A DNA stretch of 60,160 bases from Betaproteobacteria bacterium (GTDB lineage: Bacteria > Pseudomonadota > Gammaproteobacteria > Burkholderiales > Casimicrobiaceae): NCBI GenBank assembly GCA_027492485.1, contig JAPUER010000079.1, forward strand, positions 71,427 through 131,586. The letters run 5' to 3'. The notes under the pieces were generated by a model. The model searched no databases, was not told the DNA's origin, and saw only the letters and a list, made by a program, of their open reading frames with translations. The position numbers and the translations under genes are program-made. This document shows, one piece after another, positions 1-60,160 of this stretch; the first letter of the stretch is position 1; each line of letters starts with the position of its first letter.

Positions 1-3000
1 CCGCCGGCAATCCATCGCTGCGCGATTGCCTTGCTTTGCATGGCGTTCAGCGGCATCGGCGCGGCGCAATCCAACTACAGCATCGTGCCGGCGACGGTGC
101 CGCGTGCCGTGCTTGGCAATTCCTATACACAGACTTTCAGCTTCTCCCCGCAAGCGTTGGTTGCGATGCTGCCGGCGGCTGGCAACATTCCGCCGGGGAT
201 GACCTACAACCCGCTCACAAAAACGCTGAGCGGCACGCCGACGGCGGAGGGCATCTATGTCTTTGAACTGTCCGCCATCGTCGGCATCAGCTGGGCCACG
301 CAGCGCTACTACTTGACCGTGGCGCGCGTGCCGCTTGCAGCGGACGTCGGGACGACTGCCAGCAATGGCGCAGACGGTGTCGACGACACGCGTACCGGTC
401 CGGATGGTAACAATGGAGCTGCTAGTTTCTACGGCTTCCCTGGTGACTCTGGGTTCTTTCTTGAGCAACTATTCGATACAGCCCCTGGCGGCGCGGGGGC
501 GTGGGCAACGAACACCAACCACTTCAGCGCAAACGCTTCATGGTCGACGCCGTACCTGGGTGGCAGCGGTGGCGTGGGCGGCGCCGGCGGACATGGGCCC
601 AGGGGAGGCAGTGGCGGCAAAGGCGGCGACGGGGACGCCATGGGCACCACCGCCATAGGCGGAGGCGGCGCGGGGGGCAATGCCTACTATGCCATCCAGT
701 TAGTCGGTTATCCCACGGGCCTGACATGTTCGTATGCTTCCTGTGGTGGCGCGAACGGTGGTCAAGGTGGACGAGGCGCGACCGCACTGCTCATAACCGC
801 CGGCGAACTTACCAACACCGCAACGGTGGAGGGCGGCCTGGGTGGCTCGGGCGGAGCGGGCGGAGCAGGCGGAACGGGTGGTCGCGGCGGCGACGGTGGC
901 GCGGGGGGCTCAACCGTGAGCACTGCGGGAGGTCTAGTTCCTGGTGTGCCCGGCAACGGCGGCAATGGTTCCGATGGCGGCACCGGGGGCGACGGCGGCA
1001 AAGGAGGCGCTGGTGGCGCCGGCGTCGAGGTCCGTGGCGCCACGCTGATCAACCGCGGTGTCATCTATGGCGGCGCCGCTGGCGTCGGTGGAATTCCCGG
1101 AGACGGTGGCGCTGGCGGCGCTGCCGGCGCCGGGGGGGCTAGTAGTGGCCCATCTGCCCCCTCGGGCAGCGGCGGTCAAGCAGGCGTTGCCGGTTTGACG
1201 GGTAGCGGCGGCGCCGGCGGTCTGGCCGGCAACGGCGTTGACGTCGATGGCGGGGCGACCCTCGACAATAGGTCCAGAATCACCGGGGGCAGCGGTGGCG
1301 TGGGCGGTGTTGGCGAGGCCTTTGCGGCCGACAACGCTAGTGCCACGCGGGGCATCGGCGGTGCCGGCACTACGGGCGGCGCGGGAGTTTTCGGCCTAGG
1401 TGGTTCGACACTGAATAACAGCGGCGTCATTTACGGCGGCGTGGGCGGGCCAGGTGGCAACGGCGGCGATAGCCGATTCCAGTGTACGGGGTCACTGCTG
1501 TGTTCGGTGTACGCGGGTTTGCCCGGCACCGGCGGCAACGGCGGAAGCGGGGGGGCGGCGATTTACTTCGGAAGCGCCACTGCGATTAACACCGGCCTGC
1601 TGATCGGCGGCACCGGTGCAGCTGCGGGTGCGGCCGGCTCGACGCAAAGCGCCACCCCCTTGGATGTTGCCGCCAACCGCGCGGGCGACGGGGGGCCGGG
1701 CGCGCGGCTGGGGAATGGTGCATCGCTCACCAGTACCTCCAGCGGGCTGTTCAGCGGTGGGGTGTCCGGTGGCGATGGCGCCGATGGCTTGCCTGGGGTC
1801 TACGCGATGCACGCCGGCGATGGTGGCTCCGGACTGGTGATGACCGGCGGCACCTTCACGGCGACCGGAGTCGACAACGGGGGCGACTCGGCCATTGTCG
1901 CGGGCGGCAAAGGCGGCGCCGGCGGGGGCTCACAGTTTAGTGGCGGCACGGGCGGCAATGGTGGCCATGGCATCTTGGGCACTGGCTCGGCAAGCATTAC
2001 CGATGGCGGCTTCGTGAAGTTTGCCGGTGGCCATGCCGGTGCAGGTGGGGTCGCCGGCAACGGCGGGGCCGGCGGCGCGGGGGCGAGTCTGAGCGGGTCC
2101 GCGGCATTGGTTACGCAGGCTACGTCCCGTTATCTGGGCGGCAATGGGGCCAGCGGCGGTGTCACTTGCTTTACCGGACGTAGCCCGTCGCAAACGGTGC
2201 CGGCGGATGCGGGTCCGGGCGGTGCCGGACTGCAGGTGGCCGGCATGACCGTAACGCACCGCGGGCGCGCCGTGGGGGGCAACGGTGGTGCGTCGGTGCA
2301 GCCGGGCGCAGGTGACTGCGGCGGGGGCGGGGCAGCCGCACCCAACGCCGCGGCGGGTGGCAGCGGCATTGTCGCGAATGGCAATGCCAGCGTGATCCAT
2401 GCCGGACAAGCGACCGGCGGTTTTGCCGGTGGCTCGACCAGCGAGGTGGATCGTGCGCCTGCCATCGCATTGCACAACGGCGGCAATACGCTGGAGTTGA
2501 ACGCCGGCTACACGCTGACGGGCAACGTGGTGAGCGACAGCGGTAGCGGCGCTACTGGCGACACGCTTGCGTTGGGCGGTACCGTGAGCGCCGCTTTCGA
2601 TCTGTCGCAGCTTGGCGATAGCGCCAAGTTTCGCGGGTTTGCGGGGTTGCGCAAGAGTGGCAGCAGCACGTGGACTGTAACTGGCGACAGCGCTTTCGAC
2701 GGCCCCTTGACGGTTGCCGAGGGCACGCTCGAGATGAACGGGCGTTTGACCGCAAGTGCCGTCGCGGTCAATGCCGGCACCTTGACTGGCGTCGGCCAGG
2801 TAGGCGCTATGCTCAATGCGGGCATCGTTGCGCCGGGCCCGGCCAGTCAAGTCGGCACGCTGACCGTGGCGAGCTTCAGCCAGATGGCTGCGGGTATCCT
2901 GTCGTCGCGCATTTATGCGGCCGGCGCGTCCCAGCTCCAGGTGAACGGCGCGGCCACGCTGGCCGGCGCGATCCGCGTGACGCTCGATACCACCCCGACG

Positions 3001-4920
3001 ATCGGGACGCGGTACACGCTCGTCTCCGCGACTTCGATCAGCGGTACTTTCAGTGCGCTGACGTTCGCCGCAAGCTTGCCGACGAACGTGACCGCCCGTC
3101 TCGTTTACAGCGCGACGAAAGTGGAGCTCGTGATCGGCGGCTTGCCGGCGACTCACTTCAAGCTGGTGCCGAGCTTGACGCAGGTGCCTTTCGGAGCCGC
3201 GTTCAGCGTCACGGTGACGGCGCTCGACGCCAACGAACAGACCGTGACGGACTACGCCGGTACCGTGCGTTTCGGCAGCAGCGACGCCAGTGCGACGTTG
3301 CCTCCCGATTCCGCGTTGAACAATGGCGCGGGGACGTTTGCCACGACGCTGCGAACTGTGGGGGCGCAAAGCATCACGGCGACGGACACGGTGGCGCCGA
3401 CGATCACTGGCGCCGTGTCGATCGACGTCATTCGTGCAGCGCAGACGATCACCTTTGCCCAACCTTCCGCGCAAACCTGGGGCGCAAGGCCGACACTCAG
3501 CGCGAGCGTCAGTTCTGGCCTGACCATCATGTTCACCGCGTCCGGTGCGTGCACGGTCGCCTCCTCGACGGCGACGACGGTCACGCTCAATCTCACCGAC
3601 GTGGGCGATTGCACGGTGGCGGCGGCGCAGCCCGGTAACACGCAGTACTTGGCGGCACCGTCCGTGAGCCGCGCCTTCGCGGTCAACAAGGCGGAGCAGA
3701 CGATCGCGTTTACCTCCGCGGTGCCGAATCCGGCGCGGGCGGGCCAGACGTATACCGTCAGCGCGACCGGCGGCGCGTCGACGCAACCGGTAGTGTTCAG
3801 CACGGCGGCGGCCGCCGCAATCTGCACGGTGAACGGCTCCATTGTGAGCTTCACGGGCGTGGGCGCGTGCAGCATCGCGGCAACGCAGGCGGGCGATGCG
3901 CACTACAACGCGGCAGCTGGCGTGACGCAGGCGGTGACCATCGGCAAAGGCAGTCAGACCGTCGCAATTACCTCGTCGGCGCCGACCGGCGCTACCTACC
4001 TGGGCGCGAAGTACCGCCCCGTGGCGACGGGTGGCGCCTCCTCGCAACCGGTGCGACTGACGATCGACGCGTCGGCGAGCGCCGTGTGCGCGATCGATGG
4101 CGTTGGCGACGTGTCGTTCACGGGCGTCGGGCAATGCGTGATCGACGCCAATCAAGCAGCGGATGCAAACTACGACGCCGCCACCCAGGTGCAACAAAGC
4201 TTCGCGGTCGGCAAAGCGGAGCAAAGCATCGTTTTTGCCGCCGCGCCCAGCCTCCTGGTGGGGCAAGCGGTGACGGTGAGCGCCAGCGGCGGAAACTCCG
4301 GCAATGCGGTGGTGTTCACCAGCACAACACCAGCGATCTGCACCAGTGGCAGCAGCAATGGTGCCACTATCACGGCCGTGCTCGCCGGCAGTTGCATCGT
4401 CGCCGCCAATCAGGCCGGCGATGGCAACTACAAGGACGCCCCACAAGCAACGCTAACGATCGTAGTGGGTGCCGCCAACTCGAAGATGCAGATCACCAGC
4501 TCGCCGAACCCGTCGCGCGCGGGCATGGCGGTGACGTTCAGCATCACGGTTGCGCCGGTGTTCTCGTCCGCAGGGGTTGCCGCCGCCGCACCCGGCAGCA
4601 AGGCCGGGACTCAGATCAACGCCACGCCGACCGGCAGCGTGGAGTTGCGCGACAACGGCACGCTGCTGGCAACGCTCACGCTCGATGGCAACGGTCAGGC
4701 GAGCTTCACGACTTCGAGTCTGATCGCAGGCAATCACACGATCGTCGCGAGCTACGCCGGTGATGCGAACAACGCGTCGGCCACGGCCACGTTCGTGCAG
4801 GCGGTGGAGGCCCTGGTGGTGCCGATCTTGTCGGGCTGGTTGTTGGCCGCGCTCGCCGCGTTGCTGCTGATGACGAGCGCGTGGCAGCTGCGCCGGGGCG
4901 GTCGCAAAATCGACGCTTGA
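1..4920 (+). CDS. Giant Gly-rich exported repeat protein (5' end outside window)
   Basis: The reading frame is open to the window edge. Residues just before and after the first in-window starts (TTG 31, ATG 40) form a hydrophobic signal peptide ending near AIALLC-MAFSGIGAAQS, so the true start is probably upstream. After a short putative-Ig/cadherin-like N-terminal segment comes a very glycine-rich region (about 540-2500) with recurring GG-x-GG and N-x-GVIYGG units. Next come autotransporter-type beta-strand repeats (about 2500-3150), then at least four repeats of about 85 residues with the pattern QTI-F ... SATGG ... C-V ... ANQAGD-NY (about 3430-4460). A last Ig-like domain precedes a C-terminal hydrophobic helix and RR-rich tail (VPILSGW...LRRGGRK), which resembles an IPTL-CTERM sorting tail rather than an autotransporter barrel. 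Likely a surface or secreted adhesin-like protein; the ligand is unknown. Its C-terminal half is paralogous to the gene at 8862-11687. Confidence 0.75.
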   Translation, partial: PPAIHRCAIALLCMAFSGIGAAQSNYSIVPATVPRAVLGNSYTQTFSFSPQALVAMLPAAGNIPPGMTYNPLTKTLSGTPTAEGIYVFELSAIVGISWATQRYYLTVARVPLAADVGTTASNGADGVDDTRTGPDGNNGAASFYGFPGDSGFFLEQLFDTAPGGAGAWATNTNHFSANASWSTPYLGGSGGVGGAGGHGPRGGSGGKGGDGDAMGTTAIGGGGAGGNAYYAIQLVGYPTGLTCSYASCGGANGGQGGRGATALLITAGELTNTATVEGGLGGSGGAGGAGGTGGRGGDGGAGGSTVSTAGGLVPGVPGNGGNGSDGGTGGDGGKGGAGGAGVEVRGATLINRGVIYGGAAGVGGIPGDGGAGGAAGAGGASSGPSAPSGSGGQAGVAGLTGSGGAGGLAGNGVDVDGGATLDNRSRITGGSGGVGGVGEAFAADNASATRGIGGAGTTGGAGVFGLGGSTLNNSGVIYGGVGGPGGNGGDSRFQCTGSLLCSVYAGLPGTGGNGGSGGAAIYFGSATAINTGLLIGGTGAAAGAAGSTQSATPLDVAANRAGDGGPGARLGNGASLTSTSSGLFSGGVSGGDGADGLPGVYAMHAGDGGSGLVMTGGTFTATGVDNGGDSAIVAGGKGGAGGGSQFSGGTGGNGGHGILGTGSASITDGGFVKFAGGHAGAGGVAGNGGAGGAGASLSGSAALVTQATSRYLGGNGASGGVTCFTGRSPSQTVPADAGPGGAGLQVAGMTVTHRGRAVGGNGGASVQPGAGDCGGGGAAAPNAAAGGSGIVANGNASVIHAGQATGGFAGGSTSEVDRAPAIALHNGGNTLELNAGYTLTGNVVSDSGSGATGDTLALGGTVSAAFDLSQLGDSAKFRGFAGLRKSGSSTWTVTGDSAFDGPLTVAEGTLEMNGRLTASAVAVNAGTLTGVGQVGAMLNAGIVAPGPASQVGTLTVASFSQMAAGILSSRIYAAGASQLQVNGAATLAGAIRVTLDTTPTIGTRYTLVSATSISGTFSALTFAASLPTNVTARLVYSATKVELVIGGLPATHFKLVPSLTQVPFGAAFSVTVTALDANEQTVTDYAGTVRFGSSDASATLPPDSALNNGAGTFATTLRTVGAQSITATDTVAPTITGAVSIDVIRAAQTITFAQPSAQTWGARPTLSASVSSGLTIMFTASGACTVASSTATTVTLNLTDVGDCTVAAAQPGNTQYLAAPSVSRAFAVNKAEQTIAFTSAVPNPARAGQTYTVSATGGASTQPVVFSTAAAAAICTVNGSIVSFTGVGACSIAATQAGDAHYNAAAGVTQAVTIGKGSQTVAITSSAPTGATYLGAKYRPVATGGASSQPVRLTIDASASAVCAIDGVGDVSFTGVGQCVIDANQAADANYDAATQVQQSFAVGKAEQSIVFAAAPSLLVGQAVTVSASGGNSGNAVVFTSTTPAICTSGSSNGATITAVLAGSCIVAANQAGDGNYKDAPQATLTIVVGAANSKMQITSSPNPSRAGMAVTFSITVAPVFSSAGVAAAAPGSKAGTQINATPTGSVELRDNGTLLATLTLDGNGQASFTTSSLIAGNHTIVASYAGDANNASATATFVQAVEALVVPILSGWLLAALAALLLMTSAWQLRRGGRKIDA

Positions 4921-4976
4921 TTTGCAGTGTGGCTCAGCAACGGCGCGGGACGCATCACGCTGGCCGAGTCACGACT

Positions 4977-5096
4977 CCCTCCCCGCTCGCCGGGGAGGGC
5001 TGGGGCGGGGTAGGAAGGCGACGATCACTTTCGTGTGGCCCCTCCGGCGAGGCTGCTTACCCCCTCCCAACCTCCCCCGGCAAGCGGGGTAGGGGC
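4977..5096. repeat. Pair of inverted GC-rich REP-like repeats
   Basis: Two related units of about 38 nt (4977-5015 and about 5057-5096) lie in opposite orientation, each built around a CCCTCCCC...GGGGAGGG stem. They occupy the gap between the convergent ends of the surface-protein gene and the kinase gene. The arrangement is typical of a BIME and could also form a transcription-stopping hairpin. The rest of the 4921-5172 gap shows nothing else. Confidence 0.7.
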
Positions 5097-5172
5097 GCTC
5101 CCCGATCCTTCCGTGCCCGTTTGCTGAGGCAGCTTGTCAATCAGGAATCGACTAAGCGCAGAGCGCTGACTG

Positions 5173-7886
<2,714 letters not shown>

Positions 7887-7890
<4 letters not shown>

Positions 7891-8522
7891 GCTGCCAGCG
7901 CCTGATTGATCCAGGCCCGGGCGAAGCGCAGATCGCGGTCGACCGTGGGCACCGAGAGCGAGAGCACGTGTGCGATCTCCTCGCGCTGCATACCGGCAAA
8001 CGCCGAGAGTTCCATCACGCGCGCCGCGCGCAGGTCTTCCGCCTTCAGCTCGCGCAGCGCCTGGTCGAGCGCGACCAATTGCAACGCGTCGACGTCGCTG
8101 GCCGGCTGTTGCGCGGCCGCCAGCGTCAGCGTCAGCATGCGCGTGGGCTCATCGCGGGCGACTGCGGTTCGCGCGCGATCCACCAGAATCGAGCGCATGT
8201 AGAGCGCGCTTACCGCCAGAAAATGCGCGCGATCGACGTAATGTTTGCGGTGTCCGGGGTCGGCCGCCGTATCCGCTGCCGCGCCGCCCGGTGCTTGCGC
8301 GGCAAAAAGCCGCAGCATCGCCTCGTTGACCAGCTCGGTCGCCGCCATCGCGGCCGACCCACGCTCGCGCCGCAGCCGCGTCGCCGCCATCTGGCGCAGC
8401 GTGTCGTAAAGCTCGGGCATGAAACCGTTGGCCGCGTCGTCATCGCCCTGCTGCCAGGCATGCAGCAGCTGGGTGACATCGACGGCGTGCGCCGGGGTCG
8501 AGGAGTCGACGCGTAGGTTCAT
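7887..8522 (-). CDS. ECF-type RNA polymerase sigma factor (Sig-70_X6 / ECF43-like)
   Basis: 211 residues from ATG 8522; an in-frame extension to 8573 lacks support. Region 2 is visible around ELYDTLRQMA...ATELVNEAMLRLF. Region 4 is a helix-turn-helix near the C-terminus (GMQREEIAHVLSLSVPTVDRD), with the FARAW tail characteristic of this ECF subgroup. The stop overlaps the start of the Ser/Thr kinase by 4 nt and no anti-sigma factor is present. This is the arrangement described for kinase-controlled ECF43 sigma factors. Region 2 contains a TELVNEA stretch where phosphorylation might act, but this is not shown. Its likely targets include its own operon and perhaps the surface-protein genes either side. 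Confidence 0.9.
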
Positions 8523-8573
8523 GCCGGCGATTGTAGAAACCTCGTCGCCAATAGCGGGGCGGGATGGACGCAT

Positions 8574-8635
8574 GTCGACATTCGCGGAAAAAGGGCTGCA
8601 AACCTTGATATTACTGGGCTTTCGCGGAAAAGCTG
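8574..8635 (-). repeat. GTCGAC palindromic element, copy A (half element)
   Basis: A 62-nt arm. Read on the minus strand it begins CAGCTTTT (8635-8628), has AGG at arm positions 31-33 and ends with GTCGAC at positions 57-62 (8579-8574). The matching second arm, which would extend to about 8518, is not recognisable. It lies 51 nt upstream of the sigma-factor start, and on the other side upstream of the surface-protein gene at 8862. Confidence 0.75.
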
Positions 8636-8861
8636 TATCGGCGATCGCGGCAAGCCGCTCCTGCAGGATACGGGCCTTTCTCCGACTTGCGGGAAACGGC
8701 TAACCACCCCGCCGAAACGCCAAACCGCAGCGAGTTTGCAAAAACTTGCACTTGCGTGATAGGAACGCAACAACCGCACGCTTAGATAGATAACCGCCCC
8801 TGAAGCAACAATGCGGGTGACGGATCGACTTACCGCCGGATTTTGAGCAAGGGGATCGGAG

Positions 8862-11687
8862 ATGGCCATCGCACAGGCTGCACAGAGACAGGGCGACGCC
8901 GGGCGCCTGGGCAAGCGAATGCCGCCGCCGACCGTGCTCGGGCACGCGCGCCAGTACGCGCGATGGGCGCTGCTCGCTGTCATGGGACTGTTCACGGCTG
9001 CCGCGTCGGCGGCCACCTTGACGGTCACCAACCTCAACGACGACGGTGCCGGCTCGCTGCGCGCGCAGATCGCCGCAGCAGCAGCGGGCGACACGATCAA
9101 TTTCAGCGTTACCGGCACAATCAAGCTGGCGAGCACGCTGACGATTTCGCAAAACCTGACGATCAGCGGTCCCGGTGCCGCCAACCTGACTGTTTCGGGC
9201 GAGAACAGCACCACGCGCAATATCTACGTGACTGCCGGCTCGGTGACGATCTCGGGGCTGACCATCGCCAATGGGCACGACAGCAGCACCGGTGGCGCCG
9301 GCCTGCGCAGCGAATCCGGCACGACCGTCAATCTCAGCGATTGCGTGTTCGACTCGAACGAAGCGGCGGGAACGAGTGACGGCGGCGCGATGGCGAGCCG
9401 CGGCACGATCGCGATCACGCGCTGCACTTTCCGGGGCAACTCCGCGGATTTGGGTGGCGCACTCTACCTGGACGGGGCAACCGCAACGGTCACGGACAGC
9501 GTACTCGATTCCAATTCGGCGACGTATGGCGGCGGGATCCTGGCCGGTGCATCGCTTGTCATCAGCAACACGACGTTCAGAAGCAACCGGGCCGATTTTG
9601 ATGGTGGCGCACTCTATCTTGCGGGGACCACCCCGATTCGCTACACCACGATTCGCAACACTACGTTCAGCGGCAACCATGCTGACGGCAATGGTGGCGC
9701 GATCATCTGCACAGGTAACTGCAACCTGGCCGTGCGAAACAGCACATTGGCGGGTAACGATGCGGGCCGGGGCGCTGGCGGGCTTGCGCTCGATGATCCC
9801 AGCGCAAACGCGACCGTCGCAGCCACGATTTTCTCAGGCAATACGGTAGCGACAAGTGGCGCAGGCGCCATTTACTTCCTGGGCATCGGCGATAGCGATT
9901 CTCGCAACAGCCATTACAACCTGTTCTACGGAAACAAAGTCAACGGTGTCGACGACGACACCATCGGTTACGGCACGGCGAACTACGTCTACACCACGAC
10001 CGCGCCACTTGCGGCGCTCGCCGACAACGGCGGCCCGACGCAGACAATGATGCCAGTGGCGAGCAGCGCGGCGCTCGACAGAATCGCAGCCGGTACGCTG
10101 TGCCCGGCCACCGACCAGCGCGGCGTGGCACGCCCGCAGACCGCCGCAGGCTACGCCGGCAGCACGCCTTGCGACATCGGCGCAGTGGAACGACGCGCGG
10201 CTGCCTCTACGCTCGGCGTCACGGTCGTCGGCGCCGGCAGCGTCACGGCGGCTCCCGCGCCGACCGGCACGGGCAGCAGCGGCGGCATCTCGGGCTGCAC
10301 ATCGAGCGGCGGCGCGGCTTGCGCGGCGACCTACTTCGCCGAGAACAACATTCCCGGCATCACCCTCACCGCCAGCCCACCGGCCAGCGGCTACGCCCTG
10401 ATCTGGAGCGGCACGGGCTGCGTGCCTGTGTCGGGCAATTCGCTGCAAGCCATGGTGACGATGGATCAGAACCGCAGTTGCACGGCGACCTATTCGCAGA
10501 TGACGCTGACACTGCCGGTCGGCACCTACGGCGCGCCCTACAACCAGACCCTAAGTGCCAGCGGCGGTACCGCGCCGTACACCTACGTTCTCACCAGCGG
10601 CAGTCTGCCTGCGGGATTGGCGCTGAACAACGCCGTGCTGTCCGGCACACCGGCCGCAGCGGGCAGCTTCGCCAACTTCGTGATCACCGCGACCGACCGC
10701 AACGGTTTCTCTGTCCAACTGTCGACACTGACGATTAACCAAGCAAGTCAAACGATCACCGGCTTCGCACCGACCACGCCGGTTGTGTTCGGCGCGGCGG
10801 CGCAGACCTTGTCCGCCACCGGCGGTGCCAGTGGCAACGCGGTCACGTTCAGCGTCCTCTCGGGGCCATGCAATGTGAGCGGCAGTTCACTGTCGTACAC
10901 GGGGGCCGGCACTTGCGTGATAGCCGCCGATCAAGCCGGCAATGCCAACTACAGCGCTGCACCGCAGGTGACCGCGAGCGTCGTGGTCAATCAGGCCAGT
11001 CAAACGATCACCTTCGGCCCTCCACCCAGCCTGCTGGTGCTCGGCAGCGCCACGGTCACCGCCACCGGTGGCGGCTCCGGCAACGCCGTCATCTTCAGCA
11101 GCACCACGCCCACGATTTGCAGCAGCGGCGGCACGAACGGCGCGACGATCGCCGGCATCCTCGGCGGCAGCTGCGTCATCGCGGCCAATCAGGCCGGTAA
11201 CGCCAACTACACTGCCGCACCGCAGGTGACGCAGACCCTTGTGGTGGGCGCTGCGGGCACCAGCATGACGCTCACGGCTTCCCCGACCGCGATCAACGTG
11301 GGCGAGCGCGTGACCTTCGTCGCCACCGTGACGCCGGTGGCGGCGCAGGCCAGTGCCGCGATGCCCGGCGTCAAGGCCGGCACCCAGATCAACGCCATTC
11401 CCACCGGCAATGTGCTGTTCAGCGATAACGGCAGTCCGATGGCAACCGTTGCGCTCGACGGCAACGGTCAGGCGAGCTACAGCACAACGGCGCTGATCGC
11501 GGGTGTTCACCGCATCACGGCGAGCTATGCGGGGGACGCGAGCAATGTGAGTGCGACGGCGAATGCGGCGGTGGCGGTGCAAGCGCTGCCGGTGCCGGCG
11601 TTGCGCGAGGCGATGCTGGGCATGATGGCATTGCTGCTCGCGGCGGTGGCCGGCTTGGCGCTGCGTGCACGGCGGCGGGTCGCCTGA
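8862..11687 (+). CDS. Exported beta-helix / Ig-repeat surface protein
   Basis: 941 residues from ATG 8862, with AAGGGG at 8849-8854 as ribosome site. A long signal sequence ends near TAAASAA (about residue 50). The mature N-terminus starts ATLTVTNLNDDGAGSLR, a pattern typical of right-handed beta-helix (pectin-lyase-like, 'choice-of-anchor') surface proteins, and continues with short NTTF/SGN repeats to about residue 350. Then follow a CTS...C-x-ATY domain, a putative-Ig domain and two or three QTI-F...ANQAGN-NY repeats of about 85 residues. A terminal Ig-like domain and a hydrophobic helix plus RARRR tail (LPVPALREAML...) resemble an IPTL-CTERM-like signal. The final 200 residues closely match the protein ending at 4920, pointing to duplication. 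Function is likely cell-surface or extracellular; the ligand is unknown. Confidence 0.8.
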   Translation: MAIAQAAQRQGDAGRLGKRMPPPTVLGHARQYARWALLAVMGLFTAAASAATLTVTNLNDDGAGSLRAQIAAAAAGDTINFSVTGTIKLASTLTISQNLTISGPGAANLTVSGENSTTRNIYVTAGSVTISGLTIANGHDSSTGGAGLRSESGTTVNLSDCVFDSNEAAGTSDGGAMASRGTIAITRCTFRGNSADLGGALYLDGATATVTDSVLDSNSATYGGGILAGASLVISNTTFRSNRADFDGGALYLAGTTPIRYTTIRNTTFSGNHADGNGGAIICTGNCNLAVRNSTLAGNDAGRGAGGLALDDPSANATVAATIFSGNTVATSGAGAIYFLGIGDSDSRNSHYNLFYGNKVNGVDDDTIGYGTANYVYTTTAPLAALADNGGPTQTMMPVASSAALDRIAAGTLCPATDQRGVARPQTAAGYAGSTPCDIGAVERRAAASTLGVTVVGAGSVTAAPAPTGTGSSGGISGCTSSGGAACAATYFAENNIPGITLTASPPASGYALIWSGTGCVPVSGNSLQAMVTMDQNRSCTATYSQMTLTLPVGTYGAPYNQTLSASGGTAPYTYVLTSGSLPAGLALNNAVLSGTPAAAGSFANFVITATDRNGFSVQLSTLTINQASQTITGFAPTTPVVFGAAAQTLSATGGASGNAVTFSVLSGPCNVSGSSLSYTGAGTCVIAADQAGNANYSAAPQVTASVVVNQASQTITFGPPPSLLVLGSATVTATGGGSGNAVIFSSTTPTICSSGGTNGATIAGILGGSCVIAANQAGNANYTAAPQVTQTLVVGAAGTSMTLTASPTAINVGERVTFVATVTPVAAQASAAMPGVKAGTQINAIPTGNVLFSDNGSPMATVALDGNGQASYSTTALIAGVHRITASYAGDASNVSATANAAVAVQALPVPALREAMLGMMALLLAAVAGLALRARRRVA

Positions 11688-11697
11688 CGACGCAGGG

Positions 11698-11783
11698 TAG
11701 GCGCGAGCTTGATCGCGCTTCGTGGCCGGAGAGAGCGCGGTCGAGCCCGCGCCTGCCGAAACCTTGCGCGGTCAAGCCCGCGC

Positions 11784-11786
<3 letters not shown>
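11698..11786. repeat. REP-like GTAGGCGCG repeat cluster
   Basis: Three related units of the pattern GTAGGCGCGAGCTTGATCGC, the second and third inverted (GCGGTCGAGCCCGCGCCTGC and a near copy). They lie between the convergent ends of the surface-protein gene and the dehydrogenase gene; the last unit includes the dehydrogenase stop codon. Such units are commonly REP sequences and may act as a bidirectional end of transcripts. Confidence 0.65.
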
Positions 11787-12857
<1,071 letters not shown>

Positions 12858-12947
12858 GGTGGTCCCGATTGCACTGCGATAAAGCGTGCCGGGCAGTCTA
12901 GCGGTCGCGCCTGTCGCGATAGCCATTACCGCGTCATTCGGCGGTTA

Positions 12948-13009
12948 TGGCTTTTTTCGCGTAACCCTTATCCAATAAGGGTACCGGGCTGAAAATTGCG
13001 AAAGTCGAC
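12948..13009 (+). repeat. GTCGAC palindromic element, copy B (half element)
   Basis: A 62-nt arm starting TGGCTTTT and ending in GTCGAC (13004-13009). It contains a perfect 8-bp internal hairpin, ACCCTTAT-cca-ATAAGGGT. The second arm is missing, and a different dispersed repeat begins 32 nt further on. It lies 91 nt upstream of the dehydrogenase start. Confidence 0.75.
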
Positions 13010-13040
13010 TCGGATGTGGAAGACGGCCCGGCGTGCGGAC

Positions 13041-13140
13041 TGTCATCCTGAGCAAAGCGAAGGATCGGGCGGCACACGTCGGGACTGATTGAGGGCTTCG
13101 GCGCATACCAACTGATGTTTCGCTACGCTCAACATGACAA
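13041..13140. repeat. Inverted pair of TCATCCTGAGC...GAAGG dispersed repeats
   Basis: TGTCATCCTGAGC-AAAGCGAAGG at 13041-13063 faces an inverted relative (GTTTCGCTACGCTCAACATGACA) at 13117-13139. Relatives occur at 25585-25666 and 40210-40281. With copy B of the GTCGAC element this accounts for the 12858-13199 gap; no gene is evident there. Confidence 0.65.
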
Positions 13141-13199
13141 ATCATGTGACGACGCCCAATCGAATAAAGGGATTACGCCAAAAGCGGCTGCACCGACGA

Positions 13200-14114
13200 C
13201 TACCCGGCGCGCTCGCCGTCGCGGCCCTCGCGCAGGAACGGCAGTGCCGCCGCCAGCAGCGCGTCGGGCGCTTCCTCGGGAATGTAGTGGCCGCTGGGCA
13301 CTGATCCGCCGCGCACATTGATCGCCACACGCCGCCAGTCGTCGAGAGGCTGAAAGCATTTTTCGATAACGCCGTTGGCGCCCCACAGCACCTGCAGCGG
13401 CTGCGTCACCTTGCGGCCGGCGTCGCGGTCGGCGCGGTCATGGTCGAGGTCGATCGTCGCCGCCGCGCGATAGTCCTCGCAGATCGCGTGCGCGATGCCC
13501 GGCAGCCGGATGCAGCGGCGGTATTCGGCAAGCGCTTCCGGCGCAAAGGCCGCGAGCCCGGCGTGGCGGTTGCCCATCATTTTTTCGATGAAGAACTCCG
13601 GATTCGCCTCGATCATGGTCTCCGGCAGCGGTTCGCGCTGGATCAGGAAGAACCAGTGAAAGTAGGCGCGCGCAAATTCCATCGTGGTCTGCTCGTACAT
13701 CGCCAGCGTCGGCGCGATGTCGAGCAGCGTGGCGCGCGCCACCGAATCGGCGTGATCGACCAGCATGCGATGCGTGACGCGGGCGCCGCGGTCGTGCGCC
13801 AGCACGCGAAAGCGCGCGAAGCCGAGCGATTGCATCAGCGCCACCATGTCGTTCGCCATCTCGCGCTTGCTGTACGGCGCGTGGTTGACCGTGGCGTCGG
13901 ACGGCGGTTTGTCGCTGTCGCCATAGCCGCGCAGATCGGGCGCCACCAGCGTGAAATGCTCGCCGAGCGCGGGCCACACGTTGTGCCAGATCAGATGCGT
14001 TTGCGGATGCCCGTGCAGCAACAACAGCGGCGGTTTGCTGCGATCGTCGGCGATGCGGACGTTGAGCGTGATGCCGTTGGCGGCGATGCGGTGGAGCTGG
14101 CTATTGGCGATCAT
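13200..14114 (-). CDS. Alpha/beta hydrolase, fluoroacetate/haloacetate dehalogenase-like
   Basis: 304 residues from ATG 14114. The residues needed for the FAcD family are visible. The nucleophile is Asp in AHDRGAR (D108), followed by an Arg that would bind carboxylate. The acid D132 is in LLDIAP, the His-Trp pair HWFF (H153/W154) forms the fluoride-binding pocket in FAcD, Tyr215 lies in EDYRAA, and the catalytic His is in PSGHYIPEE (H276). The oxyanion motif HGHPQTH is near residue 34. Members hydrolyse haloacetates to glycolate in the cytoplasm, though many relatives act as generic or epoxide hydrolases, so the substrate is uncertain. It stands alone between unrelated genes. Confidence 0.85.
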   Translation of the reverse strand: MIANSQLHRIAANGITLNVRIADDRSKPPLLLLHGHPQTHLIWHNVWPALGEHFTLVAPDLRGYGDSDKPPSDATVNHAPYSKREMANDMVALMQSLGFARFRVLAHDRGARVTHRMLVDHADSVARATLLDIAPTLAMYEQTTMEFARAYFHWFFLIQREPLPETMIEANPEFFIEKMMGNRHAGLAAFAPEALAEYRRCIRLPGIAHAICEDYRAAATIDLDHDRADRDAGRKVTQPLQVLWGANGVIEKCFQPLDDWRRVAINVRGGSVPSGHYIPEEAPDALLAAALPFLREGRDGERAG

Positions 14115-14149
14115 GAACGCAGTTTATGCCGCGTCGCTGACAGCCAGGA

Positions 14150-14244
14150 CATCTGCGTTTATCTGCGAAATCTGCGCAATCTCCGCCAAGGAGGCATCAA
14201 TTTTTTGACGCAGATTACGCAGATTTCGCAGATTGCCGCAGATT
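14150..14244. repeat. Long imperfect inverted repeat of ATCTGCG units
   Basis: Left arm 14150-14186 carries three ATCTGCG-type units. Right arm 14206-14244 carries the complementary CGCAGAT units. They are separated by about 19 nt that include a T-run. The pair fills the gap between the hydrolase start and the end of the transferase gene and would form a strong hairpin at the end of the leftward transferase operon. Confidence 0.65.
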
Positions 14245-14246
14245 CC

Positions 14247-14885
14247 TTATCGGGAGATCAGCCTGGCTGCAATCGCGCGTTCGGCGTCGGCCGGTTCGTC
14301 GACGTCCCAGCGCATCGGCATCTCGGCCCAGCGCTGTCCCGCGGCTGCGAGCGCTGCCCGCGTCTGTGCCATGACGGCTGCGGTGCTCCAGGCGATCCCG
14401 GTGAACGGCGTCGCGTTCGGCGCGTTGCTGCCGACCAGCACATAGCCGCCGTCCTCGGCAGGTGTGAACACCCAATGGCAGTCGGCGGACAACGCCCACG
14501 ACGCCGCACACAGATCATCGGCGGTCAGCGCCGGGCAGTCGGTGCCGATCAGCATCGCCGCGTCGCCGTTCGCGGCGAGGTTTGCCAGACAGTGCTGCAT
14601 GCGCTGGCCGAGATCGGCGCCCTGCTGCGCGTGCACCGGCATCGCGAAGCGTTCGCTCCAGTCGCGGATCGCGGCGTGTTGCGCGTCGTCCGCGACCCAC
14701 AGCGTGGCTTCGGCGCCGAGCCGCCGGCACGTGGTGGCGACGGTCGCCAGCGTGCGTTCGGCCAGCTCGCGGTAGATCGCGACGGCGCCGTCCGCGCCGA
14801 AGGCCGGAATCAGCCGCGTCTTGACGCGACCGGCGACCGGGGCCTTGCAGAAGACGGCGATGCGCGTGCTCGACTGCGTGGCCAT
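14247..14885 (-). CDS. rSAM/selenodomain-associated transferase 1 (TIGR04282-like, DUF2064)
   Basis: 212 residues from ATG 14885. The start shares one base with the upstream gene's stop (TGATG), so the genes are coupled. The N-terminus has the nucleotide-sugar-transferase-like signature IAVFCKAPVAGRVKTRL. The central LIGTDCPAL and C-terminal FTPAEDGGYVLVG segments are typical of the GT-A-like DUF2064 family. This family is characteristically encoded beside the rSAM/Cys-rich protein and transferase 2, as here. In related organisms the set is linked to arsenosugar- or selenium-related sugar metabolism. The acceptor in this organism is unknown. Confidence 0.85.
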   Translation of the reverse strand: MATQSSTRIAVFCKAPVAGRVKTRLIPAFGADGAVAIYRELAERTLATVATTCRRLGAEATLWVADDAQHAAIRDWSERFAMPVHAQQGADLGQRMQHCLANLAANGDAAMLIGTDCPALTADDLCAASWALSADCHWVFTPAEDGGYVLVGSNAPNATPFTGIAWSTAAVMAQTRAALAAAGQRWAEMPMRWDVDEPADAERAIAARLISR

Positions 14886-15565
14886 CAGCGATACCAGCGC
14901 GCCAGCCGTTGCGGCGAAACACCGATCCAGTAGGCGAAGCGCAGCCACCACATGAGCACGATGGTGCGCCAGATGCCATGCTTGAGCCAGCGTCGCGGCG
15001 AGGTGTGCACGCGCCCTGAAAGGCAGGCCGGTGGGCCTAGCCGCTTAAGCCGGCGGCTGATTTCGATGTCCTCCATCAGCGGCTGATCGGGGAAACCGCC
15101 GACGGCGTCGAACGCGGCGCGCGTCATGAACAGCGCCTGATCGCCGGTGGCGATGCCGGTCAGCCGCGAGCGCCGGTTCATCATGAAAGCGACCAGGCGC
15201 AGCGTAGCGGGAAGCCGTACTTCGCCGTCGAAATCGACATCGAAGCGGCCCCAGACGGCACCACTTTGCAAGGCAGCGGCGAGCAACCGGTCGGCGTCTG
15301 CGGGCAGTCGGGTGTCGGCATGCAGAAAGAGCAGGCGGTCGCCGCTGGCCGCCGCCGCACCGGCGTTCTGCTGAGTGGCGCGGCCGCGCGACGACACCAG
15401 CACGCGGTCGCAGACCGCTTGCGCAGCGGCAACGGTGCCGTCGCTGCTGCCGCCGTCGACCACGATCAGCTCGCAACCGCGCTCGCGCAAGGGCGCCAGC
15501 GCGGCCAGCGTGGCGGCGATGCGCGGGGCTTCGTCGAGTACGGGGACAATGATCGAGAGTGACAC
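14885..15565 (-). CDS. rSAM/selenodomain-associated transferase 2, glycosyltransferase family 2 (TIGR04283-like)
   Basis: 226 residues. The open frame runs far upstream, but homology begins at the GTG at 15565 (V-SLSIIVPVLDEAPRI), so that start is chosen; no clear ribosome site is visible. GT2 features are SIIVPVLDE, ELIVVDGGSSDGT, SRGRATQQNAGA, the metal-binding-type LFLHADT and the later EDIEISRRL. A hydrophobic C-terminal stretch (TIVLMWWLRFAYWIGV) suggests membrane association. It likely uses a nucleotide sugar as donor within the pathway defined by the adjacent rSAM gene. A hairpin separates it from that gene. Confidence 0.85.
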   Translation of the reverse strand: MSLSIIVPVLDEAPRIAATLAALAPLRERGCELIVVDGGSSDGTVAAAQAVCDRVLVSSRGRATQQNAGAAAASGDRLLFLHADTRLPADADRLLAAALQSGAVWGRFDVDFDGEVRLPATLRLVAFMMNRRSRLTGIATGDQALFMTRAAFDAVGGFPDQPLMEDIEISRRLKRLGPPACLSGRVHTSPRRWLKHGIWRTIVLMWWLRFAYWIGVSPQRLARWYR

Positions 15566-15597
15566 GGGGGCAGTGTAGTCACTGCACTCGGCGGCAA

Positions 15598-15622
15598 ACC
15601 TCCCCTGCGCAGCAGGGGAGGT
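15598..15622. repeat. Perfect 11-bp hairpin between rSAM gene and transferase 2
   Basis: ACCTCCCCTGC, a 3-nt loop and the exact complement. It lies in an 83-nt gap inside an otherwise tight leftward operon. On the minus strand a short TTTG follows, so it could attenuate transcription or protect the upstream mRNA, or simply be a REP unit. Confidence 0.65.
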
Positions 15623-15648
15623 GGCGCGCAGCGCCGGAGGGGTCACGC

Positions 15649-16626
15649 CTATCCGAGCGCCCCACCGCAGGAACTGCCTTGCCCGGCGGTGCAGCCATAG
15701 CAGTGATCGCGCACCACGATCGGGCCGCCGTCGAGTGCGTCGCGGGCGCCGGCGAGCAAGTCGCGCAGATGGGTGCGCGCACGACCGCCGGCGCGGGTGG
15801 GCAGGCCCAGCATCTGGTTGAAGTCGCAGTCGTAGACATCGCCCTGCCAGTCGATGCTCAACTGGTCGCGGCACATCACGCCGTCGAGGTTGTCGTCGCG
15901 GTGCGCGTCCTTGAGCAACTGCACGTAGCTGTCGAAGGTGCCCTTCGAGATCAATGTCGAGCCGAAGCGCTGGATCGGCATGTTGGCGAGGGTGAACAGA
16001 TGGTCGAAACGGATGCCGAAGTTGTCGCCCAGCACGCGCTTGTAGTCGGCCTCCAGCTTGACCTGCGACGGCGGCAGCGAGGGGCCTTGCGGGTTGTAGA
16101 CCAGATTCAATTCCAGCCCCGAGACGCCGTCGCCATAGCCGAGACGGTTGAGCAGTTGCAGCGCGGCGATGCTTTTGTCGAACACGCCGTCGCCGCGCTG
16201 CCGGTCGACGTTGTCGACCGAATAGCAGGGCAGCGAAGCGGTGATCGCCACCCGGTGGTCGGCGAGGAACTGCGCCAGCATCTCCTGCCCCGGCTCGAAC
16301 AGGATGGTCAGGTTGCAGCGGTCGATGACCTTGACGCCGAGCGCGTGGGCCGCGGCGACCAGCGCGCGGAAATACGGGTTCAGCTCGGGCGCGCCGCCGG
16401 TCAGATCGAGGGTCTTCGCGCCGGTGTGTTTGAGCGCGTCGATGACCAGATCGATGGTCGCCGCGTCCATCGTCTCGGTGCGCTGCGGACTGGCCGCGAC
16501 GTGGCAGTGCAGGCAGGACTGATTGCACTTGTAGCCGAGGTTCACCTGTAGCGTCGCCACGCTGCGCCGGTGCAACGGCGGGAAGGTGGTGCGCAGGGCG
16601 TCGAGGCGGGGGAGTACGGCGTGCAT
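15649..16626 (-). CDS. Radical SAM/Cys-rich (selenodomain) protein, ArsS-like
   Basis: 325 residues from ATG 16626. The radical-SAM cluster motif CxxxCxxC appears as CNQSCLHC near residue 34, followed by the GGE-like TGGAPEL segment. The C-terminal DUF3641-type domain has further cysteines (MCRDQ, YDCDFNQ, HCYGCTAG) and ends GSSCGG. In some family members one of the last residues is selenocysteine; here an ordinary Cys codon is used. The family is known as arsenosugar-biosynthesis rSAM protein ArsS or 'rSAM/selenodomain'. It is followed by its two customary transferases. No arsenite methyltransferase gene (arsM) is seen in the window, so the actual product is uncertain. Confidence 0.88.
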   Translation of the reverse strand: MHAVLPRLDALRTTFPPLHRRSVATLQVNLGYKCNQSCLHCHVAASPQRTETMDAATIDLVIDALKHTGAKTLDLTGGAPELNPYFRALVAAAHALGVKVIDRCNLTILFEPGQEMLAQFLADHRVAITASLPCYSVDNVDRQRGDGVFDKSIAALQLLNRLGYGDGVSGLELNLVYNPQGPSLPPSQVKLEADYKRVLGDNFGIRFDHLFTLANMPIQRFGSTLISKGTFDSYVQLLKDAHRDDNLDGVMCRDQLSIDWQGDVYDCDFNQMLGLPTRAGGRARTHLRDLLAGARDALDGGPIVVRDHCYGCTAGQGSSCGGALG

Positions 16627-16684
16627 GGGAGTCCTGCAAAAGGCGGCAAGCGCGTTGCCGTTGATGCAATGGTCGCGCGGCGGA

Positions 16685-17218
16685 CTACTTGCCTTTCACC
16701 TTCATCTCGTCGGCATCCGGCTTCACCTTGCAGGGGCCGAGCCAGGTGCCGCTCATCTGCTGGCGCACGCGCTCGATGCCCTGCGTGGCGGGGATGTAGC
16801 GCGAATCGAGGGTGATCGCAAAGCGCTTCGCCGATACCCGGCCCTGCGCGCTGCCGTCGAGCGTTTTGCCGCCGTCGCAGGCGTAGCGGAAGCGGATCGC
16901 CTCCGGCGCTCCGACCGGCGCGGCACCGGGCGCGATGCGCAGCAGCGGGCTGCGCTCGAAATCGGTGCTCGGGCAACGCGCGGCGCTGCTCGCCAGCGTC
17001 TGCAGCGCAAAGGCGCGACCGCTGGCGAAATCGTCCGCGCTGCGGCAGACATCGAAATGGATGGTCGGGAAATTGACCCGCATGTCGGCCGGGATGTTCT
17101 GCTGCTCGGTGGCGATGACGTAGCGCCACTCGCCCGGCGTCTGCGCGGCCACCGGCAAGCCCACGCTGGCAAGCGCCAGCGCGGCGCCGACCGCCAGTGG
17201 CAGGCACCGGCCGCGCAT
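16685..17218 (-). CDS. Exported DUF3617-family protein
   Basis: 177 residues from ATG 17218, which overlaps the upstream gene's stop by one base; an alternative ATG lies 6 nt earlier. A signal peptide (LPLAVGAALALASVGLPVAAQ) is followed by a domain with FDVCRSADDF and three further Cys that resembles DUF3617 periplasmic proteins. The function of the family is unknown. It forms a coupled pair with a second DUF3617 protein and sits 58 nt upstream of the rSAM gene, probably co-transcribed. Confidence 0.65.
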   Translation of the reverse strand: MRGRCLPLAVGAALALASVGLPVAAQTPGEWRYVIATEQQNIPADMRVNFPTIHFDVCRSADDFASGRAFALQTLASSAARCPSTDFERSPLLRIAPGAAPVGAPEAIRFRYACDGGKTLDGSAQGRVSAKRFAITLDSRYIPATQGIERVRQQMSGTWLGPCKVKPDADEMKVKGK

Positions 17219-17670
17219 CAGCATCCGCCCAGCCGTTTGGCCGACATGCTCATGTTCATCTTGCCGCCCATTGCCTTGGCGTTGCCGCCGGTCATGGTCA
17301 TCTTCGCGTCCATCTGTGTCGAGCTGGCGGTCATGTCGTAGCTCATCAGCATCGGCTCCGGCAGGTTCTTGCCGGTGCACACGGCGGTGAACTGGTAGCG
17401 GTTGCCGCTGACCTTCACGTCCTGGTACTTGCAGTCCATGCCGGCATCCTTTTGCGAATTCAGGTTGCGGCCTTCGTCGATGTCCTTCTGCGTGACGCAT
17501 TGCTCGAAGCTCATCGGAATGCTGCCCATGCCGGGGATCTCGGTGCGCGTGTTGTAGCTCCACTTGCCCGGCGCGGTGTCGAACTTGGGCAACTGCGCGA
17601 AGGCGACACCGGCGGCGCCGGCAACGAGCAAAACGGAAACGGCGGAAACAGCAGAAACGAAACGGTTCAT
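17218..17670 (-). CDS. Exported DUF3617-family protein
   Basis: 150 residues from ATG 17670 (SD-like GAGG upstream). A signal peptide ends at GVAFAQ. The mature part has the DUF3617 hallmarks PGKWSYNTR, FEQCVTQKDI and the paired cysteines DCKYQD / AVCTGK, with a Met/Gly/Lys-rich C-terminus ending in Cys. Predicted periplasmic; no activity is known for the family. It is the first gene of the leftward rSAM-associated transcription unit, with copy C of the GTCGAC element upstream. Confidence 0.75.
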   Translation of the reverse strand: MNRFVSAVSAVSVLLVAGAAGVAFAQLPKFDTAPGKWSYNTRTEIPGMGSIPMSFEQCVTQKDIDEGRNLNSQKDAGMDCKYQDVKVSGNRYQFTAVCTGKNLPEPMLMSYDMTASSTQMDAKMTMTGGNAKAMGGKMNMSMSAKRLGGC

Positions 17671-17837
17671 GGCAACCTCAAAGTTGGCGAAAGTGTAGCG
17701 AACCTGAACAACGCGCCGGGGACCGGGCGGTGGACTGCGGCGTCGTCCACGGCAGGGCATAGATGTCATGGACGCAATCGGGCCACCCGGCGCGACATCC
17801 GCAAGCGGAGCGCCGCGTGGTACGGCGCCGGACTATA

Positions 17838-17954
17838 CAGCTTTTCGGTTGAAGCGTTATCCAATATAGGCACAGGCTTGATTTAGCAGATAGTCGACTT
17901 TTGATGAAAAACGGCTTTTAGCCCAATGCGAACGCCGTTTTACCTGAAAAGCTG
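17838..17954 (+). repeat. GTCGAC palindromic element, copy C (full, 117 bp)
   Basis: Terminal inverted repeats CAGCTTTTC (17838-17846) and GAAAAGCTG (17946-17954) are exact complements, and GTCGAC sits at 17893-17898. The left arm (61 nt) contains GCGTTATCCAATATAGGC and the right arm (62 nt) contains, inverted, GCATTGGGC followed by GGCTaaaAGCC. It is the cleanest full copy. It lies between the divergent DUF3617 and Bug-protein genes and explains most of the 17671-18054 gap. Confidence 0.85.
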
Positions 17955-18054
17955 AAACCTCCGCGCCAGCCGATGCGACGAATCGAACCGCGGAGCGCGC
18001 GCCGCGCCGTCGGGTCGATATAACCACGTGGACGGTAGCGAAGGAGGAGCCCGG

Positions 18055-19119
18055 ATGTCGTTCTGCCAGTGCTTTGCCGAGGGGCACCCGGCCCCGCTCG
18101 AACGGTGTTGCGGCGCCGTCCGCCCGCCGCGCCGCGGTGCTCGCCGGCTGTCGTCGGTCGTCGCCGGCGCGCTGCTGCTGGCGTTCGCGATGGGCGCCGC
18201 GCTGCCGGTGGCCGCCCAGGACTACCCGTCGCGTCCGGTCACGCTGATCGTGCCGTTCCCGCCCGGCGGCGTCGCCGACAACGTGGCGCGGCCGGTGGCG
18301 CAGGCGTTGGGCAAGCAGCTCGGGCAGCCGGTGGTGATCGAAAACAAACAGGGCGCCGGCGGCGGTATCGGCATGGCGTACGTGGCGAAAGCGAAGCCTG
18401 ATGGCTACACGCTATTGCTGGCGCTGTCGTCGATTTCGGTGATTCCCGAGGCCGACCGCGTGCTTGGCCGGGTGCCGATGTTCCAGTTCGAGCAGTTGCT
18501 GCCGGTGGCCCGTTTCACCGCCGATCCGGTGGTGCTCGTGGTGCGCGCCGAGGCGCCGTGGAAGAACTTTGCCGAATTCATCGCCTACGCCAAAGCCAAC
18601 CCGAAAAAACTGAACTACGGCTCCTCCGGCAACTACGGCACCATGCACGTGCCGATGGAAATGCTGGCCGCCAGCGCGGGCGTCAGCATGACCCACGTGC
18701 CCTTCACCGGCGCGGCGCCGGCGGTGACCGCGCTGCTCGGCGGCAATCTCGATGCGGTGGCGTCCGGCCCGTCCACCGTCGTGCAGCACGTCAAGGCAGG
18801 CAAGTTGCGGGTGCTGGCGAACTGGGGAGCGGAGCGGCATCCGGCCCTGCCGGACGTGCCGACGCTGCGCGAGCTTGGCGTGGCCGCCGACTATGCGCAG
18901 TGGTCGGGCCTGTTCGCGCCGGCCGCCACACCGGAGCCAGTGCTGGCGGCGCTGCGCAAGGCGGCGCGCGAGGCGCAGGACGATCCGGCCTTCCGGCAGG
19001 CGTTCGTCGCCCTGCAGACGCCGCTGGCCTATCTCGACGCACCGGCGTTCCGCGCGTACTGGGATGCCGACGTGAAGAAGATGGCCGACGTCGTGCAGCG
19101 CATCGGCAAGGTCGAATGA
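18055..19119 (+). CDS. Bug/TctC-family periplasmic solute-binding protein
   Basis: 354 residues from ATG 18055, preceded by GGAGG at a good distance; an upstream in-frame start (18028) is less likely. An unusually long N-terminal leader ends in a hydrophobic segment cleaved near LPVAAQ. The mature protein begins DYPSRPVTLIVPFPPGG and continues with KQGAGGGIG, the class signature of Bug receptors of tripartite tricarboxylate transporters. These bind carboxylates or related small molecules in the periplasm. No tctA/tctB membrane genes are present, so it is an orphan receptor like most betaproteobacterial Bug proteins. The ligand is unknown; the pdxA-like gene downstream hints at a hydroxylated acid. 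Confidence 0.9.
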   Translation: MSFCQCFAEGHPAPLERCCGAVRPPRRGARRLSSVVAGALLLAFAMGAALPVAAQDYPSRPVTLIVPFPPGGVADNVARPVAQALGKQLGQPVVIENKQGAGGGIGMAYVAKAKPDGYTLLLALSSISVIPEADRVLGRVPMFQFEQLLPVARFTADPVVLVVRAEAPWKNFAEFIAYAKANPKKLNYGSSGNYGTMHVPMEMLAASAGVSMTHVPFTGAAPAVTALLGGNLDAVASGPSTVVQHVKAGKLRVLANWGAERHPALPDVPTLRELGVAADYAQWSGLFAPAATPEPVLAALRKAAREAQDDPAFRQAFVALQTPLAYLDAPAFRAYWDADVKKMADVVQRIGKVE

Positions 19120-19134
19120 AAGGCACGCGGCTCG

Positions 19135-20004
19135 ATGCAATCGTCCGCTGACCATGACCATGACAATCTTCTGCTGCGCGCGCCGTCCTGCCTTATGGCG
19201 CTGCTGGCGGCACCAATGCTGGCGCTCGTCGCCGGTTGCAGCAGCATGACGCCGCCGGTCGCCGCCACCGCGCCGGCGGAAGTCGTGCGCGCGCTGGCGC
19301 CGGACGGCAGGCTGCGCGCCGCGATCAATTTCGGCAATCCGATTCTCGCCAACCGGCATCCCGTGACCGGTGAGCCGGTGGGCGTATCGGTCGATCTCGC
19401 CCGCGAACTGGCGCAGCGTCTCGGCGTGCCGGTCGATCTGGTGCAGTTCAACGCCGCCGGCAAAGTGGTCGAGGCGATCGGCGCCAACGAGGTGGCAATC
19501 GCCTTCGTCGCGATCGATCCCGAACGCGCTCTCACCACGGTCTACACCGCGCCTTACGTGGTGATCGAGGGCGCCTATCTGGTGCGCGACGGCTCGCCGC
19601 TGCGCGCCAACGAGGAGGTCGACCGCGCCGGCATCCGCGTCGCGGCGGCGAAGGGCAGCGCCTACGATCTTTACCTGTCGCGCGAACTGAAGCAGGCGAA
19701 GATCGTTCACGCGCCAACGTCGCAGGCGGTGACCGACACTTTCATCGCGCAGCACCTCGACGTCGCCGCCGGCGTCAAACAGCAACTGCAGATGGATGCC
19801 GCGCGGCTGCCGGGCCTGCGTCTGCTGCCGAGGCGCTTCATGGCGATCAATCAGGCGCTGGGCACGCCGCGGGCGCGGGCGGCGGCGGGCGACTATCTCA
19901 AGGCGTTCATCGAGGAAATGAAGGCCAGTGGCTTCGTGGCGCGCTCGCTGGCGCGGCATGGCATCGCCGGTGCGGCGGTGGCGCCGGCAGCGGCCGCGCC
20001 CTAG
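19135..20004 (+). CDS. Lipoprotein, family-3 (amino-acid type) solute-binding protein
   Basis: 289 residues from ATG 19135, 15 nt after the preceding Bug gene. Lipobox LVAGC lies near residue 35. The mature domain carries the SBP_bac_3 pattern LRAAINFGNPILA ... GVSVDLARELAQRLGVPVDLV, AIAFVAIDPERA, and an Ala/Pro-rich end. This class normally serves ABC amino-acid importers, but no permease or ATPase is encoded here. Its placement between two Bug receptors suggests that all three capture related ligands or that it senses the substrate. It is probably co-transcribed with both. Confidence 0.8.
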   Translation: MQSSADHDHDNLLLRAPSCLMALLAAPMLALVAGCSSMTPPVAATAPAEVVRALAPDGRLRAAINFGNPILANRHPVTGEPVGVSVDLARELAQRLGVPVDLVQFNAAGKVVEAIGANEVAIAFVAIDPERALTTVYTAPYVVIEGAYLVRDGSPLRANEEVDRAGIRVAAAKGSAYDLYLSRELKQAKIVHAPTSQAVTDTFIAQHLDVAAGVKQQLQMDAARLPGLRLLPRRFMAINQALGTPRARAAAGDYLKAFIEEMKASGFVARSLARHGIAGAAVAPAAAAP

Positions 20005-20041
20005 ACCGACAGCAGCAATGACGACAGGCAAGGAGGACAAG

Positions 20042-21025
20042 ATGCACAAGACGCATACGACGCAACGGTGGCTGGCGCGGGCTGGCGCGGCGCTGATGGT
20101 TTCGGCGGCGACGGTCGCATTCGCCCAGGGGTATCCGAACAAGCCGGTGAAGATCATGGTCGGCGCCTCGCCCGGTGGCGGCACCGACATCATCGCCCGC
20201 ATGCTGGCCGAGAAGTTTGCCGGCGAACTGAAGCAGCCGTTTGTGGTCGAGAACCGGCCGGGGGCATCCAACACCATCGCGGCCGACGTCACCGCGAAGG
20301 CGCCCGCCGACGGCTACACGCTGCTGGTGGCCACCAATACCGGGCAGTCCATCGCGCCGCATCTGATCAAGCTCGGTTTCGATCCGGTCAAGGATCTGGC
20401 GCCAATCGCACTGATCGTCACCGTGCCCAATGTGCTGGTGATCAACCCGCAGGTCGGCGCCAAAGACGTCAGGGAACTGATCGCGCTGATGAAGGCGAAG
20501 CCCACTGCCTTCAGCTACGCGTCGAGCGGCGTCGGCAGCACCCAGCATCTGGCCGGCGAAGCCTTCAAACTGGCGACCGGCACCCAGATGTCGCACGTGC
20601 CGTACAAAGGCAGCGCCCAGGCGCATCTCGACCTGATTTCCGGCAGCGTGCAGATCATGCTCGACACCACGTCATCGGCGATGGGGCACATCAAGAGCGG
20701 CAAGCTGAAGCCGCTGGCGGTGACCTCGCCGCGCCGTTCGGCCGAGTTGCCCGAGGTGCCGACCTTGACCGAGCTGGGCTATCCGGCGGCCGAGATGACC
20801 ACCTGGTACGGCCTCTACGTCACCGGCGGCACACCGAAAGAGATCGTCAACCGACTCGTCGACGAAAGCCAGCGCGTGCTCAAGCTGCCGGACGTGCAGG
20901 CGCGGCTGCGCGGCCTCGGCGGCGAGCCCGGCGGCATCAGCGTGGAGCAGTTCGCCGCGCTCAATCGCAGCGAATACGAACGCTTCGGCAAACTGATTCG
21001 CGATGCCAACGTGAAGCTCGATTGA
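20042..21025 (+). CDS. Bug/TctC-family periplasmic solute-binding protein
   Basis: 327 residues from ATG 20042 with a near-perfect AAGGAGG ribosome site. A signal peptide ends at TVAFAQ. The mature N-terminus YPNKPVKIMVGASPGGGTD and the ENRPGASNTIAAD loop are diagnostic of Bug proteins, as is the later SHVPYKGSAQAH ligand loop. It shares the family with the gene at 18055 but is clearly diverged, so it is not a recent duplicate. Orphan receptor; ligand unknown. It is followed 35 nt later by the pdxA-like gene, which makes a substrate of the 4-hydroxythreonate/erythronate type conceivable. Confidence 0.92.
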   Translation: MHKTHTTQRWLARAGAALMVSAATVAFAQGYPNKPVKIMVGASPGGGTDIIARMLAEKFAGELKQPFVVENRPGASNTIAADVTAKAPADGYTLLVATNTGQSIAPHLIKLGFDPVKDLAPIALIVTVPNVLVINPQVGAKDVRELIALMKAKPTAFSYASSGVGSTQHLAGEAFKLATGTQMSHVPYKGSAQAHLDLISGSVQIMLDTTSSAMGHIKSGKLKPLAVTSPRRSAELPEVPTLTELGYPAAEMTTWYGLYVTGGTPKEIVNRLVDESQRVLKLPDVQARLRGLGGEPGGISVEQFAALNRSEYERFGKLIRDANVKLD

Positions 21026-21060
21026 CCGCGGCCGGCATCGGACTTCCTGCGCACCCCGAC

Positions 21061-22062
21061 ATGAAACCCAATATCTCCCTCGTGATCGGCGACCCGGCCG
21101 GCATCGGCCCGGAACTGGTGGTCAAGCTGCTGGCCGACGCGACGGTCCGCCGCGCCAATGTGTACCTGATCGGTAGCCGCGCGGTGCTGGCCGATGCCAT
21201 GCAGGCAACCGGCATTCGCCACGATTTGCCGGTGCTTGCCCAGCAGGACATCGGCAAAGGCGATCTGCCGGCGCCGGTGCTGGTCGACTGGCCGGGCCTC
21301 GATGCCGGCGGCTTCGCCCGCGGGCAGGCAAGCGCCGACAACGGCCAGTTCATGCTGGCGATGCTGACGCTGGGCGCCCGGCTCACACAGACGGGCGCGA
21401 CCGATGCGCTCTGCTTTGCGCCGCTCAACAAGGGCGCGCTGCGCGCCGGCGGCATGCGGCAACAGGACGAGTTGCGCTGGTTTGAAGATTTGCTCGGCTG
21501 CCACGGCTATACCGGCGAGCTGAATGTGCTGGACACGCTGTGGACCTCGCGCGTCACCTCGCATGTGGCATTGAAGGATGTCAGCGCGCTGTTGACGGCG
21601 GAGGGCGTTGCCGACGCCGCGAAGCTGATTACCGATTCGCTGCGCGCGGCCGGCAAGGCAGAGCCGCGGGTCGCCGTCTGCGGGCTCAATCCGCACAACG
21701 GCGACAACGGCAACTACGGCAGCGAGGAGGGCGACATCATCGCGCCCGGCATCGCGCTGGCACGCTCGCGCGGCTGTGCGGTGGATGGTCCGTTTCCGGC
21801 CGACACGATTTTTGTGCGCGCGAAGAACGGCCAGTACGACGGCATCGTCACCATGTATCACGATCAGGGCCAGATCGCGATGAAGCTGATGGGCTTCGAG
21901 CGCGGCGTGACGGTGCAGGGCGGCTTGCCGATTGCGGTGACCACGCCGGCGCACGGCACCGCTTACGACATCGCGGGACAGGGGCTGGCCAACGTGGGCG
22001 CGATGAAAAACGCCTTCGATCTTGCCTGCCGCATGAGCGCGGGACGCCTGACTACGGCGTGA
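21061..22062 (+). CDS. pdxA: PdxA-family phospho-hydroxyacid dehydrogenase (PdxA or PdxA2)
   Basis: 333 residues from ATG 21061. Family motifs are ISLVIGDPAGIGPEL at the N-terminus, APLNKGALR, SHVALKDV, CGLNPHNGDNG and MYHDQGQIAMK with its metal-binding His, then HGTAYDIAGQG near the end. The classical enzyme oxidises 4-phosphohydroxy-L-threonine in pyridoxal-phosphate synthesis. PdxA2 paralogues oxidise 4-phospho-threonate or -erythronate in catabolism. Here it sits with binding proteins rather than with surA/ksgA, so a catabolic PdxA2 role is favoured, although no DUF1537 kinase gene is visible. The 3' end overlaps the convergent rlhA gene by 11 nt. Confidence 0.85.
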   Translation: MKPNISLVIGDPAGIGPELVVKLLADATVRRANVYLIGSRAVLADAMQATGIRHDLPVLAQQDIGKGDLPAPVLVDWPGLDAGGFARGQASADNGQFMLAMLTLGARLTQTGATDALCFAPLNKGALRAGGMRQQDELRWFEDLLGCHGYTGELNVLDTLWTSRVTSHVALKDVSALLTAEGVADAAKLITDSLRAAGKAEPRVAVCGLNPHNGDNGNYGSEEGDIIAPGIALARSRGCAVDGPFPADTIFVRAKNGQYDGIVTMYHDQGQIAMKLMGFERGVTVQGGLPIAVTTPAHGTAYDIAGQGLANVGAMKNAFDLACRMSAGRLTTA

Positions 22063-24037
22063 CCGGTTCGACCGGGCGCTTCGCGTAGAACTTGAGCGGC
22101 GACGCCGGAATCGCCACGTTCGATGGCGGCGGCGAGCGCAGGATGTGCGTGCGCGCCTTGCCGATCACGTGCATTTCACAGGGCTTGCAGTCGAACTTGA
22201 GCGTCAGGCGATCGCCGCCGCTGATCAGCGTCATCGGCTCCGCCCGCACCTGGCCCTGCACGCCCTGCACCCCCTTGGCCTGCTTCGGACACAGGTTGAA
22301 CGAGAAGCGCAGGCAATGCTTGGTCACCATCAACGGCACCTCGCCCGCTTCCTCGTGGGCCTCATACGCGGCATCGATCATGCTGACGCCGTGCCTGGCG
22401 TAGAAGTCGCGTGCCGCCTGGTTGTAGACGTTGGCGAGATAGCTCAGCGATTCGCCGGGATAAGCGACGGCCGGCTCCACGGCCGGGCGCCGCGACCACT
22501 TGACGAAGCGCGATGCGCGGTCGGCCTCGAGGGCGGCCACGGCGTCGCGCCGCAGGGCGTTGGCCGTCGATGCCGGTACGAACCACGGCTGCGACCAGAC
22601 GATCGCCACTTCGGTCGCACCAAAAATGGTGGTGCCGAGTTTGGCCAGGTTTTCGCGCAGGTTGACCTCGGCGCGTTCGGCGTTTTGCGCCGGCTCGTGG
22701 GCGATGGCGACGCTGGCCATGCCGCTGGCACCGGTTTCGTCGACGATGGACAGCGCAAAGCCGTCAACGGTCTCGGCAAAATGCAGGCTGACATCGATGC
22801 GGCGCTCGGCGGATTTGCGCGTCAGGGCCAGCTCCCACGCGTGGTCGCGGTTCCGGCTCAACGTCAGACCCGGCTTCAGCCCGGCGGCTTCCAGCTCGCG
22901 CAGCGGCTGGTTGGGAGTGACGCGCCATACCTCGCCCATCTGCCGCGCGACGTTCACCTGCGTGCCTTTCACTTCGCGCTTGTGCATCCAGGTGATGCCG
23001 TCGCCGTTGGCCAGCGCGTCGTGCGCGTCGAGCTCGAACCACTCCGCCGCCACCCGCGTCACGGTGCCGAGCGGCAGGCCGACGTGGATGGGTGCATCGA
23101 AGGCGCCGATGTCGGTCTTGCGCCCGGTGGCGAAGTAGTCGGTACTCTGGCGGTTGAAGGTCTTGTCGGGATCAGGCGTGAAGGCGTAGCGGCAACGGCC
23201 GTGCGACGCCCGCGCCAGCGCCGGCCGTTCTTCAAGGATGTCGTCGAGCAGTTGCCGGTAATGCGCCGTGACGTTCTTCACGTAGCCCATGTCCTTGTAG
23301 CGGCCCTCGATCTTGAAGCTGCGGATGCCGGCATCGATCAGCGAGCGCAGGTTGGCGCTCTGGTTGTTGTCCTTCATCGACAGCAGATGCTTGTCGAAGG
23401 CAACCACGCGGCCCTCGGCGTCTTCCAGCGTGTAGGGCAGGCGGCATTCCTGCGAGCAGCCGCCGCGGTTGGCGCTGCGCCCGGTATGCGCCTCGCTGAT
23501 GTAGCAATTGCCGGAGAAGGCCACGCAAAGCGCGCCGTGGATGAAGTATTCGAGCGGTACCTCCGGGTTTACCGCGGCGCGCATCTCGCGAATCTGCGGG
23601 ATGGTCAGCTCGCGCGCAAGCACCAGTTGCGAAAAGCCCACGTCGCCGAGGAACTTCGCTTTTTCGACGGTTCGGATGTCGCACTGCGTCGAGGCATGCA
23701 GCGCGATCGGCGGAATGTCGAGTTCGAGGATGCCCATGTCCTGCACGATCAGGGCGTCGACGCCGGCGTCGTAGAGCTGGTGGATCAGTTTGCGTGCGGT
23801 TTCCAGCTCGCTGTCGTGCAGGATGGTGTTGACGGTGGCGAACACGCGTGCGCCATAACGATGCGCAAAATCGGCGAGGCCGGCGATGTCGGCCACCGTG
23901 TTTTCCGCCTTGTTGCGGGCGCCGAACGAGGGGCCGCCGATGTACACCGCGTCGGCGCCGTGCAGCACCGCTTCGCGGCCGATGTCGGCATCGCGTGCGG
24001 GAGACAGCAGTTCAAGGTGGTTCGGGGGCAGGCTCAT
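22052..24037 (-). CDS. rlhA: Peptidase U32-family 23S rRNA 5-hydroxycytidine synthase (RlhA-like)
   Basis: 661 residues, close to E. coli RlhA (about 650) and longer than the simple U32 proteins TrhP or UbiU. The N-terminus LELLSPARDADIGREAVLHGADAVYIGG is typical of the family. The iron-sulfur cysteines fall in GALCVAFSGNCYISEAHTG and RGGCSQEC near 170-200. The conserved KIEGRYKDMGYVKNVTAHYR segment follows, and the extended C-terminal domain has its own cysteines (CLRFSFNLCPK, CKPCEMHV). RlhA hydroxylates C2501 of 23S rRNA. The gene is monocistronic, convergent with pdxA. A decayed arm of the GTCGAC element may lie upstream (about 24138-24199). Confidence 0.88.
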   Translation of the reverse strand: MSLPPNHLELLSPARDADIGREAVLHGADAVYIGGPSFGARNKAENTVADIAGLADFAHRYGARVFATVNTILHDSELETARKLIHQLYDAGVDALIVQDMGILELDIPPIALHASTQCDIRTVEKAKFLGDVGFSQLVLARELTIPQIREMRAAVNPEVPLEYFIHGALCVAFSGNCYISEAHTGRSANRGGCSQECRLPYTLEDAEGRVVAFDKHLLSMKDNNQSANLRSLIDAGIRSFKIEGRYKDMGYVKNVTAHYRQLLDDILEERPALARASHGRCRYAFTPDPDKTFNRQSTDYFATGRKTDIGAFDAPIHVGLPLGTVTRVAAEWFELDAHDALANGDGITWMHKREVKGTQVNVARQMGEVWRVTPNQPLRELEAAGLKPGLTLSRNRDHAWELALTRKSAERRIDVSLHFAETVDGFALSIVDETGASGMASVAIAHEPAQNAERAEVNLRENLAKLGTTIFGATEVAIVWSQPWFVPASTANALRRDAVAALEADRASRFVKWSRRPAVEPAVAYPGESLSYLANVYNQAARDFYARHGVSMIDAAYEAHEEAGEVPLMVTKHCLRFSFNLCPKQAKGVQGVQGQVRAEPMTLISGGDRLTLKFDCKPCEMHVIGKARTHILRSPPPSNVAIPASPLKFYAKRPVEPVTP

Positions 24038-24225
24038 GGCGGCAAACGGTGACGACTACCTGCGTATTTTCTCGCAGTTTGGGCGCATCCGTCCGCGCCG
24101 ATCTTTGATGTGTCTACACCGCCTGGTGCGTACTTCATTCCGAAATCTGGGAAATGGCGTGCTACGTCCGGTTAATTTGCGCATTCCGGCGAAAAGCTGA
24201 AGACCGGCGCGTGCCCGGCGCCGGC

Positions 24226-24765
24226 TCAGCACGGCCGGCCGGGCAGCATGCCGCGCTCCGGCCGGTCTTCGTCGCGGCTGCCGGTGCTGCTGACGCGGCC
24301 GCTGGCGTCGTAGCCGACGTAGAAGCAGGTCGGGAAGGTGCCGTCCATGAAGCGGTAAACGTGCACCAGTTCGTCCTGCCGGAACGGATAGCGCAGCGAC
24401 CAGTACGACGGCCCGATCAGCGCCTCCACTTCGTCGGCCGTCTGGCCAACGGTGACCTTCGCAACGCGCTCCGGCGTCAGCCCCTGCACGTTGGCGGTCA
24501 GCTTGCCGGCGGCGTCGAAGTGCAGAATCTGCACGGTGCGTCCCTCCGGTGCGCTGCTGTAGGCCCAGCGTTCGCCGCCGCCGGCGCCAGCGGGCAGTCG
24601 CGCCGTGGTGGTCGGCGTCCCCCATGCGGCACGCACCTCCGCCGTGGTGGCGCCGATTGCCAGCGGGCGCAGGGAGACGCAGCCGGCCAGCCCCACCAGC
24701 AACACGAGCGCGCCGGCGCTGCGCAGCAGGATGGACGACGGGGCAATCGGCAAATGCATGGACAT
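24226..24765 (-). CDS. SmpA/BamE-like small lipoprotein
   Basis: 179 residues from ATG 24765. A signal sequence with lipobox LVGLAGC near residue 29 is followed by two short repeats of the SmpA/OmlA type: GATTAEVRAAWGTP-T and VGQTADEVEALIGPSYW. Each is the helix-turn 'T-x-EV-x-xxxGxP' motif seen in BamE. The C-terminus contains one more Cys pair (FPTCFYVGY, RPC). Probably an outer-membrane lipoprotein with a structural or assembly role, but not BamE itself given the duplication and neighbours. The 24038-24225 gap contains only a doubtful element arm. Confidence 0.65.
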   Translation of the reverse strand: MSMHLPIAPSSILLRSAGALVLLVGLAGCVSLRPLAIGATTAEVRAAWGTPTTTARLPAGAGGGERWAYSSAPEGRTVQILHFDAAGKLTANVQGLTPERVAKVTVGQTADEVEALIGPSYWSLRYPFRQDELVHVYRFMDGTFPTCFYVGYDASGRVSSTGSRDEDRPERGMLPGRPC

Positions 24766-24982
24766 GGATTTTTCTCGCTTCTACTCTCGCTTCGTTTGAC
24801 CGGTGTGGCGCACGCCCGTTCAAGCCACTGGCGAGTGCGATTGTCGCGCAAGTGGTAGCGGAGCCCCGGCAGGGTGCGAAGGCGGCCGGACGCAACCAAG
24901 TCGTCACCTCGGGATGACGTTGACCGACGGTGAATGCGTTACGCTTCGCGCCGGCCCGCGGGGCGACGATGGAGAGCACAAG

Positions 24983-25558
24983 ATGAAATACTTTGCGGGA
25001 CTGTTTGCGGCGGCGACGGCGGCGTTGTTGCTGCCATGCGCCAATGCTGCCGAGCGCGCCATCGACAAGGAGATCGTGGTGCCGGCCAGCATTGATGCCG
25101 CGTGGAACGCCTGGACGACGCGGGAAGGCATCGTCAGCTTTTTCGCGCCGGACGCGGTGGTCGAGCCGCGCGTCGGTGGTGCGTTCCAGATTCACATCAA
25201 TCCGCTGGCCGAGCCAGGCATGAAGGGCGCCGACGACATGCGCTTTCTGGCGCTGCAACCGAAGAAGATGATCTCGTTCGACTGGAACGCGCCGCCGAGC
25301 CTGCCCGAGGCCCGCCAGCAGCGCACCTTCGTGATCGTGCGGTTGGCGCCGGTCGACGACAAATCGACGCGGGTGACGATCCACCATACCGGCTGGGGCG
25401 ACGGCGGCGAATGGGACAAGGCCTATGCCTACTTCGATCGCGCCTGGGGCAATGTGCTGATCAATCTGCGCAAACGCTTCGAGAGCGGGCCAATGGACTG
25501 GACCGACTGGCTGGCGCAACTCAAAAAGATGCGCGACGATAGCGCCGTGAAGAAGTAA
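24983..25558 (+). CDS. Exported SRPBCC (AHSA1-like) protein
   Basis: 191 residues from ATG 24983 with GGAGAG upstream; longer in-frame starts at 24803 run through non-conserved sequence. A signal peptide ends at PCANA. The mature domain has AHSA1/START-like features: IVVPASIDAAWNAWT near the N-terminus, FAPDAVVEPRVGGAFQIH, and WDKAYAYFDRAWGNVLINLRK near the end. Such proteins bind small hydrophobic ligands. Export to the periplasm is unusual for the family, which is mostly cytoplasmic. The 24766-24982 gap contains no recognisable element. Confidence 0.8.
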   Translation: MKYFAGLFAAATAALLLPCANAAERAIDKEIVVPASIDAAWNAWTTREGIVSFFAPDAVVEPRVGGAFQIHINPLAEPGMKGADDMRFLALQPKKMISFDWNAPPSLPEARQQRTFVIVRLAPVDDKSTRVTIHHTGWGDGGEWDKAYAYFDRAWGNVLINLRKRFESGPMDWTDWLAQLKKMRDDSAVKK

Positions 25559-25584
25559 GGGGAATGCAGAACAAGTAGTATTCC

Positions 25585-25666
25585 GTTCACCCTGAGCCGT
25601 CGGCGAAGGGTCTGAAACCCGCGTCCAATTGTCAAACCGTCCGATCATCCTGAGCTTGCGAAGGAC
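25585..25666. repeat. Two CCTGAGC...GAAGG dispersed repeats
   Basis: GTTCACCCTGAGC...GCGAAGGGTC at 25585-25612 and GATCATCCTGAGCTTGCGAAGG at 25643-25664 are in direct orientation in the 25559-25819 gap. They belong to the same family as 13041-13140 and 40210-40281. Nothing else is evident in the gap apart from the ribosome site of the next gene. Confidence 0.65.
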
Positions 25667-25819
25667 ACTTCGTTCAGAGCCTGCCCCGGCGAAGGCCGGG
25701 GGCGAACGGGGACGTGTTTAGCGCTTCCTTAGGGCGCATCCGTAACGGACCGGAACGGAGTCTTCCCGGCGCCGTCGCGTTGCTCTAAAACCGTTCCATC
25801 ACCTGAAGGAGGAACGCAT

Positions 25820-26656
25820 ATGCAAGCCGTCGTTCACCGCGCGCTCGGTCGCGCCCGTCTGCTACTGCTCGCCGGCGTCGTGCTGGTGCTGACGGCCTGT
25901 GCATCCACGTCGACCACCGCACCGGCCGCCGCCGCCGGGCCTGAAGAAACCAAGGCCGTACTCTGGATCGGCAACAGTTTCTTTTATTACAACAACAGCA
26001 TGCACGGCCATGTCGGCCAATTGATTCAGGGTGCGACGAGCGGCGACAAGCGTGGCCATCGGGCGGTGTCGGCGACGATCAGCGGATCGGGCATTAACTG
26101 GCACGATCTCGAATCGCACTTCAAACCGGGCGGCGTCGGCTCTTATTCGTTCGACCGCGACAACAATGTCGTCTTCAACACGTTCAGCAAACCATTCGAC
26201 GTGGTGCTGATGATGGATTGCAGCCAGTGCCCGATCCATCCGCAGTTGCAGAAATTCTTCTACGAGTACGCGCAGAAGAACAGCGACATCGCGCGCAAGT
26301 ACGGCGCGCGGCCGGCCTTCTTCATGTCCTGGGCGTATCAGGACAAGCCGGAGATGACCGGCCAGCTTGCGGCCGAATACACCAAGGCTGGTCGCCTGCA
26401 CAATGCGCTGGTCGTTCCGGCGGGGCTCGCTTTCGCGGCGGCGGTGAAGGCTCGGCCGACGCTCAACCTCTACGTCGCCGACAAGCGGCACCCGAGTCTC
26501 GCCGGCACCTACCTCGCGGCCTGCACCGTGCTTGCGTCACTGTACAAGACCAATCCCGAAGGCAACAGCTACACGGCGGGGCTCGACGCCGACACCGCGA
26601 AGTTCCTGCAATCCGTCGCCTGGACGACGGTGCAGGACTACAACGCCAGGAAGTAG
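25820..26656 (+). CDS. SGNH/GDSL-hydrolase-like lipoprotein
   Basis: 278 residues from ATG 25820, with AAGGAGG upstream. Signal sequence with lipobox VLTACA (Cys near residue 27), then an Ala/Pro/Thr linker. The mature part opens with VLWIGNSFFYYNNSM, a block I-like GNS motif with the candidate nucleophile Ser. It closes with DKRHPSLAGTYLAA, matching the D-x-x-H block V of SGNH hydrolases. It therefore resembles the lipid-anchored DUF4886-like branch of the family, with a probable esterase or deacetylase role at the envelope. The substrate is unknown, and the gene has its own leader. Confidence 0.75.
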   Translation: MQAVVHRALGRARLLLLAGVVLVLTACASTSTTAPAAAAGPEETKAVLWIGNSFFYYNNSMHGHVGQLIQGATSGDKRGHRAVSATISGSGINWHDLESHFKPGGVGSYSFDRDNNVVFNTFSKPFDVVLMMDCSQCPIHPQLQKFFYEYAQKNSDIARKYGARPAFFMSWAYQDKPEMTGQLAAEYTKAGRLHNALVVPAGLAFAAAVKARPTLNLYVADKRHPSLAGTYLAACTVLASLYKTNPEGNSYTAGLDADTAKFLQSVAWTTVQDYNARK

Positions 26657-26701
26657 TCCGGCGAACTCGATGTGTTTGTGGAGATGTCTTTAGTAGGTGA
26701 T

Positions 26702-27124
26702 TTAGGGGCCTTGGTATACGTCGTGTATGAGGGTCGCGCCTAGCGACGCCAATCGTGCGGCCACACCCGGCGCAAGCTCAAACGCATAGTTTCGATTGCT
26801 ATGCGAACCTATCCAGATACGCACGTACCCATCTTCGCTGATTTTCTTGAGAAATTGGTGATGCGGTTCCAGGAATGTGACGAATTCTTGTAGCGCGTCC
26901 TCAATCAGTGCATCGGTAGACTCTCGCCAGCCATACGCGAACGGATCGGCAGTCCAATACCCTTCCCGGCGGGCACCATCAAGAGGTGTCCCCCTTGGTG
27001 TCTTGCGCGGATCGCCCGCGCGCCACGAGACGTTTGGTTCAAGCCCAAGCGTTTGACTAACCAGGTCGACGTCCAGCGTAGGATGACCAATCCGAAGCGT
27101 GATGATGTACGAGTAATGCTGCAT
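26702..27124 (-). CDS. DUF4279-family protein
   Basis: 140 residues from ATG 27124, 7 nt after the ddl stop, so probably co-transcribed with it. The N-terminus YSYIITLRIGHPTLDVDLVSQTLGL and the Trp-rich middle (REGYWTADPF, WRESTDALIEDAL) fit DUF4279, a family with no known function that often occurs as an immunity or defence-associated small protein. There is no signal peptide. An earlier in-frame start at 27157 would overlap ddl. Confidence 0.7.
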   Translation of the reverse strand: MQHYSYIITLRIGHPTLDVDLVSQTLGLEPNVSWRAGDPRKTPRGTPLDGARREGYWTADPFAYGWRESTDALIEDALQEFVTFLEPHHQFLKKISEDGYVRIWIGSHSNRNYAFELAPGVAARLASLGATLIHDVYQGP

Positions 27125-27131
27125 GTTGCTT

Positions 27132-28154
27132 TTAGCGCCGCTCCAGCGCCAGCTCAACGAGCCGCGACACCAGTTCGCCGTAGCCGATGCCGCCTGCGCG
27201 CCAGAGCTCGGGATACATCGAGGTCTTGGTGAAGCCGGGTATGGTGTTCACTTCGTTGAGGAACAGCTCACCGGTGCCGTCGAGATAGAAAAAATCCACC
27301 CGCGCCAGGCCCGCGCAGTCGAGCGCGCGGAAGGCGTCGATGGCGAGCGCGCGGGCGCGGTCTGAGATGGCGGCCGGAATCTTTGCCGGAATGTGCATCT
27401 CGGCCTTGCCGGCGGTGTACTTGGTCTCGTAGTCGTAGAACTCGCTGTCGAAGGTCAGCTCGCCAACGGGGCTCGCCCTGGGATCGTCGTTGCCGAGGAT
27501 GCCGACTTCGATTTCGCGCGGCTTCTCGCTGGTCGCGGCCTCGACGATCACCCGGCGGTCGAGCTCGAACGCAAGGCGCAGCGCGGTGCGCAGCTCGGTG
27601 TCGTTCTTTGCCTTGGAGATGCCGACGCTGGAGCCCAGATTGGCCGGCTTGACGAACACCGGGAAGCCGAGCGCCTCGATCCGTGCGATTGCGTCCTCCG
27701 ACGCGCTGGCGAACCCGGCGCGGGTGACCAGCTGGTAGGCGACCTGCGGAATGCCGTGCGACGCCAGTACCGCCTTGGCCATCACCTTGTCCATGCAGAC
27801 GGCGCTGCCGAGCACGCCGGAACCGACGCAGGGGATGCCGGCGAGCTTCAGCATGCCCTGCACGGTGCCGTCCTCGCCGTTGGGGCCGTGCAGGATGGGA
27901 AACACCACGTCGTAACCCTCGGCGGCACTGGCCTGATGCAGCACCAGTTCGCCGCCGCTCGGCGCGCTGCCGCGTTCGAGCGCGCGCGCCGAATCCGGCG
28001 CCGGCAGCCAGCGGCCCTCGCGCGAAATCACCACGCTGGTCACGTCGAAGCGATCCTTGGGCAACGCGGAGAGCACGCTGCGCGCGCTATTGATCGAGAC
28101 TTCATGTTCGCCGGACTGGCCGCCGGCAAGGACGAGGACGCGGGTTTTTTTCAT
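27132..28154 (-). CDS. ddl: D-alanine--D-alanine ligase
   Basis: 340 residues from ATG 28154. ATP-grasp ligase motifs are visible: [17 protein letters not shown] at the N-terminus, [17 protein letters not shown], the ATP-binding [14 protein letters not shown], and [18 protein letters not shown] with metal and D-Ala-binding residues at the end. It joins two D-Ala for peptidoglycan precursors in the cytoplasm. It lies outside the usual dcw cluster and is more like the DdlA form. Copy D of the GTCGAC element lies 83 nt upstream. The same window also encodes a D-Ala-D-Ala dipeptidase. Confidence 0.95.
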
Positions 28155-28237
28155 GCGGGAATTGTAGGTGTGCGATCGGCGCGGGCCGGGCCGCCTGCGC
28201 GGCGAGATGCGGGATTGGCATGAACGAAGGAAGGTAT

Positions 28238-28355
28238 CAGCTTTTTGCTGAATGCCTTATCTGAAAAGGGCTCAACACCAAATACGGCGGTAAGTCGACT
28301 ATTGATGAAAATGGCCCGTATGCCCAATGCTGACGGCACTCTTTGGCAAAAGATG
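28238..28355 (+). repeat. GTCGAC palindromic element, copy D (full, 118 bp)
   Basis: Left arm 28238-28299 runs from CAGCTTTT to GTCGAC (28294-28299), with GGGC at arm positions 31-34. Right arm 28294-28355 ends AAAAGATG, one base off the consensus end, and contains the inverted GCATTGGGC. Arm lengths are exactly 62 nt each. It fills the gap between ddl and the upstream leftward gene. Confidence 0.82.
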
Positions 28356-28416
28356 TTATTCGCTAGCCTCGATTCCGCTTCGCTCCATCGCGGCTACGAC
28401 CTTCACGACTGCGGAT

Positions 28417-29406
28417 TCAGCGCGCCGCGTCGCCTTGATAAACGACGCGCTCGTCCACCGCGTACAGCACGCACTTGGCGCCGGTGATCTGGCCACCGCC
28501 GCGGGTCTTGCAGCGGGCGAGCGCGACGTCGGCCGAATTGGGATCGTTGGCGCTCCACGCCCAGCGGCTGCCGTTGGTGGAGACGGCAAAGGCGCGCGGC
28601 AGCGCGGCATTCCTGAATTGTTCGAAGTCGCGCTTCGCGACCGCGCTGCGCGCCGGCAGGCGCTCGCTCTGCTCCAGCGTGGCGTAGGCGCTGGTCGGGA
28701 ACTGCTGGCGGCGGTTGCCGTAAGGCAGCGTCGCGATGTCCGGGCTCGACCACATCGCGGGCGTCGTCACGATGCCTTGCGCCAGCGCCGTGGTGGCGAT
28801 CTTCTCGCACTGCTGCGGGCGCGCGGACTCAGTGCCCTGACACAGCAGCGTTGCCTGCCCGAAGCGCGAAGCCACGGCCGGCGGGTAAAAGCGCACGTCG
28901 CCGGCACGGCGCGCGATGCCGATCCAGCGCCGCACCAGTGCCGGATCGGCCTTGCCGTCGCTGTACTTGAGCGTCCATTGCAGCAGATCGTTCTTCTCAA
29001 CGGCCGCGTTGTTGAGCTTGCCGAAATCGTAGTGACCGTGAAAGCCGACGTAAGTCAGGCTCGCCGGATAGTCGTCGGCAAACATGCGCTGCCGGCCGCC
29101 CAGGAACAGGCGCGAACAAGACGACACGCAATGCCCCGACACCACCGTCGTCACGCCCTTGTCGCGGAACAGTTCGCCGAGCCGATACCCCGTCCAGCTG
29201 TTGCCGCCCATCGAATTGCGCAGCACCACGTGGGTGATCGCCGGCGCTCGCGCAAACTCGGCCTGCACGAGGTCGAGATCGCGGCGCACGATCTCGCCGG
29301 AGAGGATCAGCGTGGCGCCGAGACGATGCAGCTCCATTGCCGCCGATGGCAGTGCGCACGCCGCGGCGGCAAGGCCGGCGGCGACGGAAACGATTGCAAT
29401 GCGCAT
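28417..29406 (-). CDS. Exported ClpP/crotonase-fold protein (COG3904-like)
   Basis: 329 residues from ATG 29406 with a signal peptide (VSVAAGLAAAACALPSAAM). The pattern VVLRNSMGGNSWTGYRLGELFRDKGV followed by VSGHCVSSCSRLFLGG matches periplasmic ClpP-like serine-protease-fold proteins; the Ser within CVSSCS is the candidate nucleophile. Conserved GFHGHYDFG follows. The activity of such proteins is largely uncharacterised. The gene begins 18 nt after the SpmAB-like gene and is presumably in its operon. Confidence 0.7.
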   Translation of the reverse strand: MRIAIVSVAAGLAAAACALPSAAMELHRLGATLILSGEIVRRDLDLVQAEFARAPAITHVVLRNSMGGNSWTGYRLGELFRDKGVTTVVSGHCVSSCSRLFLGGRQRMFADDYPASLTYVGFHGHYDFGKLNNAAVEKNDLLQWTLKYSDGKADPALVRRWIGIARRAGDVRFYPPAVASRFGQATLLCQGTESARPQQCEKIATTALAQGIVTTPAMWSSPDIATLPYGNRRQQFPTSAYATLEQSERLPARSAVAKRDFEQFRNAALPRAFAVSTNGSRWAWSANDPNSADVALARCKTRGGGQITGAKCVLYAVDERVVYQGDAAR

Positions 29407-29423
29407 CGCCGCCGCCCGGTCGC

Positions 29424-30662
29424 TCAGTGGAAAAAGAGATAGGCGATGGCCACCGCCGCGATCACGCCGGAGAATTCAGCGAGCAGGCCATAGCCGATGG
29501 CATAGCGAATCTTGGCGATCTTCACCGAACCGAAGTACAGCGCCACGATATAGAACGTGGTGTCGGCCGAGCCCTGGAAGATGCAGGCGAGGCGACCGAC
29601 GAAGGAATCGACGCCGTAGGTCTTCATGGCGTCGATCATCATCGCGCGGGCGCCGCTGCCGCTGACCGGCTTCATCAGCGCGGTCGGCAGCGCCGGCGTG
29701 AAATCGGTGTTCAACCCGATCAGCGAGAAAAACCAGGTAAAGCCCTTGACGATGAACTCCAGCACGCCGGAATGGCGCAGCACGCTGATCGCCACCAGCA
29801 TGCCGACCAGATAGGGGATGATGGTGAGCGAGGTCTGGATGCCGCCCTTGGCGCCTTCGATGAACGCCTCGTAAACGTTGATCCTGCGCCGCAGGCCACC
29901 GATCAGGAAGGCGACGATGATAGCCAGCAGCAGCAGATTGCTCACCAGTTGCGACACGCGGGTGATCTCGTCCTTGCTGAGATACTGGCTCAGGTACCAG
30001 ACCAGCCCGGCGATCAGCGCCGTCAGGCCACCGAGCCAGGCCACGATGACGCGGTCGAGCAGGTTGATGCGCTGGCGGATCGCCACCGCGACCAGGCCGA
30101 CGACGGTGGCGACGAAGGTCGCGATCATGCACGGAATGAACACGTCGGCCGGGTCGCGCGCACCGAGCACCGCGCGCTGCGCCATGATCGAGAGCGGGAT
30201 CAGCGTGAGGCCAGAGGCGTGCAGCACCATGAACATGATCTGCGCGTCGCTCGCTTCGTCCGGCTTCGGGTTGATAGTCTGCAGCGATTCCATCGCCTTC
30301 AGGCCGAACGGCGTGGCCGCGTTGTCGAGCCCGAGGAAGTTGGCCGAGAAGTTCATCACCATGTGGCCGGTGGCGGGGTGATCCTTCGGCACCTGCGGAA
30401 AGATGCGCGAGAAGAACGGCGCGATCAGCTTCGACACGAAGGCAATCGCGCCCGCCTTTTCGCCGACGTTGAGAATGCCCAGCCAGAGCGTCATCACGCC
30501 CGCGAGCGGCAGCGCGATGTCCATCACGCCGACTTTCGCCGAATCGAAGGTGCCGTCGACGATTCGCTTGAACACCGTGGCGTCGCCAAAGACGAGCCAT
30601 TGCACCAGCGCCGCGGCGAAGCCAACGAGGAAAAATCCGGTCCAGAGATAGGTGAGCGTCAT
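29424..30662 (-). CDS. SpmA/SpmB fusion-like nucleoside-recognition (Gate) membrane protein
   Basis: 412 residues from ATG 30662. It carries about ten hydrophobic segments in two Gate-domain halves. The first has GILNVGEKAGAIAF and MVMNFSANFLGLDNAATPFGLKAM as in SpmA. The second has PYLVGMLVAISVLR and the C-terminal CIFQGSADTTFYIVALYFGSV as in SpmB. In spore formers these proteins aid spore dehydration; in Gram-negatives the fused form is a transporter-like protein of unknown substrate. No sporulation genes occur here. It is co-oriented with the ClpP-fold gene, and the nagA leader lies on the other side. Confidence 0.85.
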   Translation of the reverse strand: MTLTYLWTGFFLVGFAAALVQWLVFGDATVFKRIVDGTFDSAKVGVMDIALPLAGVMTLWLGILNVGEKAGAIAFVSKLIAPFFSRIFPQVPKDHPATGHMVMNFSANFLGLDNAATPFGLKAMESLQTINPKPDEASDAQIMFMVLHASGLTLIPLSIMAQRAVLGARDPADVFIPCMIATFVATVVGLVAVAIRQRINLLDRVIVAWLGGLTALIAGLVWYLSQYLSKDEITRVSQLVSNLLLLAIIVAFLIGGLRRRINVYEAFIEGAKGGIQTSLTIIPYLVGMLVAISVLRHSGVLEFIVKGFTWFFSLIGLNTDFTPALPTALMKPVSGSGARAMMIDAMKTYGVDSFVGRLACIFQGSADTTFYIVALYFGSVKIAKIRYAIGYGLLAEFSGVIAAVAIAYLFFH

Positions 30663-30841
30663 ACTGCCATCAGGTTGCCCGCCCGCGCGCACGCACGAAT
30701 GGCACGGCGCGGGTCGCGAATCGCGTGGTCGGCAGATTGTGTCAGAGGGGCCGCCGCAACGTACCCCACAAAGGTCCGAAATGATGCGCCAAAGGCATCG
30801 TCGTGGGCGGGTAACGGTGATAAAAACGGTTCATGAAAGTG

Positions 30842-31005
30842 CTAGTACATTGACGCGTAAATTTCGGAACAAGAAAAGTGCTGAATTTTCGTGTCAGGCT
30901 AGGCGCAAAGCACAACAATAGCGGGCTATTGTGAGCATTTGCAACGACGCATGGCGCGAAAAGGCAGTGCTTTTATGTTGCGAAATTTACGTGGCAATGT
31001 ACTAG
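30842..31005. repeat. 164-bp imperfect palindrome over the nagA leader and start
   Basis: Two arms of exactly 81 nt (30842-30922 and 30925-31005) surround two Gs. The outer 30 positions match at 27 (CTAGTACATTG...CGTAAATTTCG-AACA), and the central 8 bp (ACAATAGC/GCTATTGT) are perfect. The middle of the arms matches only with small gaps. The right arm contains the ribosome site GAAAAGG (30958-30964), the ATG at 30975 and the first ten codons of nagA. In RNA it would fold over the start site; in DNA it could be a paired operator or a MITE-like insert. Confidence 0.75.
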
Positions 31006-32120
31006 ACGGTCACATCCTGACCCCGCGCGGATTCATTCGTGGGCGGATCGGCATCGATGGGCCCCTGCTGGCTTCCGTGACGGGCGAGCCGGTTACCGAA
31101 ACCGCCGTGCGCGACAGCACCTTGCCGATCCTGCTGCCGGGATTCGTCGACCTCCACGTTCACGGCGGCGGCGGCGCCGACGTGATGGACGGCGGCGATG
31201 CTGCGCTGACGGTGGCAAAGGTTCACGTTCGGCATGGCACGACGACGTTGCTGGCGACCACCATGACCGCGCCCGGCGACGATCTGCGGGTTGCATTTGC
31301 CGGTGTTGCCGCAGCACGCGCGGCGGCGCATGCGGCGGCGGCCCATATTCATGGCGTGCATCTGGAAGGCCCGTTCATCGCGGCGGGCAAACTTGGCGCT
31401 CAGCCCGACTTCACGCGGCCGATCTCGCTGCCGGAAGTGTTGTCGCTGCACGCCATCGCGCCGATCGCGTTGCTTACCGTGGCGCCCGAAGCCGAGGCTG
31501 ATGCCGCAGGCGGCAGCATCGCGGCGCTGGTCGCGGCAGGCTTTCGCGTTCAACTGGGTCACTCCGGTGCCAGCTACGAGGCAGCAAAAGCGGCGCTGGC
31601 CGCCGGCGCGTCGGGCTTCACGCATCTCTACAACGCCATGAGCGCGCTGCATCACCGGCAACCGGGCATGGTCGGTGCCGCGCTTGCCCATGCCAGCCAT
31701 GCCGAAATCATCCCCGATTTGCTGCACGTGCATCCCGGCGCCATTCGCGTGGCGCTGCGCTCGATCGCCGGTCTCTACTGTGTGACCGATTCCACGGCCG
31801 CCGCCGGTATGCCCGACGGCGAATACCGTCTCGGCCGGCAAATCGTGACCCGCTGCATGGGCGGCGTGCGCCTCGCCGACGGCACGCTGGCCGGCTCCAC
31901 GCTCACGATGGACGACGCCTTGCGCAATCTGGTCGATGCGCTCGGCTTGTCGCTGCGCGAAGCTTCGGCCAGAACGTCCACGCTTGCCGCCGACTACATT
32001 GGCGCCACCCAGCGGGGCAGGTTGGAGGCGGGTGCGTTTGCCGATCTGGCGGTGTTTGACCGCGATCTGCGCCTTCGCGACGTCGTGGCCGAAGGAGTGA
32101 GCGTGCATGGTCGCCACTGA
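30975..32120 (+). CDS. nagA: N-acetylglucosamine-6-phosphate deacetylase
   Basis: 381 residues from ATG 30975, chosen for the AAAAGG ribosome site; ATG 30951 and TTG 30939 are possible but lack one. Metal and active-site motifs are HVHGGGG (61-67), HLEGPF (129-134), GHSGASYEAAKA, THLYNAMS and TDSTAAAG. The enzyme deacetylates GlcNAc-6-P to GlcN-6-P in the cytoplasm. It is the first gene of a run of overlapping genes for amino-sugar and peptidoglycan salvage, with nagB-II starting 14 nt before its stop. Its leader is the 164-bp palindrome, so expression is probably controlled there. Confidence 0.95.
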   Translation: MLRNLRGNVLDGHILTPRGFIRGRIGIDGPLLASVTGEPVTETAVRDSTLPILLPGFVDLHVHGGGGADVMDGGDAALTVAKVHVRHGTTTLLATTMTAPGDDLRVAFAGVAAARAAAHAAAAHIHGVHLEGPFIAAGKLGAQPDFTRPISLPEVLSLHAIAPIALLTVAPEAEADAAGGSIAALVAAGFRVQLGHSGASYEAAKAALAAGASGFTHLYNAMSALHHRQPGMVGAALAHASHAEIIPDLLHVHPGAIRVALRSIAGLYCVTDSTAAAGMPDGEYRLGRQIVTRCMGGVRLADGTLAGSTLTMDDALRNLVDALGLSLREASARTSTLAADYIGATQRGRLEAGAFADLAVFDRDLRLRDVVAEGVSVHGRH

Positions 32121-33204
32121 GCGCCCGCAGGTGCCGCAGGCCCCGTCGGCCCCAGCCGCGACATCGCTGATGCGCGCCGAGGCCGCTTCGGCCCCCGCGG
32201 CGGTTGCCCGCCTGCTCACCGAATCCGGCCCGGCCATCGACACGCTGGCGCAGCGGCTTGCCCGCGCGCAGCCGGTGGCCTGTGTGACGGTAGCGCGCGG
32301 CAGTTCGGACCACGCGGCCAGTCATTTCGCCTATCTCATGCTGTCGCGCGGCGGTGTGCTGACCAGCTCGCTGCCGCCATCTGCCATCACCTTGCACCAC
32401 GCGCCGCTGCGCGGTGACCGGCTGGCGGCAGTGGCCTTTTCGCAATCGGGCCAAAGCCCCGATCTGGTCCAGGCGATGACGGCGCTGGCCGGCAGCGTTG
32501 CGGCGACGGCGGCGCTGGTCAACGACGTCGGCTCACCGCTGGCCAAGGCGGTGGCGACGGCGATCGATCTATGCGCCGGTGCCGAGCGCAGCGTGGCGGC
32601 GACCAAGAGCTTCATCGCGCAACTGGTGGCCGGGCTCCGGCTGCATGGCGCGTGGGTCAACGACGAGGCACTGTTGAACGCGCTGCCGACACTGCCCGGC
32701 ACATTGCGCGACGCCTTGCAGGCCGACTGGTCGGGCGCCGTTGAATCGCTGCGCGCCGCCGACCGGCTGTATGTGATCGGTCGCGGTGCGGGGCTCTCCA
32801 TCGCGGGCGAAATGGCACTCAAGTTCAAGGAAGTCTGCGCCATTCAGGCCGAGGCCTTCTCGTCGGCGGAGGTGCGGCACGGGCCGATGGCGCTGGTCGA
32901 TGCCGGCTATCCGGTGCTCGTGGTGGCACCGCGCGGCGTCGAGCAGCGCGGCCTGCTCGATCTCGCCGGCGAGCTGCATGCGCGCGGGGCGGCGGTTAGC
33001 TGCGCGGCGGCGGGTGACATCGGCGACATCGCCGGCGGCGTAGCGGGGCCACCATTGCTGCCGGTCGCCGTCGCGACGCACATCATGCTGGACACGGTAT
33101 CGATGATCCAGAGTTTCTATCCGATGGTCGAAGCGCTGGCGCGGGCGCGCGGCCTCGACCCGGATCGTCCCCGGCATTTGAACAAGGTCACGCGCACGCA
33201 ATGA
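32107..33204 (+). CDS. nagB-II: SIS-domain glucosamine-6-phosphate deaminase, NagB-II type
   Basis: 365 residues from ATG 32107, overlapping nagA by 14 nt with GAAGGAG upstream. Two SIS domains are visible. The first has TVARGSSDHAASHFAYL and FSQSGQSPDLVQAM. The second has VIGRGAGLSIAGEMALKFKEV and AEAFSSAEVRHGPMAL, a GlmS-like isomerase core without the glutaminase domain. NagB-II enzymes convert GlcN-6-P to Fru-6-P plus ammonia and replace classical NagB in many proteobacteria. Its stop overlaps the murQ start (ATGA). The C-terminal PRHLNKVTRT is the typical family end. Confidence 0.93.
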   Translation: MVATERPQVPQAPSAPAATSLMRAEAASAPAAVARLLTESGPAIDTLAQRLARAQPVACVTVARGSSDHAASHFAYLMLSRGGVLTSSLPPSAITLHHAPLRGDRLAAVAFSQSGQSPDLVQAMTALAGSVAATAALVNDVGSPLAKAVATAIDLCAGAERSVAATKSFIAQLVAGLRLHGAWVNDEALLNALPTLPGTLRDALQADWSGAVESLRAADRLYVIGRGAGLSIAGEMALKFKEVCAIQAEAFSSAEVRHGPMALVDAGYPVLVVAPRGVEQRGLLDLAGELHARGAAVSCAAAGDIGDIAGGVAGPPLLPVAVATHIMLDTVSMIQSFYPMVEALARARGLDPDRPRHLNKVTRTQ

Positions 33205-34115
33205 CATCGGCAACGGGCAAAGCAAAACGGCTGCTGTCGACCGAACGGCCAAGTGTCGAGCACACCGATCTCGACACTTACCCCGTCGAGCAATTGGTCG
33301 CGGCTCTGGTCGACGACCAGGCACGTGCGGCGGATGCCGTGCAGCGGTCGCAAGGCGCGCTGGCGCGTGCGGTGGACGCAGCGGTGCCACGCATCGAAGC
33401 CGGTGGCCGCCTGATCTATGTCGGTGCCGGCACTTCGGGGCGACTGGGCCTGCTCGATAGCGTCGAACTCTATCCCACCTTTTCATGGCCGTCGGAGCGC
33501 TCGATCGCGCTGCTGGCCGGCGGTCCCGGTGCCGTCTATCGTGCCGTGGAAGGCGCCGAAGACAACGACGCGCAAGGAGCGGCCGACATCGAAAAACTGC
33601 TGCCCAGCCGCAACGACGTGGCGCTGCTGCTGGCCGCGTCCGGCAGCACGCCCTACGTGCTGGGGGCGATGCGTGCCGCGCGTGCGGCCGGCGCGCTGAC
33701 CATCGGCATTGCCAACAATCCCGAGGCGCCGGTGTGCGCGCAGGCCGACATCGGCATCACGCTCGACACCGGCCCGGAGGTCATTTCCGGCAGCACGCGC
33801 CTGAAAGCGGGCACGTCGCAGAAGATCGCGCTGAATGCGTTCTCGACCGCGCTCATGGTGCGTCTGCACAAGGTCTATGGCAACCTGATGGTCGATCTGG
33901 TGCCGACCAATGCCAAGTTGCTGGCGCGAGCGATCCGGCTGACGGCGCTGGCCACCGGGGCCGACGACGGCGTCTGCGAAACGGCGCTGAAGGCTTGCCG
34001 CTACCGCGTCAAGGTCGCCATAGTGATGATCCTGCTCGGCGTCGACGCCGATACCGCCCTGCAGCGGCTCAAAGCCAGCGACGGCGATGTGCGGACGGCG
34101 TTGAGGCGGCCGTGA
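33201..34115 (+). CDS. murQ: N-acetylmuramic acid-6-phosphate etherase
   Basis: 304 residues from ATG 33201, overlapping the previous stop. SIS-fold motifs are IYVGAGTSGRLGLLDSVELYPTF, the catalytic-Glu region AVEGAEDN, LLLAASGSTPYVLGAM, and the signature GPEVISGSTRLKAGTSQKIALN. It splits D-lactate from MurNAc-6-P to give GlcNAc-6-P, which NagA then uses. Its presence means the operon handles MurNAc as well as GlcNAc. The stop overlaps the following GTG start by the pattern GTGA. Confidence 0.97.
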   Translation: MTSATGKAKRLLSTERPSVEHTDLDTYPVEQLVAALVDDQARAADAVQRSQGALARAVDAAVPRIEAGGRLIYVGAGTSGRLGLLDSVELYPTFSWPSERSIALLAGGPGAVYRAVEGAEDNDAQGAADIEKLLPSRNDVALLLAASGSTPYVLGAMRAARAAGALTIGIANNPEAPVCAQADIGITLDTGPEVISGSTRLKAGTSQKIALNAFSTALMVRLHKVYGNLMVDLVPTNAKLLARAIRLTALATGADDGVCETALKACRYRVKVAIVMILLGVDADTALQRLKASDGDVRTALRRP

Positions 34116-35290
34116 CTGCGAGCGCGCGGACGGCGAGCATGGCCGGCGACGGACGCCTTTACTCGCTGGACGCGCTGCGCGGGCTGACCGTGGCGGCGAT
34201 GGTGCTGGTCAACAATCCCGGCGACTGGTCGCACATCTACGCGCCGCTGCGACATGCAGTCTGGCACGGCTGGACCTTCACCGACACGATATTTCCGGCC
34301 TTTCTGTTCATCGCGGGCATTTCGATGGCGATTTCGGTGGACAAATCGCTTGCATTGCAACCGTCGCGGACGGCGGCGTTGCTGCGGCTGTGGCGGCGGG
34401 GGTTGCTCATCGTCGCCATCGGCCTCGCCATCAATCTGGTGCCGGCGTTCGATTTCTCCACGCTGCGCTGGCCCGGGGTCTTGCAGCGCATCGGACTGTG
34501 CGTTGTGCTCGCGGCACCGATCGTGCTCTGGTCGCGCTGGCGCGGATTGCTCGGCTGGTCGGTCATGCTGATGGCCGTCTACGCCGCATTGATGCTCTGG
34601 GTTCCGGTGCCGGGTGCCGATGGTGTGCTCAGCCAGGGATCGCTGGAAGCCGGGCGCGACACCGGCGCCTTTGTCGACCGCTGGCTGCTGTCGGGGCATC
34701 TCTGGGCGCAGGCGAAGACCTGGGATCCGGAGGGGTTGCTCAGCACGCTGCCGGCCGCCGCGACGCTTTTGCTCGGCACGCTCGCAGGGCGCTCTCTGCA
34801 GGCGGCACGAATGGACGGCGGCCGGACCTTGCTGCTTGCTTTGGCGGGCGCCGGCGCGATCGCGCTGGGTTTGCTGCTCGACCGCGTGTTCATGCCGATC
34901 AACAAGTCGCTGTGGACTCCGTCCTACGCGATTTTCATGAGTGGCATCGCGACGATTGCATTCGCCGCCTGCTACTGGGTGGCCGACGGCAGCGGCAGCG
35001 AGCGCCTGCGCGGCAGGGCAAGGGCTCTGTTGCTGCCTTTTGTCATGTTCGGCGCCAATGCGCTTGCGATCTTTGCGCTGTCGGGATTGATCGGGCGGCT
35101 TATCGTCACGCTCAAGATCGCCGGCGGTGACGGTCATGCGCTCAGCATCAAGGCGTGGCTGTTTGCCGAACTGAGCCGCTTGCCGCTGGCGCCGATCGAC
35201 GCGTCGTTGCTCTATGCGGTGTTGTGTGTGCTCGCCATGTTCGCCGTCGCATGGTTGCTATGGCGCAAGCGAATATTCCTCAAGGTCTAG
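34112..35290 (+). CDS. nagX: NagX-like membrane protein (DUF5009 / heparan-alpha-glucosaminide acetyltransferase family)
   Basis: 392 residues from GTG 34112, which overlaps the murQ stop and has GAGG upstream; ATG 34139 is an alternative. The N-terminus YSLDALRGLTVAAMVLVNNPGDW is the acyltransferase-like signature of this family. About ten membrane segments follow, with GWTFTDTIFPAFLFIAGISM, WPGVLQRIGLC, TWDPEGLLSTLPAAAT and NKSLWTPSYA. NagX is predicted in proteobacterial nag regulons as a membrane protein for amino-sugar uptake or modification; its reaction is not proven. No PTS or NagP gene is present, so it may supply entry of GlcNAc/MurNAc. Confidence 0.9.
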   Translation: MTASARTASMAGDGRLYSLDALRGLTVAAMVLVNNPGDWSHIYAPLRHAVWHGWTFTDTIFPAFLFIAGISMAISVDKSLALQPSRTAALLRLWRRGLLIVAIGLAINLVPAFDFSTLRWPGVLQRIGLCVVLAAPIVLWSRWRGLLGWSVMLMAVYAALMLWVPVPGADGVLSQGSLEAGRDTGAFVDRWLLSGHLWAQAKTWDPEGLLSTLPAAATLLLGTLAGRSLQAARMDGGRTLLLALAGAGAIALGLLLDRVFMPINKSLWTPSYAIFMSGIATIAFAACYWVADGSGSERLRGRARALLLPFVMFGANALAIFALSGLIGRLIVTLKIAGGDGHALSIKAWLFAELSRLPLAPIDASLLYAVLCVLAMFAVAWLLWRKRIFLKV

Positions 35291-35292
35291 CG

Positions 35293-36885
35293 GTGTTGCG
35301 CCTGCTCCTTGCCGTCGCCGTGCTGCTTGTGCTGTCGGGCTGTGCGCTGATGCCGTCGGCGCCGGCCGGCCTGGCGCCACCCGCGCCGCGCGAGTTCCGT
35401 GCGCTGTGGGTGGCGACTGTGGCCAATATCGACTGGCCGGGCAAGCCTGGGTTGCCGGTTGCGGCGCAACGCGAAGAAATGCAGCGCATCCTTGCCACCG
35501 GCCGCTGGCTGAAACTGAACGCCCTGATCCTGCAGGTCCGGCCCGCAGCGGACGCGATTTACCCGTCGGCGCTCGAGCCGTGGTCCGAGTATCTATCGGG
35601 CGTGCAAGGCGTCGCTCCCGGCGACGGCTACGACCCGCTCGCGGAGTGGGTGACCGCCGCGCACGCCAGCGGTATGGAGCTGCACGCCTGGTTTAACCCG
35701 TATCGGGCGCGTCATGCGAGCGCGAAGTCGCCATTGGCGGTAAACCACATCGCGAACGCACACCCGCATGTCGTCAAGGCCTACGGCGATGTGCTGTGGA
35801 TGGACCCCGGCGAAGCGCTGGCGTCTGCGCGCACGCTGGCCGTGATCGCGGACGTGGTGCGACGCTACGACATCGATGGCGTGCACATGGATGACTACTT
35901 CTACCCCTATCCGGTCAAGGCAACCGGGGATGGCAACAGCGATGAACTGGCATTCCCCGACGGGCCGTCGTGGGCGCGTTATCGTGCGCAGGCCGGGCCA
36001 TTTGCCTGGCGCGATCGCGCCGATTGGCGGCGAAGCAACGTCGATCGTCTCGTGCGCGATCTCTACCGCACTGTGCACGCCATCAAGCCCTGGGTCAAAG
36101 TGGGGATCAGTCCGTTCGGTATCGGGCGACCGGACCGTCGGCCACCGGGCATTGTCGGCTTCAGTCAGTACGACAAACTTTATGCTGACGTGGAGCGCTG
36201 GCTGCGGGCGGGATGGCTGGACTATCTGGCACCGCAACTCTATTGGCCCATTGACCGCGCGGCGCAGTCGTTTCCGCTGCTGCTCGACTACTGGGCGGGC
36301 GAGAACTGGCGGCAGCGTCACTTGTGGCCGGGCCTTTTCACCAGCCGTATCGACGACAGCGAAAAGTCATGGCAACCGGAAGAAATCCCGCGTCAGATCG
36401 CGCTGCAACGGGATTCGCGGGGCGCCACCGGTCACATTCATTTCAGCGCAGCGGCGATGGTGCAGGATCGCAAGGGTATCGCCGTTCTGTTGACGAAAAC
36501 GACCTATGCTCAAGCGGCTCTGGTGCCGCCGACGCCGTGGCTTCGTCCCGCCGACTGGCAACGGCTACCGGCGCCGCGAGCCGGGCTGGTCTGCTCGCCC
36601 GCTATTACCGCAGGCGAACGGGTGCGCACCTGCCGGGTTGTGGTGCAGCAGGCAGCCAGCGATGCGCTTGCCGCGACAGGTGTGCTGGCGCTGTGGTGGC
36701 GTCACGGCGATGCCTGGCACTTTGAAGTGGCGAATGCCGACGCTGGCAGCGAATCAGTACCGGTCAACCGCGACGGCAAGGCACTCAATTTGGTGGTGGC
36801 CCGGCTGCTCGACCGCTACGGCATGGCGAGCGACGAGGCGGTGCTACCGGTTACCGACGCCGGGCCGGACGGGAGCACGCGATGA
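35293..36885 (+). CDS. GHL10 (DUF187) glycoside-hydrolase lipoprotein, DigH-like
   Basis: 530 residues from GTG 35293, 2 nt after the nagX stop, with AAGG at 35282-35285. This start gives a compact lipoprotein signal VLRLLLAVAVLLVLSGC; ATG 35260 would overlap nagX. The catalytic barrel shows REFRALWVATVANIDWPGK, the active-site-like GVHMDDYFYPYP, KVGISPFGIGRP and DYLAPQLYWP. The family includes E. coli DigH, which cleaves denuded glycan strands of peptidoglycan. A smaller C-terminal domain with two Cys follows. Expected on the periplasmic face of the outer membrane, releasing sugars for the operon. Its stop overlaps the kinase start (ATGA). Confidence 0.9.
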   Translation: MLRLLLAVAVLLVLSGCALMPSAPAGLAPPAPREFRALWVATVANIDWPGKPGLPVAAQREEMQRILATGRWLKLNALILQVRPAADAIYPSALEPWSEYLSGVQGVAPGDGYDPLAEWVTAAHASGMELHAWFNPYRARHASAKSPLAVNHIANAHPHVVKAYGDVLWMDPGEALASARTLAVIADVVRRYDIDGVHMDDYFYPYPVKATGDGNSDELAFPDGPSWARYRAQAGPFAWRDRADWRRSNVDRLVRDLYRTVHAIKPWVKVGISPFGIGRPDRRPPGIVGFSQYDKLYADVERWLRAGWLDYLAPQLYWPIDRAAQSFPLLLDYWAGENWRQRHLWPGLFTSRIDDSEKSWQPEEIPRQIALQRDSRGATGHIHFSAAAMVQDRKGIAVLLTKTTYAQAALVPPTPWLRPADWQRLPAPRAGLVCSPAITAGERVRTCRVVVQQAASDALAATGVLALWWRHGDAWHFEVANADAGSESVPVNRDGKALNLVVARLLDRYGMASDEAVLPVTDAGPDGSTR

Positions 36886-37841
36886 CCGTGCAACAACCTC
36901 GTTCGCCGTGCGCCCTCGGTCTCGACGTTGGCGGCAGTGCTGCGCGCTGGAAGCTGGTGGATGTTGGTGGCACCGTGGCGACCGGCGTTGCGCCGGGATT
37001 CAGTGCCGCCCGCCTGCATACGGAGGCAGGGCGAGCCGAGGTGGGCCAGCGTCTCGATCCGGTCGCGCAAGGCGTTGCCGCGCAGGCGCCGGGACGCCGT
37101 GTCGCAGCACTCGTTGCCGGTGTTACCGGCGTTGGCGCCGGCAGCGCCGACATGGCGGCGATGCTCGCAGCGGCGTTTGCCGTGCCTGCCCCCGCTGTGC
37201 GCGTCGTCAGCGACGTTGAAATTGCCTACCGGGCGGCGTTGGCGCCGGGCGAGGGCTATCTCGTCTACGCCGGCACCGGCTCGATTGCGGCCTTCGTCGA
37301 CGCCGGCGGCGTGCTGCATCGTGCCGGCGGACGCGGCGTCGCGCTGGACGATGGCGGTGGTGGTTACTGGATCGCGCGTGAGGCTTTGCGCCGACTTTGG
37401 CGACGCGAGGACGAGCAGCCGGGGGCGTGGCACGCGTCGACACTGGCGCGCCGCCTGTTTGCCATTGTCGGCGGCGACTCGTCGATCTTCGCCGCGCGCT
37501 TTTTGATGGAGCGTGACCGCGGCGAAATCGGCATGCTGGCAGTCGAGGTGGCCGCGTGCGTCGAAACCGATGAGATGGCGTCGGCGATAATGGCCGACGC
37601 TGGCGAGGAGCTCGCTCGCCTCGCCAATGCGATGGTCGCGCGCTACGGTCCGCGGCCCGTCGTGGTCGCGGGGCGCGCGGCGCAACTGCATAGCCGGATC
37701 GAGGCAGGCATGCAGGGCCAACTTGCGGCCGCGACGCCACTGACTTTCCGCAATGTCGATTCGTGTGCTGCGGCGGCGGCGATGGCATGGCAAATCGTGG
37801 CGACCAGTCCGCCGCAGCAATCAAGAGAGGCCGGGAAATGA
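36882..37841 (+). CDS. BadF/BadG-type amino-sugar kinase (NagK/MurK-like)
   Basis: 319 residues from ATG 36882. ASKHA ATPase folds are visible: the phosphate-1 loop LGLDVGGSAARWKLVD near residue 13, the phosphate-2 region YLVYAGTGSIAAF, GRGVALDDGGGGYWIAREAL, and the adenosine-like VVVAGRAA. This branch contains eukaryotic-type GlcNAc kinase and clostridial MurK, which phosphorylates both MurNAc and GlcNAc at O6. In this operon that would give the substrates of NagA and MurQ, so a dual-specificity kinase is the simplest reading; the specificity is inference. Coupled at both ends (ATGA overlaps). Confidence 0.85.
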   Translation: MTVQQPRSPCALGLDVGGSAARWKLVDVGGTVATGVAPGFSAARLHTEAGRAEVGQRLDPVAQGVAAQAPGRRVAALVAGVTGVGAGSADMAAMLAAAFAVPAPAVRVVSDVEIAYRAALAPGEGYLVYAGTGSIAAFVDAGGVLHRAGGRGVALDDGGGGYWIAREALRRLWRREDEQPGAWHASTLARRLFAIVGGDSSIFAARFLMERDRGEIGMLAVEVAACVETDEMASAIMADAGEELARLANAMVARYGPRPVVVAGRAAQLHSRIEAGMQGQLAAATPLTFRNVDSCAAAAAMAWQIVATSPPQQSREAGK

Positions 37842-38755
37842 CACCTTGTCCGCACCAATCGATCCATGCCTCGCGGACACGGCAGGGCCGCTGGCGGTGG
37901 CGACAGCGGTTGCAGATGGCTGCTGTGCTGGCGCTGGTTGTGTTGTCGGGCGGCTGCGCGAGCGGCCTCAGGATCGACACGACCTACACGTCGGTCGGGC
38001 AGGATAGCCGCGTGCAGCATTTGATCCTGCATTTCACCGCCGAGGACTTTCCCCGCTCGCTGAAGATATTGACGCAGGGCGCCGTCAGCAGCCATTACCT
38101 GGTCAGCGATCGGCAGGGCGACAATGCGCCCAAAATCTATCGTCTCGTCGATGAGAGCCGCCGTGCCTATCACGCCGGGGTCAGTTCGTGGAAGGGCGCG
38201 AGCGCGCTGAACGCGAGCTCCATCGGCATCGAGATCGTCAATCGCGGTCCGCGCAAGGGGCCCAACGGTGTGGAGTTCGAGGACTTTGACGAGCAGCAGA
38301 TTGACCTGGTGATCGAGCTCTGCCGGCAGATCGTCAGGGACCATGCGATTCGCGCCGACCGCGTGTTGGGTCATAGCGACATCGCACCAACGCGCAAGAA
38401 CGACCCGGGGCCGAAGTTCCCGTGGAAACGTTTCGCCGATGCCGGTCTGATTCTGTGGCCGGATGCGGCACTCGTTGCCCAGCGGCAATCGGTCTACGAG
38501 CAGAAACTGCCCGACGTCAGGTGGTTTCAGGAGCGCATGCAGACCCACGGCTTCCTGGTGCCGCAGCATGGCGAACTCGACCGCGCAACGCGCGATGTCA
38601 TCGCAGCTTTTCAGATGAAGTACCGCCCGGCCCGCTACGACGGCGAACCGGATGCCGAGACCGCTGCCCTGGTGGATGCCCTGATCGCGCAGGCGGCGAA
38701 GCTGGTGGCACCGCCCGTGCGTCCGACGGCAGCCGCCGATGCAACGCGCAGGTAG
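37838..38755 (+). CDS. amiD: N-acetylmuramoyl-L-alanine amidase lipoprotein (AmiD-like)
   Basis: 305 residues from ATG 37838, overlapping the kinase stop, with AGAGAGG upstream. The signal ends in lipobox SGGC (Cys40). The amidase_2 zinc site is formed by LILHFTAEDF (H65), a His in LGHSDIAPTRKNDPG and the following Asp; SIGIEIVNRG carries the Glu. A C-terminal peptidoglycan-binding domain follows (WFQERMQTHGF...RATRDVIAAFQMKYRP). AmiD cleaves the MurNAc-L-Ala bond of peptidoglycan or anhydro-muropeptides from the outer membrane. It fits the salvage role of the operon by freeing MurNAc-type sugars from peptides. Confidence 0.92.
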   Translation: MTPCPHQSIHASRTRQGRWRWRQRLQMAAVLALVVLSGGCASGLRIDTTYTSVGQDSRVQHLILHFTAEDFPRSLKILTQGAVSSHYLVSDRQGDNAPKIYRLVDESRRAYHAGVSSWKGASALNASSIGIEIVNRGPRKGPNGVEFEDFDEQQIDLVIELCRQIVRDHAIRADRVLGHSDIAPTRKNDPGPKFPWKRFADAGLILWPDAALVAQRQSVYEQKLPDVRWFQERMQTHGFLVPQHGELDRATRDVIAAFQMKYRPARYDGEPDAETAALVDALIAQAAKLVAPPVRPTAAADATRR

Positions 38756-40156
38756 CGGGGCGACGGCGCGCACCGGCGCATTGCGCGCGCTCGCCGCGAG
38801 GTCATTGGCAGTTTTGGCGATGATGATGACCTTGTGTGTTGCTCATCTGGCGGCTGCGGCGACCGACAACATGGCGTGGCAATCAGCACTCGATGCCGAA
38901 CTGCGTGCGGTCGTGACGGCGCCGGCGCATCCGTTGGCCAGCCTGTCGGTGCTCGTGATCCGCCGGGGTGAGACGGTCTATCACCGGCAATTCGGCAGTC
39001 GCTACATCGACGGCGCCGACGCTTCGCGCAATCGGCCCGCCGACGGCGAGACGCTGTACCGCGTCGCGTCGATCTCGAAGCTGGTGACGACGCTGGGTGT
39101 CATGCGGCTGGTGGAGGCTGGCAAGCTGGGTCTGGATGACGACGTCAGCGGCGTTCTTGGGTTTCCGCTGCGTAATCCGGCCTTTCCGGACGTGCCAGTC
39201 ACGCTGCGGATGCTGCTCAACCATACGTCCTCGCTGCGCGATGACGCCGGGTACTACTGGGACGCGGCGAAGAACGTGCATCTGCGCGACGTACTCACTG
39301 CAAGCGGAAAACTGCATGGCAGCGGCGCGATGTGGAACAGCAAGCACGCGCCGGGAACCTATTTTCAATACTGCAACCTTGCCTGGGGTGTGATTGGCAG
39401 TGTCATGGAGCGCGCCACCGGCGACCGTTTCGACCGCCTGATGCAACGCCTGGTCCTCGATCCGCTGCGCTTGCGCGGCGGCTTTCACCCGGTCGATTTC
39501 GATGCGCAGGATCTGCGCAATGTTGCAACGCTCTATCGCAAGCGTTCGACGCAGGATGGTCGGGACGTCTGGAATCCGTCTGGTCCGTGGATTGCACAGG
39601 TCGAGATTTCGTCAACGAGCGTCCGCTCGCGCGTGCCGGTGCCGATTATGTGCCCGGCAGCAACGGCACGCTATTCGGGCCGCAAGGCAATTGCCGGCTG
39701 TCGGCGGACGGGCTCGGGCGCGTCATGCGCATGCTGATCGGACGCGGGCGCATCGACGGCGTAGTTTTCCTGCGTGAAGACAGCGTGGCGCAAATGCTGC
39801 GGCAGTCGTGGCGCCTGGACGCAACGGGTGCCAACGGCCGCTCGGATTTTGGCTCGCAGCAGGCGTTGTTCCACGCCTGGGGACTAGGCAACCAGCATTT
39901 TCTTGACGTGACCGGCGACAACCGTGGCGACCGTCTGGTCGCGGGCGGCGGCTTGCGCGCGGTCGGCCATCTGGGCGATGCCTGGGGGCTGACGGCCGCC
40001 TTCGTACTTGATCCCGCTACCGGCAACGGGCTCATCTACCTGATCGGCGGTCCGGGTTTCGACCCGGCCAGCTATCGCGGTCGATACTCCGCGTTCGCGC
40101 GGCATGAGGAGCTGATTCTGGACGCGCTGTACCGCCGGGCAATATTGCGACGGTGA
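38739..40156 (+). pseudogene. Exported serine hydrolase (beta-lactamase / class C PBP fold), frameshifted
   Basis: It starts at ATG 38739 within the amiD 3' end with a signal peptide ending near HLAAAA. The first frame shows the SxxK motif (VASISKLVT), LLNHTSSLRDD and the YxN-like YCNLAWG. Near 39604/39605 the homologous sequence jumps from ...GPWIAQV to DFVNERPLARAGADYVPGSNGT in the next frame, consistent with loss of a single base (GTC GA-GAT TTC in place of a GAC GAT). The second frame runs to 40156 and has VPGSNGTLFGPQG and GHLGDAWG. Uncorrected, the first frame ends at 39737 without the third motif. It may be a sequencing error, a recent pseudogene or, less likely, programmed frameshifting. 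Intact relatives act as D-Ala-peptidases or esterases. Confidence 0.8.
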
Positions 40157-40209
40157 TCGCAGGTGTTGCGCCGCTATTGAGCTACCAGAACTTGTGACGC
40201 CCTCTCCCC

Positions 40210-40281
40210 GTTCACCCTGAGCGCAGCGAAGGGTTTGAACCATTGAGCATCGGACCTTTCGCTACGCTCAGGGCGAACGGG
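40210..40281. repeat. Inverted pair of CACCCTGAGCG...GAAGGG dispersed repeats
   Basis: GTTCACCCTGAGCGCAGCGA and its inverted relative (ACCTTTCGCTACGCTCAGGG) lie about 20 nt apart between two convergent genes and would form a hairpin. Third locus of this family in the window. Confidence 0.65.
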
Positions 40282-40340
40282 GGGCTTGGTTGCCAGTATG
40301 GAGAACTCAAAAAGTGAATCTCGTCGCGGCCGGCCGCCGT

Positions 40341-41438
40341 TCAGTCGCGGGCCGTCGCCGCTTCGAGAATGGTCAGGGTCGAGGTTTCGGAATCGACCGT
40401 TGCCATCAGCCCGAGCGGCAGCGTGTACTGGTGGGCGATGTGGCCGAACGAGTAGCCGTACACCGCTGGTGCGTCGATGCTGCCGATGTGCTCGTCGATC
40501 GTCTCTGCCAGCGACAGCGACGCCTCGCCGTCGCGCGGCGAGCAATTGCGAAACACCCCGAGCATGATGCCGCCGGTTCGTTCCAGCGCGTCGCATTGAC
40601 GCAGTTGCGTCAGCATGCGGTCGATACGGTACGGTGCCTCGCCGATTTCTTCCAGAAACAACAGCGATTGGTCGAACACCGGCGCGTAAGGGGTGCCTAC
40701 CAGCGCGGCCAGCACCGATAGATTGCCGCCCGCCAGTCGGCCGCGCATGGCACCACCGCGCAATACGCGGGCACGAAACTCGGGATTGCGTTCGCCGGCA
40801 GCGACATTTTCCGGCGCCAGCGGCATGCGGTGCTGCGGCACAGCGTCGAACAGCAGGGCCCGCAAATGCGCGACCGAGTAGTCGGAGAAGGTCGATGAGG
40901 CGACCGGCCCGTGAAAGCAGACGAGCCCGGCGTGGCGGGCGATGGCGGCAGTCAGGGCCGTGATGTCGGAGTAGCCGATGACGATCTTGCGCTGCCGGCG
41001 GATCAGATCGTAGCGAAGATGCGGCAGCAGCGATGCACAGCCGGAACCACCGCGCAGCGCCCACAGCGCGGCGACTTCGCGATGTTCAAGCAGTGCATGC
41101 AAATCGCCGAGCCGCTCGCGGACGGTGCCGGCGAAGTTGCCGTGGCGCGCTCGCAGGTGTGGCGCCGGCAGGACGCGCAGCCCGAGGGATTCGAGGTTGC
41201 GTACCCCTTTCTCGATGAGCGCATCGTCGACCACGCCACCCGGCGCCACCAACGCCACCAGGTCGCCGCGGCGAAGTGCGCGGGGTTTCAGCACTGGCAA
41301 TGAGGCACTGCCTATCGCGGCTCTCGACCGGGCGGCGGCATGCGCCGTCGTGCCAATGCTGGCCGCCGCTGCGAGACCGATGCCAACGCCAAGCCCAAGG
41401 CGGCGGCGCCGGTTGAAGGAGGGAGAATCGGCCGACAT
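40341..41438 (-). CDS. ldcA: Exported LD-carboxypeptidase (peptidase S66, LdcA-like)
   Basis: 365 residues from ATG 41438, with a GGAGGG stretch upstream. The catalytic domain has LVALVAPGGVVDD, GGSGCASLLPHLRYD, the nucleophile Ser in VIGYSDITAL, the Glu in LFLEEIGEAPYRIDRML and the His in GYSFGHIAHQYTLPLG. It removes the terminal D-Ala from murein tetrapeptides. Unlike E. coli LdcA, which is cytoplasmic, it has an N-terminal export signal with four consecutive arginines (NRRRRLGLGVGIG...TTAHAA) that looks like a Tat signal. It is 65 nt downstream of the TonB-receptor gene, with a terminator between them. Confidence 0.88.
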   Translation of the reverse strand: MSADSPSFNRRRRLGLGVGIGLAAAASIGTTAHAAARSRAAIGSASLPVLKPRALRRGDLVALVAPGGVVDDALIEKGVRNLESLGLRVLPAPHLRARHGNFAGTVRERLGDLHALLEHREVAALWALRGGSGCASLLPHLRYDLIRRQRKIVIGYSDITALTAAIARHAGLVCFHGPVASSTFSDYSVAHLRALLFDAVPQHRMPLAPENVAAGERNPEFRARVLRGGAMRGRLAGGNLSVLAALVGTPYAPVFDQSLLFLEEIGEAPYRIDRMLTQLRQCDALERTGGIMLGVFRNCSPRDGEASLSLAETIDEHIGSIDAPAVYGYSFGHIAHQYTLPLGLMATVDSETSTLTILEAATARD

Positions 41439-41454
41439 CGGCAAGCTGTCCGCA

Positions 41455-41482
41455 AAAGAAAACGGGCGCGGAGGCGCGCCCG
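41455..41482 (-). terminator. Intrinsic terminator of the TonB-receptor gene
   Basis: On the minus strand CGGGCGCG-CCTC-CGCGCCCG (41482-41463) is followed at once by TTTTCTTTT, 20 nt after the receptor stop codon. Confidence 0.85.
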
Positions 41483-41502
41483 TCTGCCCGCATCGTGGCG
41501 GT

Positions 41503-44361
41503 CTACTTGAACGAGTAGGTCGCGCCCAGCACGTAGGAACGACCGCGCGGATCGGCGATACGCGGCTCCCACGAACTGCCGGCCCCGGTGTTGGAGTCGT
41601 AAGCGGCACTGAACGGCGGATCGGTGTTCAGCAGGTTTTTGATGCCTGCGGTGATTGCCAGATTCTTGATGCCCGAATAGGTGACCATCAGGTTGTAGGT
41701 GATGTAGGCCTTCACGTTCGGATCCCAGTTTGCCGGCACCACCGTGCCGTTGGCAACGCCGGGCAGCACCGCGTCCTTGTAGCCGGCGGTGTAGAGCTGC
41801 GTCAGCGTGCCACTCCAGGGGCCTTGCATGTAGTTGAACGAAGCGGCGTGCTTCCAGCGCACCGGAACATCACCCAGACGGCTGAATGCGCCCACCTCGT
41901 TCGGCCCGAAGCCCGCTGACGCGATCACGCGGGACTTGCGCTCGATCAGGTAGGTGCCGTCGATGGTGGCGGTGAATTTGCCTTTCCAGAGGTTGCCGCT
42001 GGCGCGGGCGCCGATTTCGATGCCCTTGGTGATCGTCTCGCCGGCGTTGATCCAGCGGGTGTCGATCGACACCAGGTTGCCGGACGCATCGCGAATGAAG
42101 CGATCCGGGAACAGACCGGCATTGGCCACAATCGTGGTGAGACTGAGCGACTGGATGGTGCCGTCGCGGCGGATATCCCAGTAGTCGATGTTGCCGCTCA
42201 GCCAGGTGGTCGGCGCGAAGACGATGCCGAGCGAGCTCTGCTTCGAGGTTTCCGGGCCGAGGTCAGGCTTGCCGCCGGACAGAATGGTCGGCGTGATCGC
42301 CGTGCAGCCGGCAGCCGTACTGACGATCAGGGACGGGCATTTGACCGGATCGACGAGATCCTTGCCGGAGTAGGGCGACTCGGTGATGCCGAAGAAAAGC
42401 TGGCTGAAAGTCGGAACCCGGAAGCCGGTGCTGTACGAGCCGCGGAACAGCACTTCCTGCACCGGCGCGAAGCGGAAGGTGAACTTCGGATTGGTGGTGC
42501 CGCCGAAGCCCGAATAGTTGTCGTGGCGCACCGACCCGGTCACTTCAAGCGACTTGGTCACCGGCACCAGCACTTCGGCATAGGCGGCGCGCACATCGCG
42601 CTTGACGCCGTTGAGATCGTTCACCGCATCGAACGGCGCGTTGAAGATGTTGTTGCGGACGGCGAGGTCGGTTGCCGTACCGTTGAAGCGGTATTTTTCC
42701 TGACGGATGTCGACGCCGATCGCGGCCATGACGTCACCGGCGGGCAGTTTGAAGACCGGGCCGGAGGCCGAGAAGTCCGCCGCGTTGGTGGTGTACTTGC
42801 CGCCATAAAGCACCGTGCCCGTTGCCGAGGCTGCGGCGAGGGCGGTCATGGCTTCCGCCGTCTGGCTTTGGCCGGCCAGCAGGAAGGGGTTGAGCAGGCC
42901 CGAGCGCAGCAGCGGCACGAACTTGTCGTTGAAGTAATAGCCGCCGGCCAGCGTCGAACGGGTGTCGCTGTTCGCTTGCGAGAAGGCGAACTTGTAGTCC
43001 CAGGTCTTGAACGTGCCTTCGCCGCCGATCAGGTAGCGGTCGGTCTTGGCATCGGTTTCGATTTCGCGCGGGCCGCAAGGCGTGCAGCGCCAGCGGTAGG
43101 CGATGCCCTGGCCGCGGTTCTCCTCGATGGTGGGGAACAGCGCGACGATGGCATTGAACACCTGGTTGTAAGACGAACCGGTGCTCGGATAGAGCAGGTT
43201 GTACAGCGGACTGGTGGTCGAGGTGCTGCTGCTGATCTGGTTGGCGGAGAACGTCTTGCGCGATTTCACGTCGGCCGCAATCGCCTCGCCGAACAGTGTC
43301 AGCGAATCGTTGACCTTGAAGGTAACGCGGCCGACCGCGTTGGTGTTTTCGACCGGTTGCTGCAGCACGGCGGCGCGTCCGGTATCCCAGGCGCAACCCC
43401 ATTTGGCCGACGGTGTGGCCCACAGTTGCTCGTCGTAAGCCGCCATGCCGTCGATCGACGAACAGCCGGCCTGGCCGGGCAGGTCGAGCGCGTTGATGCC
43501 GTTCATCGCGACGGTGGTGCCTGGCTGCGTCGGGCCGGTGCCATTGACCAGGGTGCCCGCGGCGTTGCGCGAACTCAGGATGGTGCGCACGCTGCTGATC
43601 GCAAACGCCGTGGCGTAGGGCGTGCCGCGGGTGTCGACCGAAAGGCCACGATCCGGCTGGAAGGTATTGACGAAGTCGCGCTGGTCGCCGCGCAACGCCT
43701 GGCTGCGGCTGTGGGCGACGGACGCCATGAAGTTGTAGCCATCCTTGGCGAGATCACCGAAGCCGGCCACGACCGAGGCGCGGATGATGTTGCCGCCGCC
43801 CTGCTCGGTGGTGTCGGTGACGCCCTGCACGGAAACGCCGGTGAAGTCGCGGCGCAGAATGAAGTTGATGACGCCACCGATGGCGTCAGTGCCGTACAGC
43901 GACGAGGCGCCGTCTTTCAGTACCTCGATGCGGTCGACGGCCGCCAGCGGGATCGAATTGAGATCGACGACACCGCCATTGAGGCCGTGCGAGGCGACGC
44001 GGCGACCGTTGAGCAGCACCAGCGTGGCGTTCGAGCCCTGACTGCGCAGGTTGGCCGCCGAGATGCCGTTGTTGCCGCGGTTGGAGCCGGCAGCGACGTC
44101 GGCGTTACTGGCAAGGTTGTCCATGCCGTTGCCGTTGACCGACAGCGTCTGCATCAACTGCTCGACGGTGGAGATGCCGGCGCGATCGAGTTCGGCGCGG
44201 GTGATCACCTGCACCGGTAGCGCGCCTTCGGCCTGCACGCGCTTGATGCTGCTGCCGGTAATTTCGACGCGCTCGACCTTGGCCGGTTGCGCGTCCTGTG
44301 CGAAGGCCTGTCCGGCGACGAGCGCCAACGACACGCATTGAGCAAGTTTCTTGAGTTTCAC
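41503..44361 (-). CDS. TonB-dependent outer-membrane receptor
   Basis: 952 residues from a GTG start at 44361 with AGGGG upstream. The signal peptide ends at GQAFAQ. A TonB-box-like VERVEITGSSIKR segment leads into the plug domain: PVQVITRAELDRAGISTVEQLM, LRSQGSNATLVLLNGRRV, VDRIEVLKDGASSLYGTDAIGGVINFILRR. The barrel contains FRGSYSTGFRVPTFSQLF and ends in Tyr-Ser-Phe-Lys. It imports a large substrate in an energy-dependent way. Placement between the amino-sugar operon, LdcA and DacB suggests muropeptides, peptides or amino sugars, but the sequence does not prove it. The CTPCG motif in an extracellular loop region is unusual. Confidence 0.92.
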   Translation of the reverse strand: MKLKKLAQCVSLALVAGQAFAQDAQPAKVERVEITGSSIKRVQAEGALPVQVITRAELDRAGISTVEQLMQTLSVNGNGMDNLASNADVAAGSNRGNNGISAANLRSQGSNATLVLLNGRRVASHGLNGGVVDLNSIPLAAVDRIEVLKDGASSLYGTDAIGGVINFILRRDFTGVSVQGVTDTTEQGGGNIIRASVVAGFGDLAKDGYNFMASVAHSRSQALRGDQRDFVNTFQPDRGLSVDTRGTPYATAFAISSVRTILSSRNAAGTLVNGTGPTQPGTTVAMNGINALDLPGQAGCSSIDGMAAYDEQLWATPSAKWGCAWDTGRAAVLQQPVENTNAVGRVTFKVNDSLTLFGEAIAADVKSRKTFSANQISSSTSTTSPLYNLLYPSTGSSYNQVFNAIVALFPTIEENRGQGIAYRWRCTPCGPREIETDAKTDRYLIGGEGTFKTWDYKFAFSQANSDTRSTLAGGYYFNDKFVPLLRSGLLNPFLLAGQSQTAEAMTALAAASATGTVLYGGKYTTNAADFSASGPVFKLPAGDVMAAIGVDIRQEKYRFNGTATDLAVRNNIFNAPFDAVNDLNGVKRDVRAAYAEVLVPVTKSLEVTGSVRHDNYSGFGGTTNPKFTFRFAPVQEVLFRGSYSTGFRVPTFSQLFFGITESPYSGKDLVDPVKCPSLIVSTAAGCTAITPTILSGGKPDLGPETSKQSSLGIVFAPTTWLSGNIDYWDIRRDGTIQSLSLTTIVANAGLFPDRFIRDASGNLVSIDTRWINAGETITKGIEIGARASGNLWKGKFTATIDGTYLIERKSRVIASAGFGPNEVGAFSRLGDVPVRWKHAASFNYMQGPWSGTLTQLYTAGYKDAVLPGVANGTVVPANWDPNVKAYITYNLMVTYSGIKNLAITAGIKNLLNTDPPFSAAYDSNTGAGSSWEPRIADPRGRSYVLGATYSFK

Positions 44362-44710
44362 GATGACCCCTGGTTCCTGTTCTCAACTACTGGCGCGTCG
44401 ATCCTGCGCGAGCCGCCGCACCCCCTGGCTGCTTCTCCGACCACCGTTCGCAGTGCACGTCCGACCTGCCGTCGGACGATGGGCCCCGAATGCCCGGCAC
44501 TGCTGCGCGTTTGCTGGTGCGACTTGCCGTCCAATGCGACGAGTCTCGCCTTCTGATCGCAGATTGCTATGCGTTTCATTATCGCTCGCAAGACGGCGGG
44601 AGTGTCAAACCCTGAGTTCCGATTTGCGCCTCCGGTGCCCGACTTTGACACAATTTTGGTACGGTTGCGACCCGGTCAGCCCAGTGCTCCACGCCAACTT
44701 GCCGCTTTCA
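44362..44710. other. Divergent promoter region between TonB receptor and dacB
   Basis: A 349-nt gap between two genes transcribed away from each other, so both promoters should lie here. A TTGACA hexamer on the plus strand at 44645-44650 is the only recognisable promoter piece, and no good -10 is found at the right distance. It contains none of the dispersed repeats found elsewhere. Confidence 0.4.
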
Positions 44711-46228
44711 ATGACGAACTTTCCTGCTCTCCGATTGCTTTGCCGACTCGCGTCGCGCGGTGTCTGCGCATGCTCGGCGGGGCTGCTGCTGGCGGCGACG
44801 GCCGGTGCGCAGGCACCTGCCGAGGTGACGCGCCTGATGGCCGCCGCCGGTCTGCCGGCCGACGCGCTCGCCTTTGTTGCGCTGCGCGCCGATAGCGGCG
44901 AAGTGGTTGCCGCGTTGACGCCGGCGCGGCCGATGCAGCCGGCGTCGACTATGAAGTTGTTGACCTCGGCCGTCGCGCTGGATCGGCTCGGCCCGGCCTG
45001 GCGCAGCCGCAGCGAACTGCTGACCGATGGTGCGCAGGTGGGCGAGGTGCTGCAGGGCAACCTGCTGCTGCGCGGTTACGGCGACAGCGATCTCGACGCC
45101 GACGCCTTCCGCCGCATGCTGCAACGGCTGCGCGATCGCGGTATTCGCGAAATTCGCGGCGATTTTCTGTTGTTGCGCGACTGGTTCTCGCCGCCGCGAC
45201 CGGACCTGGGCGTGCCGCCGTTCGACGAGACACCGGAGTTTCGTTACAACGCGATACCCGATGCGATCTTTCTGAATAGCAATCTGCTTCAGATTGATCT
45301 GGTGGCCGACGCCGAGGGCGTTCGCCTGCGCAGCGCGCCGCTGCTGCCCGGCGTCGCGCTGGTCGGCCAGTTCACGCTGGTCGAGCGCGCCTGCGAGGAC
45401 TGGGAAGATGGCTGGCGGTTGCCGCAAACGGCACGCGCTGCGAACGGCGACATCGAAGTACGCCTCGGCGGCGAGTTTCCGAAAGATTGCATCGCCAGCA
45501 CGCAGATTAACGTGCTCGATCGCACGGATTTTGCGGGGCGACTGTTTCGCGCGCAGTGGCGTGAACTTGGTGGCCGCTTCGACGGCGCCGTCCGCGAGTC
45601 GCCAGCGCCGGCGCCGGCGGCGAAATTGCAACTGCTCGCCGAGCACCGCTCGCGCCCGCTGTCGGAGGCGCTGCGCGACATCAACAAGCGCTCCGACAAC
45701 CCGGTGACGCGGCTGACGTTTCTGGCGCTGGCCGACCGCACCGCACCGGAACGCACGACGATGAGCACCGCCGCCAACGCCGGGGTGTCGGTGCGGCAAT
45801 GGCTGCGCGGCGAACGCATCGATGACGCCGGCCTCGTGCTCGACAACGGCTCCGGGCTCTCGCGCAGCGAGAAGATCGCGCCGCTGCAACTGGCGCAGGT
45901 GGTGCGCGCCGCCGCCGGCAAGCCGTGGGCGCCGGAGTTCATGGCCAGCCTGCCGGTGGCCGGCGTCGACGGCGGCATGCAGCGGCGACTGGCGAATCCG
46001 GCGCTCACTGGGCGGGCGCGATTGAAGACCGGCACCTTGCGTGACGTCACCGCGCTGGCGGGTTTTCTGCCCGACCGCGACGGCAATTTGCTGGCGGTGT
46101 CGGCGATGCTCAACCACCCGAACGCGAAATCGAAAATCTCGCGCCCGATTCTCGACGCCTTGATGCTGGCGCTCGCCAACGACTACCGCCCACGCGGCCA
46201 CACGGCCGGCCACGGTATCGGGCCGTAG
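44711..46228 (+). CDS. dacB: D-alanyl-D-alanine carboxypeptidase/endopeptidase, PBP4
   Basis: 505 residues from ATG 44711; the open frame extends upstream to 44351 but without homology. The signal peptide ends near ATAGAQ. Peptidase S13 motifs are in order: SxxK as STMK (79-82), the large inserted domain, SDNPVTRL (SxN), DNGSGLSRSE, and KTG as RLKTGTLRDV. PBP4 cleaves D-Ala-D-Ala ends and cross-links in the periplasm during wall turnover. It faces the D-Ala-D-Ala dipeptidase gene tail-to-tail with only 9 nt between the stops. Confidence 0.94.
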   Translation: MTNFPALRLLCRLASRGVCACSAGLLLAATAGAQAPAEVTRLMAAAGLPADALAFVALRADSGEVVAALTPARPMQPASTMKLLTSAVALDRLGPAWRSRSELLTDGAQVGEVLQGNLLLRGYGDSDLDADAFRRMLQRLRDRGIREIRGDFLLLRDWFSPPRPDLGVPPFDETPEFRYNAIPDAIFLNSNLLQIDLVADAEGVRLRSAPLLPGVALVGQFTLVERACEDWEDGWRLPQTARAANGDIEVRLGGEFPKDCIASTQINVLDRTDFAGRLFRAQWRELGGRFDGAVRESPAPAPAAKLQLLAEHRSRPLSEALRDINKRSDNPVTRLTFLALADRTAPERTTMSTAANAGVSVRQWLRGERIDDAGLVLDNGSGLSRSEKIAPLQLAQVVRAAAGKPWAPEFMASLPVAGVDGGMQRRLANPALTGRARLKTGTLRDVTALAGFLPDRDGNLLAVSAMLNHPNAKSKISRPILDALMLALANDYRPRGHTAGHGIGP

Positions 46229-46237
46229 TCGGCGGAG

Positions 46238-46879
46238 CTAGAGCACCCGCGCGTAGTCGCGCCGCACCAGTACGCGATCGCCGCAGTCGAAATGCCACCA
46301 TTCGTGGCTGATGCCGTGAAAGCCGCCGTGCGTCATCGCGGCGCGGAGCAGGGCGCGGTTGCCGATCTGCTCTGCGGTCAGCTCGCCGCTGGCGAGGAAG
46401 CGCTGCTCCAGCGCCGGGTGCGACCGCTCGCTCAGATCGTCGAAACCGGTGCCCATGTCCAGCTCAACGCCGCCGGCATCCACCAGCGTGGCGTCCACCG
46501 CCATGCCGAACGAGTGGATCGAGCCGCGCTCCGGCGGTGCCAGATAACCGAGCAGCGGCGTTCCCTGCAACGCCGCCCACAACGCCTCCTGCACGCGCTG
46601 CGGGCGCAGCGCGTCGAGCACCAGCAGGCGATGGCCGGTACCGCGCGCCGCCAGCCAGCCAGCCGCCGCGGCCAGCGCAGCGGCGGCGTCGCGGTGCAGC
46701 CAGGCGCAGTCGAGCGGCGCGTAGAGGTCGCGGCCGGCGAAGTTGTCCGCCGTGGCGTAGCGAAGTTCGATGGCAACGCCGGGAATTGCTGTCAGGTGAC
46801 GGTATTCGCCGTGGCTGGCGATGTCCTCGCAGCGAATGGCCGGGACGGCGGGGACGGCAGCGGTGTCGGCGGCACTCAT
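46238..46879 (-). CDS. ddpX: D-Ala-D-Ala dipeptidase (VanX/DdpX family, M15D)
   Basis: 213 residues from ATG 46879. Family motifs are IELRYATADNFAGRDLY near the N-terminus, the substrate Arg in VLDALRPQRVQ, the zinc ligands in SIHSFGMAVDATLVD, and the catalytic Glu and His of GISHEWWHFD. It splits free D-Ala-D-Ala and in non-resistant bacteria serves nutrient recycling. No signal peptide is seen, so it acts in the cytoplasm. There is no van-type ligase or regulator alongside, so glycopeptide resistance is not implied. Copy E of the GTCGAC element lies 44 nt upstream. Confidence 0.92.
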   Translation of the reverse strand: MSAADTAAVPAVPAIRCEDIASHGEYRHLTAIPGVAIELRYATADNFAGRDLYAPLDCAWLHRDAAAALAAAAGWLAARGTGHRLLVLDALRPQRVQEALWAALQGTPLLGYLAPPERGSIHSFGMAVDATLVDAGGVELDMGTGFDDLSERSHPALEQRFLASGELTAEQIGNRALLRAAMTHGGFHGISHEWWHFDCGDRVLVRRDYARVL

Positions 46880-46923
46880 GGCGACGATTATCGGTGCTGC
46901 TGATGCGTGACGTTACCGACATT

Positions 46924-47041
46924 CAGCTTTTTTGTAGAGGGCGCATTCGCATTGGGCAGCTAGCCTGTTTTTAGCCAAAGTCGACTTTCGGTAAATAAGT
47001 CGTTTTTGCCCAATGTAAATGCGCATCTTGCGTAAAAGTCA
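46924..47041. repeat. GTCGAC palindromic element, copy E (full, 118 bp)
   Basis: Left arm CAGCTTTT (46924-46931) to GTCGAC (46980-46985). The right arm ends in AAAAGTCA at 47041. Both arms are 62 nt and both are of the CATTGGGC type, so this copy is the most symmetrical. It lies between the ddpX start and the end of acnB. Confidence 0.82.
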
Positions 47042-47104
47042 TTGCTGCCAGCGCTACGCGGCATGCCAGGTTCGGATTGCCTGGCAGCGGCGGCGGCAGC
47101 AAAG

Positions 47105-47130
47105 AAAACGGCTCCCGAAGGAGCCGTTTT
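47105..47130. terminator. Intrinsic terminator downstream of acnB
   Basis: AAAACGGCTC-ccgaag-GAGCCGTTTT: a 10-bp stem flanked by A and T runs, with U-rich 3' ends readable in both directions. It is 33 nt after the acnB stop, so it ends the leftward acnB transcript. Confidence 0.9.
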
Positions 47131-47163
47131 TCATGCGGGCGCCGGTACCTGACCGGCCCTCGC

Positions 47164-49761
47164 TTACGCCGCGACGGACTCCGCGCGCTCGACGAAATCG
47201 GGCATTTCGTTGAAGTTCATGTAGCGGTAGATCTTGCTGCCGTCGGCGTTGATGGCGGCAGCGTCGGCGAGGTATTCCGCCTTGGTCGGGATGCGGCCCA
47301 GCTTGGAGCACACCGCGGCCAGCTCGGCGCTGCCGAGATAGACGTTGGTGTTCTTGCCGAGCCGGTTCGGGAAGTTGCGCGTGCTGGTCGACATCGCCGT
47401 GGCGCCTTCCTTGATCTGCGCCTGGTTGCCCATGCACAGCGAGCAGCCCGGCATTTCCATGCGCGCGCCGGCGGTGCCGAAGGTGTTGTAGTGGCCTTCT
47501 TCGGTGAGCTGGTGAGCGTCCATCTTGGTTGGCGGCGCCAGCCACAGCTTCACCGGAATGTCGCGCTTGCCTTCGAGCAGTTTGGCGGCGGCGCGGAAGT
47601 GGCCGATGTTGGTCATGCAGGAGCCGATGAACACTTCGTCGATCTTGGCGCCGGCGACGTCGGACAGCGTCTTGGCGTCGTCCGGGTCGTTCGGGCAGCA
47701 GACGATCGGCTCGGTGATCTCGTCGAGGTTGATGTCGATGACGGCAGCGTACTCGGCATCGGCGTCGCCCTTGAGCAGTTTCGGATTGGCGAGCCAGTCT
47801 TCCATCGCCTTGACGCGACGGGCGATCGAACGCGCGTCCTGATAACCGTCGGCAATCATCGCCTTGAGCAGCACGATGTTCGACTTCAGGTATTCGACGA
47901 TCGGCGCTTCGTTCAACGCCACGGTGCAGCCGGCGGCGGAGCGCTCGGCCGAGGCGTCGGCCAGCTCGAAGGCCTGCTCGATCTTGAGATCCGGCAAGCC
48001 TTCGATTTCGAGGATGCGGCCGGAGAAGATGTTCTTTTTGCCCTGCTTGGCAACGGTCAGCAGGCCCGCCTTGATGGCGTAAAGCGGGATCGCGTGCACC
48101 AGGTCGCGCAGCGTGACGCCGGGCTGCATCGTGCCCTTGAAGCGCACCAGCACCGATTCCGGCATGTCGAGCGGCATCACGCCGGTCGCCGCCGCGAAGG
48201 CAACCAGACCGGAGCCGGCCGGGAACGAGATGCCGATCGGGAAGCGGGTGTGGCTGTCGCCGCCGGTGCCGACCGTGTCGGGCAGCAGCATGCGGTTCAG
48301 CCACGAGTGGATGATGCCGTCACCCGGACGCAGCGCGATGCCGCCACGGGTCGAGATGAAATCCGGCAACTCATGGTGCATCTTGACGTCGACCGGCTTC
48401 GGATACGCCGCCGTGTGGCAGAACGACTGCATCACGAGGTCGGACGAGAAGCCGAGGCAGGCGAGATCTTTCAGCTCGTCGCGGGTCATCGGGCCGGTGG
48501 TGTCCTGCGAGCCGACCGAAGTCATCTTCGGTTCGCAGTAGGTGCCCGGACGCACGCCCTTGCCTTCCGGCAGACCGCAGGCGCGGCCGACCATCTTTTG
48601 CGCCAGCGAGAAGCCCTTGCCGGAATCCACCGGTGCCTGCGGCAGGCGGAATAGCGTCGACGCGGGCAGACCCAGCGCCTCGCGCGCCTTGCTGGTGAGG
48701 CCGCGGCCGACGATCAGCGGAATGCGGCCGCCGGCGCGCACTTCGTCGAGCAGCACCAGGCTCTTCAGTTCGCTTTCGGCGATGGTCTTGCCGTCCTTGC
48801 TGGCGGTGACTTTGCCGGTGGCGTGATCGATGGCGAGCGCTACCGTGTCGCCCATGTTCATCTGCGACACGTCGATCTCGACCGGCAGTGCGCCGGCGTC
48901 TTCCATCGTGTTGTAGAAGATCGGCGCAATCTTGCCGCCGAGGCAGACGCCGCCGAAACGCTTGTTCGGAATGAAGGGGATGTCTTCGCCGGTGAACCAG
49001 AGCACGCTGTTGGTGGCCGATTTGCGCGAGGAGCCGGTGCCCACTACGTCGCCGACGTAGGCGACCACGTTGCCTTTGGCGCGCAGGTCCTGGATGAACT
49101 TCACCGGGCCGCGTTTGCCGTCTTCTTCCGGCGTGATGCCGTCGCGCTTGTTCTTGAGCATCGCCATCGCGTGCAGCGGGATGTCCGGGCGGCTCCAGGC
49201 GTCCGGCGCCGGCGACAGGTCGTCGGTGTTGGTCTCGCCGGTGACCTTGAGCACCGTGATCGTGATCGACTTCGGCACTTCCGGACGGCTGGTGAACCAC
49301 TCGGCATCGGCCCAGCTTTGCAGCACCGCCTTCGCGTTGGCATTGCCCTTGTCGGCCTTTTCCTTCACATCATGGAACTGGTCGAACATCAGCAGCGTTT
49401 TCTTCAGGCCGTTGGCTGCGATGGCGCCCACCTGCGCGTCGTCGAGCAGGTCGACCAGCGGCGAGATGTTGTAGCCGCCGAGCATGGTGCCGAGCAGTTC
49501 GGTTGCTTTCTCGCGCGACAGCAGCGACGTTTTTTCGGTGCCGTGGGCAACGGCGGCGAGGTAGCTGGCCTTGACCTTGGCGGCATTGTCGACGCCGGCC
49601 GGAACGCGATTGCTGATGAGATCGACGAGGAAATCACCTTCGCCCGCCGGCGGGTTCTTGATCAGCTCGATTAACTCGGCAACCTGCTTGGCGGTCAGCG
49701 GCAGCGGGGGAACGCCGACGGCAGCGCGTTCGGCGAGGTGTTTGCGATAGGCTTCTAGCAT
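47164..49761 (-). CDS. acnB: Aconitate hydratase B / 2-methylisocitrate dehydratase
   Basis: 865 residues, the usual AcnB length, from ATG 49761 with AGGAGA upstream. It has an N-terminal HEAT-like domain (MLEAYRKHLAERAAVG). The swivel domain precedes the catalytic domains, as expected for AcnB rather than AcnA. Fe-S cysteines are in FIGSCMTNIGHFRAA and GCSLCMGNQAQ. It interconverts citrate and isocitrate in the TCA cycle and can also hydrate 2-methyl-cis-aconitate to 2-methylisocitrate, which links it to the prp genes upstream. It lies 45 nt after the PIN toxin gene. Confidence 0.96.
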   Translation of the reverse strand: MLEAYRKHLAERAAVGVPPLPLTAKQVAELIELIKNPPAGEGDFLVDLISNRVPAGVDNAAKVKASYLAAVAHGTEKTSLLSREKATELLGTMLGGYNISPLVDLLDDAQVGAIAANGLKKTLLMFDQFHDVKEKADKGNANAKAVLQSWADAEWFTSRPEVPKSITITVLKVTGETNTDDLSPAPDAWSRPDIPLHAMAMLKNKRDGITPEEDGKRGPVKFIQDLRAKGNVVAYVGDVVGTGSSRKSATNSVLWFTGEDIPFIPNKRFGGVCLGGKIAPIFYNTMEDAGALPVEIDVSQMNMGDTVALAIDHATGKVTASKDGKTIAESELKSLVLLDEVRAGGRIPLIVGRGLTSKAREALGLPASTLFRLPQAPVDSGKGFSLAQKMVGRACGLPEGKGVRPGTYCEPKMTSVGSQDTTGPMTRDELKDLACLGFSSDLVMQSFCHTAAYPKPVDVKMHHELPDFISTRGGIALRPGDGIIHSWLNRMLLPDTVGTGGDSHTRFPIGISFPAGSGLVAFAAATGVMPLDMPESVLVRFKGTMQPGVTLRDLVHAIPLYAIKAGLLTVAKQGKKNIFSGRILEIEGLPDLKIEQAFELADASAERSAAGCTVALNEAPIVEYLKSNIVLLKAMIADGYQDARSIARRVKAMEDWLANPKLLKGDADAEYAAVIDINLDEITEPIVCCPNDPDDAKTLSDVAGAKIDEVFIGSCMTNIGHFRAAAKLLEGKRDIPVKLWLAPPTKMDAHQLTEEGHYNTFGTAGARMEMPGCSLCMGNQAQIKEGATAMSTSTRNFPNRLGKNTNVYLGSAELAAVCSKLGRIPTKAEYLADAAAINADGSKIYRYMNFNEMPDFVERAESVAA

Positions 49762-49806
49762 GGTGTTCTCCTGCGTAAGTATGTGAGTCGGGTCCGGTGA
49801 ATGGGG

Positions 49807-50208
49807 TCACTGTTCGCCGGGAACGATGACCTTGAGTCCCTTGAAATAGTCGCGGTGGAATCCGGTGTCGTAAGTGATAAGCGCGTCGCATTGCATCAAT
49901 GCGTGCGCACCGATCAAAAAGTCGGCGATGATGCGCGAGCGGCTGCCGCCGTTCTTGCGGTAGCGCTTGGACATTTCGCCGGCGCGGATCGCAGCAGTCT
50001 CGTTGGTGGGCAAGTAGACAAAGCCGAGGCTTTGCAAGGTCTTGCGCGTCTGTTCGCTGTCGCCGTGGGCGCAGATCTCCGCCATCGCCACCTCGGACAG
50101 CGCGAGCGGGCCAATCTGGGCCGCGTCGCTCATCGCGCTGGCGCTCAGGTCGGCACGCGGGCCGCCGAACAGCAGGTCGATCAGCACGCTGGAGTCGGCT
50201 GCGATCAT
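49807..50208 (-). CDS. PIN-domain toxin (VapC-like RNase)
   Basis: 133 residues from ATG 50208, overlapping the antitoxin stop by 4 nt (ATGA). The four acidic PIN residues are recognisable: MIAADSSVLID (D5), SEVAMAEIC (Glu), RIIADFLIGAHAL (Asp) and TYDTGFHRDYF (Asp). VapC toxins cleave tRNA or rRNA when free of antitoxin. An ORF extension to 50295 lies in the antitoxin gene and is not coding. Confidence 0.9.
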   Translation of the reverse strand: MIAADSSVLIDLLFGGPRADLSASAMSDAAQIGPLALSEVAMAEICAHGDSEQTRKTLQSLGFVYLPTNETAAIRAGEMSKRYRKNGGSRSRIIADFLIGAHALMQCDALITYDTGFHRDYFKGLKVIVPGEQ

Positions 50209-50609
50209 TGCGGCTCGCCGCCTTCCGCTGTCTTGCTGGCACGGCGTTTTTGCGCCTTGGCCCGCGTCGCGTCGCCATCCTGCTGCGCGAGCCATTCGGC
50301 CTTGCGCCTTGCATGCTCGGCGCGCACCTCGGGGGCGATGTAGATGTCGTCGCGCAGCTCTTCCCAGGGTTCGATCGGATCGCCGGGCGCACGGCCACGA
50401 AGCTCACGCATGATGCCGTCGACGGTTTCGCCGGGTTCAAGCTTGAGGATGCCGCGCGCGCGGCTGAAGGCGTCATCCACCTTCTTGCGAACGACCAGCT
50501 TGCCGCCCTCGACCGTGAAGGTGAGCAGGGTGCCGGGCGTCAGGCCCATCTGGTCGCGGATGGCCTTGGGGATGACGACCTGGCCGCGTTCGGCGAGAGT
50601 GGCTTCCAT
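50205..50609 (-). CDS. AbrB/SpoVT-type antitoxin
   Basis: 134 residues from ATG 50609, chosen over ATG 50615 because AGG lies 7 nt before it. The N-terminal swapped-hairpin DNA-binding domain is MEATLAERGQVVIPKAIRDQMGLTPGTLLTF. The C-terminal part is charged and presumably wraps the PIN toxin. It should neutralise the toxin and repress its own promoter. Three 7-bp direct repeats overlap the -10 region just upstream. Confidence 0.88.
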   Translation of the reverse strand: MEATLAERGQVVIPKAIRDQMGLTPGTLLTFTVEGGKLVVRKKVDDAFSRARGILKLEPGETVDGIMRELRGRAPGDPIEPWEELRDDIYIAPEVRAEHARRKAEWLAQQDGDATRAKAQKRRASKTAEGGEPQ

Positions 50610-50623
50610 CGACATACCTACAA

Positions 50624-50672
50624 AGTATGATTTTTCAGGTATGAATTATACGGTATGAAGTGCCGGTGTCCA
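50624..50672 (-). promoter_or_regulatory. Promoter and repeat operator of the AbrB/PIN pair
   Basis: On the minus strand TGGACA (50672-50667), a 16-nt spacer and TATAAT (50650-50645) make a good sigma-70 promoter. Three copies of (A/G)GTATGA start at 50624, 50638 and 50652, exactly 14 nt apart. They overlap the -10 and start region, as expected for autorepression by the antitoxin. Confidence 0.7.
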
Positions 50673-50724
50673 CGATGGTTGATAAAGGCAGTCGCAAATT
50701 TGCGTGGGCAAAAAGAAACTGCGT

Positions 50725-51810
50725 TCATGACGACGGTCCTCCGACCAGGCGCTCGAATCGCCCCGCTAGCCAGCCTTTGCGCGCCAGGGCCGGCTTCTCG
50801 ACCGCCCACCACGAGGCATACGCCAGCAGGACGACCACCGGCACGGTCAGCCAGAACAGCCGGTTAGGACCGATACCCGGGAACAGGTGGACGCCAAGTT
50901 GCTGTGTCGGGAAGGCGTACACGTAAATACCGTACGACGGATCGCCCCAACGCTCGGCTCCTTGGAGATTCAACGCCGGCGTCAACGCCAACCAGAGCGT
51001 CGTATAGCCGATCGCCAGCGCAATGAGCAGCGGGCTCGCGGCATGCCGCGCGTCAACCAGACACGCGGGCCCGCTAGCCCCAGCGGCCCCCAGCCACCGC
51101 CACACCACGCGGTCGCGGTTGAGCTGAAACAATGCCCCGAGCAGAAACGCCAGTATCGAGCGAGAGAACACGCTGCCAAGCTTGAACAGCGGGCCTTCGG
51201 TGAATGCCGGGTGCTCATAGAGCACCGCGATCAGCGCCACCAGACACGCTGCTGCCGCCGCCGGATGAGCGAGTATGCCGCACAGGCCCAGCACGGCAAT
51301 CATGCAGTAGAGCGTCCATTCGCCAGGCAAGGTCCACAACGAACCGTTCACCGCGTTGGCCAACGGATTGTGGGTAAACACGCCGGGCAGCGAACCTTGC
51401 TGCAGGTCGAGTACAAGATTGCGCCAGAAAAACGACCAGGTCTGCGTGTGCGACCAATAGTCTCCGGACGGCAATGTCGTCGCTACGGCGCCAACCAGCA
51501 GGCAATAGAGTAGACAGACCGCCAGCCCCGGAAAAATTCGCAGTGCGCGCGCTTCCATGAAGCGCAAGGTGTCCCGGCGGCGCAAATAGCTCTCCGTCAC
51601 CAGGTAGCCCGAAATGGCAAAAAACATCGACACACCGAGATAACCGCCGTTCATCTGGGCGTTGCTGAGTTTTTCGATCCAGCCCAGACCTCGCCCCGTG
51701 AGCGGCCAGCAATGCGAGCCGAGCACCAGCAGCGCCGCGATGATGCGGAGCGCGGTGAAGTTGTTGGCGCGTGTGGGGGTGTGCATCTCGGGTTGATTGT
51801 TGCGGCGCAT
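50725..51810 (-). CDS. Acyltransferase 3 family membrane protein
   Basis: 361 residues from ATG 51810 (AGG upstream), or 353 from ATG 51786. It has about ten hydrophobic segments. The N-terminal NNFTALRIIAALLVLGSHCWPLTGRG carries the catalytic-type His, followed by FFAISGYLVTESYLRRRDTLRFMEARALRIFPGL with its R-x-R motif, as in OafA/OatA-like O-acyltransferases. It probably acetylates a surface polysaccharide. It starts 24 nt after prpF and may be read through from the prp transcript, although its function appears unrelated. Confidence 0.88.
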   Translation of the reverse strand: MRRNNQPEMHTPTRANNFTALRIIAALLVLGSHCWPLTGRGLGWIEKLSNAQMNGGYLGVSMFFAISGYLVTESYLRRRDTLRFMEARALRIFPGLAVCLLYCLLVGAVATTLPSGDYWSHTQTWSFFWRNLVLDLQQGSLPGVFTHNPLANAVNGSLWTLPGEWTLYCMIAVLGLCGILAHPAAAAACLVALIAVLYEHPAFTEGPLFKLGSVFSRSILAFLLGALFQLNRDRVVWRWLGAAGASGPACLVDARHAASPLLIALAIGYTTLWLALTPALNLQGAERWGDPSYGIYVYAFPTQQLGVHLFPGIGPNRLFWLTVPVVVLLAYASWWAVEKPALARKGWLAGRFERLVGGPSS

Positions 51811-51834
51811 GCGCAGCCTATCCTGCCAATCGCG

Positions 51835-53031
51835 TCAGATGGCGACGGGTGGCAGATGTACGAGCCCGCTCATCAGCACCCGCGCGCTGCGGCTCATCAC
51901 CGCCTTCTTGACCACCCACTCGCCGTTGTCCTGCGTCGCCTCGGCACCGACACGAAGCGTGCCAGACGGGTGGCCAAAGCGCACCGCAGCTTTGGTGCCG
52001 CCGCCAGCGGCGAGGTTCACCAGCGTGCCCGGAATCGCCGCCGCGGTGCCGATCGCCACCGCTGCCGTGCCCATCATCGCGTGGTGCAGCTTGCCCATCG
52101 ACAGTGCGCGCACGCAGAGATCGATGTCGCCGGCCGGCACCGATTTGCCGCTGGACGCGGTGTAGCCGGTCGGTGGCGCGACGAAGGCCACCTTCGGCGT
52201 GTGCTGCCGCGTGGCCGCCTCGTCGAGCGACTTGATCAGGCCCATGCGCAGCGCACCGTGCGCGCGGATGGCCTCGAACATCGCGAGCGCTTTGGAGTCG
52301 CCGTTGATCGCGTCCTGCAGCTCGGTGCCGGTGTAGCCGATGTCTTTCGCGTTGATGAAGACCGTCGGGATGCCGGCATTGATCATGGTTGCCTTGAGCG
52401 TACCAACGCCGGGAACGACCAGATCGTCGACCAGATTGCCGGTCGGGAACATCGCACCGCCCGCATCGCCTTCGCCCTCGTCGGCCGGGTCGAGGAATTC
52501 AAGCTGCACCTCGGCGGCCGGGAAGGTGACGCCATCGAGCTCGAAGTCGCCGGTTTCCTGCACGGCGCCATTGGTGATGGGTACGTGCGCGATGATGGTC
52601 TTCTGGATGTTGACCTGCCAGATGCGTACCGTGCAGACGCCGTTCTGCGGCACGCGCGAGGCGTCGATCAGGCCGTTGCTGATCGCGAAGGGGCCGACTG
52701 CCGCCGACAGATTGCCGCAGTTGCCCGACCAGTCGACGAAGGGCTTGTCGATCGAGACCTGACCGAACAGATAATCGACGTCGTGATCCGGTTTCGTGCT
52801 TTTCGCGAGGATCACGCTCTTTGAGGTGCTCGAGGTGGCCGCGCCCATGCCGTCGATCTGCTTGCCATAGGGGTCAGGCGAACCGATCACGCGCAGCAGG
52901 ATGGCGTCACGCACGGCTCCCGGCTGTTGTGCAGCGGCCGGCAGATCGCCCAGCTTGAAGAACACGCCTTTCGACGTGCCGCCGCGCATGTAGGTGGCCG
53001 GGATTTTGATTTGGGCCGGGTGGTTGCTCAT
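51835..53031 (-). CDS. prpF: 2-methyl-cis-aconitate isomerase PrpF
   Basis: 398 residues from ATG 53031. Diaminopimelate-epimerase-fold features are IPATYMRGGTSKGVFF at the N-terminus, DWSGNCGNLSAAVGPFAI with the conserved Cys, and LSMGKLHHAMMGTAAV near the end. PrpF isomerises trans- to cis-2-methylaconitate and makes AcnD usable in the 2-methylcitrate cycle. In most betaproteobacteria it directly follows acnD. Here a DUF559 gene and two inverted repeats separate them. Confidence 0.95.
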   Translation of the reverse strand: MSNHPAQIKIPATYMRGGTSKGVFFKLGDLPAAAQQPGAVRDAILLRVIGSPDPYGKQIDGMGAATSSTSKSVILAKSTKPDHDVDYLFGQVSIDKPFVDWSGNCGNLSAAVGPFAISNGLIDASRVPQNGVCTVRIWQVNIQKTIIAHVPITNGAVQETGDFELDGVTFPAAEVQLEFLDPADEGEGDAGGAMFPTGNLVDDLVVPGVGTLKATMINAGIPTVFINAKDIGYTGTELQDAINGDSKALAMFEAIRAHGALRMGLIKSLDEAATRQHTPKVAFVAPPTGYTASSGKSVPAGDIDLCVRALSMGKLHHAMMGTAAVAIGTAAAIPGTLVNLAAGGGTKAAVRFGHPSGTLRVGAEATQDNGEWVVKKAVMSRSARVLMSGLVHLPPVAI

Positions 53032-53044
53032 GACTGTTCTCGCT

Positions 53045-53082
53045 CCCTCCCCTTCAAGGGGAGGGTTGGGGTGGGGATGGGG
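53045..53082 (+). repeat. 38-bp inverted repeat, left copy (3' side of DUF559 gene)
   Basis: CCCTCCCCTTCAAGGGGAGG followed by a G-rich tail. It is complementary, with one mismatch, to 53469-53506. It encodes the last residues (TPSPPQPSP) and the TGA stop of the DUF559 protein, and is itself an internal palindrome around TTCAA. Confidence 0.9.
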
Positions 53083-53446
53083 TTAATAGCCGCTGCTCAA
53101 GCACCATTCGGATGGTTTCGAGCACGCCAACGAGGTTGTCGGTGACGTCACTGTTCCAAAAGCGCAGCACGTAAAAGCCGGCAGATCGCAGAAAATCGTC
53201 TCGGGTCTGGTCGTATGCCGAAGCGTCGAAATGTTGTCCGCCATCCAGTTCAATGACTAGTGACGCTTCGATTGCAACGAAGTCCGCAATGTAGTTGCCG
53301 ACAGCATGTTGCCTCCTGAACTTGGCGCCAAGCAACTGTTTACCCCGAAGATGTTGCCAGAGTTCTTGTTCCACATCGGTTGCATTGCTCCTGAGCGCTT
53401 GCGGGCGGCGTTCGTTGCGGATCGTGAGATTGGTTTGATGCTTCAT
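53054..53446 (-). CDS. DUF559 (Vsr-like PD-(D/E)XK) endonuclease-domain protein
   Basis: 130 residues from ATG 53446. The fold signature ALRSNATDVEQELWQHLRGKQLLGAKFRRQHAVGNYIADFVAIEASLVIELDGGQHFD is complete, with the metal-binding Asp/Glu (ADF, ELDGGQH) and the Glu of EQELW. DUF559 resembles very-short-patch-repair endonucleases; the function of the stand-alone proteins is not settled. It is wedged between acnD and prpF, and flanking inverted repeats supply its C-terminal ten residues and stop codon. That marks it as a small mobile or repeat-associated unit inserted into the prp locus. Confidence 0.85.
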   Translation of the reverse strand: MKHQTNLTIRNERRPQALRSNATDVEQELWQHLRGKQLLGAKFRRQHAVGNYIADFVAIEASLVIELDGGQHFDASAYDQTRDDFLRSAGFYVLRFWNSDVTDNLVGVLETIRMVLEQRLLTPSPPQPSP

Positions 53447-53468
53447 GCTTCATTCCGATGTCGCTTGA

Positions 53469-53506
53469 CCCCATCCCCACCCTAACCCTCCCCTTGAAGG
53501 GGAGGG
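53469..53506 (-). repeat. 38-bp inverted repeat, right copy (5' side of DUF559 gene)
   Basis: Complement of 53045-53082 with a single mismatch. It lies 22 nt upstream of the DUF559 start and 3 nt beyond the acnD stop. The two copies bracket a unit of 462 bp. Confidence 0.9.
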
Positions 53507-53509
53507 GAC

Positions 53510-56122
53510 TTATGCGGACTGTCCTTCCAGAAAATCCTTCGCAAACCGCTGCAACACGCCGCCTGCCTCGTAGACGGAGATTTCTTCTGCGGTGTCGAGA
53601 CGGCAGGTGACGGGCACGTCCACGGTTTCGCCGTTCTTGCGGCGGACGACCAGCGTCAGCGTTGCGCGGGGCGTGCGCTCACCGATCACGTCGAAGGTTT
53701 CGGTGCCGTCGATGCCTAGCGTCAGGCGTGTGGTGCCCGGTTTGAACTCCAGCGGCAGCACGCCCATGCCGATCAGGTTGGTGCGGTGGATGCGCTCGAA
53801 GCCTTCCGCCACGATCGCCTCCACGCCCGCGAGGCGCACGCCCTTGGCCGCCCAGTCGCGCGAGCTGCCCTGACCGTAGTCCGCCCCGGCGACGATGATC
53901 AGCGGCTGCTTGCGATCCATGTAGGTTTCGATCGCTTCCCACATGCGCATGACCTGGCCGTCGGGTTCCACGCGGGCGAGCGAGCCTTTCTTCACCGCGC
54001 CATCGACCACCGCCATTTCGTTCACCAGTTGCGGATTGGCGAAGGTGGCGCGCTGCGCCGTCAGGTGGTCGCCGCGGTGCGTGGCGTAGGAGTTGAAGTC
54101 TTCCTCCGGCAGGCCCATCTTCGCGAGATATTCCCCGGCGGCGCTGTCAAGCAGGATCGCGTTCGACGGCGACAAATGGTCGGTGGTGATGTTGTCCGGC
54201 AGCACGGCCAGCGGACGCAGGCCGCGCAAGGTGCGCTCGCCGGCCAGCGCGCCTTCCCAGTACGGTGGGCGTCGGATGTAGGTGCTCGGCGCGCGCCAGT
54301 CGTAGAGCGGGCTGATCTTCTCGCCGGTCGCGGCGGCGAAGGTGAACATCGGCTCGTAGACCTTGCGGAATTGCTCCGGCTTCACGCTCTTGGCGATCAC
54401 AGCGTCGATTTCCTCGTCGCTCGGCCAGATGTCCTTCAGCGTGACCGGCTTGCCGCTCGGATCGGTGCCGAGCACGTCCTTCTCGATGTCGAAACGCACC
54501 GTACCGGCGATAGCGTAGGCAATCACCAGCGGCGGCGAGGCGAGGAAAGCCTGCTTGGCATACGGATGGATGCGGCCGTCGAAGTTGCGGTTGCCCGACA
54601 GCACGGCGGTGGCGTAGAGATCGCGGTCGATGATCTCCTGCTGGATCTTCGGATCGAGCGCACCGCTCATGCCGTTGCAGGTGGTGCAGGCGAAGGCGAC
54701 GATGCCGAAGCCGAGCGCCTCCAGATCGGGCAGCAGCTTCGCTTCTTCAAGATAGAGCTGCACGGCTTTCGATCCCGGCGCCAGCGAGGTCTTCACCCAC
54801 GGCTTGCGCGTGAGACCGCGAGCGTTCGCATTGCGCGCGAGCAGGCCCGCCGCGATCACGTTGCGCGGGTTCGAGGTGTTGGTGCAACTGGTGATGGCGG
54901 CGATGACGACGGCACCGTCCGGCATCAGGCCCTGCGCGGCTTCGGCCTTGCCGGCCGCGAGTTTCGCTTCGTCGGCGATGCCGCGTTCGGCGAGAGCGGA
55001 GGTGGGCAGCCGTTTATGCGGATTCGACGGCCCCGCCATGTTGCGCACTACGGTCGAGAGATCGAAGCGCAGCGTGCGTTCGTATTCCGCCGTTTGCAGC
55101 GCGTCGGCCCACAGTCCTGCCGTCTTCGCGTAGTTCGCCACCAATGCCACCTGCGCATCGTCGCGACCGGTCAGGCGCAGATAGTCGAGCGTCTTGTCGT
55201 CGATGAAGAACATCGCCGCCGTGGCGCCGTACTCCGGGGCCATATTCGAGATCGTGGCGCGATCGCCCACGGTGAGCGCGGACGCGCCTTCGCCGCGGAA
55301 CTCGAGATAGGCGCCGACCACTTTCTCCTTGCGCAGGAATTCGGTCAGCGCCAGCACCACGTCGGTGGCGGTGATGCCCGGTTGCGGCTTGCCCGAGAGC
55401 TCGACGCCCACGATGTCCGGCAGCCGCATCCAGGAGGCGCGGCCGAGCATTACGTTCTCGGCCTCCAGTCCGCCGACGCCGATGGCAATGACGCCCAGCG
55501 CGTCCACATGCGGCGTGTGGCTGTCGGTGCCGACGCAAGTGTCGGGATAAGCCACGCCGTCCTGCACACCGATCACCGGGCTCATCCGCTCCAGATTGAT
55601 CTGGTGCATGATGCCGTTGCCGGCCGGGATGACGTCGACGTTCTTGAATGCCTTCTTGGTCCACTCGATGAAGTGGAAGCGGTCCTCGTTGCGACGATCT
55701 TCCACCGCGCGGTTCTTGGCGAAGGCATCCTTGTCGAAGCCGCCGTATTCCACGGCGAGCGAGTGATCGACGATCAACTGCACCGGCACCACGGGATTGA
55801 CCTTGGCCGGGTCGCCGCCCTGATCGGCGATGGCGTCGCGCAGGCCGGCGAGATCGACCAGCGCCGTCTGGCCGAGGATGTCGTGGCAGACCACACGCGC
55901 TGGAAACCAGGGAAAGTCCAGCTCGCGCTTGCGCAGGATGAGCTGCTGCAGGTAATCGTTGATCTTCGCCGGCTCCGCCTTGCGCACGATGTTCTCGGCG
56001 TGCACACGGGCGGTGTAGGGCAGCTTCGCCCAGGCGCCCGCTTGCAGGCGATTGACGGCGGCGGCGGCATCGAAGTAGTCGACACCGGCACCGGGGAGTG
56101 CTTTGCGGTCAGTGCTGTTCAT
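53510..56122 (-). CDS. acnD: Fe/S-dependent 2-methylcitrate dehydratase AcnD
   Basis: 870 residues from ATG 56122, in the AcnA-type architecture. Visible motifs are VVCHDILGQTALVDLAGLRDAI, PVQLIVDHSLAVEYGG, GTDSHTPHVDALGVIAIGVGGLEAE, Fe-S ligands in AAITSCTNTSNP and FACTTCNGMSG, and the swivel-domain GADYGQGSSRDWAAKG. The length and the pairing with prpF and prpC identify AcnD rather than housekeeping AcnA. It dehydrates 2-methylcitrate, producing an isomer that PrpF must convert. AcnB is encoded separately at 47164. Confidence 0.93.
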   Translation of the reverse strand: MNSTDRKALPGAGVDYFDAAAAVNRLQAGAWAKLPYTARVHAENIVRKAEPAKINDYLQQLILRKRELDFPWFPARVVCHDILGQTALVDLAGLRDAIADQGGDPAKVNPVVPVQLIVDHSLAVEYGGFDKDAFAKNRAVEDRRNEDRFHFIEWTKKAFKNVDVIPAGNGIMHQINLERMSPVIGVQDGVAYPDTCVGTDSHTPHVDALGVIAIGVGGLEAENVMLGRASWMRLPDIVGVELSGKPQPGITATDVVLALTEFLRKEKVVGAYLEFRGEGASALTVGDRATISNMAPEYGATAAMFFIDDKTLDYLRLTGRDDAQVALVANYAKTAGLWADALQTAEYERTLRFDLSTVVRNMAGPSNPHKRLPTSALAERGIADEAKLAAGKAEAAQGLMPDGAVVIAAITSCTNTSNPRNVIAAGLLARNANARGLTRKPWVKTSLAPGSKAVQLYLEEAKLLPDLEALGFGIVAFACTTCNGMSGALDPKIQQEIIDRDLYATAVLSGNRNFDGRIHPYAKQAFLASPPLVIAYAIAGTVRFDIEKDVLGTDPSGKPVTLKDIWPSDEEIDAVIAKSVKPEQFRKVYEPMFTFAAATGEKISPLYDWRAPSTYIRRPPYWEGALAGERTLRGLRPLAVLPDNITTDHLSPSNAILLDSAAGEYLAKMGLPEEDFNSYATHRGDHLTAQRATFANPQLVNEMAVVDGAVKKGSLARVEPDGQVMRMWEAIETYMDRKQPLIIVAGADYGQGSSRDWAAKGVRLAGVEAIVAEGFERIHRTNLIGMGVLPLEFKPGTTRLTLGIDGTETFDVIGERTPRATLTLVVRRKNGETVDVPVTCRLDTAEEISVYEAGGVLQRFAKDFLEGQSA

Positions 56123-56267
56123 GGCGATTGTGGATTGATTGACATCGGGCCACCGGCACGCGAGTGCGGCAGCAAAGACAAAACGGTGGCGCCGCGCAGG
56201 CCACGAGGGGCAAGGCGCGGTTTGCTACCGTCGGGAGTGGTGTCGGCGGCGGCGGACGCCGCGCGGC

Positions 56268-56813
56268 CTATTGCGAGAGCAGGAAGTCGACCCGCTTGGA
56301 GAATTCGATGCGTGCCGGCTCGCCCTTCGATTTGCCGAGCGCTGTCTCCACCGCTTCGCGCAATGCGAGCAGTTCCTTCGCCGACATGGCGCGCTCGACT
56401 TTCATTTGCAGCATCACGCCACGCAGGCCGAGGTCCGCCACCGCACGCACGAATTCCGGGTACAGCAGACGCTGCTGCGTGGCCTCGTCCACCGTGTGCG
56501 TCGCCGTCACCGGGGCCACATCGGCCATCGGTTCGTGCAGCACTTCCTCGGGCGCCGGCGTCGGTGCCGCAGTGACGCGACCACCCAGGCCCGTCAGCGT
56601 CGGCACCACTTCGACCAGTCCGAGCGTGACCAACTGCTGGAAGCCGTCGCGACCAGCCGGCAGGCGGGACGCAATCTCGCTGTACTCGGCGGCAGTCTTG
56701 TCGCCGTAGATCATGAGCAGCAGGGTACGCAATTGCGCCGGTAAATCCTGACGGCGATCCGCCAACGCTGCGCGACCATTGGCGCTTTTCTGTATGCGAT
56801 CTCCGGGTTGCAT
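56268..56813 (-). CDS. Hypothetical protein with a possible N-terminal winged helix
   Basis: 181 residues from ATG 56813. No family recognised with certainty. The N-terminal part (LPAQLRTLLLMIYGDKTAAEYSEIASRLP...LVTLGLVEVVP) looks like a degenerate winged-helix domain. A Pro/Thr/Ala linker follows, then a helical C-terminal domain (YPEFVRAVADLGLRGVMLQMKVERAMSAKEL). There is no signal peptide. It sits between prpC and acnD, so it is likely co-transcribed with them. A regulatory or assembly role in propionate use is only a guess. Confidence 0.6.
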   Translation of the reverse strand: MQPGDRIQKSANGRAALADRRQDLPAQLRTLLLMIYGDKTAAEYSEIASRLPAGRDGFQQLVTLGLVEVVPTLTGLGGRVTAAPTPAPEEVLHEPMADVAPVTATHTVDEATQQRLLYPEFVRAVADLGLRGVMLQMKVERAMSAKELLALREAVETALGKSKGEPARIEFSKRVDFLLSQ

Positions 56814-56892
56814 GGTCGTAGTTGACGTGACTCAGAATGTTCTGCGAGTCTACGCCTAACAACCATTCAACGGGAGACTTTTGCGTCATGAG

Positions 56893-58050
56893 TTACCTGC
56901 GTTGTTGCAGAGGCACAAATGCGAGATCGTCCGGCCCGACGTAATTGGCGCTCGGGCGGATGATCTTGCCGTCGATGCGCTGCTCGATCACGTGGGCGCT
57001 CCAGCCGCTGGTGCGGGCGATCACGAAAAGCGGGGTAAACATCGCCGTCGGCACGCCCATCATGTGATAGCTCACCGCGCTGAACCAGTCGAGATTCGGG
57101 AACATCCTCTTGATATCCCACATGACCGTTTCCAGACGCTCGGCGATGTTGAACATCTTCATGTCGCTCGCCTCTTTCGAGAGAGTGCGCGCGACTTCCT
57201 TGATGACCTTGTTGCGCGGGTCGCTGACGGTGTAGACCGGGTGACCGAAACCGATGACCACTTGCTTGGCTTCTACGCGCGCCTTGATGTCGGCCTCGGC
57301 TTCGTCCGGCGTGTCGTAGCGCTTTTGCGTTTCGAACGCCACTTCATTGGCGCCGCCATGCTTCGGGCCGCGCAGTGCGCCGATGCCGCCGGCGATGGCG
57401 CTGTACATGTCGGAGCCGGTGCCGGCGATGACGCGGCAGGTGAAGGTGGACGCGTTGAATTCATGCTCGGCGTAGAGGATCAGCGAAGTGTGCATCGCCT
57501 TCACCCAGCTCTGCGGCGGGCGCTTGCCGTGCAACAGATGCAGGAAGTGGCCGCCGATCGAATCCTCGTCGGAATCGATCTCGATGCGCTTGCCGTTGTG
57601 GCTGAAGTGATACCAGTACAGCATCGCCGGGCCGAGCGAGGCCATGAGCTTGTCGGCAATGTCTTTCGCGCCCGGATGATTGTGGTCATCCTTCTCGGGC
57701 GACACGCAACCCATGACCGAAACGGCCGTACGCATCACGTCCATCGGATGCGCCGACGGTGGCAATTGCTCCAGCGCCACGCGCACCGCAGCCGGCACGC
57801 CGCGTAGCGATTTCAACTTAGTTTTGTAGCCAGCCAGTTCAGCCACGGTTGGCAGCTTTCCGTGCACTAGCAGATAAGCGATTTCCTCAAACTCGCAGGC
57901 GTCGGCGACATCAAGAATGTCGTAGCCGCGATAGTGCAAGTCGTTACCGGTGCGGCCCACTGTGCACAGCGCAGTGTTGCCGGCGGCGGTGCCGCTGAGG
58001 GCTACGGATTTTTTGACTTTGGGGCCGGGTGTAGTGGGGGTGTCAGACAT
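56893..58050 (-). CDS. prpC: 2-methylcitrate synthase
   Basis: 385 residues from ATG 58050 with GAGGA upstream; a start at 58137 would run through the palindrome upstream and is not favoured. Citrate-synthase family motifs are [22 protein letters not shown], the catalytic His in [25 protein letters not shown], and a late Asp region ([10 protein letters not shown]). The YHFSHNG and [11 protein letters not shown] segments are typical of PrpC. It condenses propionyl-CoA with oxaloacetate in the cytoplasm. It is separated from prpB by an unrelated lipoprotein gene. Confidence 0.95.
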
Positions 58051-58118
58051 TTTGTTTTCCTCGTAGGGTGTGGTTCGCCGCACCCAAATTGATACCAACC
58101 AAATTGTTCTTTGCCAGG

Positions 58119-58140
58119 ATCGTGCGATGAATCGCACGAT
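58119..58140. promoter_or_regulatory. Perfect 10-bp palindrome upstream of prpC
   Basis: ATCGTGCGAT-GA-ATCGCACGAT lies 69 nt upstream of the prpC start and 9 nt after the lipoprotein stop. No T-run follows on the minus strand, so an operator is more likely than a terminator. The regulator is unknown. Confidence 0.5.
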
Positions 58141-58148
58141 ACGTGCTA

Positions 58149-58937
58149 CTACTGAAACGTTGGTTCGGCAATGCGGACCGCGAGCAATGCAGCCAAATCC
58201 GCATTGGCTTTCAACGTCCCCGAATACAGACGACTTGCGTTGGCGATCAGCGCGCTATCGTCACCGATCACGACTTGCGAAGCGTCCAAGCGCACAAGGC
58301 GCGCGAACTTGACGCTGCCAGTGCCGGCTAACGCGGTGAGCATGGGTGCGCTTAACATCAACTCCACGTCCGCCCCAAACGCACTCTTGATTCCAGGATC
58401 CGAAGTCGCAACCCAGCCCACGTTGAGCGCCTTGCCGTCACCGCGCCGTCTAACGGCGTACGCCGCCGCGAGAGTAGGAAAGAACCGCTTGTCATACTCG
58501 CCGATGTGACCAGCGTACCTAACTTCTAGAACCAGCTGTGACGAGACGCTTGTCGAATCGAATCTGAATTTGCTGTTGAAACCATCGTAGGCGTGTGGGT
58601 ACTCAACCGTCACTGTGTACCCCTGTTGTTTGAGACTTTCCGCGAGTGTGACCAAAAAGCTCGACGGCAGCGCCAGCGGCTCTTTTCCGGCCGCTTCGTA
58701 AAATTTGGTCGTTCGCGAATCGGTCTGGCCCTCGATGGAATTTCTACCAGCGATACCGCCAGCCCCTCCGAGCGACATCATTGCCGCGCTCTTGACCGCA
58801 GCGGTAGTAGTCGTGTCACAACAAACAATTGTTATCGACTTCGCCGCTCTGATTTCACTTCGAATTTCGGCTGGGTTTGTATTGCATCCCGCTAGGATGC
58901 TTCCGAGTGCCACGAGCACGAGGTATCTATTGAACAA
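58149..58937 (-). CDS. Lipoprotein of unknown function
   Basis: 262 residues from a TTG start at 58937, with GGGGGA just upstream. A signal sequence with lipobox ILAGC (Cys18) is followed by a short helical region, a CCDTT motif, a Gly-rich [14 protein letters not shown] segment that may be membrane-associating, and an alternating-strand domain ([30 protein letters not shown]). No known family is recognised. Base composition looks less GC-rich than in the neighbours and a non-ATG start is used, suggesting a later insertion between prpB and prpC. Confidence 0.65.
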
Positions 58938-58953
58938 CTTGTCCCCCTAGCTG

Positions 58954-58974
58954 AAAAAGCCCCGGGTCCCGGAG
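58954..58974 (-). terminator. Possible intrinsic terminator after prpB
   Basis: On the minus strand CTCCGG-GAC-CCGGGG (58974-58960) is followed by CTTTTT. It lies about 120 nt after the prpB stop and before the lipoprotein gene, so it may separate prpB from prpC transcription. The stem includes one T-G pair. Confidence 0.5.
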
Positions 58975-59093
58975 AAGCGAAACGCGTCCGCTGTTCCCCG
59001 TGGCATGCGGGCTTGTATCAATTTGCCTTGACGCGCTGCGCTTCTCAAGGCTACGTTTGACACGGATGAACATGGCGGCGGGCATAGCCGTTG

Positions 59094-59981
59094 TTACGCC
59101 TTCTTCGCCGCAAACAACGCATCGAGGTGATTCTCGAACGCGTGGTAATTGATGCGGTCGTAGAGTTCCATGCGGGTTTGCATGGTGTCGAGGACGTTCT
59201 TCTGGTGGCCGTCGCGGCGGATGGCTTGAAAGACGTTTTCGGCGGCCTTGTTGGCGGCGCGGAAGGCGGAGAGCGGGTAGAGCACCATGCCGCAGCCGGC
59301 GCTCTTCAACTCCTCCACCGAGAACAGCGGCGTCTGGCCGAATTCGGTGATGTTGGCGAGCACCGGCACCTTCACCGCGTCAACGAACTTGCGGTAGGTC
59401 GGCAGGTCATACGCGGCTTCGGCGAAGATGGCGTCCGCGCCAGCCTCGACGCACTTGATGGCGCGCTCGATGGCGGCGTCGACGCCGAAGGCCTGGATGG
59501 CATCGGTGCGGGCGATCAGGAAGAAATCGGGGTCGATCTTGGCGTCGGCGGCGGCCTTCACGCGGTCCACCATTTCGTCCGTCGTGACGATTTCCTTGCC
59601 CGGACGATGGCCGCAGCGCTTGGCGCCGACCTGGTCTTCGATGTGGCAGGCCGCGGCGCCGAACTTGATCAGCGATTTCACGGTGCGGGCGATGTTGAAC
59701 GCGCTGGGGCCGAAGCCGGTGTCGATGTCCACCATCAGCGGCAGGTCGCAGACGTCGGTGATGCGGCGCACGTCGGTCAGCACGTCGTCGAGGTTGTTGA
59801 TGCCCAAGTCCGGCAGACCGAGCGAGCCGGCTGCGACGCCACCGCCGGAAAGATAGATCGCCTTGAAGCCGGCGCGCTTGGCGAGCAGCGCGTGATTGGC
59901 GTTGATGGCGCCGACAACTTGCAGGGGGGATTCGGCTTTGAGGGCCGCGCGGAAGGCGGCGCCGGGAGAGGGCAGGGACAT
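59094..59981 (-). CDS. prpB: 2-methylisocitrate lyase
   Basis: 295 residues from ATG 59981; GAAGGA lies 7 nt upstream, which decides for this start over a TTG at 59996. Isocitrate-lyase superfamily signature KRCGH (121-125) carries the catalytic Cys123. [17 protein letters not shown] near residue 45, metal-site VDIDTGFG (84-91), [17 protein letters not shown] and [11 protein letters not shown] are also visible. It cleaves 2-methylisocitrate to pyruvate and succinate, completing propionate oxidation. Copy F of the GTCGAC element ends exactly at its start codon and contains its ribosome site. Confidence 0.96.
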
Positions 59982-60098
59982 CAGCTTTTCCTTCAACGCC
60001 CCATTGCATCGGGGCTCAGCGCGGAATTAACCGCTTGTCGACTTTTCCAGTTTTTACGTGCCAAGCCCTGATTGAATAAGGCTTGCACGAAAAAGCTG
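59982..60098 (-). repeat. GTCGAC palindromic element, copy F (full, 117 bp)
   Basis: CAGCTTTT at 59982-59989, GTCGAC at 60037-60042 and AAAAGCTG at 60091-60098. Arms are 61 and 62 nt. Relative to copies C and D it is inverted: the GCCTTAT-type arm is on the right. The left end touches the prpB ATG (59981), so the element carries the prpB leader, including the Shine-Dalgarno sequence. Confidence 0.85.
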
Positions 60099-60130
60099 TA
60101 ACGCAACGCCAACGATACCCTGCCGATTTC

Positions 60131-60160
60131 TGTAGGAGCGGGGGGGGGCGGCCGCCCCCA
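60131..60160. repeat. Truncated TGTAGGAGCGG-type REP at window end
   Basis: TGTAGGAGCGG followed by a run of nine or more Gs and the inverted GGCCGCCCCC. The unit runs off the window edge. The long G run may also be a sequencing or assembly artefact. Confidence 0.4.

What the first reader, a model, noticed from the sequence alone, without database searches (positions are those of the whole stretch)
8574..60098. A dispersed 117-118 bp palindromic element with a central GTCGAC and fixed internal spacing
Seen directly: ten arms from six loci (8574-8635, 12948-13009, 17838-17954, 28238-28355, 46924-47041, 59982-60098) align with almost no gaps. Arm positions 1-8 are CAGCTTTT or a near match, 31-34 are RGGC-like, and 57-62 are GTCGAC. 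Arm length is 61 or 62 nt in every case. There are two arm types. One has TTAT at about positions 20-23 (GCCTTAT...GGGC, often a small hairpin); the other has CATTGGGC. Three full copies pair one of each type, and copy E pairs two of the second. All are intergenic, and each lies just upstream of a leftward gene. It resembles no IS end or REP I can name. It could be a MITE-like element, a nucleoid or segregation site, or a structured 5' leader.
Basis: seen in the sequence. Interest (0 to 1): 0.85.

Follow-up and report, generated by a model that had tools for sequence, protein, structure and literature searches.

The report
Evenly spaced 118-bp palindromic chromosome sites
This bacterium and most of its genus carry many 118-base-pair mirror-symmetric DNA sites between genes, roughly one per 11,000 bases in this genome, which look like landing pads for an unknown DNA-wrapping protein whose recognition word has changed between species while sites stayed in place.

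Summary
This genome holds an estimated 370 copies, one per 11 kb; an arm pattern matches 152 times, its reversed control 0 times. Length is about 118 bp. None of 190 copies in five species lies in a gene; they favour convergent gaps and gene 3' ends, not promoters. In this genome they are more evenly spaced than class-matched random gaps (not significant in G011+G007). No target duplication, no coherent base-pair covariation, no trace of copying. Relatives carry copies at orthologous sites, motif positions kept, the rest nearly randomised. The architecture recurs in the genus in dialects: the inner palindrome differs, sometimes at orthologous sites, while length, ends and a central TYRA step persist. 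A+T content oscillates at about 10 bp. Best reading: a selected double-stranded protein site, probably DNA-wrapping, with a chromosome-organising role. The binder is unidentified and the function inferred. MITE, REPIN, RNA and DNA-uptake readings fit worse; a gyrase site remains possible.

The parts
8574..8635 (-). A: single arm (central GTCGAC at 8574-8579), beside an ECF sigma factor gene (7887-8573)
12948..13009 (+). B, left arm (GTCGAC at 13004-13009), between an Iso_dh gene (11784-12926) and ORF 13200-14114
13128..13187 (-). probable outer part of B's right arm (weak, score 19), separated from the left arm by an insertion with its own inverted repeat
17838..17954 (.). C: full element, 117 bp (GTCGAC at 17893-17898), divergent gap beside a DUF3617 gene
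28238..28355 (.). D: full element, 118 bp (GTCGAC at 28294-28299), upstream of a D-Ala-D-Ala ligase gene; element at the orthologous place in L058
46924..47041 (.). E: full element, 118 bp (GTCGAC at 46980-46985), 3' side of acnB (47164-49761)
59982..60098 (.). F: full element, 117 bp (GTCGAC at 60037-60042), directly before the ATG of a PEP-mutase/isocitrate-lyase-family gene; orthologues in L058 and, with a changed centre, L056

Best explanation
The element is a dyad-symmetric binding platform on double-stranded DNA, about 118-122 bp long, with three palindromic contact regions: an inner palindrome in each arm centred on arm position 26, and a central palindrome around TYRA. It is framed by terminal CAGCTTTT boxes and has an A-tract at arm positions 45-48 that may be AAA or TTT. 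I infer that an unidentified, fast-evolving dimeric DNA-binding protein assembles on the three palindromes and wraps the DNA. About 370 such complexes, roughly one per 11 kb and preferentially at convergent gaps and gene 3' ends, would partition or absorb supercoiling, or serve as anchor points for chromosome folding. Shown: anatomy, near-fixed length, copy density, position bias, even spacing in this genome, conservation of motif and of sites, dialect change, absence of coherent base pairing, A+T periodicity. Inferred: the protein, the wrapping, the topological role.
For: Arms: 135 hits versus 0 reversed. Neighbour-base dependencies (AAA or TTT at 46-48) and no coherent Watson-Crick covariation at the inner inverted repeat in 97 arms of this genome or 54 of G012. 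Sharp edge two bases outside the ends, no target duplication in 62 elements. 0 of 190 elements in genes over five species. Convergent gaps occupied 55 of 116 versus 125 of 631 others, P 1.5e-9; tandem copies nearer the upstream stop in 63 of 92, P 2.5e-4. One point per occupied gap (66 gaps): spacing CV 0.56 versus 0.91+-0.09 in gaps matched for class and length, 0 of 5000 draws as low. 15 orthologous pairs: motif positions 484 of 662 identical, non-motif 178 of 494, flanks 947 of 1601. Conserved adjacent gene pairs, this genome versus G005: 10 both, 0 only here, 1 only there, 96 neither; versus G012, of another dialect: 4, 2, 0, 35, P 1.5e-4. Length 118 in 18 of 18 G011 and 13 of 15 G007 full elements, 108-128 allowed. 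A+T period 9.85-10.1 bp in the four species fitted (shuffle P).
Against: No binding protein was found. Even spacing was not significant in G011+G007 (P 0.24) and modest in G005 (P 0.02; fraction under 3 kb P 0.08). Convergent bias alone is not significant in G011 (P 0.12) or G007 (P 0.07), and vanishes in gaps of 320 bp or more; divergent gaps hold some copies too. The periodic component explains 17-29% of the variance in A+T profile per species, flank-only fits differ between species (9.65-10.95 bp), and G011's best period over 4-25 bp was 7.2, not 10. Two of 17 placed C16 copies have no G005 counterpart, and sharing with G011 (1 both, 0, 1, 23) and G007 (0, 1, 0, 23) is too thin to judge. 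Gene calls are from my own simple caller, not benchmarked. G005 elements were found with this genome's matrix, which inflates motif identity, and at least two of the 15 pairs are uncertain orthologues.
Confidence: 0.55

Rival explanations
1. Strong DNA gyrase sites: gyrase wraps about 130 bp symmetrically and cuts 4 bp apart at the dyad; the elements would be hard-wired gyrase loading sites at transcription-unit ends, like BIME-2.
For: The E. coli gyrase motif is 130 bp, symmetric, with phased G+C content, and BIME-2 elements are enriched in gyrase cuts (PMC6379681: passages, section 23, section 30 part 1). Element length, dyad, phased A+T and 3'-end bias agree.
Against: The published gyrase period is 10.75 bp in the flanks; here the whole-arm fit is 9.85-10.1, though flank-only fits scatter. 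The gyrase motif is degenerate, whereas here each arm has a sharp palindrome that changes between species, which a near-universal enzyme does not explain. Other genera of the family lack the pattern. In E. [quoted passage not shown]
Confidence: 0.15
2. Old MITE/ERIC-like mobile repeat that spread in the genus ancestor and decayed.
For: Intergenic, dispersed; size close to the 127-bp RU-1 intergenic repeat (PMC2759123, search listing and abstract start). Eleven single arms among 73 copies.
Against: No target duplication; no pair of arms more alike (max 0.758) than motif-simulated arms (0.726-0.790); motif positions kept while the rest randomises; even spacing; dialects at shared sites.
Confidence: 0.13
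3. DNA-uptake (transformation) signal: species dialects and even spacing are driven by biased uptake and recombination.
For: Uptake sequences have dialects (PMC3630211, search listing) and significant even spacing has been reported for them (cited in PMC1939737, passages). Dialects occur here at shared sites.
Against: Uptake sequences are short, not palindromes, and often in genes (65% in H. influenzae, 35% in N. gonorrhoeae; PMC1939737 passages); here 118 bp, palindromic and 0 of 190 in genes.
Confidence: 0.06
4. RNA structure: bidirectional terminator, mRNA 3' end or 5' leader.
For: 3'-end and convergent bias; one locus carries an intrinsic-terminator-like hairpin inside the right arm in five species. 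A few single column pairs reach z 3.6 and the best 4-pair stem 3.7 among all combinations.
Against: No coherent stem at the inner repeat and none shared between G000 and G012; A-tract may be AAA or TTT; 0 Rfam hits in the window at gathering score.
Confidence: 0.05
5. REPIN-type repeat mobilised by a RAYT (Y1) transposase.
For: Inverted doublet with an inner inverted repeat; Y1_Tnp matches in 15 of 17 genus genomes, none in G009 and G016, which also lack the fixed-length ends pattern.
Against: No covarying hairpin; an arm lies in 2 of the 10 Y1 loci examined (of 44 matches), near the background density; no near-identical copies.
Confidence: 0.03

Closest known systems
Gyrase sites / BIME-2 in E. 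coli
   Same: about 120-130 bp, symmetric, phased base composition; BIME-2 intergenic (PMC6379681)
   Different: here sharp sequence motifs with species dialects, near-fixed length, whole-arm period nearer 10.0
ERIC / RU-1 (127-bp enterobacterial intergenic repeat)
   Same: similar length, multiple intergenic copies (listing; palindromy recalled)
   Different: copies here share nothing beyond the motif and show no covarying fold
REPINs / RAYT
   Same: inverted doublets, extragenic, tied to particular lineages (PMC3116915 passages)
   Different: REPINs form hairpins with common compensatory changes and lie near RAYT genes; neither seen here
DNA uptake sequence dialects (Neisseriaceae)
   Same: dialects between related species, many sites (listing)
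   Different: length, palindromy, never in genes in the sample
MatP/matS and Noc/NBS chromosome-organising sites (recalled, no call)
   Same: many dispersed palindromic sites for one chromosome-organising protein
   Different: matS and NBS are short (recalled: about 13-16 bp); these are 118 bp and occur on each of the four long contigs read

Membership tests
MITE / ERIC-like | terminal inverted repeats | tested here: met
   CAGCTTTT ... AAAAGCTG
MITE / ERIC-like | target-site duplication | tested here: not met
   62 elements, k 2-12: exact matches 12 against 9.7 expected at k 2, 1 or 0 at k 3-12
MITE / ERIC-like | copies related by copying | tested here: not met
   97 of 135 arms (those of 62 nt), maximum identity within motif-simulated range
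MITE / ERIC-like | parent transposase with the same ends | tested here: inconclusive
   only Y1_Tnp was searched as a transposase family; no association
REPIN / RAYT | hairpin with compensatory changes | tested here: not met
REPIN / RAYT | element beside RAYT gene | tested here: not met
   arm in 2 of 10 Y1 loci examined, of 44 matches; C60 gene about 2.5 kb from the nearest element
Gyrase site | symmetric, ~120-130 bp, phased composition | tested here: met
Gyrase site | 10.75-bp period | tested here: inconclusive
   whole-arm fit 9.85-10.1; flank-only fits 9.65-10.95
Gyrase site | gyrase binding and cleavage | not testable with these tools
   needs Topo-Seq
DNA uptake sequence | short non-palindromic word, often in genes | tested here: not met
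   118-bp dyad, 0 of 190 in genes
Structured RNA | covarying base pairs | tested here: not met
Chromosome-organising protein site | cognate DNA-binding protein | not tested
   no candidate looked for beyond Y1_Tnp; genome not available as a file
Chromosome-organising protein site | many conserved, non-randomly placed sites | tested here: met

The most novel reading that the evidence does not exclude
A previously undescribed bacterial chromosome-architecture system: an unknown protein builds hundreds of nucleosome-like, dyad-symmetric wrapped complexes on 118-bp sites about every 10 kb, preferentially at transcription-unit ends, and protein and sites have co-evolved so that the recognition word was rewritten genome-wide between sister species while sites stayed in place.
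Probability: 0.4. Interest if true: 0.95.

Novelty: new variant of a known kind. Interest (0 to 1): 0.82.

Why it matters
If the reading holds, this is a natural, sequence-encoded set of wrapped or insulating sites in bacteria. It would make two open questions directly testable: whether ~10-kb supercoiling domains (a size recalled for E. coli) are hard-wired in some chromosomes, and how a DNA-binding protein and several hundred of its sites can change specificity together. Comparison of dialects at orthologous sites gives a ready-made experiment of nature.

Tried and rejected
Hairpin, cloverleaf and terminator folds: rejected, no coherent covariation. Target duplication and palindromic flanks: none. 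RAYT/REPIN link: Y1_Tnp searched in 17 genomes, 44 matches, 10 loci examined, no association. A stem 32-42/33-41/34-40/35-39 with a T-tract as terminator: no signal. Matched arm classes within elements of this genome: too few class II arms (9 of 126; Fisher P 0.13) to judge. Orthology with G007 (0 both, 1 only here, 0 only there, 23 neither) and G011 (1, 0, 1, 23): uninformative. My first view that G002, G007, G010, G011, G014 and G016 lack elements was wrong for G011, G007 and G014 and perhaps G010, which have other dialects. G002 gave three half-arm matches against one reversed and 3 ends-pattern matches against a control of 6. G009 and G016 gave 0 with the ends pattern, although G009 had 11 arm-pattern matches against a control of 1. 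The G011 single-arm model gave 26 reversed matches against 96, so only paired full elements were used there. Family-level (47 other-genus genomes, 0-1 matches) and order-level scans (250 genomes; outside the genus at most 2 matches) found no other genus above background, but they would miss dialects with other ends. Literature searches: no listed title or abstract start described an equivalent; lists were capped and subscription papers are missing from the library.
Full report
Observation. The window lies in a 4.12-Mb, 83-contig assembly; the pattern CAGCTTTT-n(40-52)-AGTCGAC matches 152 times (75 forward, 77 reverse) and its reversed control 0 times. In 710 kb of the same genome, part of it chosen around pattern matches, a position matrix finds 135 arms above 18 bits and none in reversed sequence: 62 full elements of 116-119 bp and 11 single arms. 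On four long contigs read wholly or nearly so (C16, C53, C60, C58; 787 kb) there are 71 elements, about one per 11 kb, so roughly 370 per genome (extrapolation mine).

Anatomy. Reading an arm inward: CAGCTTTT (positions 1-8), AA (15-16), an inner inverted repeat close to GCCCATT-n-AATGGGC centred on position 26, an A-tract at 45-48 that may be AAA or TTT, and AAGTCGAC to the dyad. Conservation stops two bases outside the ends, and there is no target duplication in 62 elements. The strongest column dependencies are mostly between neighbours; complementary positions of the inner repeat vary largely independently in 97 arms of this genome and 54 of G012. The largest single-pair scores are z 3.6 among all column pairs and do not form a shared stem. 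That is the signature of double-stranded DNA read by a symmetric protein, not of a hairpin.

Position. With a home-made gene caller, 0 of 190 elements in five species lie in genes: G000 105, G005 26, G012 27, G011 18, G007 14. Convergent gaps of at least 110 bp are occupied 55 of 116 times, all others 125 of 631 (P 1.5e-9); by species (G000, G005, G012, G011, G007) P is 0.0016, 0.00016, 0.00037, 0.12 and 0.07. The bias is strong in gaps under 220 bp and absent at 320 bp or more. In tandem gaps 63 of 92 elements are nearer the upstream stop than the next start. In the window all six copies sit upstream of a leftward gene, but this is local.

Spacing. On the four contigs, taking one point per occupied gap (66 gaps), the spacing CV is 0.56 against 0.91+-0.09 for gaps matched by orientation class and length (0 of 5000 draws as low), and 3% of intervals are under 3 kb against 21% expected. 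Counting every element the CV is 0.59 against 0.90 and 6% against 22%. G005 gives P 0.02 (under 3 kb, P 0.08); it is partly orthologous to C16 and so not independent. G011 plus G007 give P 0.24; against unmatched gaps two G011 stretches gave P 0.04 and 0.03, G007 0.50.

Selection and inheritance. Of 29 C16 elements, 17 could be placed on the fetched G005 stretch by flanking synteny; 15 have a G005 element there and 2 do not, 11 lie in a non-syntenic 107-kb block and 1 lacks anchors. In conserved adjacent gene pairs between this genome and G005 (median 90% protein identity) elements are present in both 10 times, only here 0, only there 1, neither 96 times. Three single-arm copies are single in both species; a fourth is full in G005. 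Over the 15 pairs, motif positions are identical at 484 of 662 sites, intermediate 212 of 383, non-motif 178 of 494, flanks (partly coding) 947 of 1601. G005 copies were found with this genome's matrix, so motif identity is somewhat inflated, and at least two pairs (C16:5107 and C16:209848) are uncertain orthologues. Among 97 arms no pair is more alike (maximum 0.758) than in motif-simulated sets (0.726-0.790), so there is no trace of recent copying.

Dialects. In 12 of 17 genus genomes the ends pattern AGCTTTn(103-105)AAAGCT is clearly above its control; G002 (3 against 6), G007 (4 against 3) and G010 (5 against 3) are near background and G009 and G016 have none. G007 has elements by its own matrix. 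None of 47 other-genus genomes of the family exceeds background, and outside the genus no genome of the 250 drawn from the order has more than 2 matches. The inner palindrome differs by species: GCCCATTnnAATGGGC-like here and in G005; AACGACC...GGTCGTT in G012 and G008; GCCwTATGAAATAwGGC in G011; CGCCCAATTTAATTGGGCG in G007. Length stays 118 (18 of 18 in G011; 13 of 15 in G007; 108-128 allowed) and the centre stays TYRA-like. All 54 tested G012 arms fall in the GGTC class; here 117 arms are GGGC class and 9 GGTC class, by models seeded from these same sets. Sites are shared across this change: among 41 gene pairs conserved with G012, both 4, only here 2, only there 0, neither 35 (P 1.5e-4). 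At one locus (C16:127092) elements of three dialects, each with a similar terminator-like hairpin in the right arm, occupy the same gap in G000, G005, G012, G008 (whose centre is degenerate) and, by coordinates between matched flanks, G011.

Wrapping. A+T content against distance from the dyad oscillates with best period near 10 bp: 9.9, 9.8, 10.1 and 10.1 in G000, G012, G011 and G007 (column-shuffle P 0.0005, 0.0005, 0.012, 0.0005); over 4-25 bp G011's best period was 7.2. The mean profile fits 9.95 bp (R2 0.33; block-shuffle P 0.005), with fits from flanks alone scattering between 9.65 and 10.95. This is what wrapped DNA can look like; E. coli gyrase sites show it at 10.75 bp within a 130-bp motif (PMC6379681, section 23 and part 1 of section 30 read).

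Interpretation. A conserved, vertically inherited, dyad-symmetric dsDNA site, evenly spaced in this genome and biased to transcription-unit ends, most likely binds a dedicated protein that wraps DNA and organises or insulates the chromosome. I have no candidate for the protein. Gyrase is the main named alternative; its universality does not explain dialects. Mobile-repeat, uptake-signal and RNA readings each fail at least one test (membership table).

Identity. The closest kin found by AcnB are unnamed Betaproteobacteria/Burkholderiales MAGs. Contig lengths suggest that G002 is JAAFJO01 (668,142 bp) and G013 is JAFEDD01 (93,225 bp).

Noticed in passing
window 13041-13139; also C16:20769 (L010, base 769): A second dispersed inverted repeat (TGTCATCCTGAGCGAAGCGAAGGATC / TGTCATGTTGAGCGTAGCGAAACATC), six half-repeat matches in 1.1 Mb, lies inside element B and next to the single arm at C16:20901, so it may interrupt two of the 118-bp elements.
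   Followed up: partly
C16:127092 (L015:7092-7208) and counterparts in G005, G012, G008, G011: An intrinsic-terminator-like hairpin (AAAAACGGGCCCGAAGGCCCGTT and variants) lies inside the right arm in each species; G013 keeps a terminator-like hairpin there but no element.
   Followed up: partly
G009 and G016: The two small genomes (2.5-2.6 Mb) of the genus lack both the fixed-length ends pattern and any Y1_Tnp match; perhaps genome reduction.
   Followed up: no
window 59981-59982; 8573-8574: Two elements abut an ATG codon directly, so any ribosome-binding site would lie in the element; for A my gene caller preferred a later start.
   Followed up: no
L056:40-300: The orthologue of element F keeps the left end and both inner palindromes but has a different centre (no GTCGAC).
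   Followed up: no
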